Assembly: GCA_032622095.1 (NCBI GenBank)
Contig: CP136067.1
Coordinates: forward strand, 73,744,705 to 73,808,704
From: Siphonodentalium dalli
Taxonomy: Eukaryota > Mollusca > Scaphopoda > Gadilida > Siphonodentaliidae
DNA: 64,000 nt
Direction of reading: 5' to 3'
In this document: positions 1 through 64,000 of the stretch, one piece after another
Layout of the letters: each line of letters begins with the position of its first letter
How positions within the stretch are numbered: position 1 is the first letter of the stretch
Notes under the pieces: generated by a model
What the model was told of the DNA's origin: nothing
The model's input: the letters and a program-made list of their open reading frames with translations, nothing else
The model's database searches: none
Translations under genes and position numbers: made by a program

Positions 1-513
1 ATATTCTAAAGTTATATAATATAAAGATATATGATCATAAAGGTCACGTTCACCAACGTCCACGTCCATTGCCGTCGAGACTATAAATTGTTCTTTAAAC
101 ACACAGTGAAATAAATGCACCACAGTTCCTGACATTCTCTTGAATAATACACCCACATACTGACACTAACCCTGAGAGAGGATAACAACAACGCATTCCT
201 TAATTCATTCTATAAAGACATTATCCTTTAGCCCATCCGACTGTTCTGGGGAGGCTAGCATAGTATTATCCAGACAAAATTATACGTCTGGTCAAGTTGA
301 TTCAGAACGGCTTTGAAACGGATGAGGAAATACAATCTTACCACACCAAAACACCAACACGCGTGACATTTTATATCTCAAACATGCACCTGGTGTAGGG
401 TGTATACCGTGGCCCATTTCATTACGCCACATGTGGTGTATCTAGCTTCTGTGATTTTGATATTGTGTGGTGGACAGGGCGAATGTATTCTTGGAGATTG
501 TTTGTACCTTACT

Positions 514-960
514 CAATCGTACCGATAGAATCACGTAGATGCCGATATTGTAAAGTTAACGCCACCGGTGTATAATATGTTTATGAAAATATGATAAATC
601 GTATCGATAGAGTCAGGACAGGCTGAAATTGTAAACTTAAAGTCACCGGTGTAATAATATGTTGTTGAAAATATAAATAATTTGATAGACTGAAAATAAT
701 ATATAACCCATTGTGAGCCCCTGGCGTATTCTTGGACATTTTGTTTTGTACCATTACTCAATCGTACCGATAGAATCACGTAGATGCCGAAATTGTAAAG
801 TTAACGCCACCGGTGTATAATATGTTTATGAAAATATGATAAATCGTATCGATAGAGTCAGGATAGGCTGAAATTGTAAACTTAAAGTAACTTGTTTTTG
901 AAAATATAAATAATTTGATAGACTGAAAATAATGTGTAACCCATTGGGAACCACTTGAAG
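514..960. repeat. Tandem repeat, ~246-bp unit, two copies
   Basis: Two copies of a unit containing CGTACCGATAGAATCACG, CACCGGTGTA and TTTATGAAAATATGATAAAT follow each other, with an internal loss in the second. The mirror copy is at about 21,660-22,107. Short open frames here repeat with the unit and show no sign of being genes. Confidence 0.8.
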
Positions 961-1234
961 TGAGTTGTGGGTAGTTTCATTGTGATATTCTCCGCCATCT
1001 TTATTTTCTGGAATTATCACCAAGATTTCTCCATTCGATTCTCTTAAAATGCACCCGAATCGGTCAAATTCTTTTGATAATTCTATCTAAATACATCTTA
1101 GCTACTATTTGGATCTGCTGTCCCGGTCGAAAGGGGTTTAGTTTGACCAAAATGGCAATTGACAAAAGCCTGTTTATAAAATGCGTCTACTCAGTACTCG
1201 ATGACCCGTCCACGGTCTGTAGACAAGTGTAGTG

Positions 1235-1560
1235 TAAATTTATTATCGAAAACAAATTCAATTTCTTCCATCTAAAACACAAGTACGCGCTGAACTCTGT
1301 CATTTTAAGAATATATAAGTGTTACACACATACACACCAAATTTCAGCTCAAAATTTTGAAAAATGACAGTTTTATAGACATAAATCGATTTTAATGGGA
1401 AATCGAGTGTTAAATTTTATCATCGAAAAAAATCATTTCTTCGATCTAAAAAATAATTACGTGCTGTACCCTGTCATTTTAGGAATATATAAGTATCCCA
1501 CTCACACACACCAAGTGTGAGCTAAAATTTTTGAAAAATAAGAGATTTATCGACATAAAT
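1235..1560. repeat. Tandem repeat, ~170-bp unit, two copies
   Basis: Two diverged units share the order ATTATCGAAAA, TTTCTTC-ATCTAAAA, TGTCATTTTA-GAATATATAAG, TTTTGAAAAAT and GACATAAATCGAT. The mirror copy lies at about 21,060-21,385 in the right arm. Confidence 0.7.
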
Positions 1561-2682
1561 CGATTTGTATATGGCAGATGCCAATTGCCTTGTTAAATAA
1601 ATTTTAGGGCCGTGCAAATGTTTTCTGAGCTGTTCCATATTGGGCACTAGAGTCCATATTTGACCGTTATATCTGATAATTGTGCGACAGTACATTCGCG
1701 TTACTTTATACGTCAACATTGGTCATTATCACCCGACAAATTTATTTCGGCCTATCGTATCAACCCCTATTTTCTTCCGCATAGCCTGACTAAGTGTCAA
1801 CATTAGTCTTTATCGCTCCACTAATTTGTATCGTTTCATCGGTATGAATTCCATATCCAATTATCCACATATAACCAACCCAACCTCTAATCCCGCGGTC
1901 CAATTTATTTAATTTTTTCATCGCTATAGTCACGTTACTTAATATTTTATCGCGTGATACTTGTACTTATATGTCTATGGTATTACTATAGTATACCGTA
2001 TACGTATATCAATTGCTATTCCTTTCTATATAATCCTGGTGCCATCTATAGAGATAGCGATAATTTCATACCCTCCCCCCCCCCCCCATTTTATGTCATT
2101 GCTGCTTTAGTACAGTCACCATACATTACATGGCAACATCACTCCACTAATTTATGTCAGTTCATCGGTACGAACCCCCTTTTCTCCGAGTCCATATAAC
2201 GTACCAACCCAACATCTTATAGAAGTCCATAAATGACTATTCTGGCACTATATAGATATGACTAAGATTCTGACACCCCCTATTTTATAGCCTTGTTGCA
2301 ATGTTCAGTAGAGTTGAGATGCATAATATGTCAACATTGGTCATTATCGCTCTATAAATTGATATCGGTTCAACCCTTAGTTCCCTCTATCGCCCACCCC
2401 TCCCTGAATTTATTTTTTCATTTGTATTATAGTCTCGTTACGTACACATTTTATCTCTTGTAACTTTTGCTTCAATGCGTCGAGTTCCGCGGCAGAGAAT
2501 ACAAAAACTGACAACATTTTGAAATGTAAGCAGGCTTCAAACTCATCTTATCCAAGAAAAACTCTGGTTACATAAGAAATTTGTGTATAAGGTGTACGCG
2601 CATTTGTTGCGTTAAAAACCAAAGGTCCCAAGTCAAGGTCCAAATCCCCAACACACTGTTGTGAGGTTTAACTCCATCTACA

Positions 2683-3166
2683 TACAGTAATGTCGAAAGT
2701 AATTGATCACTTAACCACAGCAAAATTATGGGTATTTTTTTCATGATTTTAAATCCTGAAAAATTACCCATAATTATGCTGTGGTTAAGTGGTCAATTAC
2801 TTTGGGCATTACTGTAACCAATATAAGGATTTGAGGTTTAATGATAACTCGATCCTCATACAATAATGTTCAAAGTAATTGACCACTTAAGCACAGCAGA
2901 ATAATGGGTAATTTATCAGGATTTTAAATGCTGAAAAAATACCCATAATTCTGCTGTGGTTAAGTGGTCAATTACTTTGGGCATTACTGTAACCAATATA
3001 AGGATTTGAGGTTTAATGATAACTCAATCCTCATACAGTAATGTTCAAAGTAATTGACCACTTAACCACAGCAGAATTATTGGTAATTTTTCAGGATTTT
3101 AAATCCTGAAAAATTACCAATAAGTCTGATGTGGTTAAGTGGTCAATTACTTTGGGCATTACTGTA
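2683..3166. repeat. Three tandem ~130-bp palindromes (mariner-like MITEs)
   Basis: Three units (about 2,683-2,817, 2,859-2,991 and 3,034-3,166) are each a near-perfect palindrome. Each opens with TACAGTAATG, continues through GTAATTGACCACTTAACCAC, and returns through the reverse complement to CATTACTGTA. They are separated by ~45 bp containing AAGGATTTGAGGTTTAATG. The TA-CAGTAATG ends suggest a mariner-type MITE with TA target sites, though the spacing looks like tandem amplification rather than three insertions. The mirror array is at 19,455-19,938. Confidence 0.85.
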
Positions 3167-5149
3167 ACCAATATAAGGATGTGAGGTTTAATGAGAACTC
3201 CATCCACATAACTAATAAATATGTGTGAAAATTAAAACAAAACAAAATAAATTCCATGATGGCGTCCAATATGGACTGCCTAATTCTGCTCCAAAACATG
3301 TATATTGAATATATGGATGTTTATTGGGGGAAACCGATTATTTCAATGATATTTTCATTAACTGGGATCCAAAACCCGACTTACGGGAGCGTGCTTCGCG
3401 CGCGACTGTATCTTAAGCATATGTGCATATTTAATAAGCCAACAATTGGAATCCCAACAGAGAAGATTGGCGTGGGTCCCTTGTGCGATCTGTCCATTTT
3501 TAGACCATTTAGACATCTCAAGACACGTAAGACCCAATAACTTAATATACAGAATAGATACATCTATTGCCTGAGTGACTAATATTTATATTTGTTACAA
3601 TGAGGTCAAATAGTTGCGAAGCTAGCACCACAATTCTTTCCCTCCATAGTAAATCTTAAAACAACTTCTAAAGAATTATTAATTTACCTTATATTTGGTA
3701 TGGAGCGTCCTTGGTTTACTGGAGTTCAGATTTTTTAACATCACGTCACCAAGTTAATTACTTGCGAAGCCACAGCCATAACTATTTCCCTCCATAGTAA
3801 TTCTCAAAACAACTTCTTAAGAACAATTGACCAGGTCAGTCGCGCAATTATTGGAAGAGCCACGGTCAATCATTTAAAAAAACAAACAAATGTTACATTT
3901 AAATTATTGCTTTATTTAACCAAAAAAAAAAATTAAATGACAAAATTAACTTTTACTACTTGCTAAATTTTATCTTTTAATTATTTCATTTAAATTTTAG
4001 TATTTACAGTATACTAAGTCCAAGTCTTTATAATCTGTTGAGTGACCCCACAGTCGTTTATTTGCTTTGTTAGTAATAATTTGAAGGATTACTTGTTTAA
4101 ACGCAATTGTTATCAAAATATTTTATGTATTTTTTATAATTTCTATTTATATGTAATACTATAATCTTGGTGGCGTTACCATTTCTGACTATGGTTTTCT
4201 TGTTCTCACTGTCATGGCGCATGTCCACAAACTAGCAACGCGAGTATTGTTCTTCTCTGCTGTGAGCTATTCGACGAGACGACTGTGGGACGTCACACGA
4301 TTTGCTTAGGATCATGGTCAAAGAAGTGTGGGTAGTCGGTACATTATGGTCTTCTCCTTAGCAGATAGGCATCTGTCAAAGGGAACGAGACAGCTAGCAA
4401 CATTCGAAACACTGCCGAAGTTGTCCACGTATGCCAATACGTTCGCTAAGTTTGTGAGTTGAACCATCTATTGAGAAGGGACTAGTTAACTGGGAAGCTC
4501 GCCAGGTGTACATGTCGTTATCCCTACGGGGTATGAGAAAGACATACATAGTAGTCCAGGAGATATTGGTCGACATCTGCACCCCCCCCCAGGACTTAAC
4601 TTCACCCCACTAATTTTCTTCCTTAAGGTCTCCTCTAATTTTTTTCACTTGTTAACAAGAACAAAAAGTGGCCGCAGAGACTCCAGACAAGATGGCGTCC
4701 ATCATGGCGGCCATTTTTTTTAAATGCACCAGGTCTCTTTGATCGCCATTATAGTAAAGATGATAGCAAATGCGGTCTTGTTTTCCGCTCGATTCGTTAT
4801 GCTAATATACAAGGTGTCCGCCGAAATGTGAAAATATGCTAGTTTTCTGACATGTTACCACCTTTCGTTTGTCTCTGTGGGAAAATGTTAGAATTTTTGC
4901 ATCATGTTATACATTTATCATATAGAGGAGTCATTGGCGAACACATGGGGACCATAATATGCATTCATTGCGGGATATTTATGTCAGATATCACGTTTTC
5001 CCAAATGCCGGTATCATAGGTCAAAGCCGAATCTCCGTTAATAACGGGATGTTATATTTCAAATCAATGAATGTTATTGCTATTATAACAACACCCATGC
5101 ATATATATTTGCATGATATACTCGAGCTAGGATTCCTCTTATACCTGAG

Positions 5150-5700
5150 TGGAGGAATATTTACCCAAATCCAAGATGGCGGCCAAAATGGCCACCAGAA
5201 ATAAAAAATCGCCGAAAATCGCTGATTTTAACATCAGTGAGCATTATTGTCATGACAACTCCACACCTGCTTACTATTGTAAGTTGGGAACACTTAGGCG
5301 AAGAAATTTCCTTGTACCATATCCAAATAAAAGTCCCCCAAATCCAAAATGGCAGACAGATTTTGAAAAATTACCGAAATTCCCTCATATTAACATCATT
5401 GGGCATTATTGTCGAGACAACTCCATCCATGCGTACAGTTGAGTTGGAAATACTGAGGTGAAGTAATTACCTTACATCTCATGCAAGAAATTGTTTTCCA
5501 AATCGAAGATGGCGGCCAAAATGGCGACCGAAATTTGAAAACAAGCCTACATTCATTTACTTTCTTAGGATGGGCGTTATTGTTTCGCGATTTCTACCCA
5601 CCATTACATGTTGATATGTATGAATTATTCATTAGGGTTTGGCAAGTGATACTCCCAGTCAATATGGCGGCCAAACTGGCGGGCAGAAATTGAAAAGAAG
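5150..5700 (+). repeat. ~165-bp degenerate tandem units with ATGGCGGCC motif
   Basis: Units near 5,171, 5,345, 5,505 and 5,660 each begin with a variant of AAGATGGCGGCCAAAATGGC. They continue with a GGGC-TTATTGT segment followed by a GACAACTCCA-like segment. The same arrays, inverted or direct, occur at about 8,220-8,760, 9,960-10,500 and 17,005-17,550. The core AAGATGGCGGC matches the known YY1 consensus. Open frames of 60-139 codons across these arrays are repeat by-products. Confidence 0.75.
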
Positions 5701-7044
5701 CCGATATTATCACATACTAATTTCAACTTTTTGTCATAATATTGATTTGTATAAACAAAACGGTACATAATATAAGCCATATATTAGTTCCAATGTAAGT
5801 CGTAGCCTTTTGGAAGGATGAAAACCCACAATCGCAATGTGGCATTTCAAAATCCATTCTCCACTAAGGGCTCATACTGGCCGTAACCGTATATAGGTGC
5901 GTCGAATAGTCATATTATGACTTCCAAGAATCAAAACAACAGTACCTGAGCTTATTCTGAATTGCCACATTCAGCATTATCTAGACTCGTTTCCGTCTCT
6001 TCGTCATATTAATCTATCTCACTCACAAGAACAGTTCACTACTCTTCTTTGTACGAGTGTGCCACTAATCGCAATGTTTCAAACAATACATATGCCGGTG
6101 TCCAGCTCACGTGTTGGTTTCGAAAGCTTGGAATTCTTAGCGAGCTTCATTCGTGGTATAGCTTATGATATAATTCAGATGCTACATATGGGGTATATGC
6201 GTCATCTTGTGCGATACACTATATATAAAGGTATTCGGTCGATGCGTATACTAGCTTTCATAAGGATCTATCTGCGTATTGTCAGCTTTGGTGACCTAAT
6301 GGGGATAACAACGCCTGGTGATCTTCCCAAACAGCCACTTCTCAATATATGGTTCATCAATTGACATACTCATCTGATGCACTGACGTACCCGGACAACT
6401 TCTGTATATGGCTTCGAATGTTGAAAGCCCGACATTTGCCGGATGCAATTCTGCTAAGGCGTAGAAGACCATAATGCATAATATACCCAAACTCCTTGAA
6501 CATGATCATAAGAAAAGGCTTGTTGGCGTCCAGCAATCGTCTCACCGAACAGATCCAAGCAGATGATAACAATACACACGTTGCTAGTTTGTGGGTATGT
6601 ATCATGATAGTGGAAATGAAATTGGACCATGACTGTACCGCCCCTTATTTTGTTATGTTTTAGATTCAGACATGATCTCATGTGTGGCTTTGCTTTCCTT
6701 GTATACTAAGATTGTATGTTCCCACCCGTTTGGAAGCCGTTCTTAAACAACTGGATCAGGGGTGTGTCATTCGCTACTGCTGTATAAGCCCCACAAAGAC
6801 TGTGGTGTAGTCTTAAAGGCGATACCTTTGATAGTTGGTTGATATGTCATACTCACGCTGGGTGGTATGGTTCAAGAAAGTACAAATGCCATCAACAAAA
6901 GGGTGAAATGTTCAACGCGAAGAACATCCAGAGGAATGTTACGTTGATGAGCTGTTGCATTCAGTTCAACACACGTTGGTACACCAAGTGATTTCTTGAT
7001 AACATCACCAATGCGACCATTTTCCTGCATGAGACATTAACTAC

Positions 7045-8770
7045 TATATTCTAAAGTTATATATATAAAGCTATATGATCATAAAGGTCGCGTTCCCCAA
7101 CGGCCACAGCCATCGCCATCGAGACTGTAAATTGTTCTTTAAACACATAGTGAAATAAATGCACCACATTTCCTGACATTCTCTTGAATAATACCGCCCA
7201 CATACTGACACTAACCCCGAGAGAGGATAACAAAACACGCATACATCCATGCTATAAAGACATTATCCTTTAGTCCATCCGACTGTTTTGAGGGAGGCTA
7301 GCATATTATTATCCAGACAAAAGTGTACGTAGTTGAATCAGAAAGGCTAAACAAAACCGACACGCATGACATTCGATATCTTAAACATGCACCAGGTGTA
7401 GCGGTGGTGTATACAGTGGCCCATTTCATTCCCACTATCATGGCGCATTTCCACAAACTAGTACCGCGAGCATTGTTCTTCTCTGCTGGGAGATATTCGA
7501 CGAGACAACTGCGGGGCGTCACACAGTTTGCTTCGGATAATGGTAAAGAAGTGTGGGTAGTCTGTACACTAGGGTCTTCTCCTTAGCTGATAGACATCTG
7601 TCCAAGGGAATGAGACAGCTAGCAACCTTCGAAACACTGTCGAAGTTGTCCACATATGCCAATGCGTTCGTTGAGTGTGAGTTGACGAACTATCTATTGA
7701 GAAGTGACTAGCTAACTGGTTCGCCAGGTGTACATGTCGTTATCCCATGGGGTATGAGACACATACATAGAGATGACCTTCTGTAAGCTAGACACCGGAA
7801 AATGAATTGTTTGAAACGTTATGATTAGAGGGACCCTACTCCCAGGAAGTGGTGAATACTTTGTCGGTGTGAGCGACCTAGATTTATCAGATAAAGAAAT
7901 GGAAGCTGGTCCAGATAATTATGGACGTGACGTGGCAAATCAGAATCTGTTATCAGGTAATTGTTCTGATATAACTATTCGGCGCACCTACGCTTACGGC
8001 CATTATCGGCGCCAAGTGGAGACTGGATTTCGAAATGCCACATCGCGATATTAATTGCGGTGTTTCATCTTTCCAGAAGGACACGAGCTATGTTATGCGT
8101 TTTGATACCTTTAAGTTGAACTAGTAGATGGTTTATGTACAATTTCGTCCATACATTCCGATATTATGACAAAAAGTTGAAATTAATATGTGAAAATATC
8201 GATTTCTTTTCAATTTCTAGCCGCCAATTTACCAGCGATCTTGGCTGTGAGTATCAATTGCCAAACTCTAATGAATACTTCATGTCACTATTCCATATCA
8301 ACATGTAATGGTGGATAGAAATCGCGAAACAATAACGCCCATCCTAAGAAAGTAAAGGAATGTAGATTTGTTTTCAAATTTCGGTCGCCATTTTGGCCGC
8401 CATCTTCGATTTGGAAAACAATTTCTTGCATGAGATGTAATGTAATTACTTCACCTCCGTATTTCCAACTCAATTGTAAGCATGGGTGGAGTTGTCTCGA
8501 CAATAATGCCCAATGATGTGAATATGAGGGAATTTCGGTGTTTATTCAAAATCTGTCCGCCATTGTGGGCGCCATTTTGGATTTGGGGGACTTTTATTTG
8601 GATATGGTACAAGGAAAGTTCTTCGCCTAAGTGTTCCCAACTTACAATAGTAAGCAGGTGTGGAGTTGTCATGACAATAATGCTCACTGATGTTAAAATC
8701 AGCGATTTTCGGCGATTTTTTATTTCTGGTGGCCATTTTGGCCGCCATCTTGGATTTGGGTAAATATTCC
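7045..8770 (+). repeat. Arm-like copy inside the insertion
   Basis: From CTACTATATTCTAAAG onward this segment follows the outer arm: it matches 1-430, then 4,206-4,551, then 9,420-10,560, omitting the 3.8 kb block. It is clearly more diverged from the arms than the arms are from each other. It therefore gives an outgroup for working out what was inserted in the arms. It contains an 87-codon frame (7,323-7,586) and a 77-codon frame (7,821-8,054) that correspond to arm sequence. I cannot assign a function to either. Confidence 0.8.
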
Positions 8771-9557
8771 TCAGCTCAGGTATAAGAGGAATCCTAGCTC
8801 GAGTATATCCTGCAAATATATATGCATGGGTGTTGTTATAATAGCAATAACATTCATTGATTCGAAACATAACATCCCGTTATTAACGGAGATTCGGCTT
8901 CGACCTATGATACCGGCATTTGGGAAAACGTGATATCGGACAAAAATATCCAGCAATGAATGCATATTATGGTCCCCATGTGTTCGCCAATGACTCCTCT
9001 ATATGATAAATGTATAACATGACGCAAAAATTCTAACATTTTCCCACAGAGACAAACGAAAGGTGGTAACATGTCAGAAAAATAGCATATTTTCACATTT
9101 CGGCGGCCATCTTGGCCGCCATATTGGATTCTGGTGTCGGATTTTTGGCTAATTTGTAAGGGTTGTATATTAGCATAACGCATCGAGCGGAAACAAGACC
9201 GCATGTGCTATCATCTGTACTATAATGGCGACCAAAGAGACCTGGTGCATTTAAAACAAATGGCCTCCATGATGGACGCCATCTTGTCTGGAGTCTCTGC
9301 GGCCACTTTTTTTCTTGTTAACAAGTGAAAAAAATTAGAGGAGACCTTAAGGAAGAAAATTAGTGGGGTGAAGTTAAGTCCTGGGGGGGTGCAGAGGTCG
9401 ACCAATATCTCCTGGACTATAGAGATGACCTCCTGTAAGCTTGTATACGTATCGACCATATACCTTTCTAGTTCAAGATGGCGTACAAATCCCATATTTA
9501 GCAACAACTATTTAAAATCTTAAGCTAGACACCGGAAAATTAATTGTTTGAAACGTT

Positions 9558-9875
9558 ATGATTAGAGGGACCCTTCTCACAGGAAGTGTTGAATACTGTG
9601 TCGATCTGAGCGACCTAGATTTATCAGGCAAAGAAATGGAAACTGGTCCAGATCATTATGGACGTGGCAAATCAGAATCTGTTATCAGGTATTTGTTATC
9701 AGGTAATTGTTCTAATGTGGCTATTCGGCGCACCTACGCGCGGTTACGGCCATTATCGGAGCTAAGTGTCGAATGGATTTCGAAATGCCACATCCCGATA
9801 TTAATTGTGGGTTTTCGTACTTCCAGACGAATACGAGAAATGTTATGCGTTTTGATACGTTTTAAGTTGAACTAA
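9558..9875 (+). CDS. 105-codon arm-borne ORF, unidentified
   Basis: An open frame of 105 residues beginning MIRGTLLTGSVEYCVDLSDL is identical to the one in the right arm at 17,627-17,944 (minus). A diverged version beginning MIRGTLLPGSGEYFVGVSDL at 7,821-8,054 keeps the acidic stretch DLDLS-KEME-GPD and the LLSGNCS and IRRTYA motifs, but its C-terminal half differs and it is shorter. No known domain, signal peptide or membrane segment is seen. Conservation between the old and young copies is suggestive, but it may simply reflect shared repeat ancestry. I treat it as a possible remnant of a transposon-encoded protein, with low confidence that it is translated. Confidence 0.2.
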   Translation: MIRGTLLTGSVEYCVDLSDLDLSGKEMETGPDHYGRGKSESVIRYLLSGNCSNVAIRRTYARLRPLSELSVEWISKCHIPILIVGFRTSRRIREMLCVLIRFKLN

Positions 9876-10702
9876 TAGATTGTTTGTGTATAGTTTCGTC
9901 CATACATATCGATATTATGACAAAAACAGTTGAAATTTGTATGTCAAAATATCGATTTCTTTTCAATTTCTGGCCTCCAGCTTAGCTGCTTTCTTGACCT
10001 TGAGTATCAATTGCCAAACTCAAATGAATACTTCATATCATTATTCCATATCAACATGTAATGGTGGGTAGAATTCGCGAAAACAAATAACGCCCATCGT
10101 AAGAAAGTAAAGAAATGTAAGCGTGTTTTCAAATATCGGTCGCCATTTTGGCCACCATCTTATGTTTGGAAAACGATTTCTTGCATGGGATGTAAGGTAG
10201 TTACGTCACCACAGTATTTCCAACTCAACCGTAAATCATGGGTGGGGTTGTCTCGACAATAATGCCCAATGATGTGAATATGAGGGATTTTCGGTGATTT
10301 TTCTAAATCTGTCCGCCATTGTGGGCGCCATTTAGGATTTCGAGGATTTTTATTTGGATCTGACATAAGGACAGTTCTTCGAATCAGTGTTCCCACACAA
10401 TAGTAAGCATGTGTGGAGTTGTCGTGACGATGACGCTCTCTGATGTTAAATCAGCGATTTTTCAATTTCTGGTGGCCATTTTGGCCGCCATCTTGGATAT
10501 GGATGAATATTCCCCAACTCAGGTAAAAGATGAATCCTAGCCCGGGTATCTCCTGCACATATATACTCATGGCTAGAGTAACAAGAGGTACGCTGTCGCG
10601 TGGCATTTGAGTCGTACCTAAGTGTTAATTAACGGGACCTGGGTCTGTTTGGTGATTAGAATTAATTGAGTTGTGTACACTATTATGTGTTACTGTAAGT
10701 GG

Positions 10703-11605
10703 ATCTCGTGCGCTAGCCGGATTGTATCTACCAAATAGTCATAGGGGTAACACTAACTGCCAGTGTAAACTGTCAAGACCTGCCTATATATGCATTTCTA
10801 ATTGCTGTAACAATAAGAATATAGTCGTACTGTAGACAATATTCATGCTGAGACAATTGGTCCGAACAGTTTCACATCGAGGATAAAAGTGAATAAATAT
10901 ATGTGTGGGGGGGGGGGGGGTGGGGTGTGCCTGTGATGGTGTATGTATATATGTATTACATTTTGGAAATACTAGCGTATATATGTACCCCGTATATATA
11001 TCGGCAGGATAATAATACATAATAAATATTATTTTATTATTATGTTTATTATCATAATCCACTGGATCGTTAAATTGGTCGACGAATCGTCTGAACGACT
11101 GTGTCGTGTGCTATTGCATGTTCAATTTGGTGAAAATATTCCAAATTCATTTAATATCAATATATAGGATGTTTCCAAAAACACACGAGTTAGTTTTATA
11201 TAATTACGTACCAAATAAATTAATATGTAGGCTATATGTGTTTCACTTCGTTGTTCATTATTGCTACTAATAATGCAGATATGTCAATGCACAAGTATTA
11301 TCAACGATGCATGGTTAAAAACTTAATATAGTGTATCGCTTCAAAACAGACGGAAGGATCATACTTATGTTCGCGTATATTGAAGATATCATATTTTTTC
11401 TGTAACCCTTTCTATACTAAACTGATTCTTCCGTCCAGTAATAAAAATATACATTGGAATAGTCTATTAATAATTTGAAACGATGTTCAGAAAATAAAAG
11501 CAGAAAACAGACAGATGAAACAAATAATACAATAAAGTGCAGAAACATTCTTATTAATTAGTGGGAAATTTTCATATAATTTAGTTTAATAAGTAGCCTA
11601 TGTCC
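10703..11605. other. Palindrome spacer, left part, no gene seen
   Basis: AT-rich sequence with a poly-G tract at about 10,906-10,921 and no recognisable gene, RNA or terminal repeat. The short ORF overlapping the poly-G run owes its proline and threonine content to the simple sequence. Confidence 0.5.
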
Positions 11606-11609
11606 TTAA

Positions 11610-12078
11610 AGGTACTCAATCCGTAAAGAGGGTCCCCATCTCAACAGATTCCAACAACAACAATCCGATCAGAGGGTCCTATATTACTATTTCTTTGGCT
11701 TTGGGGGTAAAAAATATTTGATTCGAGTCGAGGAACCCATCAAACAAAGCTCAGAGTTATTAGATATTGATTTTTGAAATTTGTTATGTTCTCGAGATGA
11801 GTACTAATAACTGCCGTAATCTGCTCTGGATGTGTACTCCAAATCTATTCAAACAGACAAGGATGGATAACTCTAAAATCAAGTGGTAATTTTAACGCAA
11901 TTTTGACTGAGTTCTGGGCCAGATAGTATTCCCGATAATGAAAAATAATAGATTTCTAAAATCGATATCTAACAAATCTGAGCTTTGATGGGTGACTTCC
12001 TCGACTCGAATCAAATATTTTTGACCCCCGAAGCCATTGAAATAGTAATTGAGAGGAGTTTTATCGGATTGAGTACCT
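11610..12078. mobile_element. 469-bp MITE flanked by TTAA
   Basis: The ends are inverted repeats starting AGGTACTCAATCCG, and longer inverted matches (ATTCGAGTCGAGGAA against TTCCTCGACTCGAAT) lie inside. TTAA lies on both sides (11,606-11,609 and 12,079-12,082), as in piggyBac-type target duplication. A second, partial member lies at about 12,180-12,552 and a third at 50,438-50,660. It has no coding capacity, so it would depend on a transposase supplied elsewhere. Confidence 0.8.
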
Positions 12079-12179
12079 TTAAAATCCCAACGGATTTGCC
12101 ACATAGCAGTAATTTGTAAATGACTTGTGAATGTTGATTATATTCTGGTAGGGACGTATACAGGTCATCGGAGACATCG

Positions 12180-12552
12180 CTCGCAAATATTTGATTCGAG
12201 TGGACGAATCAACCCATCAAAGCTCAGTGATCAGATATCGATTTTTGAAATCTATTTTTTTTCACCACCGGTACTTTTAGTGGCCTGGCAAAAAAGTCGA
12301 CGAGAAGACGGTTTCGGACCAAATTGCGGATAAAGATGGATAAATCTAAAATCAAGTGGTAATACGGTCAAATGTCGTCATTATACGGTCGTATTTCGTT
12401 GAACACAGTGTTGATAAATAACACGTTTTGGGAAATTATTTATCATAATTGACAGCGGTTAGCAATAGTTTGTTGTAATTAATCGGTTCTGATAATTCAA
12501 GCATATATTGAAGAAATGTTGTATGGGAATCGTGTGATCAGATTTAGTACCT
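12180..12552. mobile_element. Partial copy of the AGGTACTCAATCC MITE family
   Basis: Contains the family's internal segments (AATATTTGATTCGAGT, CCCATCAAAGCTCAG, TCTAAAATCAAGTGGTAAT) and ends at 12,552 with TAGTACCT followed by TTAA. The left terminal repeat is missing or too diverged to see. Confidence 0.55.
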
Positions 12553-12556
12553 TTAA

Positions 12557-13586
12557 ATGATTGGATGCCGTATAACTAACTTTCTTTGCATCCAGGTAGA
12601 ACTGAGGTAAAATTTATTTTGATCACGGAATAAAATTAAGTTGGTTTCCATTGAGAACAAAATTTCACTTCACTACTTCGAAACTTGTTCACAAATGTCA
12701 CTATATAAAGGCCAACCCCAATTCTTGGCATCAAATTTTATACATATTAACACCCCCAACATACACACCAAACCCGCTACAGTCGGGTGAGTGTAGTATA
12801 CCATCAACTGACACTTTTATATTTAACGTAGATAAAGTTTGGAATTGATGATTTAGACAATGAATTAAAGTCAACTGAAGACTTAAACCAGTTTAAAGAG
12901 CGTGTACACGTCATATTGGAATTATATAGCCAACTGGGAGATAAAGTGAATGATATTTTCATGGGGATAGAAATTTTAAAGTTAATTTAACATCTTATTA
13001 AATTGCTCTGTTTGGATTTCATTTGCATCCAGGAAATATCTGATAAAGGTTTTATCTCTTATATATAAATGATTGCATTCATCTATGGAAGGTATTTGGA
13101 TTCTGTGTTGGAATAAGTGCAGTTCGACGCCGTTTGATGGGTTCGCCCTCTGCTTATAACATCGTGTAGAGGGCTACGAAGAAGAATCAACAAGTGCCAA
13201 ATAATGAGCCCGGTTGATAAGTTATGGCGAGGTTTTGTCGTTTTCCGGAATGTTGAATAATTATTCTTCCGTTTCGGTCGATTTCACTTTTGCATTACTC
13301 TTTACGCATTGACTGTTCATGCCTGAACCAGTTGTCAAGGGTTCCTCCGCCAAAAAGATGGCGAACGCATCTTCTCGGAATGTGTAGGTTTTAATCAAGT
13401 TATTTCTTCCAAGATACAAACAGAAAAACACATGGTTTGTTGGAATATTCTTTGAGATTACATGCCACTGATGATAATGATATGCGGCGTTAGCGTATTT
13501 ATAGATGCATATGCCTATAAATGGCTATATGATCTTCGCTATTCCTGTCGCGATCTTGCGCGATGTGTCACAGGCTCTTGGAACTT
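12557..13586. other. Palindrome spacer, no gene seen
   Basis: About 1 kb without a convincing open frame, RNA or terminal repeat. It lies beyond the C-terminal end of the 325-codon minus-strand ORF and could hold its degraded continuation, but I see no clear match. Confidence 0.4.
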
Positions 13587-13614
13587 CATACTGTCAATGT
13601 AATTAGACAGTATG
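13587..13614. promoter_or_regulatory. Short hairpin next to an ORF end
   Basis: CATACTGTC and GACAGTATG form a perfect 9-bp stem with a 10-base AT-rich loop, a few bases from the end of the minus-strand ORF. Its role is unknown. Confidence 0.35.
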
Positions 13615-13617
13615 TAT

Positions 13618-14595
13618 TCAGACTAGGCAGTACCACGACATGGCATTGCTGTTTGAATGTTGACCAGCTGTGACTTTAGGGGAAAAGGTACTAGTAACTT
13701 TGGTACGAACATGCCGCGACAAAATTGGCAATTCAATGATACCGGGGTCATCAATCCACACATTCTTCCCCATCTCAATGCGCCGCAACCAATCGGCATA
13801 AAATGTTAAGAGAGCCTTCCACTCATAAATGGTGTAATAATATGCCATTTTCTTCAGCAAGGTCATTCGACCAATGCTCTCGACATTCGTTATTCCATCG
13901 CGTGTTATTATTTCCATTTCCCCAGCCACAAATTGCTGGAAATTAAGGCTCATATACTCAACATTGGAACTCACGTACTCATATTCAAGCGTCGAGTGGG
14001 GGAAAATTTGTGGATAAATCACCCGATCGGACTGTTTTGCATTGATTCCTGACTTTGTCGCGACATTATGTGATCGACCTTGATCGAGATCAATACATGG
14101 TGAATTAAAATTAGCAGAACACTCTGCATTATTGAGATCATTAACATGCATTTCAAAATTATGGTCAAGAGTGTTCACACCCAAAGATCCAATACGTGCA
14201 GATACACGATCATTTAAATTGCCATCCTGGCGTAAATTGTCAATAGTAATGTTCTCAGAACATCGAGTACCTGCAATCCTATCTGTGTTCTTTCGGATTC
14301 CGTGCAGCTTCTGCTGTAATCGTTTCAGCTCCAACCTTTTCTCTTCCCTTCGCTGCTTCATCTCTGCTTCTGATATCGACTCCTTCATTTTCGAGATTTC
14401 AAGATCAATCTCTAAATCCTCTCCATGTACTCGATCCTCGCCAGGTACGTCCCTGTCTTCCCCACAATTTAACTCCGGATGCTCCATGTCTAACGGGCTA
14501 ATCGCACCCGATTCCATCTCGCACGTGGAATCCTCTCCCGTGTGCATTTGAAGGTATTTGACAGGTTTCCTGGATCTTAATGAGCGTTCTGACAT
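13618..14595 (-). CDS. Unidentified mobile-element protein, possibly gag-like (fossil)
   Basis: A 325-residue frame starting MSERSLRSRKPVKYLQ. An upstream ATG at 14,706 would add 37 hydrophobic residues, but the later start gives the more natural charged N-terminus. An acidic segment (~30-75) is followed by a Lys/Arg/Glu-rich coiled coil (~65-105: MKESISEAEMKQRREEKR). After a low-complexity middle comes a C-terminal folded-looking part (FQQFVAGEMEIIT, LLKKMAYYYTIYEWKALLTF, WIDDPGIIELPIL). I recall proteins of this layout, continuing into a Cys/His zinc-binding tail, from repetitive genes of molluscs and other invertebrates, and I suspect a retroelement gag-like origin. No reverse transcriptase, integrase or LTR pair accompanies it. 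It looks incomplete and is treated as a fossil. The assignment is inference only. Confidence 0.45.
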   Translation of the reverse strand: MSERSLRSRKPVKYLQMHTGEDSTCEMESGAISPLDMEHPELNCGEDRDVPGEDRVHGEDLEIDLEISKMKESISEAEMKQRREEKRLELKRLQQKLHGIRKNTDRIAGTRCSENITIDNLRQDGNLNDRVSARIGSLGVNTLDHNFEMHVNDLNNAECSANFNSPCIDLDQGRSHNVATKSGINAKQSDRVIYPQIFPHSTLEYEYVSSNVEYMSLNFQQFVAGEMEIITRDGITNVESIGRMTLLKKMAYYYTIYEWKALLTFYADWLRRIEMGKNVWIDDPGIIELPILSRHVRTKVTSTFSPKVTAGQHSNSNAMSWYCLV

Positions 14596-14752
14596 ACTAT
14601 TGCACAAATTGGCAATAAAATACTGTAGATAATGTACGAATGTCCAATATAAGAATGTCCAAACGTGGATAATAGTCAAATTGACAATGGATGTCAACAG
14701 ATTCAAGTCAAAATGTGTGGAAACTTTGTGCGTTCCCGCATAGAATCTTCAA

Positions 14753-14830
14753 GAAAGGCCGGATTATTTTTTTTAATTGGGTTGTTTTGGGGTAGCTAGC
14801 CCCGGGATTGTCGAAAGGGCCGAAGGGCCC
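14753..14830 (+). repeat. Direct repeat A flanking the 300-codon ORF
   Basis: Contains GAAAGGCCGGAT, then about 40 bases later GCTAGCCCCGGGATTGTCG followed by a GGGCCGAAGGGCCC hairpin-like run. A similar arrangement recurs in the same orientation at 15,901-15,978, so the ORF between is bracketed by direct repeats about 1.15 kb apart. Confidence 0.65.
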
Positions 14831-14835
14831 TTTCC

Positions 14836-15738
14836 TTAATCCCTCATGTTTTTGCTTTTATTAGAAATACGAGGGGGGGGGGGGGGGGGGGGAGGATAGC
14901 ATTTTTCTGTTTGGATTAGGGTTTCTTTTTTTCTCTTCTTCTTAGAGTTAGGCTTTTCTGTCGAAGATTGTGAAGATTTCAGTTGTTGTTGTTGTTGTTG
15001 TGTGTGTTGTTGGATGATATCTGCAATTCTTTGTTCTTGTTCTTTTTGAATTCGTTCTAGTTCTCTTTTTTGCTTTTGTTCTTCTCTCAGGCGTTCTTCA
15101 TCTTTTTCTCTCCATTTCTTTTCTTGTTCTTCTTTCCAATCTTCGAAAAGGTTGTTGTTGGTGCTGGTGGAGCTGGGGGACACCGGGATGTGCTGGTAAT
15201 CCGGTGTCCGAGGTGTAAAACTGTCCAGTTCCACGTCGAAACTGGCGGCAGGAACATCTGGGGTGGTATCCACGTCCCTGTCTCCGCAAGCCTCGACGAC
15301 GACAGCAGGGACCTCCGGCAGATCTACGGAATCCCTGCTAGCTGGTATTATGTCGTCAGTCTCCATGCAGGTCGAGTCGTCTGGGTGTCTCTCAGACAAC
15401 TTCGACCCGCCGGCTTTGATTCTAGACGGCTGAACCACACGGGGAGGGGCGACTGGCCGATCTACAGTCACCCCCTTCTGCTTCTTCCATTTAGCCCGTC
15501 TGGCAGCGTCCCTTCTTTTCTGTGAGGGTGTCTTTCTCTTGGGAGGCCCCTTCTTCATTGTACAGCGGGTCTTGGCGTTCCTGTTCGCAGCAGAAGATTT
15601 CTGGGTGCCAGCATCTTCTGTCCGGAATTCTACACAGAGAACCAGAGAGCCCCTGTTAACTTGGAGAGACCAACTAACAGCGTCCACTAACCGGCTTCTC
15701 TGTATAGCGGCCAACGCGGCTTCAGGGATTAGCTCCAT
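14836..15738 (-). CDS. 300-residue basic/coiled-coil protein, unidentified
   Basis: A single open frame starts MELIPEAALAAIQRSRLVDA. In order it has: an N-terminal segment (~1-45) with SWSLQVNRGSLVLCVEFRTE that looks like a small folded unit; a strongly basic stretch (~60-90: KKGPPKRKTPSQKRRDAARR), plausibly nuclear targeting or nucleic-acid binding; an acidic/Pro-rich linker; a Glu/Lys/Arg coiled coil (~200-245); a glutamine run; and a basic tail with a poly-proline run made by a poly-C/G tract at ~14,872-14,891. I recognise no enzyme motif. Proteins with a short N-terminal module followed by a KRR-type basic patch are common as hypothetical ORFs in invertebrate mobile elements, so I take it to be element-borne. 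The poly-G tract makes the C-terminus prone to length error. It lies in the same orientation as the ORF at 13,618-14,595, 241 bp apart. Confidence 0.5.
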   Translation of the reverse strand: MELIPEAALAAIQRSRLVDAVSWSLQVNRGSLVLCVEFRTEDAGTQKSSAANRNAKTRCTMKKGPPKRKTPSQKRRDAARRAKWKKQKGVTVDRPVAPPRVVQPSRIKAGGSKLSERHPDDSTCMETDDIIPASRDSVDLPEVPAVVVEACGDRDVDTTPDVPAASFDVELDSFTPRTPDYQHIPVSPSSTSTNNNLFEDWKEEQEKKWREKDEERLREEQKQKRELERIQKEQEQRIADIIQQHTQQQQQQLKSSQSSTEKPNSKKKRKKETLIQTEKCYPPPPPPPPRISNKSKNMRD

Positions 15739-15900
15739 AATCCGTCCTGAGCCTAATCCAAAACCATCTCAGTCTGGCGTCCCCACGAGGGCAGTTACAA
15801 CCGGAGTCGCGACCGCACAACTCACTCGCGTAGACGCTCTGTCAACAAGGAACTAATGGAGCCAAATAAAATCTGACTTGTTCGCTCCACTTGCTGCCAG

Positions 15901-15978
15901 AGAAAGGCCGGATGAAGAATGAGTGGTTCGGGGGGCTAGCCCGGGATTGTCGGAAGGACCGAGTGGTCAAAGGCCGGA
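15901..15978 (+). repeat. Direct repeat B flanking the 300-codon ORF
   Basis: Contains AGAAAGGCCGGATG, GGGGGCTAGCCCGGGATTG and a GGACCGAGTGGTC run, matching the order of repeat A at 14,753-14,830. It lies about 160 bp upstream of the minus-strand ORF start. AAAGGCCGGATG recurs immediately at 15,969-15,980. Confidence 0.65.
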
Positions 15979-16099
15979 TGTCGTCGTGCATGACGTTATA
16001 TACTACGCTATAGTCTGTATCTATAAAGTGAGATGTGCTCAATGCAGATTCCCTTATCCACAATTATCCTGTTTGACTAAGTCAAACAAATACAATTGT

Positions 16100-16790
16100 T
16101 ATTAGTCCAAAATTTAGGAATGTTTTTATTTTGCTTTCGAGCGTCAAATATTTTAGTTCGTAATCTCGGCATGAATGAATTTGTCAAATATCGTCTGTTT
16201 TGCGTAATTATGTCAGCTTCTGTCTCATCGTATGTCTGCCATTGTCAATTGTCGTCAGAAGTCCAGTCTTTGTATTGAAAACCTTATTGATTACTTTTTG
16301 CACAGTCTCGTCATTGTCGGTCTTTTTATATTATGGAGAAGATTGTCCTTAAGATGGCGTGTGCATAGTGTATGCGTGCTGTTTGGAAAACAAGATGTTA
16401 TGGCATTCACAAGTTACAATTCATCACCATGCAGTTCCAAATGTTACTTTATCTTGTAAAATGCCTGCTAATTTACTTGATAAATAAGATAAAAACCGAT
16501 GGTAAGATTAAAAAGTACCATCCCAATGCAACAATAAAGGTCCTAAAAGTATTGGTGGATCTGAAGTTGATTTCCTTATAATATTAGGGTTTTTAAAAAT
16601 AATAGTTGTTACATAGCAAGATGCAAGATTAAATGTTCCGTCGATACCAATTATAGATCCAGTTTCAATTGCTGATTTGAGATGTAGGATTTGTTCTTCC
16701 AAGTGACATATTACAGAAGGTGTTTTTTTGCATCAGTTGTAATTATTTCTTTAATATATTTCTCACCTACAATGTTATGCACTCACACAT
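16100..16790 (-). pseudogene. Relic of a MULE-like DDE transposase
   Basis: Read on the minus strand, an opening segment (NIVGEKYIKEIITTDAKK, ~16,730-16,785) is followed, after a frame change, by a 64-residue open frame at 16,508-16,702. This holds GSIIGIDGTFNLASCYVTT and then DPPILLGPLLLHWDGTF. Downstream, in further broken frames, come SYHRFLSYLSSKLAGILQDK and a Cys/His-containing ECHNILFSKQHAYTMH. The D-x-TF block, the glycine/proline-rich block and a later C/H region match the order in MULE-type transposases (first catalytic Asp in GIDGTFN). At least two frame changes and several stops make it non-functional. It abuts the inner edge of the right palindrome arm, so it is a candidate for the ancestral transposase of the long-inverted-repeat element. 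Confidence 0.6.
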
Positions 16791-17626
16791 CGCAGTGATT
16801 AACTTACAGTAACACATAATAGTGTACACAACTCAATTAATTCTAATCCCCAAACAGACCCAGGTCCCGTTAATTAACACTTAGGTACGACTCAAATGCC
16901 ACGCGACAGCGTACCGCTTGTTACTCTAGCCATGAGTATATATGTGCAGGAGATACCCGGGCTATGATTCATCTTTTACCTGAGTTGGGGAATATTCATC
17001 CATATCCAAGATGGCGGCCAAAATGGCCACCAGAAATTGAAAAATCGCTGATTTAACATCAGAGAGCGTCATCGTCACGACAACTCCACACATGCTTACT
17101 ATTGTGTGGGAACACTGATTCGAAGAACTGTCCTTATGTCAGATCCAAATAAAAATCCTCGAAATCCTAAATGGCGCCCACAATGGCGGACAGATTTAGA
17201 AAAATCACCGAAAATCCCTCATATTCACATCATTGGGCATTATTGTCGAGACAACCCCACCCATGATTTACGGTTGAGTTGGAAATACTGTGGTGACGTA
17301 ACTACCTTACATCCCATGCAAGAAATCGTTTTCCAAACATAAGATGGTGGCCAAAATGGCGACCGATATTTGAAAACACGCTTACATTTCTTTACTTTCT
17401 TACAATGGGCGTTATTTTTTTTCGCGAATTCTACCCACCATTACATGTTGATATGGAATAATGATATGAAGTATTCATTTGAGTTTGGCAATTGATACTC
17501 AAGGTCAAGATAGCAGCTAAGCTGGAGGCCAGAAATTGAAAAGAAATCGATATTTTGACATACAAATTTCAACTGTTTTTGTCATATTATCGATATGTAT
17601 GGACGAAACTATACACAAACAATCTA

Positions 17627-17944
17627 TTAGTTCAACTTAAAACGTATCAAAACGCATAACATTTCTCGTATTCGTCTGGAAGTACGAAAACCCACAATTA
17701 ATATCGGGATGTGGCATTTCGAAATCCATTCGACACTTAGCTCCGATAATGGCCGTAACCGCGCGTAGGTGCGCCGAATAGCCACATTAGAACAATTACC
17801 TGATAACAAATACCTGATAACAGATTCTGATTTGCCACGTCCATAATGATCTGGACCAGTTTCCATTTCTTTGCCTGATAAATCTAGGTCGCTCAGATCG
17901 ACACAGTATTCAACACTTCCTGTGAGAAGGGTCCCTCTAATCAT
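17627..17944 (-). CDS. Mirror copy of the 105-codon arm ORF
   Basis: Identical in translation to the ORF at 9,558-9,875 on the opposite strand of the palindrome. Its presence is expected from the inverted duplication, so it is not independent evidence of coding. No domain is recognised. The ORF lies ~1.1 kb inside the inner edge of the arm and has no detectable promoter or polyA signal of its own. Confidence 0.2.
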   Translation of the reverse strand: MIRGTLLTGSVEYCVDLSDLDLSGKEMETGPDHYGRGKSESVIRYLLSGNCSNVAIRRTYARLRPLSELSVEWISKCHIPILIVGFRTSRRIREMLCVLIRFKLN

Positions 17945-19454
17945 AACGTTTCAAACAATTAATTTTCCGGTGTCTAGCTTAAGATTTTAAATACTTGTTG
18001 CTAAATATGGGATTTGTACGCCATCTTGAACTAGAAAGGTATATGGTCGATACGTATACAAGCTTACAGAAGGTCATCTCTATGTATGTCTTTCTCATAC
18101 CCCGTAGGGATAACGACATGTACACCTGGCGAGCTTCCCAGTTAACTAGTCCCTTCTCAATAGATGGTTCAACTCACAAACTTAGCGAACGTATTGGCAT
18201 ACGTGGACAACTTCGGCAGTGTTTCGAATGTTGCTAGCTGTCTCGTTCCCTTTGACAGATGCCTATCTGCTAAGGAGAAGACCATAATGTACCGACTACC
18301 CACACTTCTTTGACCATGATCCTAAGCAAATCGTGTGACGTCCCACAGTCGTCTCGTCGAATAGCTCACAGCAGAGAAGAACAATACTCGCGGTGCTAGT
18401 TTGTGGACATGCGCCATGACAGTGAGAACAAGAAAACCATAGTCAGAAATGGTAACGCCACCAAGATTATAGTATTACATATAAATAGAAATTATAAAAA
18501 ATACATAAAATATTTTGATAACAATTGCGTTTAAACAAGTAATCCTTCAAATTATTACTAACAAAGCAAATAAACGACTGTGGGGTCACTCAACAGATTA
18601 TAAAGACTTGGACTTAGTATACTGTAAATACTAAAATTTAAATGAAATAATTAAAAGATAAAATTTAGCAAGTAGTAAAAGTTAATTTTGTCATTTTTTT
18701 TGGTTAAATAAAGCAATAATTTAAATGTAACATTTTTTTTTTTTTAAATGATTGACCGTGGCTCTTCCAATAATTGCGTGACTGACCTGGTCAATTGTTC
18801 TTAAGAAGTTGTTTTGAGAATTACTATGGAGGGAAATAGTTATGGCTGTGGCTTCGCAAGTAATTAACTTGGTGACGTGATGTTAACAAATCTGAACTCC
18901 AGTAAACCAAGGACGCTCCATACCAAATATAAGGTAAATTAATAATTCTTTAGAAGTTGTTTTAAGATTTACTATGGAGGGAAAGAATTGTGGTGCTAGC
19001 TTCGCAACTATTTGACCTCATTGTAACAAATATAAATATTAGTCACTCAGGCAATAGATGTATCTATTCTGTATATTAAGTTATTGGGTCTTACGTGTCT
19101 TGAGATGTCTAAATGGTCTAAAAATGGACAGATCGCACAAGGGACCCACGCCAATCTTCTCTGTTGGGATTCCAATTGTTGGCTTATTAAATATGCACAT
19201 ATGCTTAAGATACAGTCGCGCGCGAAGCACGCTCCCGTAAGTCGGGTTTTGGATCCCAGTTAATGAAAATATCATTGAAATAATCGGTTTCCCCCAATAA
19301 ACATCCATATATTCAATATACATGTTTTGGAGCAGAATTAGGCAGTCCATATTGGACGCCATCATGGAATTTATTTTGTTTTGTTTTAATTTTCACACAT
19401 ATTTATTAGTTATGTGGATGGAGTTCTCATTAAACCTCACATCCTTATATTGGT

Positions 19455-19938
19455 TACAGTAATGCCCAAAGTAATTGACCACTTAACCACATCAGACTTA
19501 TTGGTAATTTTTCAGGATTTAAAATCCTGAAAAATTACCAATAATTCTGCTGTGGTTAAGTGGTCAATTACTTTGAACATTACTGTATGAGGATTGAGTT
19601 ATCATTAAACCTCAAATCCTTATATTGGTTACAGTAATGCCCAAAGTAATTGACCACTTAACCACAGCAGAATTATGGGTATTTTTTCAGCATTTAAAAT
19701 CCTGATAAATTACCCATTATTCTGCTGTGCTTAAGTGGTCAATTACTTTGAACATTACTGTATGAGGATCGAGTTATCATTAAACCTCAAATCCTTATAT
19801 TGGTTACAGTAATGCCCAAAGTAATTGACCACTTAACCACAGCATAATTATGGGTAATTTTTCAGGATTTAAAATCATGAAAAAAATACCCATAATTTTG
19901 CTGTGGTTAAGTGATCAATTACTTTGGACATTACTGTA
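19455..19938. repeat. Mirror array of three tandem palindromes in the right arm
   Basis: Reverse-order copy of the array at 2,683-3,166 with the same three units and spacers. The small differences between units are largely preserved between arms. The array was therefore already in place when the arms were duplicated, or the arms have been homogenised since. Confidence 0.85.
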
Positions 19939-22628
19939 TGTAGATGGAGTTAAACCTCACAACAGTGTGTTGGGGATTTGGACCTTGACTTGGGACCTTT
20001 GGTTTTTAACGCAACAAATGCGCGTACACCTTATACACAAATTTCTTATGTAACCAGAGTTTTTCTTGGATAAGATGAGTTCGAAGCCTGCTTACATTTC
20101 AAAATGTTGTCAGTTTTTGTATTCTCTGCAGCGGAACTCGACGCATTGAAGCAAAAGTTACAAGAGATAAAATGTGTACGTAACGAGACTATAATACAAA
20201 TGAAAAAATAAATTCAGGGAGGGGTGGGCGATAGAGGGAACTAAGGGTTGAACCGATATCAATTTATAGAGCGATAATGACCAATGTTGACATATTATGC
20301 ATCTCAACTCTACTGAACATTGCAACAAGGCTATAAAATAGGGGGTGTCAGAATCTTAGTCATATCTATATAGTGCCAGAATAGTCATTTATGGACTTCT
20401 ATAAGATGTTGGGTTGGTACGTTATATGGACTCGGAGAAAAAGGGGTTCGTACCGATGAACTGACATAAATTAGTGGAGTGATGTTGCCATGTAATGTAT
20501 GGCGACTGTACTAAAGCAGCAATGACATAAAATGGGGGGGGGGGGAGGGTATGAAATCATCGCTATCTCTATAGATGGCACCAGGATTATATAGAAAGGA
20601 ATAGCAATTGATATACGTATACGGTATACTATAGTAATACCATAGACATATAAGTACAAGTATCACGCGATAAAATATTAAGTAACGTGACTATAGCGAT
20701 GAAAAAATTAAATAAATTGGACCGCGGGATTAGAGGTTGGGTTGGTTATATGTGGATAATTGGATATGGAATTCATACCGATGAAACGATACAAATTAGT
20801 GGAGCGATAAAGACTAATGTTGACACTTAGTCAGGCTATGCGGAAGAAAATAGGGGTTGATACGATAGGCCGAAATAAATTTGTCCGGTGATAATGACCA
20901 ATGTTGACGTATAAAGTAACGCGAATGTACTGTCGCACAATTATCAGATATAACGGTCAAATATGGACTCTAGTGCCCAATATGGAACAGCTCAGAAAAC
21001 ATTTGCACGGCCCTAAAATTTATTTAACAAGGCAATTGGCATCTGCCATATACAAATCGAATTATGTCGATAAATCTCTTATTTTTCAAAATTTTTAGCT
21101 CACACTTGGTGTGTGTGAGTGGGATACTTATATATTCCTAAAATGACAGGGTACAGCACGTAATTATTTTTTAGATCGAAGAAATGATTTTTTTCGATGA
21201 TAAAATTTAACACTCGATTTCCCATTAAAATCGATTTATGTCTATAAAACTGTCATTTTTCAAAATTTTGAGCTGAAATTTGGTGTGTATGTGTGTAATA
21301 CTTATATATTCTTAAAATGACAGAGTTCAGCGCGTACTTGTGTTTTAGATGGAAGAAATTGAATTTGTTTTCGATAATAAATTTACACTACACTTGTCTA
21401 CAGACCGTGGACGGGTCATCGAGTACTGAGTAGACGCATTTTATAAACAGGCTTTTGTCAATTGCCATTTTGGTCAAACTAAACCCCTTTCGACCGGGAC
21501 AGCAGATCCAAATAGTAGCTAAGATGTATTTAGATAGAATTATCAAAAGAATTTGACCGATTCGGGTGCATTTTAAGAGAATCGAATGGAGAAATCTTGG
21601 TGATAATTCCAGAAAATAAAGATGGCGGAGAATATCACAATGAAACTACCCACAATTCACTTCAAGGGGTTCCCAATGGGTTACACATTATTTTCAGTCT
21701 ATCAAATTATTTATATTTTCAAAAACAAGTTACTTTAAGTTTACAATTTCAGCCTATCCGGACTCTATCGATACGATTTATCATATTTTCATAAACATAT
21801 TATACACCGGTGGCGTTAACTTTACAATTTCGGCATCTACGTGATTCTATCGGTACGATTGAGTAATGGTACAAAACAAAATGTCCAAGAATACGCCAGG
21901 GGCTCACAATGGGTTATATATTATTTTCAGTCTATCAAATTATTTATATTTTCAACAACATATTATTACACCGGTGACTTTAAGTTTACAATTTCAGCCT
22001 GTCCTGACTCTATCGATACGATTTATCATATTTTCATAAACATATTATACACCGGTGGCGTTAACTTTACAATATCGGCATCTACGTGATTCTATCGGTA
22101 CGATTGAGTAAGGTACAAACAATCTCCAAGAATACATTCGCCCTGTCCACCACACAATATCAAAATCACAGAAGCTAGATACACCACATGTGGCGTAATG
22201 AAATGGGCCACGGTATACACCCTACACCAGGTGCATGTTTGAGATATAAAATGTCACGCGTGTTGGTGTTTTGGTGTGGTAAGATTGTATTTCCTCATCC
22301 GTTTCAAAGCCGTTCTGAATCAACTTGACCAGACGTATAATTTTGTCTGGATAATACTATGCTAGCCTCCCCAGAACAGTCGGATGGGCTAAAGGATAAT
22401 GTCTTTATAGAATGAATTAAGGAATGCGTTGTTGTTATCCTCTCTCAGGGTTAGTGTCAGTATGTGGGTGTATTATTCAAGAGAATGTCAGGAACTGTGG
22501 TGCATTTATTTCACTGTGTGTTTAAAGAACAATTTATAGTCTCGACGGCAATGGACGTGGACGTTGGTGAACGTGACCTTTATGATCATATATCTTTATA
22601 TTATATAACTTTAGAATATAGTAGTTAA

Positions 22629-23245
22629 TGTTGTAGCATACAGGCCCCACTGGACGTACGTATCTGGTCGGTTGCCAAAGAACTCCCAAATCCCCAAGCT
22701 GGTGTTAATGATCTATTTTTGTGTTCGCGTAACTACTTTTATTCTTTTGCGCCATCATTGGTCAACGGATTCCGTTGAGTACTGACATTGGTTAACGGAT
22801 CCGTTCAGGCTGGTCCGATTCCGTTCTATGACGTGATTGGTCATCGGCTCGCCAACGGATCCGTTTATTAATGTCATTGGTCACCGGATTTCGGCAAAAC
22901 ATATAAATTGGGTTCTTCAACCCAACTCGGGATCATTAGTAAATTGTCCATCACTCTTGCCAGTTGCAACCGAAACTCACTGAATATCTAACTTGTGGGG
23001 AAATCAGTTCAACGGAATCAACTTAAAGGTGCACACATGTGGATATTTATCTAACTTGGGGAAAATCCGTTCAACGGAATTAAGTTAATGATGCATATGT
23101 AGAAATCCGTTCAACGGGAAGTAACTGGGGAAATCCGTTCAACGGGAAGTAACTCCATATTATATTTTGTACGCCATATATACATCCACTGAATTACTTT
23201 TGGAAAGAATAAATTTCATCAACGTGATAAAAATGGACTCATTAC
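22629..23245 (+). mobile_element. LTR-like promoter/polyA module (solo or partial, fossil)
   Basis: Begins near TGTTGTAGCATACAGG. It carries four ATTGG (inverted CCAAT) boxes, a TATAAA at 22,902-22,907 and a stretch with repeated GAAATCCGTTCAACGG. An AATAAA lies at 23,208-23,213, and a candidate edge near TTACTTGGCAAGTGATCCCG could be a primer-binding-site-like boundary. The promoter-then-polyA order is that of an LTR, but no partner LTR and no retroelement coding region is visible, so it would be a solo or partial copy. Alternatives are a host promoter or a nonautonomous element. It begins just outside the palindrome's right edge. Confidence 0.35.
22757..22907 (+). promoter_or_regulatory. 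Four CCAAT-type boxes and a TATA box
   Basis: ATTGG occurs at 22,757, 22,787, 22,836 and 22,876, each within ATTGGT(C/T)A and each followed by a CGG-containing ACGGAT or CGGA element. TATAAA follows at 22,902. Regularly spaced inverted CCAAT boxes upstream of a TATA box are typical of NF-Y-dependent promoters. The transcript would run rightward toward the AATAAA at 23,208. Confidence 0.5.
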
Positions 23246-23437
23246 TTGGCAAGTGATCCCGTGGCCCACCAAATCGGCCACGGCCCAGATATCCACCCGG
23301 GGAATTGTGACCCACGCCACACAGTGAGCAGCTCCCAGCAAAGAGATCATTAACACCACCAGGTGTATACTGTCGGCCAAATTATAGAATTCCATGGTCC
23401 TATGTAGGTTTTATAAATAGATAATTGTTTTTTCCAG

Positions 23438-23599
23438 TTATTTTGGGACGCGTTAAAATTGTACCGCGACCCCGATCCCGGTAAAAGCTGTAGTTGGAAT
23501 GTCGAAGTTCGTGAAAGTTCTATTGACTATGCCGATGATTTGAGAAGCTTTATTGTTTTAGGATATTGTGGAAAAACTAATCTGGCCGTGTCAAATTGA
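23438..23599 (+). other. 53-codon open frame after a splice-acceptor-like site
   Basis: TTTTTTCCAG at 23,428-23,437 is followed by a frame reading LFWDALKLYRDPDPGKSC and ending NLAVSN-stop. Composition is protein-like and the frame begins exactly after the acceptor-like site, so it could be a terminal exon or exon relic. I recognise no family and see no clear polyA signal close by. Confidence 0.2.
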
Positions 23600-23854
23600 G
23601 CTATAGCGATGGGATATCTCGAAGGACAACACATTTCGCGTTTTCGTGGGGTGTGTATTCGCTGGATGTCTTATAGTTGCAGTATATAACTACATGTATT
23701 ATGACGCGTTAATTGCGTTCGATGTTTAGGTATGAACAATGGCTGGGTCATGCAAACTTGAAGATTTTATGGCGGGAACACCAGCTGGGAACACAATTTT
23801 TTATCCGCATTTAGAAGCTTTCTGGTTTGGTGAATGAAAAACATGCAGTAATAA

Positions 23855-24169
23855 TGCGTCACTCTCACCAAAAAAAGTGCTGAAGGGTACACAGGGTTTG
23901 AAAATATGCTGAAGTGTACAAAGGGTTTGTGATCGGCACGAACACCATTACATACATTGTGTTTATGAAGGTCTGGCGCCCATTAGCAGTTTGTTTTCAG
24001 TACATTTTAATATTCATTGGAACGTAAACAATAATTCTCTGACAGAAATCATGGCAGATACGAACACTGGATGTCCTTTATAATGACATTTCAAACCCTG
24101 TGTACCCTTCAGCACATTTTGAAAATCCTATGTACCCTTCAGCACTTTTTTTGGTGAGTGACCCCTTCA
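23855..24169. mobile_element. 315-bp deletion-derived MITE with 10-bp target duplication
   Basis: The ends carry doubled inverted modules, AGTGCTGAAGGGTACACAGG at the left and its reverse complement at the right, plus CTCACCAAAAAAAG. GCAGTAATAA flanks it on both sides (23,845-23,854 and 24,170-24,179). The interior matches, inverted, the two ends of the 1.8 kb copy at 42,611-44,409, with about 1.5 kb of interior missing. A 10-bp target duplication fits a MULE-type element. Confidence 0.8.
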
Positions 24170-24184
24170 GCAGTAATAAGCCGT

Positions 24185-24315
24185 ATATTTTTGTAATAAT
24201 TTGAAGGATTAGTTGTTTTAACGGAATTCATGTAACCAATATATTTTATATTATAATTTATATTTATGGCTAATAATATGATCTTGGTGGTGTTACCATT
24301 TCTGACTATGGTTTT
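24185..24315 (+). repeat. Stray end of the block nested in the palindrome arms
   Basis: TAATAATTTGAAGGATTA through CTATGGTTTTCTTGT matches 4,070-4,205 and stops at the same base where the block stops in the arms. It therefore marks a real element end. The MITE at 23,855-24,169 sits immediately before it. Confidence 0.7.
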
Positions 24316-24463
24316 CTTGTACAACCTGTTTACATGTGTAGTGTTCCAGTAGCGCTGGGATAAAGTCTTCCCGCGCATGGCATTTTGGTATCTCTGTTAT
24401 CGATTTTCTAACGGAAAACCACCGGTGACACATATGCACGGTTTTACTGAGAATGGACCAGCA

Positions 24464-24840
24464 ATAAAACCAAGAGGATTTGTTGTCATGCAGGTGCCGG
24501 GTGGGTGGAGATATCATGCCCGGCCTGGGCATCTGCACCCCCCACCCAAACCTTTACTCAAACAACGATTTCTCTGAAGTTAATTTCTCGCAGTTTCATG
24601 ACTATATAAAAAAAATAAGCAATAAAACCATAATATGATTTTTTGTATGTAGGTGCTGGGTGGTGGGGGAGATATCCTGGCCTGGACATCTCCTCCCAAA
24701 CCCTGAATAAAAACAACTTTTTCTCGGAAGAAGTACATTTTTCATCGTTTCATGCGTATAGAAAGCAAAATAAGCAATAAAACCAGAAGAGGATGTTTTG
24801 TCATATAGGTGGGGGTGGAGGTGGGGAGATACCTACCCTG
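24464..24840 (+). repeat. ~155-bp tandem repeat, about 2.5 copies
   Basis: Units at about 24,464, 24,618 and 24,775 share AGCAATAAAACC, a GG-rich stretch (GGTGGGGGAGATAT-type), CCTGG, and CAAACC. The array leads directly into the hairpin-ended element at 24,861. Confidence 0.75.
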
Positions 24841-24860
24841 GCGCGGACACACGAAAATAC

Positions 24861-25668
24861 GAGAGGCCGATCATGATCGGCAGATGTTAACCCATCCCTT
24901 GGCGATAGTAAACTAGAGGTGTGACTGTCCCAATGTTTTAAAAATACTAAGATGTTTCACATGTCAGTAAACATTTAGTTAAAATAATAAAATAACAGTT
25001 CCCATTGCAGGTGCACAACCCTAACCCTAATCTTAAACCTATTGACCGAAAAATGTAGGAATAAAAGCTCGGACAAAATTATGCATGTTGCAAAAATGTT
25101 CTAAGTCGAAAAAGGGGAATAACTCCACAAAAAAAAGTCGGAGAGACATCATAATCGCAGGTGCACAGGTTCCCATGGAACTAAATATCAGTGCCAAGAT
25201 TAAAAAACATTGAGCTAAAAATGTAGGAATAAAAGCTCGGACAAAATTAGGCATGTTGCAAAAAAAATTTAAGTCGAAAAAGGGGGATAACTCCACCAAA
25301 AAAATGTCGGACAGACGTCATAATCGCAGGTGCACAGGTTCCCATGGTACTAAATTTCTGTGCCAAGTTAAAAATAATTGACCTAAAAATGTAGGAATAA
25401 AAGCTCGGACAAAATTATACATGTTGCAAAAAAATTCTAAGTCGATAAAGGGGGGGATAACTCCACCAAAAAAAGTCTGACAGACGACATAATTGCAGGT
25501 GCACAGGTTCCCATGGTGGTTGATGTCTGTGCCAAGTTTCACGGATTTTGATAAAAAAAAACGACTGAGAAAAACTCCCGACAAATTTGTGTCCATGGAC
25601 GGACGGACGACAGACAAGCTGACTCCAGTATACCCCCCCTAACTTTGTTGCGGGGGGTATAATTACTA
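24861..25668 (+). mobile_element. Hairpin-ended tandem-core element A (Helentron/pearl-like)
   Basis: The 5' block is GAGAGGCCGATCATGATCGG, a palindrome shared with the element at 27,140. It is followed by about four ~165-bp units (starting near 25,007, 25,157, 25,325 and 25,495 with GCAGGTGCACA), then a GGACGGACGGACGAC tail. The 3' hairpin is TATACCCCCC against GGGGGGTATA (25,629-25,661). This architecture is that of nonautonomous Helentron-type elements and of bivalve pearl elements. Minus-strand frames of 86-99 codons repeat with the unit and are not genes. Confidence 0.65.
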
Positions 25669-26436
25669 TGATCGGAATCATAAATGAGAGTTTTTATGTT
25701 GAATTATAGAGTATACTGTTATGTACTGTTATAGACAAATGTACATAACACAACTTATTGGAATTTATTGGTCACTCGCATTTATATAAGAGAATGCACT
25801 GGTACATGATCTGTAATGCTGCACCAACACAGCCTTGAGTTAAATGTCAAAAGATGACCTGGACATGGAATACTTGGGTTAAGAGAGTCCAATTTAAGTT
25901 TACAATGATAATGTATCAAATTCTACCAACAACAGCCATCAAGATAAGAAACCTTACTGCTGACCCATTAATATCAATTATATAGCAGAGCTGTCAACAA
26001 ATCACAGACATTGTTTATGTTGAAGGCTGGCCTCTCTATTAAACCAATAACATTTATAATGACCTCAGACCATCTGTATAGCGATATACTCAGTTGAAAC
26101 TTAAAAAAAAAATTAGATACCATAGCTTTCTTTATATGCACATTGACATAAGAGACATCAGCCATATTAATAGCTAAGTAGGCATGGGATGGAATTGGTG
26201 AATTGGGTTTAATGTCACTCCAAACAAATTTACCAGTACATAACACAATATTTTGTACCGAATTAAACCAAATTTGGTGTGGTGACTCGGGATACCCTTG
26301 GCAGAGTTATAATGGTGTTAGTTCTTTAAATTTTGCTAAATTATTTTTAAAAAAATATTTTATTATTTATTTTTATTTATTTATTAATTATTTTTTTTGT
26401 AAATTTTTTGTAAAGAGTGAATATTTTTTCCAAAAA
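25669..26436. other. No gene or clear repeat seen
   Basis: About 770 bp with no convincing coding frame. A 90-codon minus-strand frame near 25,974-26,246 has no recognisable motif, and the T-rich stretch at 26,340-26,410 is simple sequence. Confidence 0.4.
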
Positions 26437-26665
26437 TGGCCATAACTCTGTTAAAAATAGTCGGATCAAATCATATTTGAACTGTCTTTTGTGCTGAGAA
26501 ATTCATATACAAAATTTGTTTCCGATCAGATAGAAAATATTTGAGTTGTCGCACCATGCGTAAAGTGTCTACGGACAGAGACAGACAGACAGACGGACGA
26601 ACGACGAGTGGTCAATCCGGACATCGACACTATGTTTACCATACTATGGTATGGTAAACATAAAA
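26437..26665 (+). mobile_element. Tail of hairpin-ended element, family B
   Basis: One core unit (GGCCATAACTCTG, then AAATTTG-TTCCGATCAGAT) is followed by an ACAGACGGACGAACGACGAG tail. It ends in the hairpin TATGTTTACCATACTATGGT / ATGGTAAACATA at 26,631-26,662. The same terminus closes the copies at 28,461 and 29,755. Confidence 0.65.
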
Positions 26666-27139
26666 ATAGATAAAAAAAATTAAAATCGAAACATTTTCAG
26701 GCCATTTCAGGACCAAAAAAAATCAAATGTGTGAAAAAAAACTATCACCTGGAAAACATTTTTATGACCATTTAAGGGTCAAACAATATCAAATGAGTGC
26801 ATTTTTTAAAATCATAATGGGGGTGGGGGGGGGGGGGGATATCATGGGACCTATAATATTTTTTATATAAGTTTTTTATTGTATTTTTGGACAGATTTGG
26901 GCCATTACTATGGTCATATATCATGAATGTGGTGTCACTTCATGAGGGCTTGCTTACTTCATATGGTGTACTTATTGACTTAAATTGGGGGGGGGACCTA
27001 TTTTAATATTATCAGCATCCTTGTCCCAAAAATTTGTGTTTCATTGTATTGGTATCTCAGAAACTCAAATACCAAATTTGGTTCCGATCAGATAAAAAAT
27101 GTTTGAGTTATCGCAGCATGGATGAATTCTAATATGAAC

Positions 27140-28468
27140 GAGAGGCCGATCACGATCGGCAGATGTTTAACCCATACCTTGGCGATAGTGATCAGCTATT
27201 TTCAGTTCTGACACGAAAATCCATAAGCCATAACTCTGTTTAAAATATAAAAAAAATGGATCAAACCCAAATTCGAAATCTATCTGTATTTTGGGCTGAG
27301 AAATTCACATACAAAATTTACATACATCTCAATAAAATGAGATATATCAGATGAAAGGTATTTCTGCTAAGTACAAGGAATGTTGAGAATTAAGGGTTCA
27401 TTTTAACCACAAAAATCCATACAAGTGAAAGGGATATAATAGAATGATTACATGAAAAATATTCAAAAGCATAAAATTGATGACAAGGGTTAACAATTTT
27501 AACTCAATAAAATTAGGTACAGGTATGTCACTGGAACACTGCATTGATATCCTAAACCAGAGAGCTGTATGGAAATACAATAAACATTAAACAACAGATG
27601 GTTCTCTGTCCAATTACACCTTCCACTGTGCCCAGGACAATATGATGGCTAAAAATAACTCTAATTTCCAATAATACAAGTTAATCTATTCTCTCTCTCA
27701 GTGCTAACTGATATCACAGGGGTTAGCTGCACTGGTTCTACATGATAAGCATAAAAATATCGAATCTGTTCAATCCTTAGATAAAAAGGGCCATAACTCG
27801 CGTATAAAAAACAGGATCTAACCCATATTCAAACTTGATCTGTATTTTGAGTTGAGAAACTCACATACCAAATTTGGTTCCTATCAGACGATAACTGGTT
27901 GAGCTATCGAAGCATGGATGAATTCTATATCAAAGGGCCATAACTCCATTAAAAATAATCTGATCAAACCCATATTCGAACTCAAATTGTATTTTAGATA
28001 GAGAAACTCACATACCAAATTTGGTTCTCATGAGATAATATTTTTTTTAGTTATCGTAGCATCCATGAATTCTAAGTCGAAAGAGGGCCATAACTCCGTA
28101 AAAAAAACTCGGATCAAACCCATATTCGAACTCGATCTGTATTTTGGGCTCTGAAACTCGCATACCAAATTTGGTTCCGATCAGATAAAAATTGTTTGAG
28201 TTATGACAGCATGCGTGAATTCGAAGTCGAAAAAGGGCCATAACTCCGTAAAAAAAACTCGGATCAAACCCATATTCGAACTCGATCTGTATTTCGGTCT
28301 GAAAAACTCATATACAAAATTTGGTTCCGATCGGATATAAAATATTTGAGTTATCGCACCATGCGTAAAGTGTCCACGGACAGACGGACGGACTGACGCA
28401 CAACGCGTGGTCAATCCGGACGTCGACATTATGTTTACCATACTATGGTATGGGTAAACATAAAAAAA
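27140..28468 (+). mobile_element. Hairpin-ended element, family B, several core units
   Basis: Opens with GAGAGGCCGATCACGATCGG (27,140), the 5' block of element A. It carries four to five ~160-170-bp units with GGCCATAACTCC, GGATCAAACCCATATTCGAAC and CCAAATTTGGTTCCGATCAG. It closes with ACGGACAGACGGACGGAC and the TATGTTTACCATACTATGG hairpin at 28,430-28,461. It shares a 5' end with family A but not the core or 3' end. The last ~520 bp lie in the tandem duplication below. Confidence 0.6.
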
Positions 28469-29238
28469 AGACATGTCGCCGCTTAGAGACACCATTTGAT
28501 CTGATTGTTTGACAATTCAAAACCGTGACCGAGAAAAGACGGATTTGTCATCTCAGGTTTAGCCTCGGTAACGCTGGTTAGCTGGACCATCGAATAATAT
28601 GGTTTAATTTCCAGTTTAAGCTCATAATATGCAAAACAATTATCGAAATTAACAAAATATATATCCCCACACACTTTATAGGTGTGACTGCTTCTCGCTT
28701 ATAAATTTTGATTAATTATAACGACGATACAGAGACACTACTGCTAAACCACTGGTCTGGCTGGACCAGGTTTAAACCAGAGATGACGAATCCGTCACTT
28801 AGACCTGTGGTTTTGGGTTTAAGCCATGGATTTAGCTGTCAAATGGTGGTTTAAACATAGAGGTTTACATATATAGACCAGGTTTAAACCTGAGATGACA
28901 AATCCTTTAAACCTGAGAGGACAAATCGGGCCAATTTCTTTGTAAAATGTTAGCATGATCAAGTCTTGTAGATTTCACAAGGTACTGAAGTACTGATGGT
29001 TAATTAGCAGTAAGGTTATGGGCAGGAATTTTGATGTAACACTGGAATTTCCTTTTATATCGCAGGCAGTATCAAACCATTTTCCATGTACATTTTAAGC
29101 ATGGGAAAAGCCATGGTCATATCATATAAACTAATCAAGAAATATAGGTTATCGAGAAATAACTTTGATAGCTATATGTGTGAGAACCAATGAGTATTCC
29201 ATGGATTGACAGCTTATGATTAAATTGTTTAGAGATAA
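27946..29238 (+). repeat. Tandem duplication, copy 1 (~1.29 kb)
   Basis: Begins near CCATTAAAAATAATCTGATC and ends at TTGTTTAGAGATA. Copy 2 follows immediately with an offset of 1,294 bp. Reading the two side by side I find only one substitution and one single-base indel. It includes the 3' part of family-B element, a palindromic-looking AAACC(A/T)GAGATGACGAAT stretch and ~600 bp of otherwise unremarkable sequence. Confidence 0.9.
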
Positions 29239-30531
29239 TCCATTAAAAATAATCTGATCAAACCCATATTCGAACTCAAATTGTATTTTAGATAGAGAAA
29301 CTCACATACCAAATTTGGTTCTCATGAGATAATATTTTTTTTAGTTATCGTAGCATCCATGAATTCTAAGTCGAAAGAGGGCCATAACTCCGTAAAAAAA
29401 ACTCGGATCAAACCCATATTCGAACTCGATCTGTATTTTGGGCTCTGAAACTCGCATACCAAATTTGGTTCCGATCAGATAAAAATTGTTTGAGTTATGA
29501 CAGCATGCGTGAATTCGAAGTCGAAAAAGGGCCATAACTCCGTAAAAAAAACTCGGATCAAACCCATATTCGAACTCGATCTGTATTTCGGTCTGAAAAA
29601 CTCATATACAAAATTTGGTTCCGATCGGATATAAAATATTTGAGTTATCGCACCATGCGTAAAGTGTCCACGGACAGACGGACGGACTGACGCACAACGC
29701 GTGGTCAATCCGGACGTCGACATTATGTTTACCATACTATGGTATGGGTAAACATAAAAAAAAGACATGTCGCCGCTTAGAGACACCATTTGATCTGATT
29801 GTTTGACAATTCAAAACCGTGACCGAGAAAAGACGGATTTGTCATCTCAGGTTTAGCCTCGGTAACGCTGGTTAGCTGGACCATCGAATAATATGGTTTA
29901 ATTTCCAGTTTAAGCTCATAATATGCAAAACAATTATCGAAATTAACAAAATATATATCCCCACACACTTTATAGGTGTGACTGCTTCTCGCTTATAAAT
30001 TTTGATTAATTATAACAACGATACAGAGACACTACTGCTAAACCACTGGTCTGGCTGGACCAGGTTTAAACCAGAGATGACGAATCCGTCACTTAGACCT
30101 GTGGTTTTGGGTTTAAGCCATGGATTTAGCTGTCAAATGGTGGTTTAAACATAGAGGTTTACATATATAGACCAGGTTTAAACCTGAGATGACAAATCCT
30201 TTAAACCTGAGAGGACAAATCGGGCCAATTTCTTTGTAAATGTTAGCATGATCAAGTCTTGTAGATTTCACAAGGTACTGAAGTACTGATGGTTAATTAG
30301 CAGTAAGGTTATGGGCAGGAATTTTGATGTAACACTGGAATTTCCTTTTATATCGCAGGCAGTATCAAACCATTTTCCATGTACATTTTAAGCATGGGAA
30401 AAGCCATGGTCATATCATATAAACTAATCAAGAAATATAGGTTATCGAGAAATAACTTTGATAGCTATATGTGTGAGAACCAATGAGTATTCCATGGATT
30501 GACAGCTTATGATTAAATTGTTTAGAGATAT
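29239..30531 (+). repeat. Tandem duplication, copy 2 (~1.29 kb)
   Basis: Near-identical to 27,946-29,238; see that entry. The differences noticed are ACAACG for ACGACG at about 30,017 and a shorter A run at about 30,239. This implies a very recent duplication, or an assembly join of two haplotypes. Confidence 0.9.
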
Positions 30532-30650
30532 CTCCAATTATTTATCTCTCAAAATAATTGAAGATATCTCAAAATATTTGAATATTACTCTAAATATTTG
30601 AAGATATCTCAAAATATTAGAATATATGATTATATGATAATTGGCCTCAC
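30532..30650. repeat. AT-rich degenerate tandem motif
   Basis: Repeats of GAAGATATCTCAAAATATTT-like units, about 25-30 bp long, four or five times. Confidence 0.5.
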
Positions 30651-30807
30651 CAGAAACCATAACTTTAGGGTAGCTGAATACCAATGGATCTCTTCAGAAG
30701 GTTTCTGTCATATTCTGGGTAAATATTATTGTTGCTCTAGTTTTTAAAAGAAACAAGGGGAAAATTGATATCCATTAACAATTAAAACTTTTCCAAGACT
30801 AAGAATT

Positions 30808-30813
30808 TTTAAT
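30808..30813 (-). terminator. Likely polyA signal of TXNL4A
   Basis: ATTAAA on the minus strand about 85 nt beyond the stop codon, within an A/T-rich 3' region. Confidence 0.45.
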
Positions 30814-30896
30814 TGAAATAGTGAATAGTTTTGGACCCCAAATACATCTTTCACATATATCCAAACAACAGTACAATCAATGAATATGTATCCTGC

Positions 30897-31325
30897 CTAA
30901 TATCTGTACTTGGTGGAATAATCTTTTGGTGAAACAACTAAACCTCTTCCTTTTCGGGCTCCTCTGTACACTGTTTCTAGGATGTCAATAAACTCCTGAA
31001 CATCTTCAATTGGCCAGTTTATTTTGTTATTGTTACCCGTTCCCAAGTCTATCATGATGTGTTTGTTTCTGTAGAAAAACATAACTGTACATGGATCGTA
31101 CAACTCATACATTTTGTTGAAGTCTGGTACCTCAGTGATATCGACTAGATAGCCCACAGCGAAGTTTTTCGTCCTCTCGGCACACTTATATAAGTTTTCA
31201 TCCATCACCATGCATGCTGGATCCCAGTCATGTCCAAATCGAATAACAACAAGGCGGTCTTCTTCGGCTAGAATTGCCTGGTCCACCTGCCAGCCATTGT
31301 TTAGATGCTGCAACATGTACGACAT
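30897..31325 (-). CDS. TXNL4A: Thioredoxin-like protein 4A (U5 snRNP 15 kDa protein, DIM1)
   Basis: A complete 142-residue protein, exactly the length of the family, from MSYMLQHLNNGWQVDQAIL to the invariant KDYSTKYRY C-terminus. It has the thioredoxin fold without the CxxC redox pair: FGHDWDPACMVMDE occupies the active-site loop, then YLVDITEVPDFNKMYELYDP with the conserved cis-proline region, and RNKHIMIDLGTGNNNKINW. The family protein is a core component of the U5 and U4/U6.U5 spliceosomal particles in the nucleus. The whole coding region is one exon. On the minus strand TTGTGTTTCAG (ending 31,359) precedes a 33-nt leader, suggesting an intron in the 5' UTR. Residues 37-58 (for example MVMDENLYKCAERTKNFAVGY) depart more from the human and fly sequences, as I remember them, than is usual for this very conserved protein. 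It may be a true single-exon gene or an expressed retrocopy. Confidence 0.95.
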   Translation of the reverse strand: MSYMLQHLNNGWQVDQAILAEEDRLVVIRFGHDWDPACMVMDENLYKCAERTKNFAVGYLVDITEVPDFNKMYELYDPCTVMFFYRNKHIMIDLGTGNNNKINWPIEDVQEFIDILETVYRGARKGRGLVVSPKDYSTKYRY

Positions 31326-31358
31326 CTTGGTTCCTTAAGATGCCAGCAACAGTTATCC
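31326..31358 (-). other. TXNL4A: 5' leader segment of TXNL4A after an acceptor-like site
   Basis: A pyrimidine-rich AATTGTGTTTCAG ends at 31,359. The 33 nt between it and the ATG would be the 3' part of a spliced 5' UTR. The upstream exon was not located. Confidence 0.45.
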
Positions 31359-31892
31359 CTGAAACACAATTACAAAATTAAGTACCTCGCAGTTTAGCCT
31401 CAGTATAACACTATATCAATGTCAGAAACTCTAGTAAATCATTTCTGGCCAACCCTGTGATATTCATCGCCCTGTTCATACCTATTCAACAAGAGAAACA
31501 CTGAAAATATAGGATTATTCTACAGCAAAATTGGTCTATTTTTATATCAGTCAGATTATTCATATGTTGAAACAAGACAGTCAATGACTGTAAAGATTAG
31601 GACTCTGAAGACCATAACAGTCAGTACTTGTCAAAATCACTCAACAAGTACAGGTACTACTAAACAAGGACGTAGCTAGAGGGTTTCTGTTGAGCAGTGA
31701 GGTGTCCACCTTTAAATTTTCAACTGAAGCAAACACACTCCCAAGTTCATAAAATTCCTTTACACATGTTGGAATTTTACAACTGATACCTCAAGCTTTC
31801 CCAACTGTTGCAAAGTTCCAACCAGCCCCTTTTTTGATGGCTGACCCCATTGAAACATATTTTAATCCAAACTGTCCATGGAGCCTACACAC

Positions 31893-32803
31893 CAGAGCTG
31901 TTAAGTTTCACGGATTGTCCGTGAGACTCCCGGATTGCCACGGCAATTCCGCAAATACGGATAACCTCCAATATCTCCCGATTCAGCAAAACCCTGCATT
32001 CAAATCCCCAAAAAAAGATGTTTTCTTATTTTTCGATTCGTGAAATTGTGGGGATTTCCCAAAATGACAGGAGATTTCCGTATTTCCAGTACCGTAACAC
32101 TCGTCAACATTGACTTATGATTTTCCCTCTGATTGAAGACTGATATTAATTGATTTTCACACTCTGGTGTTGTTATAGTATACAATACGTATAATCACAA
32201 GTGTGCAGTTGTATTGTTAGCCCCCATTGATGAACAGTTCTTAGTAACGGATTAGTGGTATGCATTGCGAACGGAACGTGGTAATTTCGTTTGCGGATAA
32301 AATTGTAAGACGGTCATTTTGTACTTTCGTTTTCACCCATTCATGTCCGGTTGTAACCTGTGTAACTCGGGTTCGTTTTTACTTATTTTAAACGAAGTTT
32401 CTGCTTCTTAAATTTTTGTAATAAGTTGTGGAATGTGTGCATTTCTTTTGGGGGTTAAACAGTAAGACGAGTCCATTTTGTAGTTTATGCCAATTTTGTA
32501 CTTTCGGTTTTGCGCATATCCGGCTGTATCCGGAGTATTTTCACTTAGTTTATACGAAGTGTCTGCTTCTTTCTCTTTAACAAATGGTGGTATCTCCCAC
32601 TCACAGCAGCTCTATTACAACTACCAACAGGACATTCATTACCATTTTATTTAGGTCTATATATTTATAAAATAAACGCAAACAAAAACTCATAAAAACT
32701 ATGTAATCTTCATCATAAAAATGTTTTTTGGAACATGAACATATTTGGGCATACCTCCCGCAAATATCTCCCGGGTTGACATTTTCAAAACTTAACAGGT
32801 CTG
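31893..32803. mobile_element. 911-bp hAT-like MITE with 8-bp target duplication
   Basis: Terminal inverted repeats CAGAGCTGTTAAGTTT (left) and AAACTTAACAGGTCTG (right) differ at one position. CTACACAC lies directly outside both ends (31,885-31,892 and 32,804-32,811). An 8-bp duplication with CAG ends is diagnostic of the hAT superfamily. No transposase is encoded; the short frames inside are not homologous to anything I know. It sits ~570 bp from the start codon of TXNL4A, in its upstream region. Confidence 0.9.
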
Positions 32804-32839
32804 CTACACACCAAAATTTGGTGACCAAATGCCATTTTT

Positions 32840-33672
32840 TGACTGGTCAACCCATATTAACAAATCTGTAACCCATTCACCCAAGGACCCTCCATACTAT
32901 TACTATATATAAGCTCAATAGGCCTGTTGGCTCTTGGGGAGAAGACATTTTAAGATTTACTATGGTGGAAGAGTTATGTCCCTGGTCTCACCCCTATTAG
33001 ACCGGGTAACCCCATTTAAACAAATCTGAATCCCAGTCACCCAAGGACCCTCCATACAAAATATAAGCTAAATATGCTAAATGGTTCTTGTGAATATGTT
33101 TTAAGAATAATTATTGAGGGAAAGAGTTATGTCCCTGGCTCCGACCCTATTTGACCCAGTGATCCAATTTGAACAAATCTGAATCACAGTCACCCAAAGA
33201 CTATTCATACCAAATATAAGCTGAATAGGGCTGATGGTTCTTGCGAAGAAGGTGTTTTAAGAAATTCTATAGATGGAACAAGTTATGTTCCTGTCTCCAC
33301 CCCTGTTTGACCTGGTGACCACATTGGAACAAATCTGAATCCCTGTCACCCAAGGACTCTCCACACCAAATATAAGCTGAATAGGTCTGATGGTCTTGAT
33401 AAGAAGAGGTTTTAAGAATTACAATGGATGGACATGATATGTCCCTGGCTCCGCCTTTATTTGACCCGGTGAACCCATTTGAATAAAATTGTATCCCAGT
33501 CACCCAAGGACCCTCTATACCAAATATAAGCTAAACAGCCCTGATGATTTTTGAGAAGATGTTTTAACAATTACTATGGATGGAAAGAGTTACTATTCTT
33601 GATGGATGGACGGACAGATGGACGAACGACGAGTGGTCAATTCGGACGTCAACACTATGGTATGGGTACACA
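32840..33672 (+). mobile_element. Tandem-core element C, ~155-bp unit, five copies
   Basis: Units recur near 32,886, 33,046, 33,202, 33,354 and 33,509 with CAGTCACCCAAGGACCCTC, CCAAATATAAGCT and TTATGTCCCTGGCTC. The array ends with GATGGATGGACGGACAGATGG and GTGGTCAATTCGGACGTC, a tail shared with family B, then a short ACACTATGGTATGGGTACAC hairpin. Confidence 0.65.
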
Positions 33673-33679
33673 TTCATCG

Positions 33680-34160
33680 GACCATGACCAAATTCAAACT
33701 TGGCCTTTGTCTTCTGAAATTTGAACCACGTACTATATATCAAGAGATTCAGCTTAATTTAAAAACAACCAGATAACTAATAGTAAAATTATCATCCGGA
33801 AACCAAAATAATAGGTAAAATTTAAGTCAACAAGGAGCATAACTCCATCAAAAATGGGTGTACAAAACCCAAATTCGAACTTGACCTGTATCTTGTTGTG
33901 GTTAATCCACATACCAAATTAAAAAAAAAACTAAAACTGAAGTAATCATCCAGAAACCAAAATAATTGACAAATTCTAAGTCGACAAGGACCATAACTCT
34001 GGCAAAAATGGGCGGACCAAACCCATATTGGAACTTGACCTGTATTTGGAGCTGATAACGTCACATACCAAATTTGGTTCAGATCTGACAACACAAACAA
34101 AAGTTATCATCCGGAAACCTCAAAATGTCAAAATTCTATGTCGATAAAAGAAATAAAGAT
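33680..34160 (+). repeat. Tandem-core repeat D, ~150-bp unit
   Basis: About three units with CATAACTC, ACAAAACCCAAATTCGAACT-like and CATACCAAATT segments, and ATCATCCGGAAACC between them. It is related to family B cores but distinct. Confidence 0.55.
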
Positions 34161-34261
34161 CCTTTGTTTCACTTCTGTGCAAAAAATTGTAATCAGCTGG
34201 AAAATGTGACCACGGTATGTATTTCTTAGATCAAATGAGGCCGGTATATATACATATCAAC

Positions 34262-34570
34262 ATATCGTGTATTTTGCATCCAATTTATACTGATGGTTCT
34301 TGAGAAGAAGTCATTTTAAGAATTACGATAACGGGAGAGAGTTATGGTCCTACTTCAAAACTATTTGACCTGGTGACTTCATTTTTAAAAACAAATCTGA
34401 ATGTGAATCACCTAGGGAACATACACACCAAATATGAACCCTCTCGGTCCAATGGTTCTGAAGAAGAAGTTGTTCAAAGAATTGTTGATGGATGGACAGA
34501 TGGATGGATGGACGAGGAGTGATGACTATAGCTTCACCGGAGATTTCGTCTCAGGTGAACTAATAAAAGC
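34262..34570 (+). mobile_element. Hairpin-ended element E (truncated at 5')
   Basis: One core unit (GATGGTTCTTGAGAAGAAG, then ATTTGACCTGGTGACTTC) is followed by a GGATGGATGGACGAGG tail. The terminal stem is AGCTTCACC / GGTGAACT (34,530-34,560), followed by AATAAAA. The core is related to element C. Confidence 0.55.
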
Positions 34571-34659
34571 TGGACTATAATTATATATTATTAGCTGATG
34601 TGCCCAACTTCGTCCAGGCTATTCAGGGATTTCTTTGGGAAAAATGGAAAGCTCCGATC

Positions 34660-34816
34660 TAAAGGTCACCCAGAAGATCCCTATGAAGTTTGGGGATGAT
34701 CGGATTAGGGATGTAGCCTGTAGGGTGTGCCAAAGGATATCGTTTATGGATAGACACACGGACGACCAACCCATGGCAATAGCTCAAACTGTACAAAGTA
34801 AAGTTGTGCTAAAAAG
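34660..34816 (+). mobile_element. 3' fragment of hairpin-ended element F
   Basis: Contains GATGATCGGATTAGGGATGT and GGTGTGCCAAAGGAT, then AACCCATGGCAATAGCTCAA and a final GTAAAGTTGTGCTAAAA. It matches the tail of the copy ending at 42,610. Confidence 0.6.
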
Positions 34817-35230
34817 ATGGGTACCCAACTGAATGAAAGGGGGTGACAGTGACAATTTCAGTTGTGAAATATGAAATTTGGACCAATATGATTTTGTGAA
34901 CGATAATTTTAAAATTCCAAATTCGACAGATGGACAATTAACAAAAACACTTTAAAAAAAAAAATTTAAATCCACCTGTCCCAAGCCCAAAAAAAGGATG
35001 AGGGTAGTTTAACAAAGCCGTATAGTGCAATATAAAATAAATCTATATTTGCGAATGCCTGTCTGTCTTCTATAAAAATAATTCACAGGGGCCATCTAGA
35101 TGGCATAAAAGGGGTCTAAAGGGGGTAACGTTTTACGAGGAAGATAATGGTGAAGGTTGCCATGGTGTAGCATTTTTGGTGCTAAATGACATCCCTCAGG
35201 TGTTGGGCCCATGTGTCAAGTGAGTTTAGG
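34817..35230. other. No gene or repeat recognised
   Basis: About 410 bp of AT-rich sequence without a supported feature. Confidence 0.4.
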
Positions 35231-35231
35231 T

Positions 35232-36155
35232 CGTGTTTGAGTTTTAGATGGTTGTTGAATTATTTGATAGTCTGATTTGGGAGCTGATGTTGTCTGGGAG
35301 GTTGTTGATATGGCATAGGAACAGCAAAGGACCTAAAACTGTTCTTTGTGATACGCCCGATTCTACATGTACCTGTTGGGAGGATTTGCGATCTACTACA
35401 ACTCTCATCTCCTGGCCCATTAGGAAATATCTCAGCTAGTTTAGGAGGTCTCCTTTTCTACTGTAGTGTTCCAAATTATGGATCAGTTTGCGATGGAATA
35501 TGGTATCAAATGCTTTTGAAAAGTCGAGTATTGCAATGTCGACCTGGTTGTTGTTGTCGAGGGACTTTATGTCGTCGGAGGTGAGGGCGAGCTGAGTTTC
35601 ACATGAATAATCAGGGCGAAATCCATTGTTGATTTGTATTAGTCCAAGTCTTCTCGTACTAAAACTAGCTAAGATTTTGGGATGGAGATGCTAAACACTA
35701 GCATCTCCATCCCAAAATCTTAGCTAGTTTTAGTACGAGAAGACTTGGACAAATTTGTATGTGACCTAGCCTCCTGGAATATTAGAGTATATAATATGCT
35801 CCAGGATATTGCATGGCACTGAGTTCAGGGACATTGGCTAGTAGATTTCTGCTGCATGTTTGTCTTCTTTCTTATAGATGCACGAAATATTTGTGGATTT
35901 CCAGTCGGATGGTAAGGTGCAGGAATTCCGGGATTTAGATAAATGGTAGTGAGTGGTTTTGCCAGTTCTATTGAAAATTCTTTCAGAATTCTGTTAAGAT
36001 GGGATGTTGTCTGGTCCATGTGCCTTGAATGGCAACAGCTTCTCTATACCTTTCTTTTCTATCTGGAGTTTATCAATCTTTGGGAATCTTTTCTCCATGT
36101 GTGGCATGGGCAATTCCATGGCGTCACGAAAAAAAATAATTCCCCACATGTTTCC
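35232..36155 (-). mobile_element. Degraded CR1/L2-type LINE, reverse transcriptase region
   Basis: Minus-strand translation in changing frames gives, in order: KRFPKIDKLQIEKKGIEKLL, HGPDNIPS, LPSDWKS-NIS-IYKK, SLNSVPCNILEHIIYSN, NNGFRPDYSCETQLALT, DIAILDFSKAFDTI, then traces of a SGVSQRTVLGPLLFL-type block and LPDNISSQIRL. These are reverse-transcriptase blocks 0-5 of a CR1/L2-like LINE. Multiple stops and frame changes show it is old. The copy is split by a 113-bp palindrome at 35,640-35,752 and lacks both the endonuclease part and a clear 3' end. Confidence 0.8.
35640..35752. mobile_element. 113-bp perfect-palindrome MITE inside the LINE
   Basis: TAGTCCAAGTCTTCTCG through GGGATGGAGATGCTA is followed at once by its reverse complement, with a minimal centre (ATGCTAAACACTAGCAT). 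ATTTGTAT flanks it on both sides (35,632-35,639 and 35,753-35,760), an 8-bp target duplication. It is the fused ends of the 923-bp element at 47,784-48,706. Confidence 0.9.
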
Positions 36156-36163
36156 AATGTTTA

Positions 36164-36540
36164 GGGAGTGTGATGGCCGAGTGGTTAGCGTGTTCGACTA
36201 CTGGCCAGAGGTTTCGCTTGGACCCCGGATCGATTCACCTCGATCCTCGACAAAACAAGTCGGGAGTTCTGAGCGTGCCTATATAAAGTACTGTGTATGC
36301 CTTGCTGAGGTGTCGTTAAGCAGTAATTCTCTCCCACCCAGTGTCATGTACAGGGATGACACTGGTTTGTTCATGCCCTCCCATCAGATGGGGACGTAAA
36401 TGGCTGTCCCGTGTACAACCATGTGTGCACGATAAAGAACCCTACTGTGGGCAACAATTCACGGGTTAATGGCAAAATTTCCTGTCAAAATTCCTCCCTT
36501 CGGGGCGTAAGTTGATAGACATTTCAGGTGACGGTATAAT
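36164..36540 (+). mobile_element. tRNA-derived SINE
   Basis: The head resembles a tRNA: TGATGGCCGAGTGGTTAGCG is a good A box and GGATCGATTCACC a B box about 45 bases later, spaced as in a tRNA internal promoter. The body continues with GTGTGCACGATAAAGAACCC and CTTCGGGGCG, segments seen in invertebrate tRNA-SINEs. The anticodon stem does not fold as a functional tRNA, so I do not call a tRNA gene. No clear target duplication was found. Confidence 0.7.
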
Positions 36541-36943
36541 AGTTATCTCTCCTCGGTGGTGGAACACACTCTGTGGTATGTATATAGTGTATATATATAT
36601 GTGGTGGTGAGGTTGAAAAGGACATTTCAGATATTGGTGTGGTATGGTGGTGGATTACAGCATAAGTTGTCCTCCAGGACGGATCGAAGGAATAAAAGTA
36701 AAAGTAATGGACCAAATATTTTTTTATGGTGTCAAGAAATTCTTTCCAAGGAGTGACGTTGACAAAATAAGGAAGTTAGGGTATGTTTGTTTCAACATTG
36801 AAAAGAGACAAGCGATAACAGTTGAGTCGTGGATACACACATTACTCTTGGGGTCCAAATAAGCATACCTGTATGCTTATTAATTTTTTTATTTGTTGCC
36901 GCCCTGTATGGGGCTTATTTGGGTCCGTATGTTTATTTAATAA
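36541..36943. other. No gene seen; TA-rich simple sequence
   Basis: Contains a (TA)n-like stretch near 36,590 and a small inverted pair CCAAATAAGCATAC / GTATGCTTATT near 36,860-36,885. No coding evidence. Confidence 0.4.
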
Positions 36944-36944
36944 A

Positions 36945-38389
36945 AGTGTCAATGACACTTTAGCTCAACTTAGGTAGGGGAATAATTTAATGGTTGACAG
37001 TAAATGGAGTTATTAGGAAAGGTGCTAATTGAAATGTCTAATGAAGACAAGATGTAAATGTGAAGAGAGACCAAAAAATAAATATTGGTGGAAGTAGATA
37101 TATGCTAATGGATTTTGTAGAGATATTCAGTCATACAAAGAGTAAAAACCAAACTGGCCATTGGCGGCCATATTTTTTTTGCCTAATGACCCCAAAGGAT
37201 ATTTTATTTAAATATACACATATTAATGCATAATACATTTGACAAATATTATGTTGTATATTCGAGGGGTGGCATAGTCAGGCTAGACTGTCTTACTGCA
37301 ACCCCCGAGTAATATGCAAGATGACCGCTGGCAGCCATGTTTTATGGCCGAATGACCCCCAAAATGACTCGTTCTCATCTACATGTCAATATCAACATTC
37401 ATGACAAGTTTCATAATGATCGGATCAGGGATGTGGTCTGTAGGGTGTGCCAAAGGATTTAGTGATGCAAAGAGTAAATTCTAAAATGGCCACCGGCGGC
37501 CATGTTTTTTTGCCAAATGACCCCAAAATGACTCGATCCCATCTACATGTCAATGTCAACATCCATGAAAAATTTCATGAAGATCAAACAAACAGATCGG
37601 TCTATAACCCATGCTAATGGATTTTGTAGAACTATTTAGTCATACAAAGAGTAAAATCCAAAATGGCTCGTTCCCATCAAGCGGTCACCCCGATGATCCA
37701 TATGAAGTTTGGTGATGATCAGATCAGGGATGTGGTCTGTAGGATGTGCCAAAGGATTTAGTGATGCAAAGAGTAAAATCCAAGATGGCCACCAGCGGCC
37801 ATGTTTTTTGGCCGAATGATCCTAAAATGACTCTTTCCCATCTACATGTAAATGTCAACATTCATGACAAATTTTATGATGATCAGACAAACAGTACAGC
37901 CTGTAGCCCGCGCCAATGAATTCAAATTTGAAATCCAAGATGGCCCCCAGCGGCCATATTTTTTGGCCGAATGACCCCAAAATGACTCGTTCCCATCTAC
38001 ATGTCAATGTCAACATTCATGACAAATTTCATAAAGATCAGACCAAAGATAAGACCTGTAGCCCGCGCCAAAGTATTTAGTGATGCAAAGAGTAAAATCC
38101 AAGATGGCTGACGGCGGCCATGTTTTTTGGCCAAATGACCCCAATAATGACTCGTTCCCATATAGAGGTCACCCCGATAATCCATATGAAGTTTGGTGAT
38201 GATCGGATCAGAGATGTGGTCTGTAAGATGTGTCAAAGGATTTAGTGATGCAAAGAAGTAAAATCCAAGATGGCCACCAGCGGCCATGTTTTTTGGCTGA
38301 ATGATCCTAAAATGACTCGTTCCCATCTACATGTAAATGTCAACATTCATGACAAATTTTATGATGATCAGACAAACAGTACGGCCTGT
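36945..38389 (+). mobile_element. Hairpin-ended element F with ~180-bp core array
   Basis: The 5' end is AAAAGTGTCAATGACACTTT followed by AGCTCAACTTA; the first part is a palindrome shared with 52,376. Core units repeat GCAAAGAGTAAAATCCAAGA, TGGCC-CC-GCGGCCATG, TTTTTTGGCC, AATGACCCCAAAATGACTCG and CATCTACATGTCAATGTCAA about six times with variations. The 3' end is cut off by the MITE at 38,390. The complete 3' end is seen in the copy at 42,610. Confidence 0.65.
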
Positions 38390-39041
38390 GGTAACACTCC
38401 ACAGTTTCGAATGATCAGTAGGGGTGATTTTATAGATATAAAGTGCTAGTGGTTTCTGGCACCATTCATGTGGTATGTATATTGAGACAAGGTGGGATAT
38501 GAATTTGTATAATTTTAGAAGGTACTCTAGACAGATGAAAAAATTAAGTGCAAGTGAACTTGACCCCACCCATAGACAGCAGTAGCGTTTTCTGCGAAAC
38601 AGTGGCTCTAGATACTGGGTCAATTTTTTAGCACCCAAAATTTGTCATCTGCATTAAAAATTGATTTTCTGGAATTGTAAACGGCGAAAGTTTGAAATTT
38701 TTTCATGTTGATGTTGGAAGCCAGAGGCCTTTGAACCAACATAGGTGACCATGCTTGAAAAATTCTGGTATTCGTGCCCCTTGGGTATGAAAATGCAATA
38801 TTTTGGTAATTTTTTTAATAAAAATCACATTTTCGATCAAAAGATCAAGGGCCATAACTCTTGATAGCCCATATATTATGGGCATTATGTACCAAATTCT
38901 GAATGCCTATTCTGTACTAATTTCAGGCATATATATATATTGTCTATATGGTTTGGGATCATAATCCAGATAAATTTCAATGAATCTAAGCCCCCCCCCC
39001 TATTGCTGGGCCCCTGCCTGTTGAAACTGTGGAGTGTCACC
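38390..39041. mobile_element. 652-bp MITE interrupting or abutting element F
   Basis: The inverted termini are GGTAACACTCCACAGTTTC and GAAACTGTGGAGTGTCACC, 18 of 19 matching. A poly-C tract lies near its right end (~38,991-39,000). No target duplication is evident and element F does not resume after it, so one flank may be deleted. Confidence 0.75.
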
Positions 39042-39785
39042 TTAAAGATCTGCCTAAAATATCACCATTTATTCATTTTACTTCACTTTAATTCACTAAA
39101 TAAAGCTCTTTTGTGTAAAATATCCCATCCAAGTGGAAAAGTTTATAATATGTGTTTCCTTTTACCATATAGCCCATATTAGTTGCAAACTTTACTAAAT
39201 TAGTGTAGACTGGCTATTGGATGGGGGGTGACCAATCTCACTTGCCAAGATTTGGTGTGTGTTTAGTGACAATCCATATACAATTATACAAATCAAGTTC
39301 AACATTCTGGTGCAAGTTTCTGTGTGAATCTACTTTAGTATTTATGAAAAAGATCTATATAAGCAGCTGGTTACCCATATATAATCACAATACATCTGCC
39401 AGTTTTTAATAATCATAACAGCTATATACATCATTATCAGAGGCAGCATCAGTCAGACTGAGGAGACGCCCAATACTTCCAACTAATTCCAGAAGTTCCT
39501 TCATTTCTCTCTGAATCAATGACATGTATGTTGGTATCTAACTGACAATGCAGTTAGCTGACACAGCACAGGCTACACCATTTACATGTGTCTTCATTGC
39601 ATCATGTTTTATAGCTGAAAAAAAGTTAATTTAACTGACCCGTCCAAAACACTGCCCGGACAAAAGTACCCGTCGAAATCCATCCGGTTTTACCTGATTT
39701 AACCTCGAATTGATCATTTTGAAGGTCAAGGTCAGGTCGGGGTCACGATTTGACCCATCCAAAACACTCAGTGGGCAAAAGTAAC
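39042..39785. other. No gene or clear repeat
   Basis: About 740 bp without a supported feature. Short frames show no motif. Confidence 0.4.
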
Positions 39786-39869
39786 CCTACCGGTCTGCAG
39801 GATGTGTCAAAGGATTTAGTGATGCAAAGAGTAAAATCCAAGATGGCCACCAGCGGCCATGTTTTTTGG

Positions 39870-41917
39870 TAAAATATTAAATGTTTGTCTAGCAAAAGTA
39901 GCTGCAACCAGGTATCTGTAACTGGGAAGCAGGTATCTGTAACTGGGAAGCACTGTATTGACAAATGCTATCTATTCGTGGAAGAGAGTTTTCTCAAGGG
40001 AGATAATTTTCCGTCGCGCAATGATTGCCTAGCAAAAGTAGCTGCTCTCTCAAGTACATGAAGTATCTCTAACCGGGAATTACTATTGATTAAATAAATC
40101 TTTCCATGGAAGAGTTTCCAAAGGAGATAATTTTTGAGTTGGGCAATGTTTGTCCCAGCAAACACTAACTGGGAAGCATATAGAAATTAAACATAATCTA
40201 TCGCTTCCATATATTAAATATATCTTGATACTATGATGAATAATAAAGACCTGTGTTTATGCCAAACGTCAAAATAACGTTATTAATTAGGATGAGTTTA
40301 CCACTGTCTGACATGGCAATGGGGTGTGATGTGAAACCCCCCCCCCCCCCCCCCCCGTCTACAAATAAAGCGCGAGCACATGTGTTGATCGAAATGGTAC
40401 ATCGATATGTCCCTCAAACCAAATCAAGCTGGTTAAATTGCCTGACATCTAGATATATATGCCAAATATGTATGTTAGTCTAGTTGTTTCCAAAGACAAA
40501 TAGGTAACCTAGGCATGCATGGGCATGCATGGCGACATGGGTGTAGGCCTACTCCCAACTTTGGTAAAAATATTTTGGGGTGATGGGTTGGGCCACAATT
40601 TCAAACACAATACGCTCCAATGGGTCAATTTCTAACATATTGGAATGCGAAGTATCCGTGTGGCGTATGTGACAGGGACGTTTGTCAGGGAGGATGTGTA
40701 TAGGCCTATAGGCCTACTGCATGGTATTTACGTTATATGCCAAGCAAGGCATTCATTGCAATCTCGCATGTTAGGTTAAAATATTATATGAGAACCAAGG
40801 CACTCATTGTGATCTCACATGAAAGTTGTTAAAATGTTATATGCCTATATAGCCACCGGCCCTAGACAGGCATTCATTGCAATCTCGCATTTGGGTGGAT
40901 ATTGGAGGCCAATTTCACATTTATTAATAATTGTGCTTCAATGCAATTCAATTGCGCTGCAGTGTAAATCTATTGCGCAACAGTGTAAATATATTGCGCT
41001 TCAGTGCAATTCAATTGTGCATAGGCCTATATATAGGCCTATGGCTACCCCCCCCCCCCCCCACCCCCCTCCCCCCCAGTTAATTAAAGAAAAATCCATT
41101 AGAAAATTAATTGCGCTATATATATGGGCACCCCAGTTAATTAATGAATAAATCCAATAGAAAATAATCTATTCAGGGGTGTAAGCTTGTAACAATAATT
41201 GCTTCAGCGCAATTGATATGAATCAAGCTGGATTGCGCTAAAGCGCATAATGATTGCCCTGAAGCGCAATTATTTATAAATGTGAATTTTGCCTTCCATA
41301 GGCGGGGGCATATTTTCATTTATCTATGTGTTATTGAGGGGCGTGGACTGGCAATGGAAGTGCGAATCTTACAAGAAGGTTCTTAGATTTGAAGCAATGT
41401 GCAGAGCCAATCTTTAGAAAAGACTAGGTGGCCCTGAAAATGGCAGTTTTTTTTTGTTTTTTGTGAACACTGCTGGTCGGTGGTCCTTGTGGCGTCACAT
41501 CTGAGACACGCCAAACACGCCATCTTCCTCGAACATTTCCGCCAAGCCACCCATTTCACCCGGAAGCACCCAGCCATCTATTTTAAGTTTTGGTAAACAA
41601 TTTGAAGTAAAATGAGATTCAGCGAATCCATCATTGAATCATCCGCATAATCATGTAGTACTAGTACTATTTGCATGTATTGTAAAAGTATATACAAAGT
41701 ATATATAAAGTGATATAAAAACCTTGAAATAGATGGTTATTAGTACTTATACTTGAAAAAAACTTTAATTTAAGACAGACAATATTTAAAAGCAGCCGTA
41801 GTTACTACTAATAGAAAAGCAAAGGTCATTACTGATTCGCATTGGTGCGCTGTTGGCGATGAACTCCTTATTGGCATTACCGATTACTTTTGCTAGACAA
41901 ACATTGCTAGCCAAGCT
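39870..41917. mobile_element. 2,048-bp nonautonomous element with ~9-bp target duplication
   Basis: GTTTTTTGG flanks it at 39,861-39,869, and the same with one extra T flanks it at 41,918-41,927. A 21-bp perfect subterminal inverted repeat (ATGTTTGTCTAGCAAAAGTA plus one base) lies at ~39,880-39,900 and 41,885-41,905. Inside are two ~125-bp tandem units at the left (39,880-40,170, with GCAAAAGTAGCTGC and TAACTGGGAAGC) and poly-C tracts at ~40,338 and ~41,050. A three-fold ~65-bp repeat (40,745-40,890) and a nested MITE at 40,904-41,297 are also present. No transposase is seen. Confidence 0.75.
40904..41297. mobile_element. 394-bp nested MITE rich in TTGCGCT-like motifs
   Basis: The inverted ends are GGAGGCCAATTTCACATTTA and TAAATGTGAATTTTGCCTTCC, imperfect near the tips. 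Inside, a ~26-bp motif (ATTGCGCTTCAGTGCAATTC) is repeated in direct and inverted orientation near both ends. Confidence 0.65.
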
Positions 41918-42610
41918 GTTTTTTTGGCCGAATGATCCTAAAATGACTCATTCCCATCTACATGTAAATGTCAACATTCATTACAAATTTTATGATGATC
42001 AGACAAACAGTACGGCCTGTAGCCCGCGCAAATGGATTTAATTTTGAAATCCAAGATGGCCACCAGCGGCCATGTTTTTTGGCCGAATGACCCCAAGATG
42101 ACTCGTTCCCATCTACATGTCAATGTCAACTTTCATGACAAATTTCATAAAGATCAGACCAAAGATACGACCTGTAGCCCGAGCCAAAGTATTTAGTGAT
42201 GCAAAGAGTAAAATCCAAGATGGCTGACGGCGGCCATGTTTTTTGCCCAAATGACCCCAAAATGACTCATTCCCATCTAGAGGTCGCCCCGATGATCCAT
42301 ATGAAGTTTGGTGATGTTCGGATCAGAGATGTGGTCTGTATGATGTGTCAAAGGATTTAGTGATGCAAAGAGTAAAATCCAAGATGGCCACAAGCGCCAT
42401 GTTTTTTGGCCGAATGACCCCAAAATGACTCATTCCCATCTACATGTCAATGTCAACATTCATGACAAATTCCATAAAGATCAGACCAAAGATACGACAG
42501 GTAGCCCGCACCAAAGGAAATTGTTGACGGACGCACACACGCATGCACACACAGACAACAGATGCCAACCCATGGCAATAGCTCAAACTTACAAAGTAAG
42601 TTGAGCTAAA

Positions 42611-44409
42611 AAGTGCTGAAGGGTACACAGGATTTTCAAAATGTGCTGAAGGGTACACAGGGTGTGAAATGTCATTCTAAAGGACATTCAGTAGCAATAG
42701 TCAACGATTTTTTTCAAAACCCTTTTCCAGATATTCAGATGCAGTTACAGCAGCTTTAGGGTGTTAGGAATATGAAACAAAGTCAGTAGTAATGGCAGTG
42801 TTTGAAAAAAATGACGTTTTTTTCATATAATTGGACTGGGGTCAAGGGGTCGACAATTCGCAGTTTTTGAGGAATGGCAAAATTCTGACAACACAGCATA
42901 ACGGCAAAGTTTTCGAATTCTTATGGGAAACCTATATGTTGTTCTCATCGGGAACGATCAATCTACATAATCAATGCAGAAATAGGAACTTTTCCTTCAT
43001 AAAAATAGAAAATTTTGATCAAAATCCAAGTATACCCCCATCAAAAAGATGAATTTGTTTTTCATTTTCTTTTTTTTCAAGTATGTTGACAATATACTAT
43101 AAAAACTTTTGGTATTTCTGTGTGTTATTTCTATTATCAGACACTATTGAATACCTTTTGATAAAAAAATTGAGACTTTTGTGTCAAATACGTGGAAATA
43201 TTTCTTGATAACCAAACTATACCCCCTACCAAAATTTTTAAAAAGCTATTTTTTTCAACATTATGGAGCTATTCACGCAAAATACTACCTAACCTGCAGC
43301 AAAACTGTATATAGGTTTCATTGTCAGCCATTGGTGTATCGATATGAGAGCTGATATTTTATTTTTTCTCAATTAATTCTTAGAAAATGGACAAAATATG
43401 AGTGTCAACCTTCACAAAGTTCATGAGCCAAACTATTTTCAAGCGTATGACAGAACTATATCTCATGTATTACACCACATGTATCGTATGTCATACATGT
43501 AGGCCTAATTCAATTGTTGACTGAATTTTTTTTTTTAAACAAGTTAAATTTCAAGTTAAAATATCATTAATTATGACATAATACACAATAAAGTGGCTTA
43601 GATAAATCAGATCTTCTCAATCAACCAATTTCATTCAAATAAAGGCAAAATGGTCAGCAGAATACATTACTATTCACTTCAAATACATTTGTTTACGTAC
43701 GATCATTAATATGTTCATGGGGCCGCCATGTTTTAATCATGTGACTACATTAGCTGGTAATACTACAAATAGAGTGATCCCCCCTGGCATTTAAAAACAT
43801 ATTTTTTCCTTTAAAACCAGGAACAGCGCGACGATCGAAATACGGCTTTTTATTGCTAACTTTTTACTTTTTAACTTACCAGTGAGCAATGAAGCGTAAT
43901 CGATAGTAATCGAGGTGGTCAGAAAGTTTCAAATTCGGAGTATTTTCACGATTTCAACAAAAATCTTTTCACAAATATTTTCGCGGCTTTTTAGTTTGGT
44001 AAACAAAGGATATTCTATCCGCTGCCGAATTGTGCTATTTTTATTGGAAAAGGACACATAATTGCTTAAAATAGCAGTGTTTACAATTACCTTCAGTCAC
44101 GAGACTCTGGAGATTTCCTGTGATGTCATCATTTACCGACTTCCGTAAATACGCGAGTTATCGTTCTTGTTCGGGGTTGCCTATTGCTACATTCAGTCTT
44201 CGTATCTGCCATGATTTCTGTTAGAGAATAATTGTTTACGTTCCAATGAATATTCAAATATACGGTACTGAAAACAAAATGCTAATGGGCGCCAGACTTT
44301 CATAAACACAATTTAAGTAATGGTTTTCGTGCCGATCACAAACCCTGTCCTGTGTACCCTTCAGCACATTTTCAAACCCTGTGTACCCTTCAGCACTTTT
44401 TTTGGTGAG
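42611..44409. mobile_element. 1.8 kb element with doubled terminal repeats
   Basis: The left end has AGTGCTGAAGGGTACACAGG twice in tandem; the right end has the same doubled module inverted, then CTTTTTTTGGTGAG. The ends match the 315-bp deletion derivative at 23,855-24,169, where they are fused in inverted order. The ~1.5 kb interior has no recognisable transposase. The left tip abuts the 3' end of element F exactly, so its outer ~10 bases (CTCACC-A run) are missing there. Confidence 0.75.
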
Positions 44410-45699
44410 AATGACCCCTTCAGCCCTAGTAAGGTTAGTAGAGCAAAGGTAACACATGCGCAGAGGGTAGTTAAACTCGACCTAATTGTGGATAGTTCGG
44501 ATATTCCAAAGGAATTCACGAATGCGTGCAATGACATGTTACGGTCACATGTTATGGTAGACATGTCAGTGTTTACGTTCTGTTATTTGTCGGATTTTAT
44601 GGATAAATGAAACGTAAGTGAGTGGATGGTTTCACACTTGTATTTACTATTAGTATTTAATTGATAAATACACCACAGTCCTTGGAATCACTGTCCATAT
44701 AATATTAAATTTGATTAAAATATAACAAATAGATCTAGATACATTACCTCCACTATACAGATAACAGGTACAGTTTGGCAACTTCAGATTTTGTTATTAT
44801 GTAAACCATCATCTCATTGGCTAGAGACCACCCCCTTTGCTCTATCACTAAAACGAACAATTGGATTTTTCGTTCGAAAAAATTGCACTTATCTCCCCAC
44901 AATTGACATGTGACAATTAAGTTAATTGTTCTTAATGCGCTCGTTGGGTCATATCAACTCTACCTGGTCTGAGTTGTACATTAATCGTGATTTTCCATCC
45001 AAATATCAGCATAAATTCACATTTATGGAATTGTTGAAAATCATTTTTATGACGCACATCAACTTCAGGAAGTGGACCTCTCTTCAATTCCTTATTACAA
45101 TTACTTATTTAAAATTTGCAGCCAATCCCAGTACAAGTTATCTCCCATTGCCAATCTTGGGATGCGGAGCAAACAGGGAGCTTGGAATATAAAATTTGCT
45201 TTCACATCTCAAGGTATCAACCACCCCTAGGGCCCTACTTGAATATATATAGATATATTAGTTTGAGATGGTCATTTCTACATTTCTCTAGTAATGAGAA
45301 TTAGTTAAAATGTGCACTTAGTAGTGTACAGCAGAGCCAGTTTTACCACACCCGACGTCTGTTTACTCACATCCGTAATCCCTTTTATTCGGATTATCAC
45401 CGGGTGCGAATAAGTAAAATGGTATTTATAGAATGGATATGTTTTTCCAAAATCGTAAAGAATTCCACTGATTGCACCTGAAGGAATATTCGAGTAACTA
45501 ACAGCTATTTTCTCGTAAGTGGGTAGAGATACTAACAATCTGAATACACCATCGTTTCAAGAAAAAAATACGGAATATGATGATATAAACTCAGAATTCG
45601 CGAATGTTTGTGTGGCATAAATTTTTTACTCTGTATTTTCTTGCAAATCATCTGCCAATGAAAATGCAGTATACAAACTTTTTACTTTCCAAACTGTAC
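44410..45699. other. No supported gene
   Basis: About 1.3 kb. A minus-strand 77-codon frame (45,305-45,538) has ordinary protein-like composition but no motif, splice context or homologue I recognise, so it is not called. Confidence 0.4.
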
Positions 45700-45703
45700 T
45701 TAA

Positions 45704-46286
45704 AGGGGTACTGTACGCCATTTTCATTAAATTTCCGGTGACAACAACGATCTAATATCGATAATATATAGAAACATAAGTAATTTGAGTCGAAGATGTA
45801 TTCTGTAAACGCTCAGGTTAATAGGCTATCTTAAAATTTAATAATTTAAAAGTTAATAATTTGATATAAATTGAATTTATGACTGGAGCCATAAAATGGC
45901 GTCAATTAAATTACGAATTACCGTAATCAAAAACAGTAATTGAGGGATACTGGATTGCTAAACCGATCGCACACACGATCGCTTAAAATATTATGATGAT
46001 ACAGGGAGAACACTCAAGCCACTCACTGACTAGCGACGATACAATAACTTAAATGATTATATGGGACTAGTATGCATATAATATAACTTTTATTTGATTC
46101 ATTTGGTTGAAAACTTTACAAAAATTACTCGACAACGACAATTTGTATTTTTGCATTCCGGTAAATTTGTCATCCGTAACATGACTTCGTACTCAACTGA
46201 CTTTCAAATAATGGAAAAATTGTTACCTTATTCTCCGACTCGGAGACTATAGAAACCAACAACAACATTTGGCGTACAGTACCCCT
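45704..46286. mobile_element. 583-bp MITE flanked by TTAA (copy 1)
   Basis: The inverted ends are AGGGGTACTGTACGCCA and TGGCGTACAGTACCCCT with one mismatch at most; TTAA lies on both sides (45,700-45,703 and 46,287-46,290). It is the same family as 58,414-59,005, which has a visible empty site. TTAA duplication suggests a piggyBac-type source. Confidence 0.9.
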
Positions 46287-46590
46287 TTAATATAACTATA
46301 ATAACTAAATATAAAATATTGATTTAATGTTATTAAATAATATTTTATTCAACTAACAGTGATTCCTAGGGACTGTGAATACATGTGCGTTGGTCATAAT
46401 TTTTACTTTTATTGAAAATCAACTCGTCCATAGTGTTTAAAGGTCGCGATGGAACTTAGATTGCGTAAGCCATGCTACTAAGTTCCAATGGATCTAGAAA
46501 AAGGTATATAAAAGTTAAAACTACGAAAACCTGTGGTTGGTTGGAAAAGTCTAGTTACATTCTGTCTGACTCAACCGTCAACGTGATAGC

Positions 46591-48718
46591 CAGGTCTGAC
46601 AAATGTGCGAATACAGCTACAATAGCTGTATTCAGCTAACCTAGCTGTATTCAGCTATATATTATACTCTCAAAGCGGCTGTTTTTCGATAATAAACTAG
46701 AAGCGCTAATTTGCGCATCAAAATTAGGCTACCCTATTCTCCGGTCACCCTCAACCAAATCAAAATCGTCGCTTTTGTTCTGACAAAGTGTTGCCTTTTG
46801 TCGGCACGACGATGGTGATTATGTGTGAAAACTTACTACGGCGGTCGATGTCGGTCATAACGGTTAATAACTCTCTTATGCAATGAGGAATACCTTGAAA
46901 AATACATTAAATACAATATTTATCACCGAAGATGGAACATCTTAATCATTCCCGGAAGTATCAATATGATGCTGCTAAAACTGTTTGGTTGGTGCGTTAA
47001 AACAGGTAAAAAGTGGAACATCTCTAGCCAGAGTTTAACTGAGCGAGTTCCACTCACTGCTTGAGCTGATTCTCTCCAAAAATACGGAAACGCATACATG
47101 TATGTCGAATCGCGAAAATACAAATACCAATGTTATGTTTAGTAAGTTTTCACACATTATATATTTTCCCGCCAAAACAGATTGAATAGTTCTGACTCGC
47201 TAACGACCAGGACTTCATGTTTGAAATACTTCAGAAATTATATAAGTCGCATTTTCATTTCAGTTGTCCCTATGTTGTGCCATACATTTGCAATATGCCG
47301 CACAATATCTGTATATACCGTTATGAATAGTTACCAGTATCGCTCACAAACCGCTAGTGGTATGTAATTATAAATGCTCGATATAGGTACACCATTCTAA
47401 CGCCCCCTACCGGTTTAGCATCGGGAAGAATTAGTAAACGAGTGTTTGGGATGAATTTGATCTTTATTTTATAAGTTAGTTTAAATGAATGCATTTGCAG
47501 AAAATAGTCCCCAGAATATTTACTGACATCGACCACCGTAGTAAGTTTTCACACAAAATCAGAATTGCCGTGTCGACAAAAGGCAACACTTTGTCAGAAC
47601 ACAAGCGACGATTTTGATTTGGTTGAGGGTGACCGGAGAATATGGTAGCCTAATTTTGATGCGCAAATTAGCGCTTCTAGTTTATTATCGAAAAACAGCC
47701 GGTTTGAGAGTATAATTTATAGCTGAATACAGCTAGGTTAGCTGAATACAGCTATTGTAGCTGTATTCTCACATTTGCCAGACTAGTCCAAGTCTTCTCG
47801 TACTAAAACTAGCTAAGATATTGGGATGGAGATGCTAGTGTTTAGTCCGAGTTCCAGGCCCATGCATTCCTATGACACGAGTTACGCCCAGGATCTGTGG
47901 CGGGAATCTGTGGTGTATTTTACTCGATTTATCTAACAAAGCAATACATGATGCTATATACATCGGAAAGAGTGACATCTCATGGTCATAATGGTGTATA
48001 ATAATCTAACTTTAATGTTAAATTACACATAGAATATTCCGGTTGATTGCCACAAACATCGTTGTTTTGTTCTGTTTGTTTACTTAACTGAAAGCCGAAC
48101 TCAGGTTCCGAAGAACTTCGGCATTGTCCGGTGTTTGTTTTGGCCGAGACGAATTTCAATACAAACAAAATGGCGGCCCCCATGATATTCTAATGGTCAT
48201 TGTGTTTACACTGTTTTAAACTGTGAGATGGTTATAATTCCCGTAATTTATTTAATGTATTACATTTATATCTTCAATATGTATTTAATCTATGTATTTA
48301 TTGTCACGTATAATTACGATTACAATGGAGAATTCATCGTGCGTGGTTGATTGAAAATCTACGGAATATTTTCACCGGAAAATGCCGAACGCAGTTCGCA
48401 AGGTCAACTGAGTTCGCATACTTTAAAAAATATGTAAACACTGCGGCAAAAGTTTCTTTTCACATTAAATTACCGCTTTCAATTCACAACCGATGTGGGT
48501 TTCAGATCAAATAGCATGTCTTCTGCGAAACTATCCGTTTATTGTAGCAATTGTGATATTTTATTTCTTATAATTGTGGTTTTATTTGAGCGGGTCACTA
48601 ACGCTTAAGTCGTGTCATAGGAATGCATGGGCCTGGAACTCGGACTAAACACTAGCATCTCCATCCCAAAATCTTAGCTAGTTTTAGTACGAGAAGACTT
48701 GGACTATTGCCAGACCTG
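46591..48718. mobile_element. 1.2 kb element with ~260-bp inverted repeats, split near its right end
   Basis: CAGGTCTGACAAATGTG at 46,591 and the inverted CACATTTGCCAGAC...CTG at the right bracket ~260-bp inverted repeats. These contain GAATACAGCTACAATAGC, TAGAAGCGCTAATTTGCGCA and GACAAAGTGTTGCCTTTTGT. Near its right tip it is interrupted by the 923-bp element (47,784-48,706), which left the last few bases (48,716-48,718) beyond it. Target duplication uncertain (TGATAGC against TGATGGC). Short ORFs inside have no recognised product. Confidence 0.75.
47784..48706. mobile_element. 923-bp MITE with 9-bp target duplication
   Basis: About 100-bp inverted ends begin TAGTCCAAGTCTTCTCG and run through GAGATGCTAGTGTTTAGTCC and CATGCATTCCTATGACACGA. 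TTGCCAGAC is duplicated at 47,775-47,783 and 48,707-48,715. An 8-9-bp duplication fits a MULE- or hAT-type source. The 113-bp palindrome at 35,640 is its deletion derivative. Confidence 0.9.
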
Positions 48719-50433
48719 ATGGCACTGGCACTGCCACTAGTGCCAGTGGCACTGGCAGTGGCAGTGTTGAAACCAGCTTAGCTACGAACTGAACTCTACC
48801 TTGCAAGTTGCAGTTTGTTTTCACCTAGGTGTTAAAAATTCAATATTAACTTGTTTATTGTTCAATTTCGAAAACGTAACAAATACGAAATTTTCGATGC
48901 AAAACAAAACCAGTGTTCAAACAGGAAATAAGTTTCGTACGAAAAATTCGAAGTACGAAAGGGGACACACTAAAAGGGTTGGCGATTATCGCAATACGAT
49001 AGGGGAACACTCCGACGTTCGTACTCAGATTTCACCATTTTTTTTACGTAGCTTGCCTGGCCTATATTTCACGGGAAAATGGCTAATTTGATTCTATTTG
49101 TCGTTATATATATATTTATCACCCCATTTCTTATTAATTTTCATAAATGTGGGGCACGATGCGACGCGGGGCATAATGCGACAGACGGTCGTTAACGGGA
49201 CATCTATAGGCCTATGTTTTTCTATGGTTGAAGTTGAATCGCAAAATTATTATTTTTAGTGAGACCAATCATAGTGGACATCCAAATTGGACCGACATCA
49301 TTATGACTGTTTAATCTCACATGCGAAATGCTGGAGTAGAGGTATATATATATATATTATATACCCACATTTGGTGACCCGATTTTTGAATGGTTTATAC
49401 TTTCGGCAGGTCTTGTAGCCTAAATGTAAAAACGAGAACATCTTACCACTAAGTTGGCACTAACACCAAAGCTATATGCGTATTTTGGTAGAGTAAGGCG
49501 AGTTCTATAGTAATTTTATCAGTTCTATGTTCACCGGTTATTCACATTCACTTATGTGTAGGCCTATGGGGTGATCGAGAGGCATGCAGGTTGTCAAGTT
49601 GTGGGGCAAAATGCGACACTCGGGTGCAATTAAACAGTACATGAAATCCACGACTTCAGTGACTTTAACCAAAAATTTCAAATTGATCTACAATAATATT
49701 ATTGACATTCATTTATTTAATAATTTCAATATGCCACGGACCCGTACGAAACTACTATCGTAGATATAGGCATTTATTTAATTTGTTGTTTTCTGGTGAT
49801 TGCGCAAACTTGATATATAATACACAATACAAGGCCTTAAAATTACTCACAGAAAGCTGGATGCATGGGCACAAATTTCAAGCATATAATGCATTATATA
49901 TACTGCATTTTATATTTGTTCCCAGATAAGACGAGGTCAGTAATTTTGTTCCACATGTGGGGCCAGTCACATTTCACCAAAAATAAAAATTTTACTTCAG
50001 AAACCCATGTAATTGTTAAGTATATATCATATTAGCATATGGACGCCATTTCAAAACTGCACGTAATTCCGTCACGGTAATTCCATCACGATTTCAAAAG
50101 AAAGTTCTCATAAAAATAAAACAAGGCTAATAAACTCGATGACAGTTGTCGTTTTTATTAAATTTCACCCCGACTCAAATGATATATCCGACTTTCAATG
50201 ATTACCACCTGAGAAAACCGTCACACCTAGCGTGACGGATTTACATAATTTGTCGTGACGAAATCACAGTTTCCCCCAGTGTTTCCCCGCCAAACTTTTC
50301 CAGAGCGTTTTGTCTAAATGAGTTAAAATTACACTAGTTACCACGTACACAAGAAATGTTCGATGCCATATATTTGATACTACCGATAGGCCATCGCATA
50401 AAATATAGTTCTTAAGTTGAGCCGTGCCAGAGT
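48719..50433. other. No supported gene
   Basis: About 1.7 kb. It has a small GGCACTGGCAGTGGCAGTG-type imperfect repeat at 48,720-48,770, a (TA)n run near 49,350 and GGGGCA-ATGCGACA-like motifs at 49,150, 49,180 and 49,610. A 96-codon frame at 48,801-49,091 has no recognisable features. Confidence 0.4.
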
Positions 50434-50437
50434 TTAA

Positions 50438-50660
50438 AGGTACTCAATCCGATCAGACGCTCCTATATTACTATTTCTTTGGCTTTGGGGGTAAAAAATA
50501 TTTGATTCGAGTCGAGGAACCCACCCATCAAAGCTCAGAGTGATTAGATATCGATTTTTGAAGTATTTAATTTTTGAAGATGTGGGCCACAAATTAGCAG
50601 AACCACGTGCTCAAAACGGACAAATTGCGGGTGTAAGATTGATAACTCTAAAATCAAGTG
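50438..50660 (+). mobile_element. Half copy of the AGGTACTCAATCC MITE family
   Basis: Starts after TTAA (50,434-50,437) with AGGTACTCAATCCGATCAGA and continues through TTTGATTCGAGTCGAGGAAC to TCTAAAATCAAGTGG. The opposite terminal repeat is absent. Confidence 0.7.
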
Positions 50661-52375
50661 GTTATTATTGTTAATAGTAACTATATGAATAACCATGAAT
50701 TTTCATGGTATTCACATACTTAATGTATAGGGTGACCTAAAGACAATCGAGGCTATAGAACTTAGGTCTGCGTTGGTGTGTCCACCTTGGAATTTCAAAC
50801 TATACCCAGCCACACACATCCTGCCCCCATATTGAAGCAGACAAAAATGTCCGCCCAAGTCCGAGAAATTCCATATACACATCTCGCCCCCACCCCGGGG
50901 TTGGAATTTTATAATTGGTACTCCTATCGATCTCACTATAATTTCCACTTCACTCCACAAATTATATCCAAGGTGGGAACTATTGATTGGTCCATACAAC
51001 AACGTGGGCCTATTGCATGGTCTAATACATTTCACGCTATATATAAATATTGGGGGGGGGGGGTAAATCAAACTATTAGAACAAAATTATACTCAAACTA
51101 CTAAAATTTGGTATGAAATTTCCAGCCAATTTTGTGTCAGTCATGAAATTTCCAACTATTGAACATTTTGGCCAAAATGGGGGTGGATATGCGCCTTAAG
51201 TAACGACTGAGCTACCGCCCTCACCAAATTAACATGGTGCATCCTTTATCATATAGGGCATAACAGAACATTTTACTACCCCAGCCTTCCAGGTAGTGAC
51301 ACCTGGCACTTTTAATCCAATATGGCCGCCAAAATGGCATCCAAATTTAGGAAAATGGCGATTTTCCTACGTATTTCAGATACAAAATTACATTTATGCT
51401 TATACACCCCACAGGAAGGTACCGCATCAATGTGTTTTCTGTATATTGTCTACGTACTACCCGTATTGCCCTTTTATTCTTAAGGGTTGAACTTATTGCG
51501 GTACCTCCTTCTTTTTGGCTCCGCTTGGTTTGTTAAACAGATTACCCGTAACACAGTGAATCGTTTTCAAATGGACTCTCATGCAGGCATGAGCACTGAG
51601 AGCCGTATATTTAATTTATATTAAGGTATATAACATTAATAATTAAACCAAAATCGTATAAAATTATAAATGAAATACTTATATTATACGGGTAATATTG
51701 AGAAACAAAGGTGAGGGCTTTAACAGGCCCAACATAGAGAAATTAAGTTGAAGATAGTGGGTAACCAACAGCTGAAACTACGAAATGTGAGACCTGGAGA
51801 ATAGGGCTGAGCAAATAGCTGAGAAAGACCCTGACGCCAGAAATAAAAAGGGGGGGGGGGGGTGGGTGGGAAAAGAAAATTATGTGTTTCCGAAAATAAG
51901 GGAAGTCTAACGTGTTGAATAAATGTTAAGTTAAATCATTTTGTTCCCGTAAGATAAACACGACTTCCCTCTTTAGATTCTCTACGCATAAGATCGAATT
52001 ATATAGGAATATCTCATTTAGTCATCCAGTGAAGACTATTTTTGTAACTCCCTTTCTGATTGGCTGAACCCCACTGACCTTTATCTTCGCTTCAGCGATT
52101 GGTCCTCGGCGTACCGGCCTTAATTACGACAGCCTTGACCTTACCCCTACTGTTGTTTACCTCAAAATACGACAAATTATGGTTTGGGGTCTTTGCATAA
52201 AGCTAGCTATGGTGCCTTGCCCAAAGCTGTGTATATATATCCCGTTGAAAATGATGGAATATGGGCTACTTTTTAATTTTCTATGGCGACATTTCCTGTG
52301 GGCAAAGTACTAAAAAGATGAGTGTCAGAGTGTGTCTCACATAAATTGAAATTACAGAAGCTCGTGGATTAAATA
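50661..52375. other. No supported gene; two poly-G tracts
   Basis: Poly-G tracts near 51,052 and 51,850. A single AATATGGCCGCCAAAATGGC stretch near 51,320 recalls the ATGGCGGCC repeats elsewhere. A pair of overlapping opposite-strand frames at 50,712-51,104 shows no domain. Confidence 0.4.
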
Positions 52376-52560
52376 AAAGTGTCAATGACACTGTAGGTCA
52401 ACTTGGAGGGGGTCATTTCATGTACTATGTACAGTCAATGGAGCTATTGGGAATGAAGAAAGTTGAAATATCTATAAGTAAAACTAGATGTCAATACGAA
52501 GAGATATATATTAAGTAAAATCCAATATGGCCACTGGCGGCCATGTTTTCCAATGAAATT
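52376..52560 (+). mobile_element. 5' fragment of hairpin-ended element F
   Basis: TAAAAGTGTCAATGACACTG followed by TCAACTT and a ~150-bp leader matches 36,945-37,190, up to the first GTAAAATCCAATATGGCCAC unit. It then stops. Confidence 0.65.
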
Positions 52561-53639
52561 CAAAAAACTTTGATAGCTCCCATCTAGTGGGGTTTATATA
52601 TAAAAAAATCATCACCACCGCCACAATTATGACTTAACTCAACCTAAGAAAATGAGATGGCCAGGTAGACACCATATAGTGACGAAGACACGATGTTGTG
52701 CAACAAAGGACCCATTCCCCTTGTATAGTCTATACCTAAAAGTTTAGGTTACGTTCATACGCATATCAAATGAGGTGTCTTTCAAAGTCATTCACTCTAC
52801 CATATCATTATGTCATTCTAGGGCGAAATTCTTTCAAACCAGTTGTTATCTTTGCTACTTCACCATGATTCGCCTATATTTAATATGAATGTAATCATAA
52901 ATATTTGCCAAATAAATCTTAATAAAAGCTGTAACTTGCTTAATTGTCTTTTTCCATTAACGTAAGTTGCCTATGTATATAGGCCTATGCTTTTTACACA
53001 ATTGCTCTTGGATTGATTTTCGCCTATGACCACCAATATAACCATGCACCATTATTGCCACTTCGAAGGAAACGTTAACGGGCATATATTCCTAAGTTTT
53101 TATTAAGTTTGATTCTATCAAATATTTAGGCAATCAATATATCTAAAAGGGCATTCTTGTCGTAAATGACCATTCCACAAATCACGTCCTTTGCATTATT
53201 CTTTTCCAGATGTTTCACAAACGAAGCAAGTCTGCAATATGGCCTATAATTATATGATATATGGCAAAGCAGGTACGGGACCAGTTAAGAAAGGATTTGC
53301 ATATGAACCACGCAAAGGGAAGGGAACCTTATTTGTTTCTGTGTGCGAGTATTCAACTGCTTACCAGTGGTTTCTATATATATATATATATATATATAGG
53401 CCTACATACACCTGCTGAGGTGTGATTTCTCTTTTTATCAATAGCCTATAATATGACAGAATCTTTCAACAATATCTGAATTACAATTAAAGAATATATC
53501 CAACGAATAAACGCATTGATTTGGGACATCAAGTTTAGAATTACATGTACGGAAGCCTTCAAAGATGCCATATATATAGTGTTCGTGGCGGAATTACAAC
53601 GTTGTGTAATTCCGTCACGTTCAAGAATGTAATTCCGTC

Positions 53640-54380
53640 ACGGCAATGTGTAGTAGAGCGGTTAAGAAAAAAATCATGCACTTTTGAGTAGAAGCATGAA
53701 ACTTCTCACATATCATTATGGACATATATAGATCAATTTCTGATATGGACCTAATTTCAAAAATTCAAAATGGCCGCCAAATCCAAGATGGCCGCCAAAG
53801 GGGTCAAAACATTTCGCAGTGTCTAGTTATACACCGAATACAGAAAACATATTTGACATATGATGGTGTAGTTAATTGTTTGGTTTTCGCCGTACATATG
53901 CGTATATAATGAGACCAATTTTGTTAGCCATCACCCAAAATGGCCACCAAAATATCCCAAAATGGCCGCCAAAATTAAAAAAAATATTCTATTTTTCTTA
54001 AATTCTTCACTTCTTTCTAAATTATCCCAGACATTTTACAGGTAATGTGGTAATTTCTTCTCGTAATATTGACAGTAGTCATTTCCTATCAATTTGGAGC
54101 CATCATATGGGTATTCTGGGTTACCACCGGGCCATGTATACACAGTTTTTTAAAATGACCATCAAATCACCCACATAGTACGTTAGTATTATTCCAACTA
54201 CACTGTGTGCACTAAGAGCTCTGTAATGTATACAATAATTATCTTCTGGACATGAAAAATCGGTATCGCATTGTTGTTCATAAATTTATCTACTTTTACA
54301 AAAATTGCTGCCAAAATGGCCGCCATAATGGAACAAATCTAGATTTTCGTTAAAATTTACTATTTTTGGGGTAATTTTGC
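53640..54380 (+). repeat. ~730-bp tandem duplication, unit 1
   Basis: From CATGCACTTTTGAGTAGAA (53,674) through AAATGGCCGCCAAATCCAAG, ATATTTGACATATG-TG, CACTTCTTTCTAAATTA and CGACCATCAAATCACCCA-like segments. The same order repeats 730 bp later at 54,404. Moderately diverged. Confidence 0.8.
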
Positions 54381-54702
54381 GACATACATTGTAAGGCCCA
54401 TAGGCATGCACTTTTGAGTAGAACTATCAGACTTTGCATATATATAGTAGGACCATAGCTGATCAATTTCTGATATGGACCTATTTTCAAAAATCCAAAA
54501 TGGCCGTCAAATCCAAGATGGCGGCCAAAGGGGTGACCGAATGGCCATATCTCTAGTTATACACCGATTACAGAAAAAATATTTGACATATGGTGTTGTC
54601 GTTAATTGTTTGGTGTTCGCCATACATAAGTACATATAATGAGACCAATTTTTTCAGCCATCCCCACAAGATGGCCACCAAAATATCCCAAAATGGCAAC
54701 CA

Positions 54703-56847
54703 CGAACCACGAACATAACCGACCCAATATCGATAGCATGTACTTTCAACAACTACTTTTCAGACATAGGTCGAAAAATTAATAGCTCAATTTCACCTCG
54801 ACCAGGTTTGGACTTTACAACTTACTTATCGAATAACAACAAATCGAATTTCTTCATGTTTCCTACAAATTCAGATGAAGTGCTCAAGTTGAGTTCAAAT
54901 TTATCCAGCAAGTCATCTACGGTTTCAATAATGTTTCTGTAAAGTTAATGAAACGAACAATTAATGAAACCGTCGACCCGCTAACCCATATTTTCAATCT
55001 TTCCTTCACACAAGGTGTTGTACCAGAGCAAATGAAAATTTCAAAAATTGTGCCAATCTATAAAAACGGTGATCTCGATCGAATTGAGAACTACAGACCC
55101 ATCAGTATTTTACCAGCATTCTCCAAAATGCTGGAAAAACTAATGTATCAGCGGCTATCATCTTTTTTGACCAAGCATCATATACTACACGAAAACCAAT
55201 ATGGTTTTCGTAAAAACCACTCTACTGTCCACCCCCTGATCCACCTTCTAGACGAAGTTGCGAATAGCAACGACAAAAAAAACCCGTGACTCAACATTGG
55301 CTGTCTTCATAGACCTATCAAAGGCATTTGACACAATTAATCATGATATTTTACTCCACAAATTAAAGCACAATGGAATACGCGGCTTAGCATACGAATG
55401 GTTTAAAAGCTACCTATCGGAACGAAAACACTATGTTAATCTTAATGGAGTTAACTCTGGAATGTTGGCAATGAAATATGGTGTACCACAAGGGTACATT
55501 CTTGGACCCTTGTTATTTTTAGTTTACGTTAATGACATGCCGAAATGTACGTCCATTAAACTCCTCTCATTCGCCGATGACACTACTATGTGTACATCAG
55601 GAAATAACTGTGGCAAGATGCAGAATACAATTAACGGAGAACTAGAAAAACTTTTTAGATGGTGTTGCAGCAACAACCTATCAATTAATGAGTCTAAGAG
55701 TAAATACATGCTCATACACCCCCAAAACAATGACTCAAAATGGAACGATATAAGGATACAACTGAATCGTAAAGAACTTACCCGTGTTGGAAACCAATAC
55801 AAAGAAAAATCTCTTAAATTTCTCGGAGTGATCATAGACGAGAACCTCACATTCAAGTATCATATATCCATGATGAAAAAAAAAAATTCTCATGCCACAT
55901 ATTGCTTAAACATGGCAAAACGATTTCTCCCCAAAAACGCACTCAAAACCCTTTATTTCGCTATCATTCACAGTCATCTCATGTACGGCTTAATAATATG
56001 GGGCCATGCAACTATAACAGGATCATTATTTAAGTTTCAAAAGAAAGCTATACGCATTATATGCAAGACGAAATATCGTAGCCACACCGAACCACTTTTT
56101 AAGAAGGAAAAGATCCTCAAACTGCACGATCTATATCATCTCCAAATCGCATTATTTATGTACAATTGGAAAAATAAAACTCTGCCATCATCATTCGAAA
56201 AAACATTCAAATATACACCCATATCTACAACTAGACAAGCCGGAAGCTTGATGATGACAAAACCGAGAACAAATTTCTCACTAATACTTCCAAAACACGC
56301 TTTCCCCAATGTATGGAACTGTTTGAACGCTTCGCTCAGAAATTCTCCAAATAAAACACAATTCAAAAAGTCTATCACCAATAATCTATTATCACAATAT
56401 AGTAATGATACTATATGTAAAATTCGAGAATGTAAATCGTGCAGAGTAACAACTTGAAATCACTGACCTTGTTATTGACATGGCCCAACAAGTATGAGTC
56501 ACCCAGGCACCCTCACCTTTTTGGGGCGATGTAATAATACGTATATTTTCAGGCACGCGTACATAATTAGCTTAGCCCCAACACTAAACACATATTCGAA
56601 TGTCAGACTGCCCTACAGGATAAGAAGACTTACCACTGACAAACCCTTCCACGCTCATCCTTGTTGTAAATACTCATTATTCAGCAATGAACGCTATCTC
56701 AATCATACATGTAATGTTATATTACAGGGGTGGCAGGAAGACGGCCTGTACTGGCCATGCCACCCCTGCACATGTAAATATGTATACATATAATTATATA
56801 ACACTGTATTGTATTAATGTGCAAATAAACATTCAAACATTCAAACC
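54703..56847 (+). mobile_element. 5'-truncated LINE (CR1/Jockey-like), reverse transcriptase part
   Basis: Coding parts in order: 54,710-54,920 (SIACTFNNYFSDIGRKINSS, FFMFPTNSDEVLKLSSNLSS); 54,921-55,280 (NNVSVKLMKRTINETVDPLT, IVPIYKNGDLDRIENYRPIS, NQYGFRKNHSTVHPL); 55,280-56,457 (AVFIDLSKAFDTINHDILL, GVPQGYILGPLLFL, catalytic SFADDTTMC, LSINESKSKYM, KSLKFLGVIIDENLTF, then thumb and C-terminal region). Two one-base frame changes, one near 54,921 and one in the A8 run at 55,274-55,281, separate the frames; otherwise it is well preserved. The endonuclease domain is missing through 5' truncation. The ~390-bp 3' UTR ends in AATAAACATTCAAACATTC, a short tandem tail typical of the CR1/Jockey side of LINEs. 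Confidence 0.9.
55258..56457 (+). CDS. LINE reverse transcriptase fragment (main open frame)
   Basis: A 399-residue open frame whose true start is upstream in another frame; the ATG at 55,258 lies in the shifted frame just before the A8 run. It carries the RT palm motifs: LSKAFDTIN (motif A Asp), GVPQGYILGPLLF (motif B), FADDTTM (motif C with catalytic Asp pair), and LSINESKSK (motif D). These are followed by FLGVIID and a thumb, then a C-terminal Cys-containing end KIRECKSCRVTT, as in many non-LTR elements. The catalytic residues are intact, so loss of function comes from truncation and the upstream frame changes, which suggests a fairly young insertion. Confidence 0.85.
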   Translation: MRIATTKKTRDSTLAVFIDLSKAFDTINHDILLHKLKHNGIRGLAYEWFKSYLSERKHYVNLNGVNSGMLAMKYGVPQGYILGPLLFLVYVNDMPKCTSIKLLSFADDTTMCTSGNNCGKMQNTINGELEKLFRWCCSNNLSINESKSKYMLIHPQNNDSKWNDIRIQLNRKELTRVGNQYKEKSLKFLGVIIDENLTFKYHISMMKKKNSHATYCLNMAKRFLPKNALKTLYFAIIHSHLMYGLIIWGHATITGSLFKFQKKAIRIICKTKYRSHTEPLFKKEKILKLHDLYHLQIALFMYNWKNKTLPSSFEKTFKYTPISTTRQAGSLMMTKPRTNFSLILPKHAFPNVWNCLNASLRNSPNKTQFKKSITNNLLSQYSNDTICKIRECKSCRVTT

Positions 56848-57296
56848 AAACGTAGATTCTTTTTCACTTCTTTCTAAATTACCCCAGAAATGTTAAGGAG
56901 TATATGGTAATTTTCTCTCGTAATATTGATATTAGTCATTTCCCATCACTTTGGAGCCATTTCCGTTATTATTGGTTACAGCCTGGTCGTGAAACAATAG
57001 TTTTAAAATAACGACCATCAAATCACCCAAGTAGTGCATTAGTGTTTAATATTCCATACACACTATGTGCATTCAGAAAACTGTAATGCACACAAGAGAA
57101 TATTCCTTACAATTTATTGGGTTCATTTTGAGATAGAATTGGAACAGTACGATATATTTTATGATTTTGGACGGTCGGATAAAATGGAACACTTTTTTTG
57201 TTCTCAAAACCAATAAAATGAAAGTGGGTATGCGGTTTGACATGGGGCGGGCGGGAAAGGGTAAACCCACATATTATTTATTTTGGCCTTATATAT

Positions 57297-57770
57297 CTAG
57301 TATAGTCTATACCGAACGTTTTATATATAATGACCCCAATCGTGTGTAACAGATGAATTGTGACATGTGTGATGAGACTGTTGTAGTCTATACCGATCCT
57401 GTTGTCATATATAATGACCCTGAATCTGATAGTGTGTAAACAGATGTAGTGACTAGTGTAGCATGTATGATGACCCTGGTATAGTTTATGCTGGAACTGT
57501 TATGATATATAATTACCCTGGGGCTGACCGTGTGTATCATGTGCATTGTATGATGTATGGTGAGCCTGGTGTGGTTCATACTGAAGCTGTTATAAAATGT
57601 AATGATAATGATCGTGTGTAACAGACAAAGTGTGGCAGTTATTATGCTATTGGTGTAGTCTATGCCGAACATGTTATCACAATGACGTGCATCGTGTGTA
57701 ACATATGAATTATGACATGTATGATGAGCCTGGTGTAGTCTACATTGGACTTCTGTTATCATATACACTA
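57297..57770. repeat. Minisatellite, ~80-100-bp unit, about six copies
   Basis: Units begin near 57,300, 57,380, 57,479, 57,570, 57,651 and 57,740 with (G)GTGTAGTCTATACCGA-like sequence, then TGTTATCATATATAATGACC and CGTGTGTAACAGATG. The 126-codon minus-strand frame across it is a repeat by-product. Confidence 0.75.
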
Positions 57771-58413
57771 GTCAAATTTTGCTAAGGATTACCCATAAAT
57801 TGGTCATATTTAGACAGTAATATGCAATTTTGCCCTTTCGTATTTGACTATGGTCACCATATCTTCCATTTTTCTTCACATTAATCATCAGTAAATGGCA
57901 ATATTTTTAAGACAGTCATCAAGCGTGATATTATAGTGTCATTTTAAGACATTTTCCATTGACGAGGGTTCCGTAATAGATACAGAAAGAGGATTTGAAA
58001 AAGAGGGGTGAAATTTTCGATTTTTTTTGCAAGACGATTTTGATAGTCATTTTATCGACAAACCACACATGCTGTTAATAGAATGTCAACAACTGTGTGC
58101 TTTATTTTATTGGACGGATGTTTTACTTCAATGGGAATGAAATTGGTGTATAAAATTTTCAAAATGGCCGCCGAAAATATGAAAAATGGTAAATATTGCC
58201 CCAGGGTGTCCTGCAATGGCTTACAAGTTGTGGTTAATATATAAAATTGGCTAATCTGTATTATATACATTGGATACTAACATAGCTGATGCACCATGGA
58301 TCATTGTTTCTATTGTCACCACTGATATCACCAGAAATATTGGATTTTTCTCTCACAAACTTAACATAAATATCGGCAAAAATTCACTTTTCAGGGTTGG
58401 ACAATTGTTTTAA

Positions 58414-59005
58414 AGGGGTACTGTACGCCATTTTCAATAAATTCCCGGTGATAACAACGATCTATTATCGATACTATATAGAAATATAAGTAATTTGAGT
58501 CGAAGATGTATTCTGTAAACGCTCAGGTTAATAGGCTATCTTAAAATTTAATAATTTAAAAGTTAATAATTTAATATAAATTGATTTTATGGCTCCAGCC
58601 ATAAAATGGCGTCTCTTAAAATTCGAATTTCCGTGTACAAAACGTAATCAAATTATAATTGAGGGATACCGGATTAGGAAAACAATTGCACACACGATCG
58701 TTTGAAACATTATGCTTATACGGGGAGAAAACCCAAGCCATTCATTGACTAGTGACGGTACACTAACTTAAATGAGTATATGGGACTACTAACCATATAA
58801 TATAATGTTTATTTGATTCATTTGGTTGAAAACTTTACAAAAATTACTCGACAACGACAATTTGTATTTTTGCATTCCGGTAAATTTGCCATCCGTAACA
58901 ATACTTCGTACTCAACAAACTTTCAAAAAATTGAAAAGTTGTTACATTATTCTCCGACTCGGGGATTATAGAAACCAACAACAACATCTTGGGTACAGTA
59001 CCCCT
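58414..59005. mobile_element. 592-bp MITE flanked by TTAA (copy 2)
   Basis: Ends AGGGGTACTGTACGCCA and TACAGTACCCCT, with TTAA on both sides (58,410-58,413 and 59,006-59,009). The opposite arm of the foldback element has the uninterrupted site near 62,080-62,100 (TTTACTTTAAAAAATTGTCC). It is about as long as copy 1 at 45,704 and similar throughout. Confidence 0.92.
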
Positions 59006-60363
59006 TTAAGTAAAATGCAACTATCATTGGTATCAAAGGTATTTATTGTTTTGGTCTATCTTAAATGTGTCACACAACGGTGTTTATATACCAAATTGCT
59101 CAAGATGGCTTCCAAAATGGCAACTAAATTTGTAAAAAGTTGATTTTTTACATATATCCCGAACATTATTCTCTGCGTTATCCGACAAGGTAGTAAATTG
59201 TGACTCACTTGGTTATTATACGTGTTAGTTAATTAACTGACAACTACGTTCTATTATGTTGTCCCAGTTCCGTATGGGGCATGACAAATTCATTTTAAAG
59301 TTGCAGTATGGAATTTTGCGGAGAACCTCTTTTGTGATTCTTGCCATATTATTGAAAGGAATGGGCAGAACTTTGAAACGGAACTGAGATGAACCATAAT
59401 ATGTGGCTATTCTGGTCCATTATGATAAAACATATCAACTGGATATAGGGTGGGTGTCAAGATGGTAGCCAGGGAGTTACTATATGATCATAGGTGAGGT
59501 GAATAGGTATACAGGGAGTTATTGTATGGTCAATGGTGAGATGAGTACATGTATGTATACAATGAGTGACTGTATGATCATAAATGTAATGAATAGCTAT
59601 ACAGGGAGTGACTAAATGGTCAGGTGTATGAGTATACCCGGTGTTCCTGCTTGGTGACTCGTGGCGGTATGGTCATGTGTAGGTTATACGGGTATACACA
59701 TGTGTTGCTATATGGTCATGGGCGAGGGGTATGTGTATATAGCGAGCGGCTATATGGCCATGGATGATGTGTATATGCATACATGGAGTGAATATACTGA
59801 CATGGCTGGGGAGTATTAGTATATATTGAGTGGCTATTCTGCTATGGTGTGACAAATAGGGATACAGGGAGTGACATGGCCAAGGGTGAGGTGAATATAT
59901 ATACAATTATTGACCATGATCATGTATGAATGTTTTGAATAGGTACACACGGGGTGACTATATGGCCATAGGTCAGATGAAGGAGTATACCAGGTGCCAT
60001 GTGTGAGGGTATGTGTATGAAGCGAGTGGCTATATGACCATTGGCGAGGTGGATATGTATACCCGGGGTGACTCTATGGTCATTGTTGTGGTGTTGATGT
60101 ATATATTGAATGTCTATTTGACCGTGTGTGTGGAGAATAGGTATACATGGGATGACCGTATGGCCAATGGTGAGGTGAATGGGTATACAAGGAGTGACTC
60201 TATGGTTATGGGTCATGTTTAGGATTATACCCGATGTGCCTGCACTGTGACTTATGGCTGTATGGCCATCCGTGGTCATGGGTCAGGTGTACGTTTATAC
60301 AGTTGGTCACTATATTGTTATGTATGTGGTGTTTATGTATATATGGAATGACTGTGTGGTAAT

Positions 60364-60492
60364 GGGTGGCTATCGCTTTTCACGTTTAAAGTTCCCCCAT
60401 GTACACAAACACTATCAAGGTGGGAACTCTTTGACATGACCTCTCTATTGATTAACACATTCTTGAGTTATTGTGGAAAGCGATAGCCACCC
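60364..60492. repeat. Central stem-loop of the foldback element
   Basis: GGGTGGCTATCGCTTT and AAAGCGATAGCCACCC form a perfect 16-bp stem around ~97 bases of non-repetitive spacer. This marks the centre of symmetry of the 4.8 kb element. Confidence 0.85.
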
Positions 60493-62645
60493 AAATTACA
60501 CATGTACAACCCACCCATGACCTCATATGTACATAAACACCACACAAATGACAATATAGTCACCCACTCTATACACGCACACCTGACCATACAGCGATAT
60601 TTGGTTATACCGGTACAATAGTACATGCCACAAATGACGATACAGCCATGAGTCACCATGCATGAACACCAGGTATACTCCTACACCTGACCATATAGTC
60701 ACTCTATGCATACATATTCACCACATTCACGATCATACAGTCACTCGTTGTATACCTATTCACCTCACCATGGACCATACAGCCACTACATGTATATCTA
60801 TTCGACATACCCATGACCATAGAGTCAATCCAGATATACATATGCACCTCACCAATGGTGAGCCCTTCCAAATATACCAATACCCGCACACACGACCACT
60901 CATAAGTTTCATACTTGCACATACACATCACACATGACAATTCAGCATCTCACTGTATACTCATACACGCCATCCATTATCATTCATCTGCACCTTATAC
61001 ACCACCGATGATAATACATCCACAACATATATAAATATACGACCAACCCGTTACCAAAAGGGCACTCCTTATATAGCCACACGCTCGTCAATGACCATCC
61101 AGCTTATTCCAGGTATGCATATAACTTCAATATTGACCGTACAGGCATACTATGTGCACCTATACACATTACCGATAATCATAAAATCACTCCCTATTTA
61201 TCTACGCACTCCATCCATGATCATACAGACAGCACAAATATACATATACACCCACATGTCACAATACAGCCACACACGGTACACATATACACCCCACCAC
61301 GACCTTACAGTCACTCCATATATACATAAACAACACACGGATGACCATGTAGCTACTCTCGCTATATATATACACCACAGCAATGCCCATATGGTCACAT
61401 CTGCCACACACAACAATACACCGTACAGTCACTACATGTATACCGATTCACCTCACACATGCCCATACAGCCACTCCTTATATTCCTATGCATCTCACCA
61501 TGGACACCCCACTCATAACCATATAGTCACTCCTTGTATACCTATTCACATCATTCATGACCATACAGTAACTCCCTGTATACATATTCACATCACCTAT
61601 GATCATATAGTAACTCCCTGGCTGCCATCTTGGCATCCATCTTTTATCCAGTTGATCACTTTTTATCATAATGGGCCAGAATAGTCACGTATTATGGTTC
61701 ATCTCAGTTCCGTCTCAAAGTTCTGCCCATTTCCTTTCAATAAATATGGCCAGAATCACAAAAGAGGTTCTCCGCAAAATTCCATATTGCAACTTTAAAA
61801 TGAATTCGTCATGCCCCATACGGAACTGGGACAAACAGAATAGAACGTAGTTGTCAGTTAATTAACTAACACGTATACTAACCAAGTGAGTCACAGTTTG
61901 CTTACTTGTCGGATAACGCAGATAATAATGTTCGGGATATATGTAAAAAGTTAATTTTTTACAAAGTTGGTTGCCATTTTGGAAGCCATCTTGAGCAATT
62001 TGGTATATAAACACCGTAGTGTGACACATTTAAGATAGACCAAAACAATAAATACCTTTGATACCAATGATAGTTGCATTTTACTTTAAAAAATTGTCCA
62101 ACCCTGAAAAGTGAATTTTTGCCGATATTTATGTCAAGTTTGTGAGAGAAAAATCAAATATTTCTGGTGATGTCAGTGGTGACAATAGAAACAATGATCC
62201 ATGGTGCATCAGACATGTTAGTATTCAATGTAGATAATACAGATTAGCCAATTTTATATATCAACCACAACTTGTAAGCCATTGCAGGACACCCTGGGGC
62301 AATATGTACCATTTTTCATATTTTCGGCGGCCATTTTGGAAATTTTCTACACCAATTTCATTCCAATTGAAGTAAAACATCCGTCCAATAAAATAAAGCA
62401 CATAGTTGTTGACATTCTATTAACAGCCTGTGTGGTTTGTCGATAAAATGACTATCAAAATCGTCTTGCAAAAATAATCGAAAATTTCACCCCTCTTTTT
62501 CAAATCCTCTTTCTGTATCTATTACGGAACCCTCGTCAATGGAAAATGTCTTAAAATGACACTATAATATCACGCTTGATGATTGTCTTAAAAATATTGC
62601 CATTTACTGATGATTAATGTGAAGAAAAATGGAAGATATGGTGAA

Positions 62646-63440
62646 ATATTAATTAAATTTCCTATTTTCGTGCATATGACGTCATTTTTCGCGGCCATTT
62701 TGAATTTTGTTCGAAATTATTTGCCGTCATTTTGAAGAAGAACATCATACCAACAAAATGGCATACATTTTGTCTGTGTCTTTTGCTAACAACCGATCTA
62801 TTACAACGATTAAATACAGCTGGTCGGAATTAGAGGAAATGGCGGCCATCTTGGATTCAAATGGCTCTATCACCTAGTAGGGCCACCTTTATTTTTCGGT
62901 GAAATCCGGATTCTTTATCTGGATACCATAGGGAACAATAAAAATAAGGTTATTTGTAATCATCGGGGGGGGGGTGTGCAGGTGGACCGTATTGGCTCCC
63001 CGACTAATACGGATATTCCTTCTTCCCGAGGACTCTACTTGACTGGAACAAACTGGACAACAGCACAGTCAATGGGACACACTAATAGTTGTAGTCCGAG
63101 CCCGAGCCCGAGTCCAGTAAAATGTGTAGTTGGGATTTTCAATTTTGTTTATTGTCGTTAATATAATTCCCATAGTGATGAATTTTGGTTTGCGGTAAGT
63201 TATGCCAATTACAAATAAAAAAAAACTAAAAAGATAATTTGTAAGTCTTATATTTCAACTTTTATCGACATTTTTCGTTCTCCAGCACACTAAAAGTTGT
63301 AGTTGGAATCAGCCGAGCCGGCCGCCGAGTCGCTAATTAGCTGTTAATTGCTATTGTTAGGCGGCTGATTGGATTAAGTCAGTGGTGAGTCACATGAAGA
63401 TCAAAGAGCAAGTAGTGGGAAATAAAAACAAACAATTACT
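62646..63440. other. No supported gene; short poly-G and CCCGAG repeats
   Basis: Holds a poly-G tract near 62,965, a GAGCCCGAGCCCGAG run near 63,098 and a palindromic AAATGGCGGCCATCTTGG at ~62,837-62,853. The 61-codon frame at 62,976 spans the simple repeat and is not convincing. Confidence 0.4.
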
Positions 63441-63441
63441 T

Positions 63442-63447
63442 TTTATT
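63442..63447 (-). terminator. PolyA signal AATAAA of a minus-strand gene
   Basis: AATAAA on the minus strand 34 nt beyond the stop codon of the exon at 63,481-63,560. Confidence 0.6.
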
Positions 63448-63480
63448 AAGCAATATATGAAGGTTTAGCAATTTTAAAGA

Positions 63481-63560
63481 TTACTCTTTAGGAGAAAGTG
63501 TGGCCCTGACAAAGGCCGTTATTTTATCTTGACTTCCATCTTCTTCGCCATGAACTGCAC
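63481..63560 (-). CDS. 3'-terminal exon of an unidentified host gene
   Basis: On the minus strand, ATAATTTCAG is a good splice acceptor ending at 63,561. It is followed by an 80-nt exon whose open frame reads AVHGEEDGSQDKITAFVRAT, then LSPKE and a TAA stop at 63,481-63,483; AATAAA follows 34 nt later. The acceptor, short hydrophilic coding tail, stop and close polyA signal together make a credible last exon. The gene body would lie to the right, partly or wholly outside the window. I cannot identify the protein from 25 residues. Confidence 0.5.
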
Positions 63561-63669
63561 CTGAAATTATAAACTTGAAAAACATTAATAACACCTGAAA
63601 TAAAACGTGATACTAGTACATTATTAATACATTATTTACATAATGACACTATAATAATCCGACTGATGT

Positions 63670-63905
63670 CTACCTCGTTTTCCGATACGTTTACCAAGGA
63701 GCTACACGTTCAGCGTGCGTCACTAATGGTGACTGGCCTCAAGGCGAGTTAGGCATCAGTTGAATTATAATATATATCAACATTTAAATAATCATGATTA
63801 GAATCCTACTTATGTCCTCGTTTTCCGATACCAAGGAACTCCACGTTCAGCGTGTGCCACTAACGGTGACTGATCCCAAGGTTAGTTGGGCATAAGTAGG
63901 ATTCA
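63670..63905. repeat. Two ~95-bp tandem-like copies in a likely intron
   Basis: CTCGTTTTCCGATAC, CCAAGGA-CT-CACGTTCAGCG, CACTAA-GGTGACTG and AAGG-(A/G)GTT-GGCAT occur at about 63,673-63,760 and 63,812-63,898, ~140 bp apart. Inverted CCTACTTATG / CATAAGTAGG flank the second copy. It is probably a small mobile element, with the second copy duplicated or inserted. Confidence 0.6.
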
Positions 63906-64000
63906 TCATGTATAGCAATAAACCTAATTTATAATTTTGATCAAACTGAACAACTGTTGCATATATAACTCTGGGGTTCACCTGTACACATATGGTGTAC

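Follow-up and report, generated by a model that had tools for sequence, protein, structure and literature searches.

The first ~22 kb of the window (the whole stretch of DNA analysed, 64,000 nucleotides) form a mirror-image palindrome. The palindrome is real, is made of repetitive mobile-DNA pieces and is unusual in size. With moderate confidence, we interpret it as a local inverted segmental duplication of transposon-rich DNA and not as a giant jumping element. Its two arms flank a spacer, and the left arm contains a nested palindromic transposon (the nested element or nested copy).

1–4551, plus strand: left arm, outer part; 99.36% identical to 22619–18080 (inverted); extends past the window start, with at least 12 bp absent relative to the nested copy
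9423–10700, plus strand: left arm, inner part; 99.3% identical to 18083–16802 (inverted; aligned from 9419); ends in ...TTACTGTAAGT
10701–16801, no strand: spacer, 6.1 kb; its two 800-bp ends are mutually dissimilar
16802–22619, minus strand: right arm; homology to the nested copy runs on to 22631

In a global alignment of the approximately 5.8 kb shared by the inverted arms, 29 substitutions in 5823 aligned columns and three small indels were found (identity approximately 99.5%). Such similarity between two arms of this length is far beyond chance. All but two of the substitutions (27/29) lay at or before 10700, the assigned inner end of the arm; mismatches are present at 10701 and 10702, and both inner junctions were clean. 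The initial annotation had described near-identical inverted arms with 5.8 kb of shared length and identity in the high nineties, with the same nested repeats mirrored between them. Both descriptions held; three tandem arrays (515–885, 1231–1566 and 2669–3210) recur in reverse order in the right arm (21735–22109, 21054–21389 and 19411–19952). In the ORF list of the window, no ORF of at least 150 aa was located in the arms. The palindrome observation as a whole was partly confirmed; the boundary and the transposase relic claimed with it were not.

13618–14706, minus strand: ORF P0001, 362 aa; one stretch coiled-coil-like by eye; no Pfam assignment
14836–15738, minus strand: ORF P0002, 300 aa; basic and Q/E-rich stretches; no Pfam assignment
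16511–16732, minus strand: open stretch of 74 aa, putative transposase relic; no Pfam family matched at E up to 5

The spacer was recovered as previously described, at 6.1 kb and with two ORFs, both on the minus strand, and with a third ORF (151 aa) opposite P0002. P0001 may be gag-like. Its predicted structure (mean pLDDT 42.4) was too poor for a fold search, and a match to a PDB chain (E = 0.41) was not meaningful. P0001 and P0002 were not supported as paralogues (E = 0.065). The stretch at 16511–16732, which may be DDE/MULE-like, is the candidate for the transposase relic of the initial annotation and was unconfirmed as such by the Pfam search, which covered six of 333 stop-to-stop stretches of at least 55 aa plus five ORFs. 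No relatives of the relic, of P0001 or of the reverse transcriptase were confirmed in the viral contig collection (viral_contigs). The two 800-bp ends of the spacer showed no mutual similarity, local scores being matched by 199/200 shuffles in inverted and 195/200 in direct orientation. In the window, no tRNA genes (ARAGORN, bacterial settings) and no Rfam matches at gathering score were found. The window also holds two further inverted-repeat structures (57854–62644 and 46594–47783) and a 1.3 kb tandem duplication (27940–30530, 99.8%), and rearrangements are therefore frequent here, in line with a local duplication.

4549–4551: target duplication TAG, left copy (ATAG at 4548–4551 if 4 bp), read against the empty site
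4552–9419: nested foldback-like element, confined to the left arm; ends TAGTCCAGG and CCTGGACTA; empty site in the right arm
9420–9422: right copy of the TAG target duplication, identified by comparison with the empty site

The 4.87 kb by which the left arm exceeds the right one constitute a palindromic transposon in its own right. Its target duplication is the 3-bp TAG (2–4 bp possible), and the empty site lies in the right arm near 18080–18083. Inverted repeats (4553–6110 against 9418–7783, 83% identity) make up most of the element; in 150-bp steps, identity was 94–100% over the outer 1.05 kb and 72–85% in the inner part. The inverted repeats contain tandem repeats (8195–8587 against 8359–8760, offset approximately 164 bp, 68.6% identity), which are diverged and were not called by TRF. 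With its long inverted repeats, internal tandem repeats, target duplication and empty site, the unit fits a foldback-type element. Membership of a Mutator/Tetris type was rejected, since a target duplication of 2–4 bp is too short compared with 8–10 bp. Eight viral contigs shared an exact 18-mer with the nested terminus, and none of these eight loci showed further similarity to positions 1–23000 of the window (E 1e-4).

5095–6835, minus strand: nested left half; the more diverged arm homologue, inverted; 70.9% identity over 5095–6612, then 6615 to approximately 6835
7034–8829, plus strand: nested right half; homologous to the main arm at 1–423, 4203–4551 and 9521–10572; lacks the 3.78 kb insertion
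424–4202 (mirror approximately 18429–22196): 3.78 kb insertion in both arms; absent from both nested halves; holds the tandem arrays

In the alignments, the nested element and the arms emerge as diverged relatives of opposite polarity: the termini proven for the nested element correspond to the spacer-facing side of the arm. The three blocks of the nested right half were 81.0%, 87.6% and 84.7% identical to the main arm. In the left half, homology resumes at 6615, across the absent 3.78 kb. The end absent from the left half (6836–7023) was compared with two candidates, with scores of 12 and 14 that were reached by 53/200 and 24/200 shuffles. No similarity above shuffles was found between the outer 590 bp of the nested element and the last 128 bp of the arm (178/200 as high) or, on either side, the arm end together with the spacer (35/200 and 128/200 as high). 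Within the last 200 bp of the arm, the nested match was confined to the 88 bp most distant from the spacer (score 48; maximum over shuffles, 24). Since the nested termini point to the spacer side, the arms lack the terminus-outward polarity of this foldback family (family F). Given the reversed polarity, they look like truncated foldback halves with a 3.8 kb insertion that were duplicated in inverted orientation, and not like transposon ends delimiting a 22 kb unit.

The insertions can be ordered relative to the duplication. The 3.78 kb insertion, the junctions of which have a 2-nt TT overlap, is in both arms and in neither nested half, and is thus most simply older than the duplication. The nested element occupies one arm, with an empty site in the other, and so arrived after it. 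The starting piece would have been half of an F element already carrying the 3.78 kb insertion. An inverted copy of this half, placed at a distance of 6.1 kb, would have produced the two arms, which now differ by 0.5%, and left the spacer between them unduplicated. Afterwards, a complete related F element (the 4.87 kb palindrome) transposed into the left arm, creating the short TAG target duplication. The inverted copy probably arose through repair of a break or through template switching during replication, at DNA prone to folding back, rather than through transposition of a whole unit. With the nested copy as the outgroup, changes were placed in both arms (left two, right three, one a gap, of six sites), a pattern consistent with two copies evolving side by side. 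However, two alleles would give the same divergence pattern and the same one-sided insertion.

An assembly artefact was also considered, in which haplotypes with and without the 4.87 kb element would have been fused head to head where a contig stops. The palindrome already includes base 1 of the window, 12 bp short of a repeat boundary, presumably a typical kind of contig break point, and large stretches present in only one haplotype are common in at least one bivalve, a mussel with hemizygous regions described in PMC7653742. A simple hairpin read, however, would show neither a 6.1 kb spacer nor such substitutions, and the clean inner junctions also speak against a join. The divergence between the arms (0.5%) is lower than the mean heterozygosity of 1.73% given for the mussel (PMC7653742), a value that may not be that of the host. 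The style of the 150–170 bp tandem repeats may point to a bivalve or another mollusc. We consider an artefact unlikely. The outer edge of the palindrome bears on a different reading, since the edge common to the nested copy (7034 = 22631) fits a mobile unit as well as a duplication. The initial annotation had set a boundary at 1/22,620. Because the arm match includes base 1 of the window, this position reflects the window edge and no observed boundary; it was rejected because the related copy in the left arm, which starts at 7034, carries the outer-end sequence 12 bp further, to 22631. The shared stop, 12 bp beyond the window start, resembles a genuine end of an element or a repeat boundary. 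From the sequence comparison, 22631 could be the true end of a giant element, as this end is common to the nested copy, and candidate termini at the two sides of the arm may be TTACTGTAAGT (inner end) or ACATTAACTACT (outer end).

The corresponding giant long-inverted-repeat (foldback-like) element would end at approximately 22631 and at the mirror position 12 bp left of the window, with the spacer as its cargo or the decayed remnant of a coding core. In its favour, right arm and nested copy cease to be homologous at 22631/7034, as they would at the end of an element, and the spacer contains two long same-strand ORFs. The next 470 bp of the right flank were at most borderline-similar to the nested centre (inverted: score 17, 9/200 shuffles from 22641 and 8/200 from 22632; direct: score 14, equalled by 63/200 shuffles), in keeping with an end at this position; if real, this similarity would argue for a less than fully sharp edge at 22631. 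Yet the polarity is opposite to that of the only related element with ends proven here, the left end and any target duplication lie beyond the window, no profile-supported transposase was present in the stretches searched, and a unit of approximately 22.6 kb would include the later 4.87 kb insertion. Such an element is unlikely. The foldback idea of the initial annotation stands insofar as foldback-type mobile DNA is involved, the arms being related to a complete 4.87 kb palindrome with a target duplication; its 22 kb unit, with arms as ends at 1/22,620 and the spacer as cargo, was unsupported in view of the window edge and the opposite-side termini. The arm polarity, which turns the F-terminus side to the spacer, would instead fit two inverted foldback-type elements with facing (reversed) termini and ordinary DNA between them, made or mobilised by alternative (reversed-ends) transposition; in maize, alternative transposition of nearby termini was reported to produce segmental duplications (PMC4270019). 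However, at the spacer edge neither the last 590 bp of F nor TAGTCCAGG is present in the arms, with no functional terminus seen there, and the second half of neither element was found right of the arm, where the window (22641–64000) contained only ten short or weak arm matches of 45–261 bp. We judge this arrangement very unlikely. Highly improbable is a composite mobile unit of approximately 22 kb, probably of an animal genome, in which two inside-out foldback halves of approximately 5.8 kb would mobilise 6 kb of coding DNA, with working ends at 22631 and at the mirrored position; by this reading, the nested F element would derive from the same system turned inside out, both repeat sides having served as transposon ends.

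Known systems share parts of this architecture. The nested element follows the plan of the foldback Tetris of Drosophila virilis as described in PMC4079207 (outer part, tandem repeats, inner part, short middle), and both have long inverted repeats with no transposase recognised. The tandem unit is 220 bp in Tetris against a diverged offset of approximately 164 bp here, and the target duplication 8–10 bp against 3 bp (2–4 bp); the two are likened by plan, not by sequence. Long-inverted-repeat Mutator-like elements (PMC3310237) resemble the present structure in their repeats, but no transposase match was obtained here in the stretches searched and the target duplication is too short for Mutator (PMC4079207). 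Foldback composites (Ising's TE) and Teratorn, as presented in PMC6431247, also hold unique DNA between long inverted arms; unlike these, the palindrome is without a confirmed transposase, proven outer ends or evidence of movement as a unit. Amplicon palindromes maintained by gene conversion, e.g. on the human Y, likewise have large inverted arms of >99% identity and a spacer, whereas the arms here comprise much mobile-element DNA and no ORF of at least 150 aa. Among the matches listed in a literature search of titles and abstract starts, no such palindrome was described in a mollusc, and the main text of a paper on bivalve transposons (PMC10294476) contains neither 'palindrom' nor 'foldback'.

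If the structure is an assembly join, it cautions against taking contig-edge palindromes of highly heterozygous genomes for elements. Most foldbacks are assigned to the Mutator superfamily according to the view stated in PMC4079207, where an 8–10 bp target duplication is a Mutator clue; a foldback with a 3-bp TAG duplication would join the exceptions to this view. If the inverted duplication is real, the nested copy would serve as an outgroup for polarising mutations of the arms and for seeking traces of conversion, and the locus would preserve the successive steps (old insertion, then inverted duplication, then a new foldback in one arm) by which large palindromes are seeded from foldback DNA.

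The initial annotation described a giant near-identical palindrome with the same nested repeats in mirror order, and both observations were confirmed. In a self-comparison of the window, 1–4551 matched 22619–18080 in inverted orientation (99.36%), as did 9419–10700 and 18083–16802 (99.3%). For a global alignment, the left pieces were joined over a 4.87 kb insertion and extended to 10705. The arms were 99.50% identical, with 29 substitutions (11 transitions) in 5823 aligned columns, three small indels within C- or A-rich tracts and zero differences in arm bases 1–859. Two substitutions (10701 and 10702) fall directly beyond the final common bases, ...TTACTGTAAGT, which leaves 27 inside the arm and places the spacer at 10701–16801. 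In the right arm, the left-arm tandem arrays reappeared in mirror order. The 175-bp tandem units at 2669–3210 and 19411–19952 match each other inverted (133 bp, 89%), so each unit contains an imperfect inverted repeat; one unit also holds a perfect 23-bp inverted repeat about one central base (3077–3123).

A transposon accounts for the additional left-arm sequence. Its empty site, ACATACATAGAGATGACC, is preserved in the right arm, and the occupied site reads ACATACATAG / TAGTCCAGG ... CCTGGACT / ATAGAGATGACC. In the most symmetrical reading, the nested element spans 4868 bp (4552–9419), has the ends TAGTCCAGG/CCTGGACTA and is flanked by a 3-bp TAG target duplication (2 or 4 bp possible). It is palindromic (4553–6110 versus 9418–7783, 83%) with a short middle, the left half being traceable to about 6835 and the right half from 7034. 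Identity between the halves, in 150 bp steps, was 94–100% in the outer 1.05 kb and 72–85% in the inner part, which suggests that the outer part underwent conversion or recombination. In the available text of PMC4079207, Tetris of Drosophila virilis is alike in plan, although its target duplication is 8–10 bp rather than 3 bp (2–4 possible).

Arms and nested element are related, the latter being turned inside out. Its left half was 71% identical to the main arm in opposite orientation, and its right half aligned in three blocks:

7034–7430: block 1, 81.0% identical to the arm outer end
7429–7789: block 2, 87.6% identical to arm 4203–4551 and slightly more
7784–8829: block 3, 84.7% identical to arm 9521–10572

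The direction from the nested centre to the proven terminus runs parallel to that from the outer end of the main arm to the spacer. In the nested element, the only related one with ends proven here, the arm side initially read as a transposon end thus corresponds to the interior, and that reading was not supported. The terminal 590 bp of the nested element, including TAGTCCAGG, had no counterpart in the arms where these border the spacer.

The spacer contained the two annotated ORFs, whereas the reported transposase relic gained no Pfam support.

Spacer, minus strand: two ORFs, 362 and 300 aa
16511–16732, minus strand: probably the reported relic

Neither ORF matched a Pfam family at E 0.1; slightly lengthened frames gave one and five matches at E up to 5, all under curated cut-offs. 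The 362 aa product may be gag-like; its predicted model was poor (mean pLDDT 42.4). The putative relic, which may resemble a DDE/MULE core, matched no Pfam families at E up to 5, and a relative was not confirmed in viral_contigs. The two 800-bp spacer ends showed no mutual similarity in either orientation.

Further repeats and mobile DNA were observed in the window. A second inverted-repeat structure (57854–62644) has ends TCACCATATC, an inner part with 42 bp tandem repeats, no obvious target duplication and these arms:

57854–58415/62644–62084: 97%
59005–59576/62089–61520: 91.5%

Within one of its arms, an element of about 590 bp (58410–59008, ends TTAAAGGGGTACTGTAC) occupies a TTAA-like site whose counterpart in the other arm lacks the insertion; another copy (88%) lies at about 45700–46290. 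A third inverted repeat (46594–47783) has 262 bp arms (95%) and GTCTGRCAAATGTG ends. A 1.3 kb tandem duplication at 27940–30530 (99.8% identity) is presumably very recent. A reverse transcriptase at 54879–56454 looks frameshifted, with RVT_1 matches in 55258–56454 (E 2.9e-25) and, overlapping in a different frame, 54879–55286 (E 1.1e-8). The arrays 37307–38389 and 41920–42518 are related (94% over 573 bp), with units of about 160 bp and AAGATGGCC-type motifs.

The proposed boundary at 22,620 is only the window start; the two arms still match at the window's first base, and the outer boundary itself lies outside view. The related copy at 7034–7430 aligned with the right arm up to 22631 (81%), its opening 18 bases being identical, so the repeat extends beyond the window's left edge by 12 bases or more. 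Past 22631, similarity of the nested centre to the right flank was borderline at most (score 17, attained in 8 of 200 shuffles). By our estimate, a start placed randomly along the 5.8 kb arm would fall this close (12 bp) to the common edge in about 12 of 5,800 cases, and this low chance suggests that the window start is a contig edge placed at a repeat boundary.

Between blocks 1 and 2, the main arm holds an extra 3.78 kb (424–4202) with 82, 174 and 175 bp tandem arrays and junctions overlapping by TT. It is absent from the nested right half (at 7429/7430) and left half (between 6612 and 6615). Since both arms carry this insertion, it is most simply older than the inverted duplication; the nested element, present in one arm only, is later. 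At six arm differences in homologous blocks, the nested copy sided with the left arm three times and with the right arm twice, and showed a gap once, so both arms have changed.

Two alleles could likewise show change in both arms, as well as presence or absence of one transposon and 0.5% divergence, and haplotypes joined head to head at a contig edge are a conceivable, if unlikely, origin. In a mussel, a species other than this one, the available part of PMC7653742 gives a mean heterozygosity of 1.73% and abundant hemizygous regions. The giant 22 kb element proposed initially is best supported by the common edge at 22631; the outer ends and target duplications it needs fall beyond the window and the polarity is at odds with it; we rate it as unlikely. 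The available part of a review notes foldback copies with DNA lying between them (Ising's TE), as well as the long inverted repeats of Teratorn (PMC6431247). Transposition using reversed ends would be consistent with the polarity, but no terminus was seen where the arms meet the spacer, and we consider it improbable. For animal TIR elements, gap filling and fork switching give rise to duplications, according to the available part of PMC8277862. We favour, with roughly even confidence, an inverted segmental duplication: foldback-derived, repeat-laden DNA would have been duplicated locally in inverted orientation, and a complete foldback relative would afterwards have inserted into the left arm.
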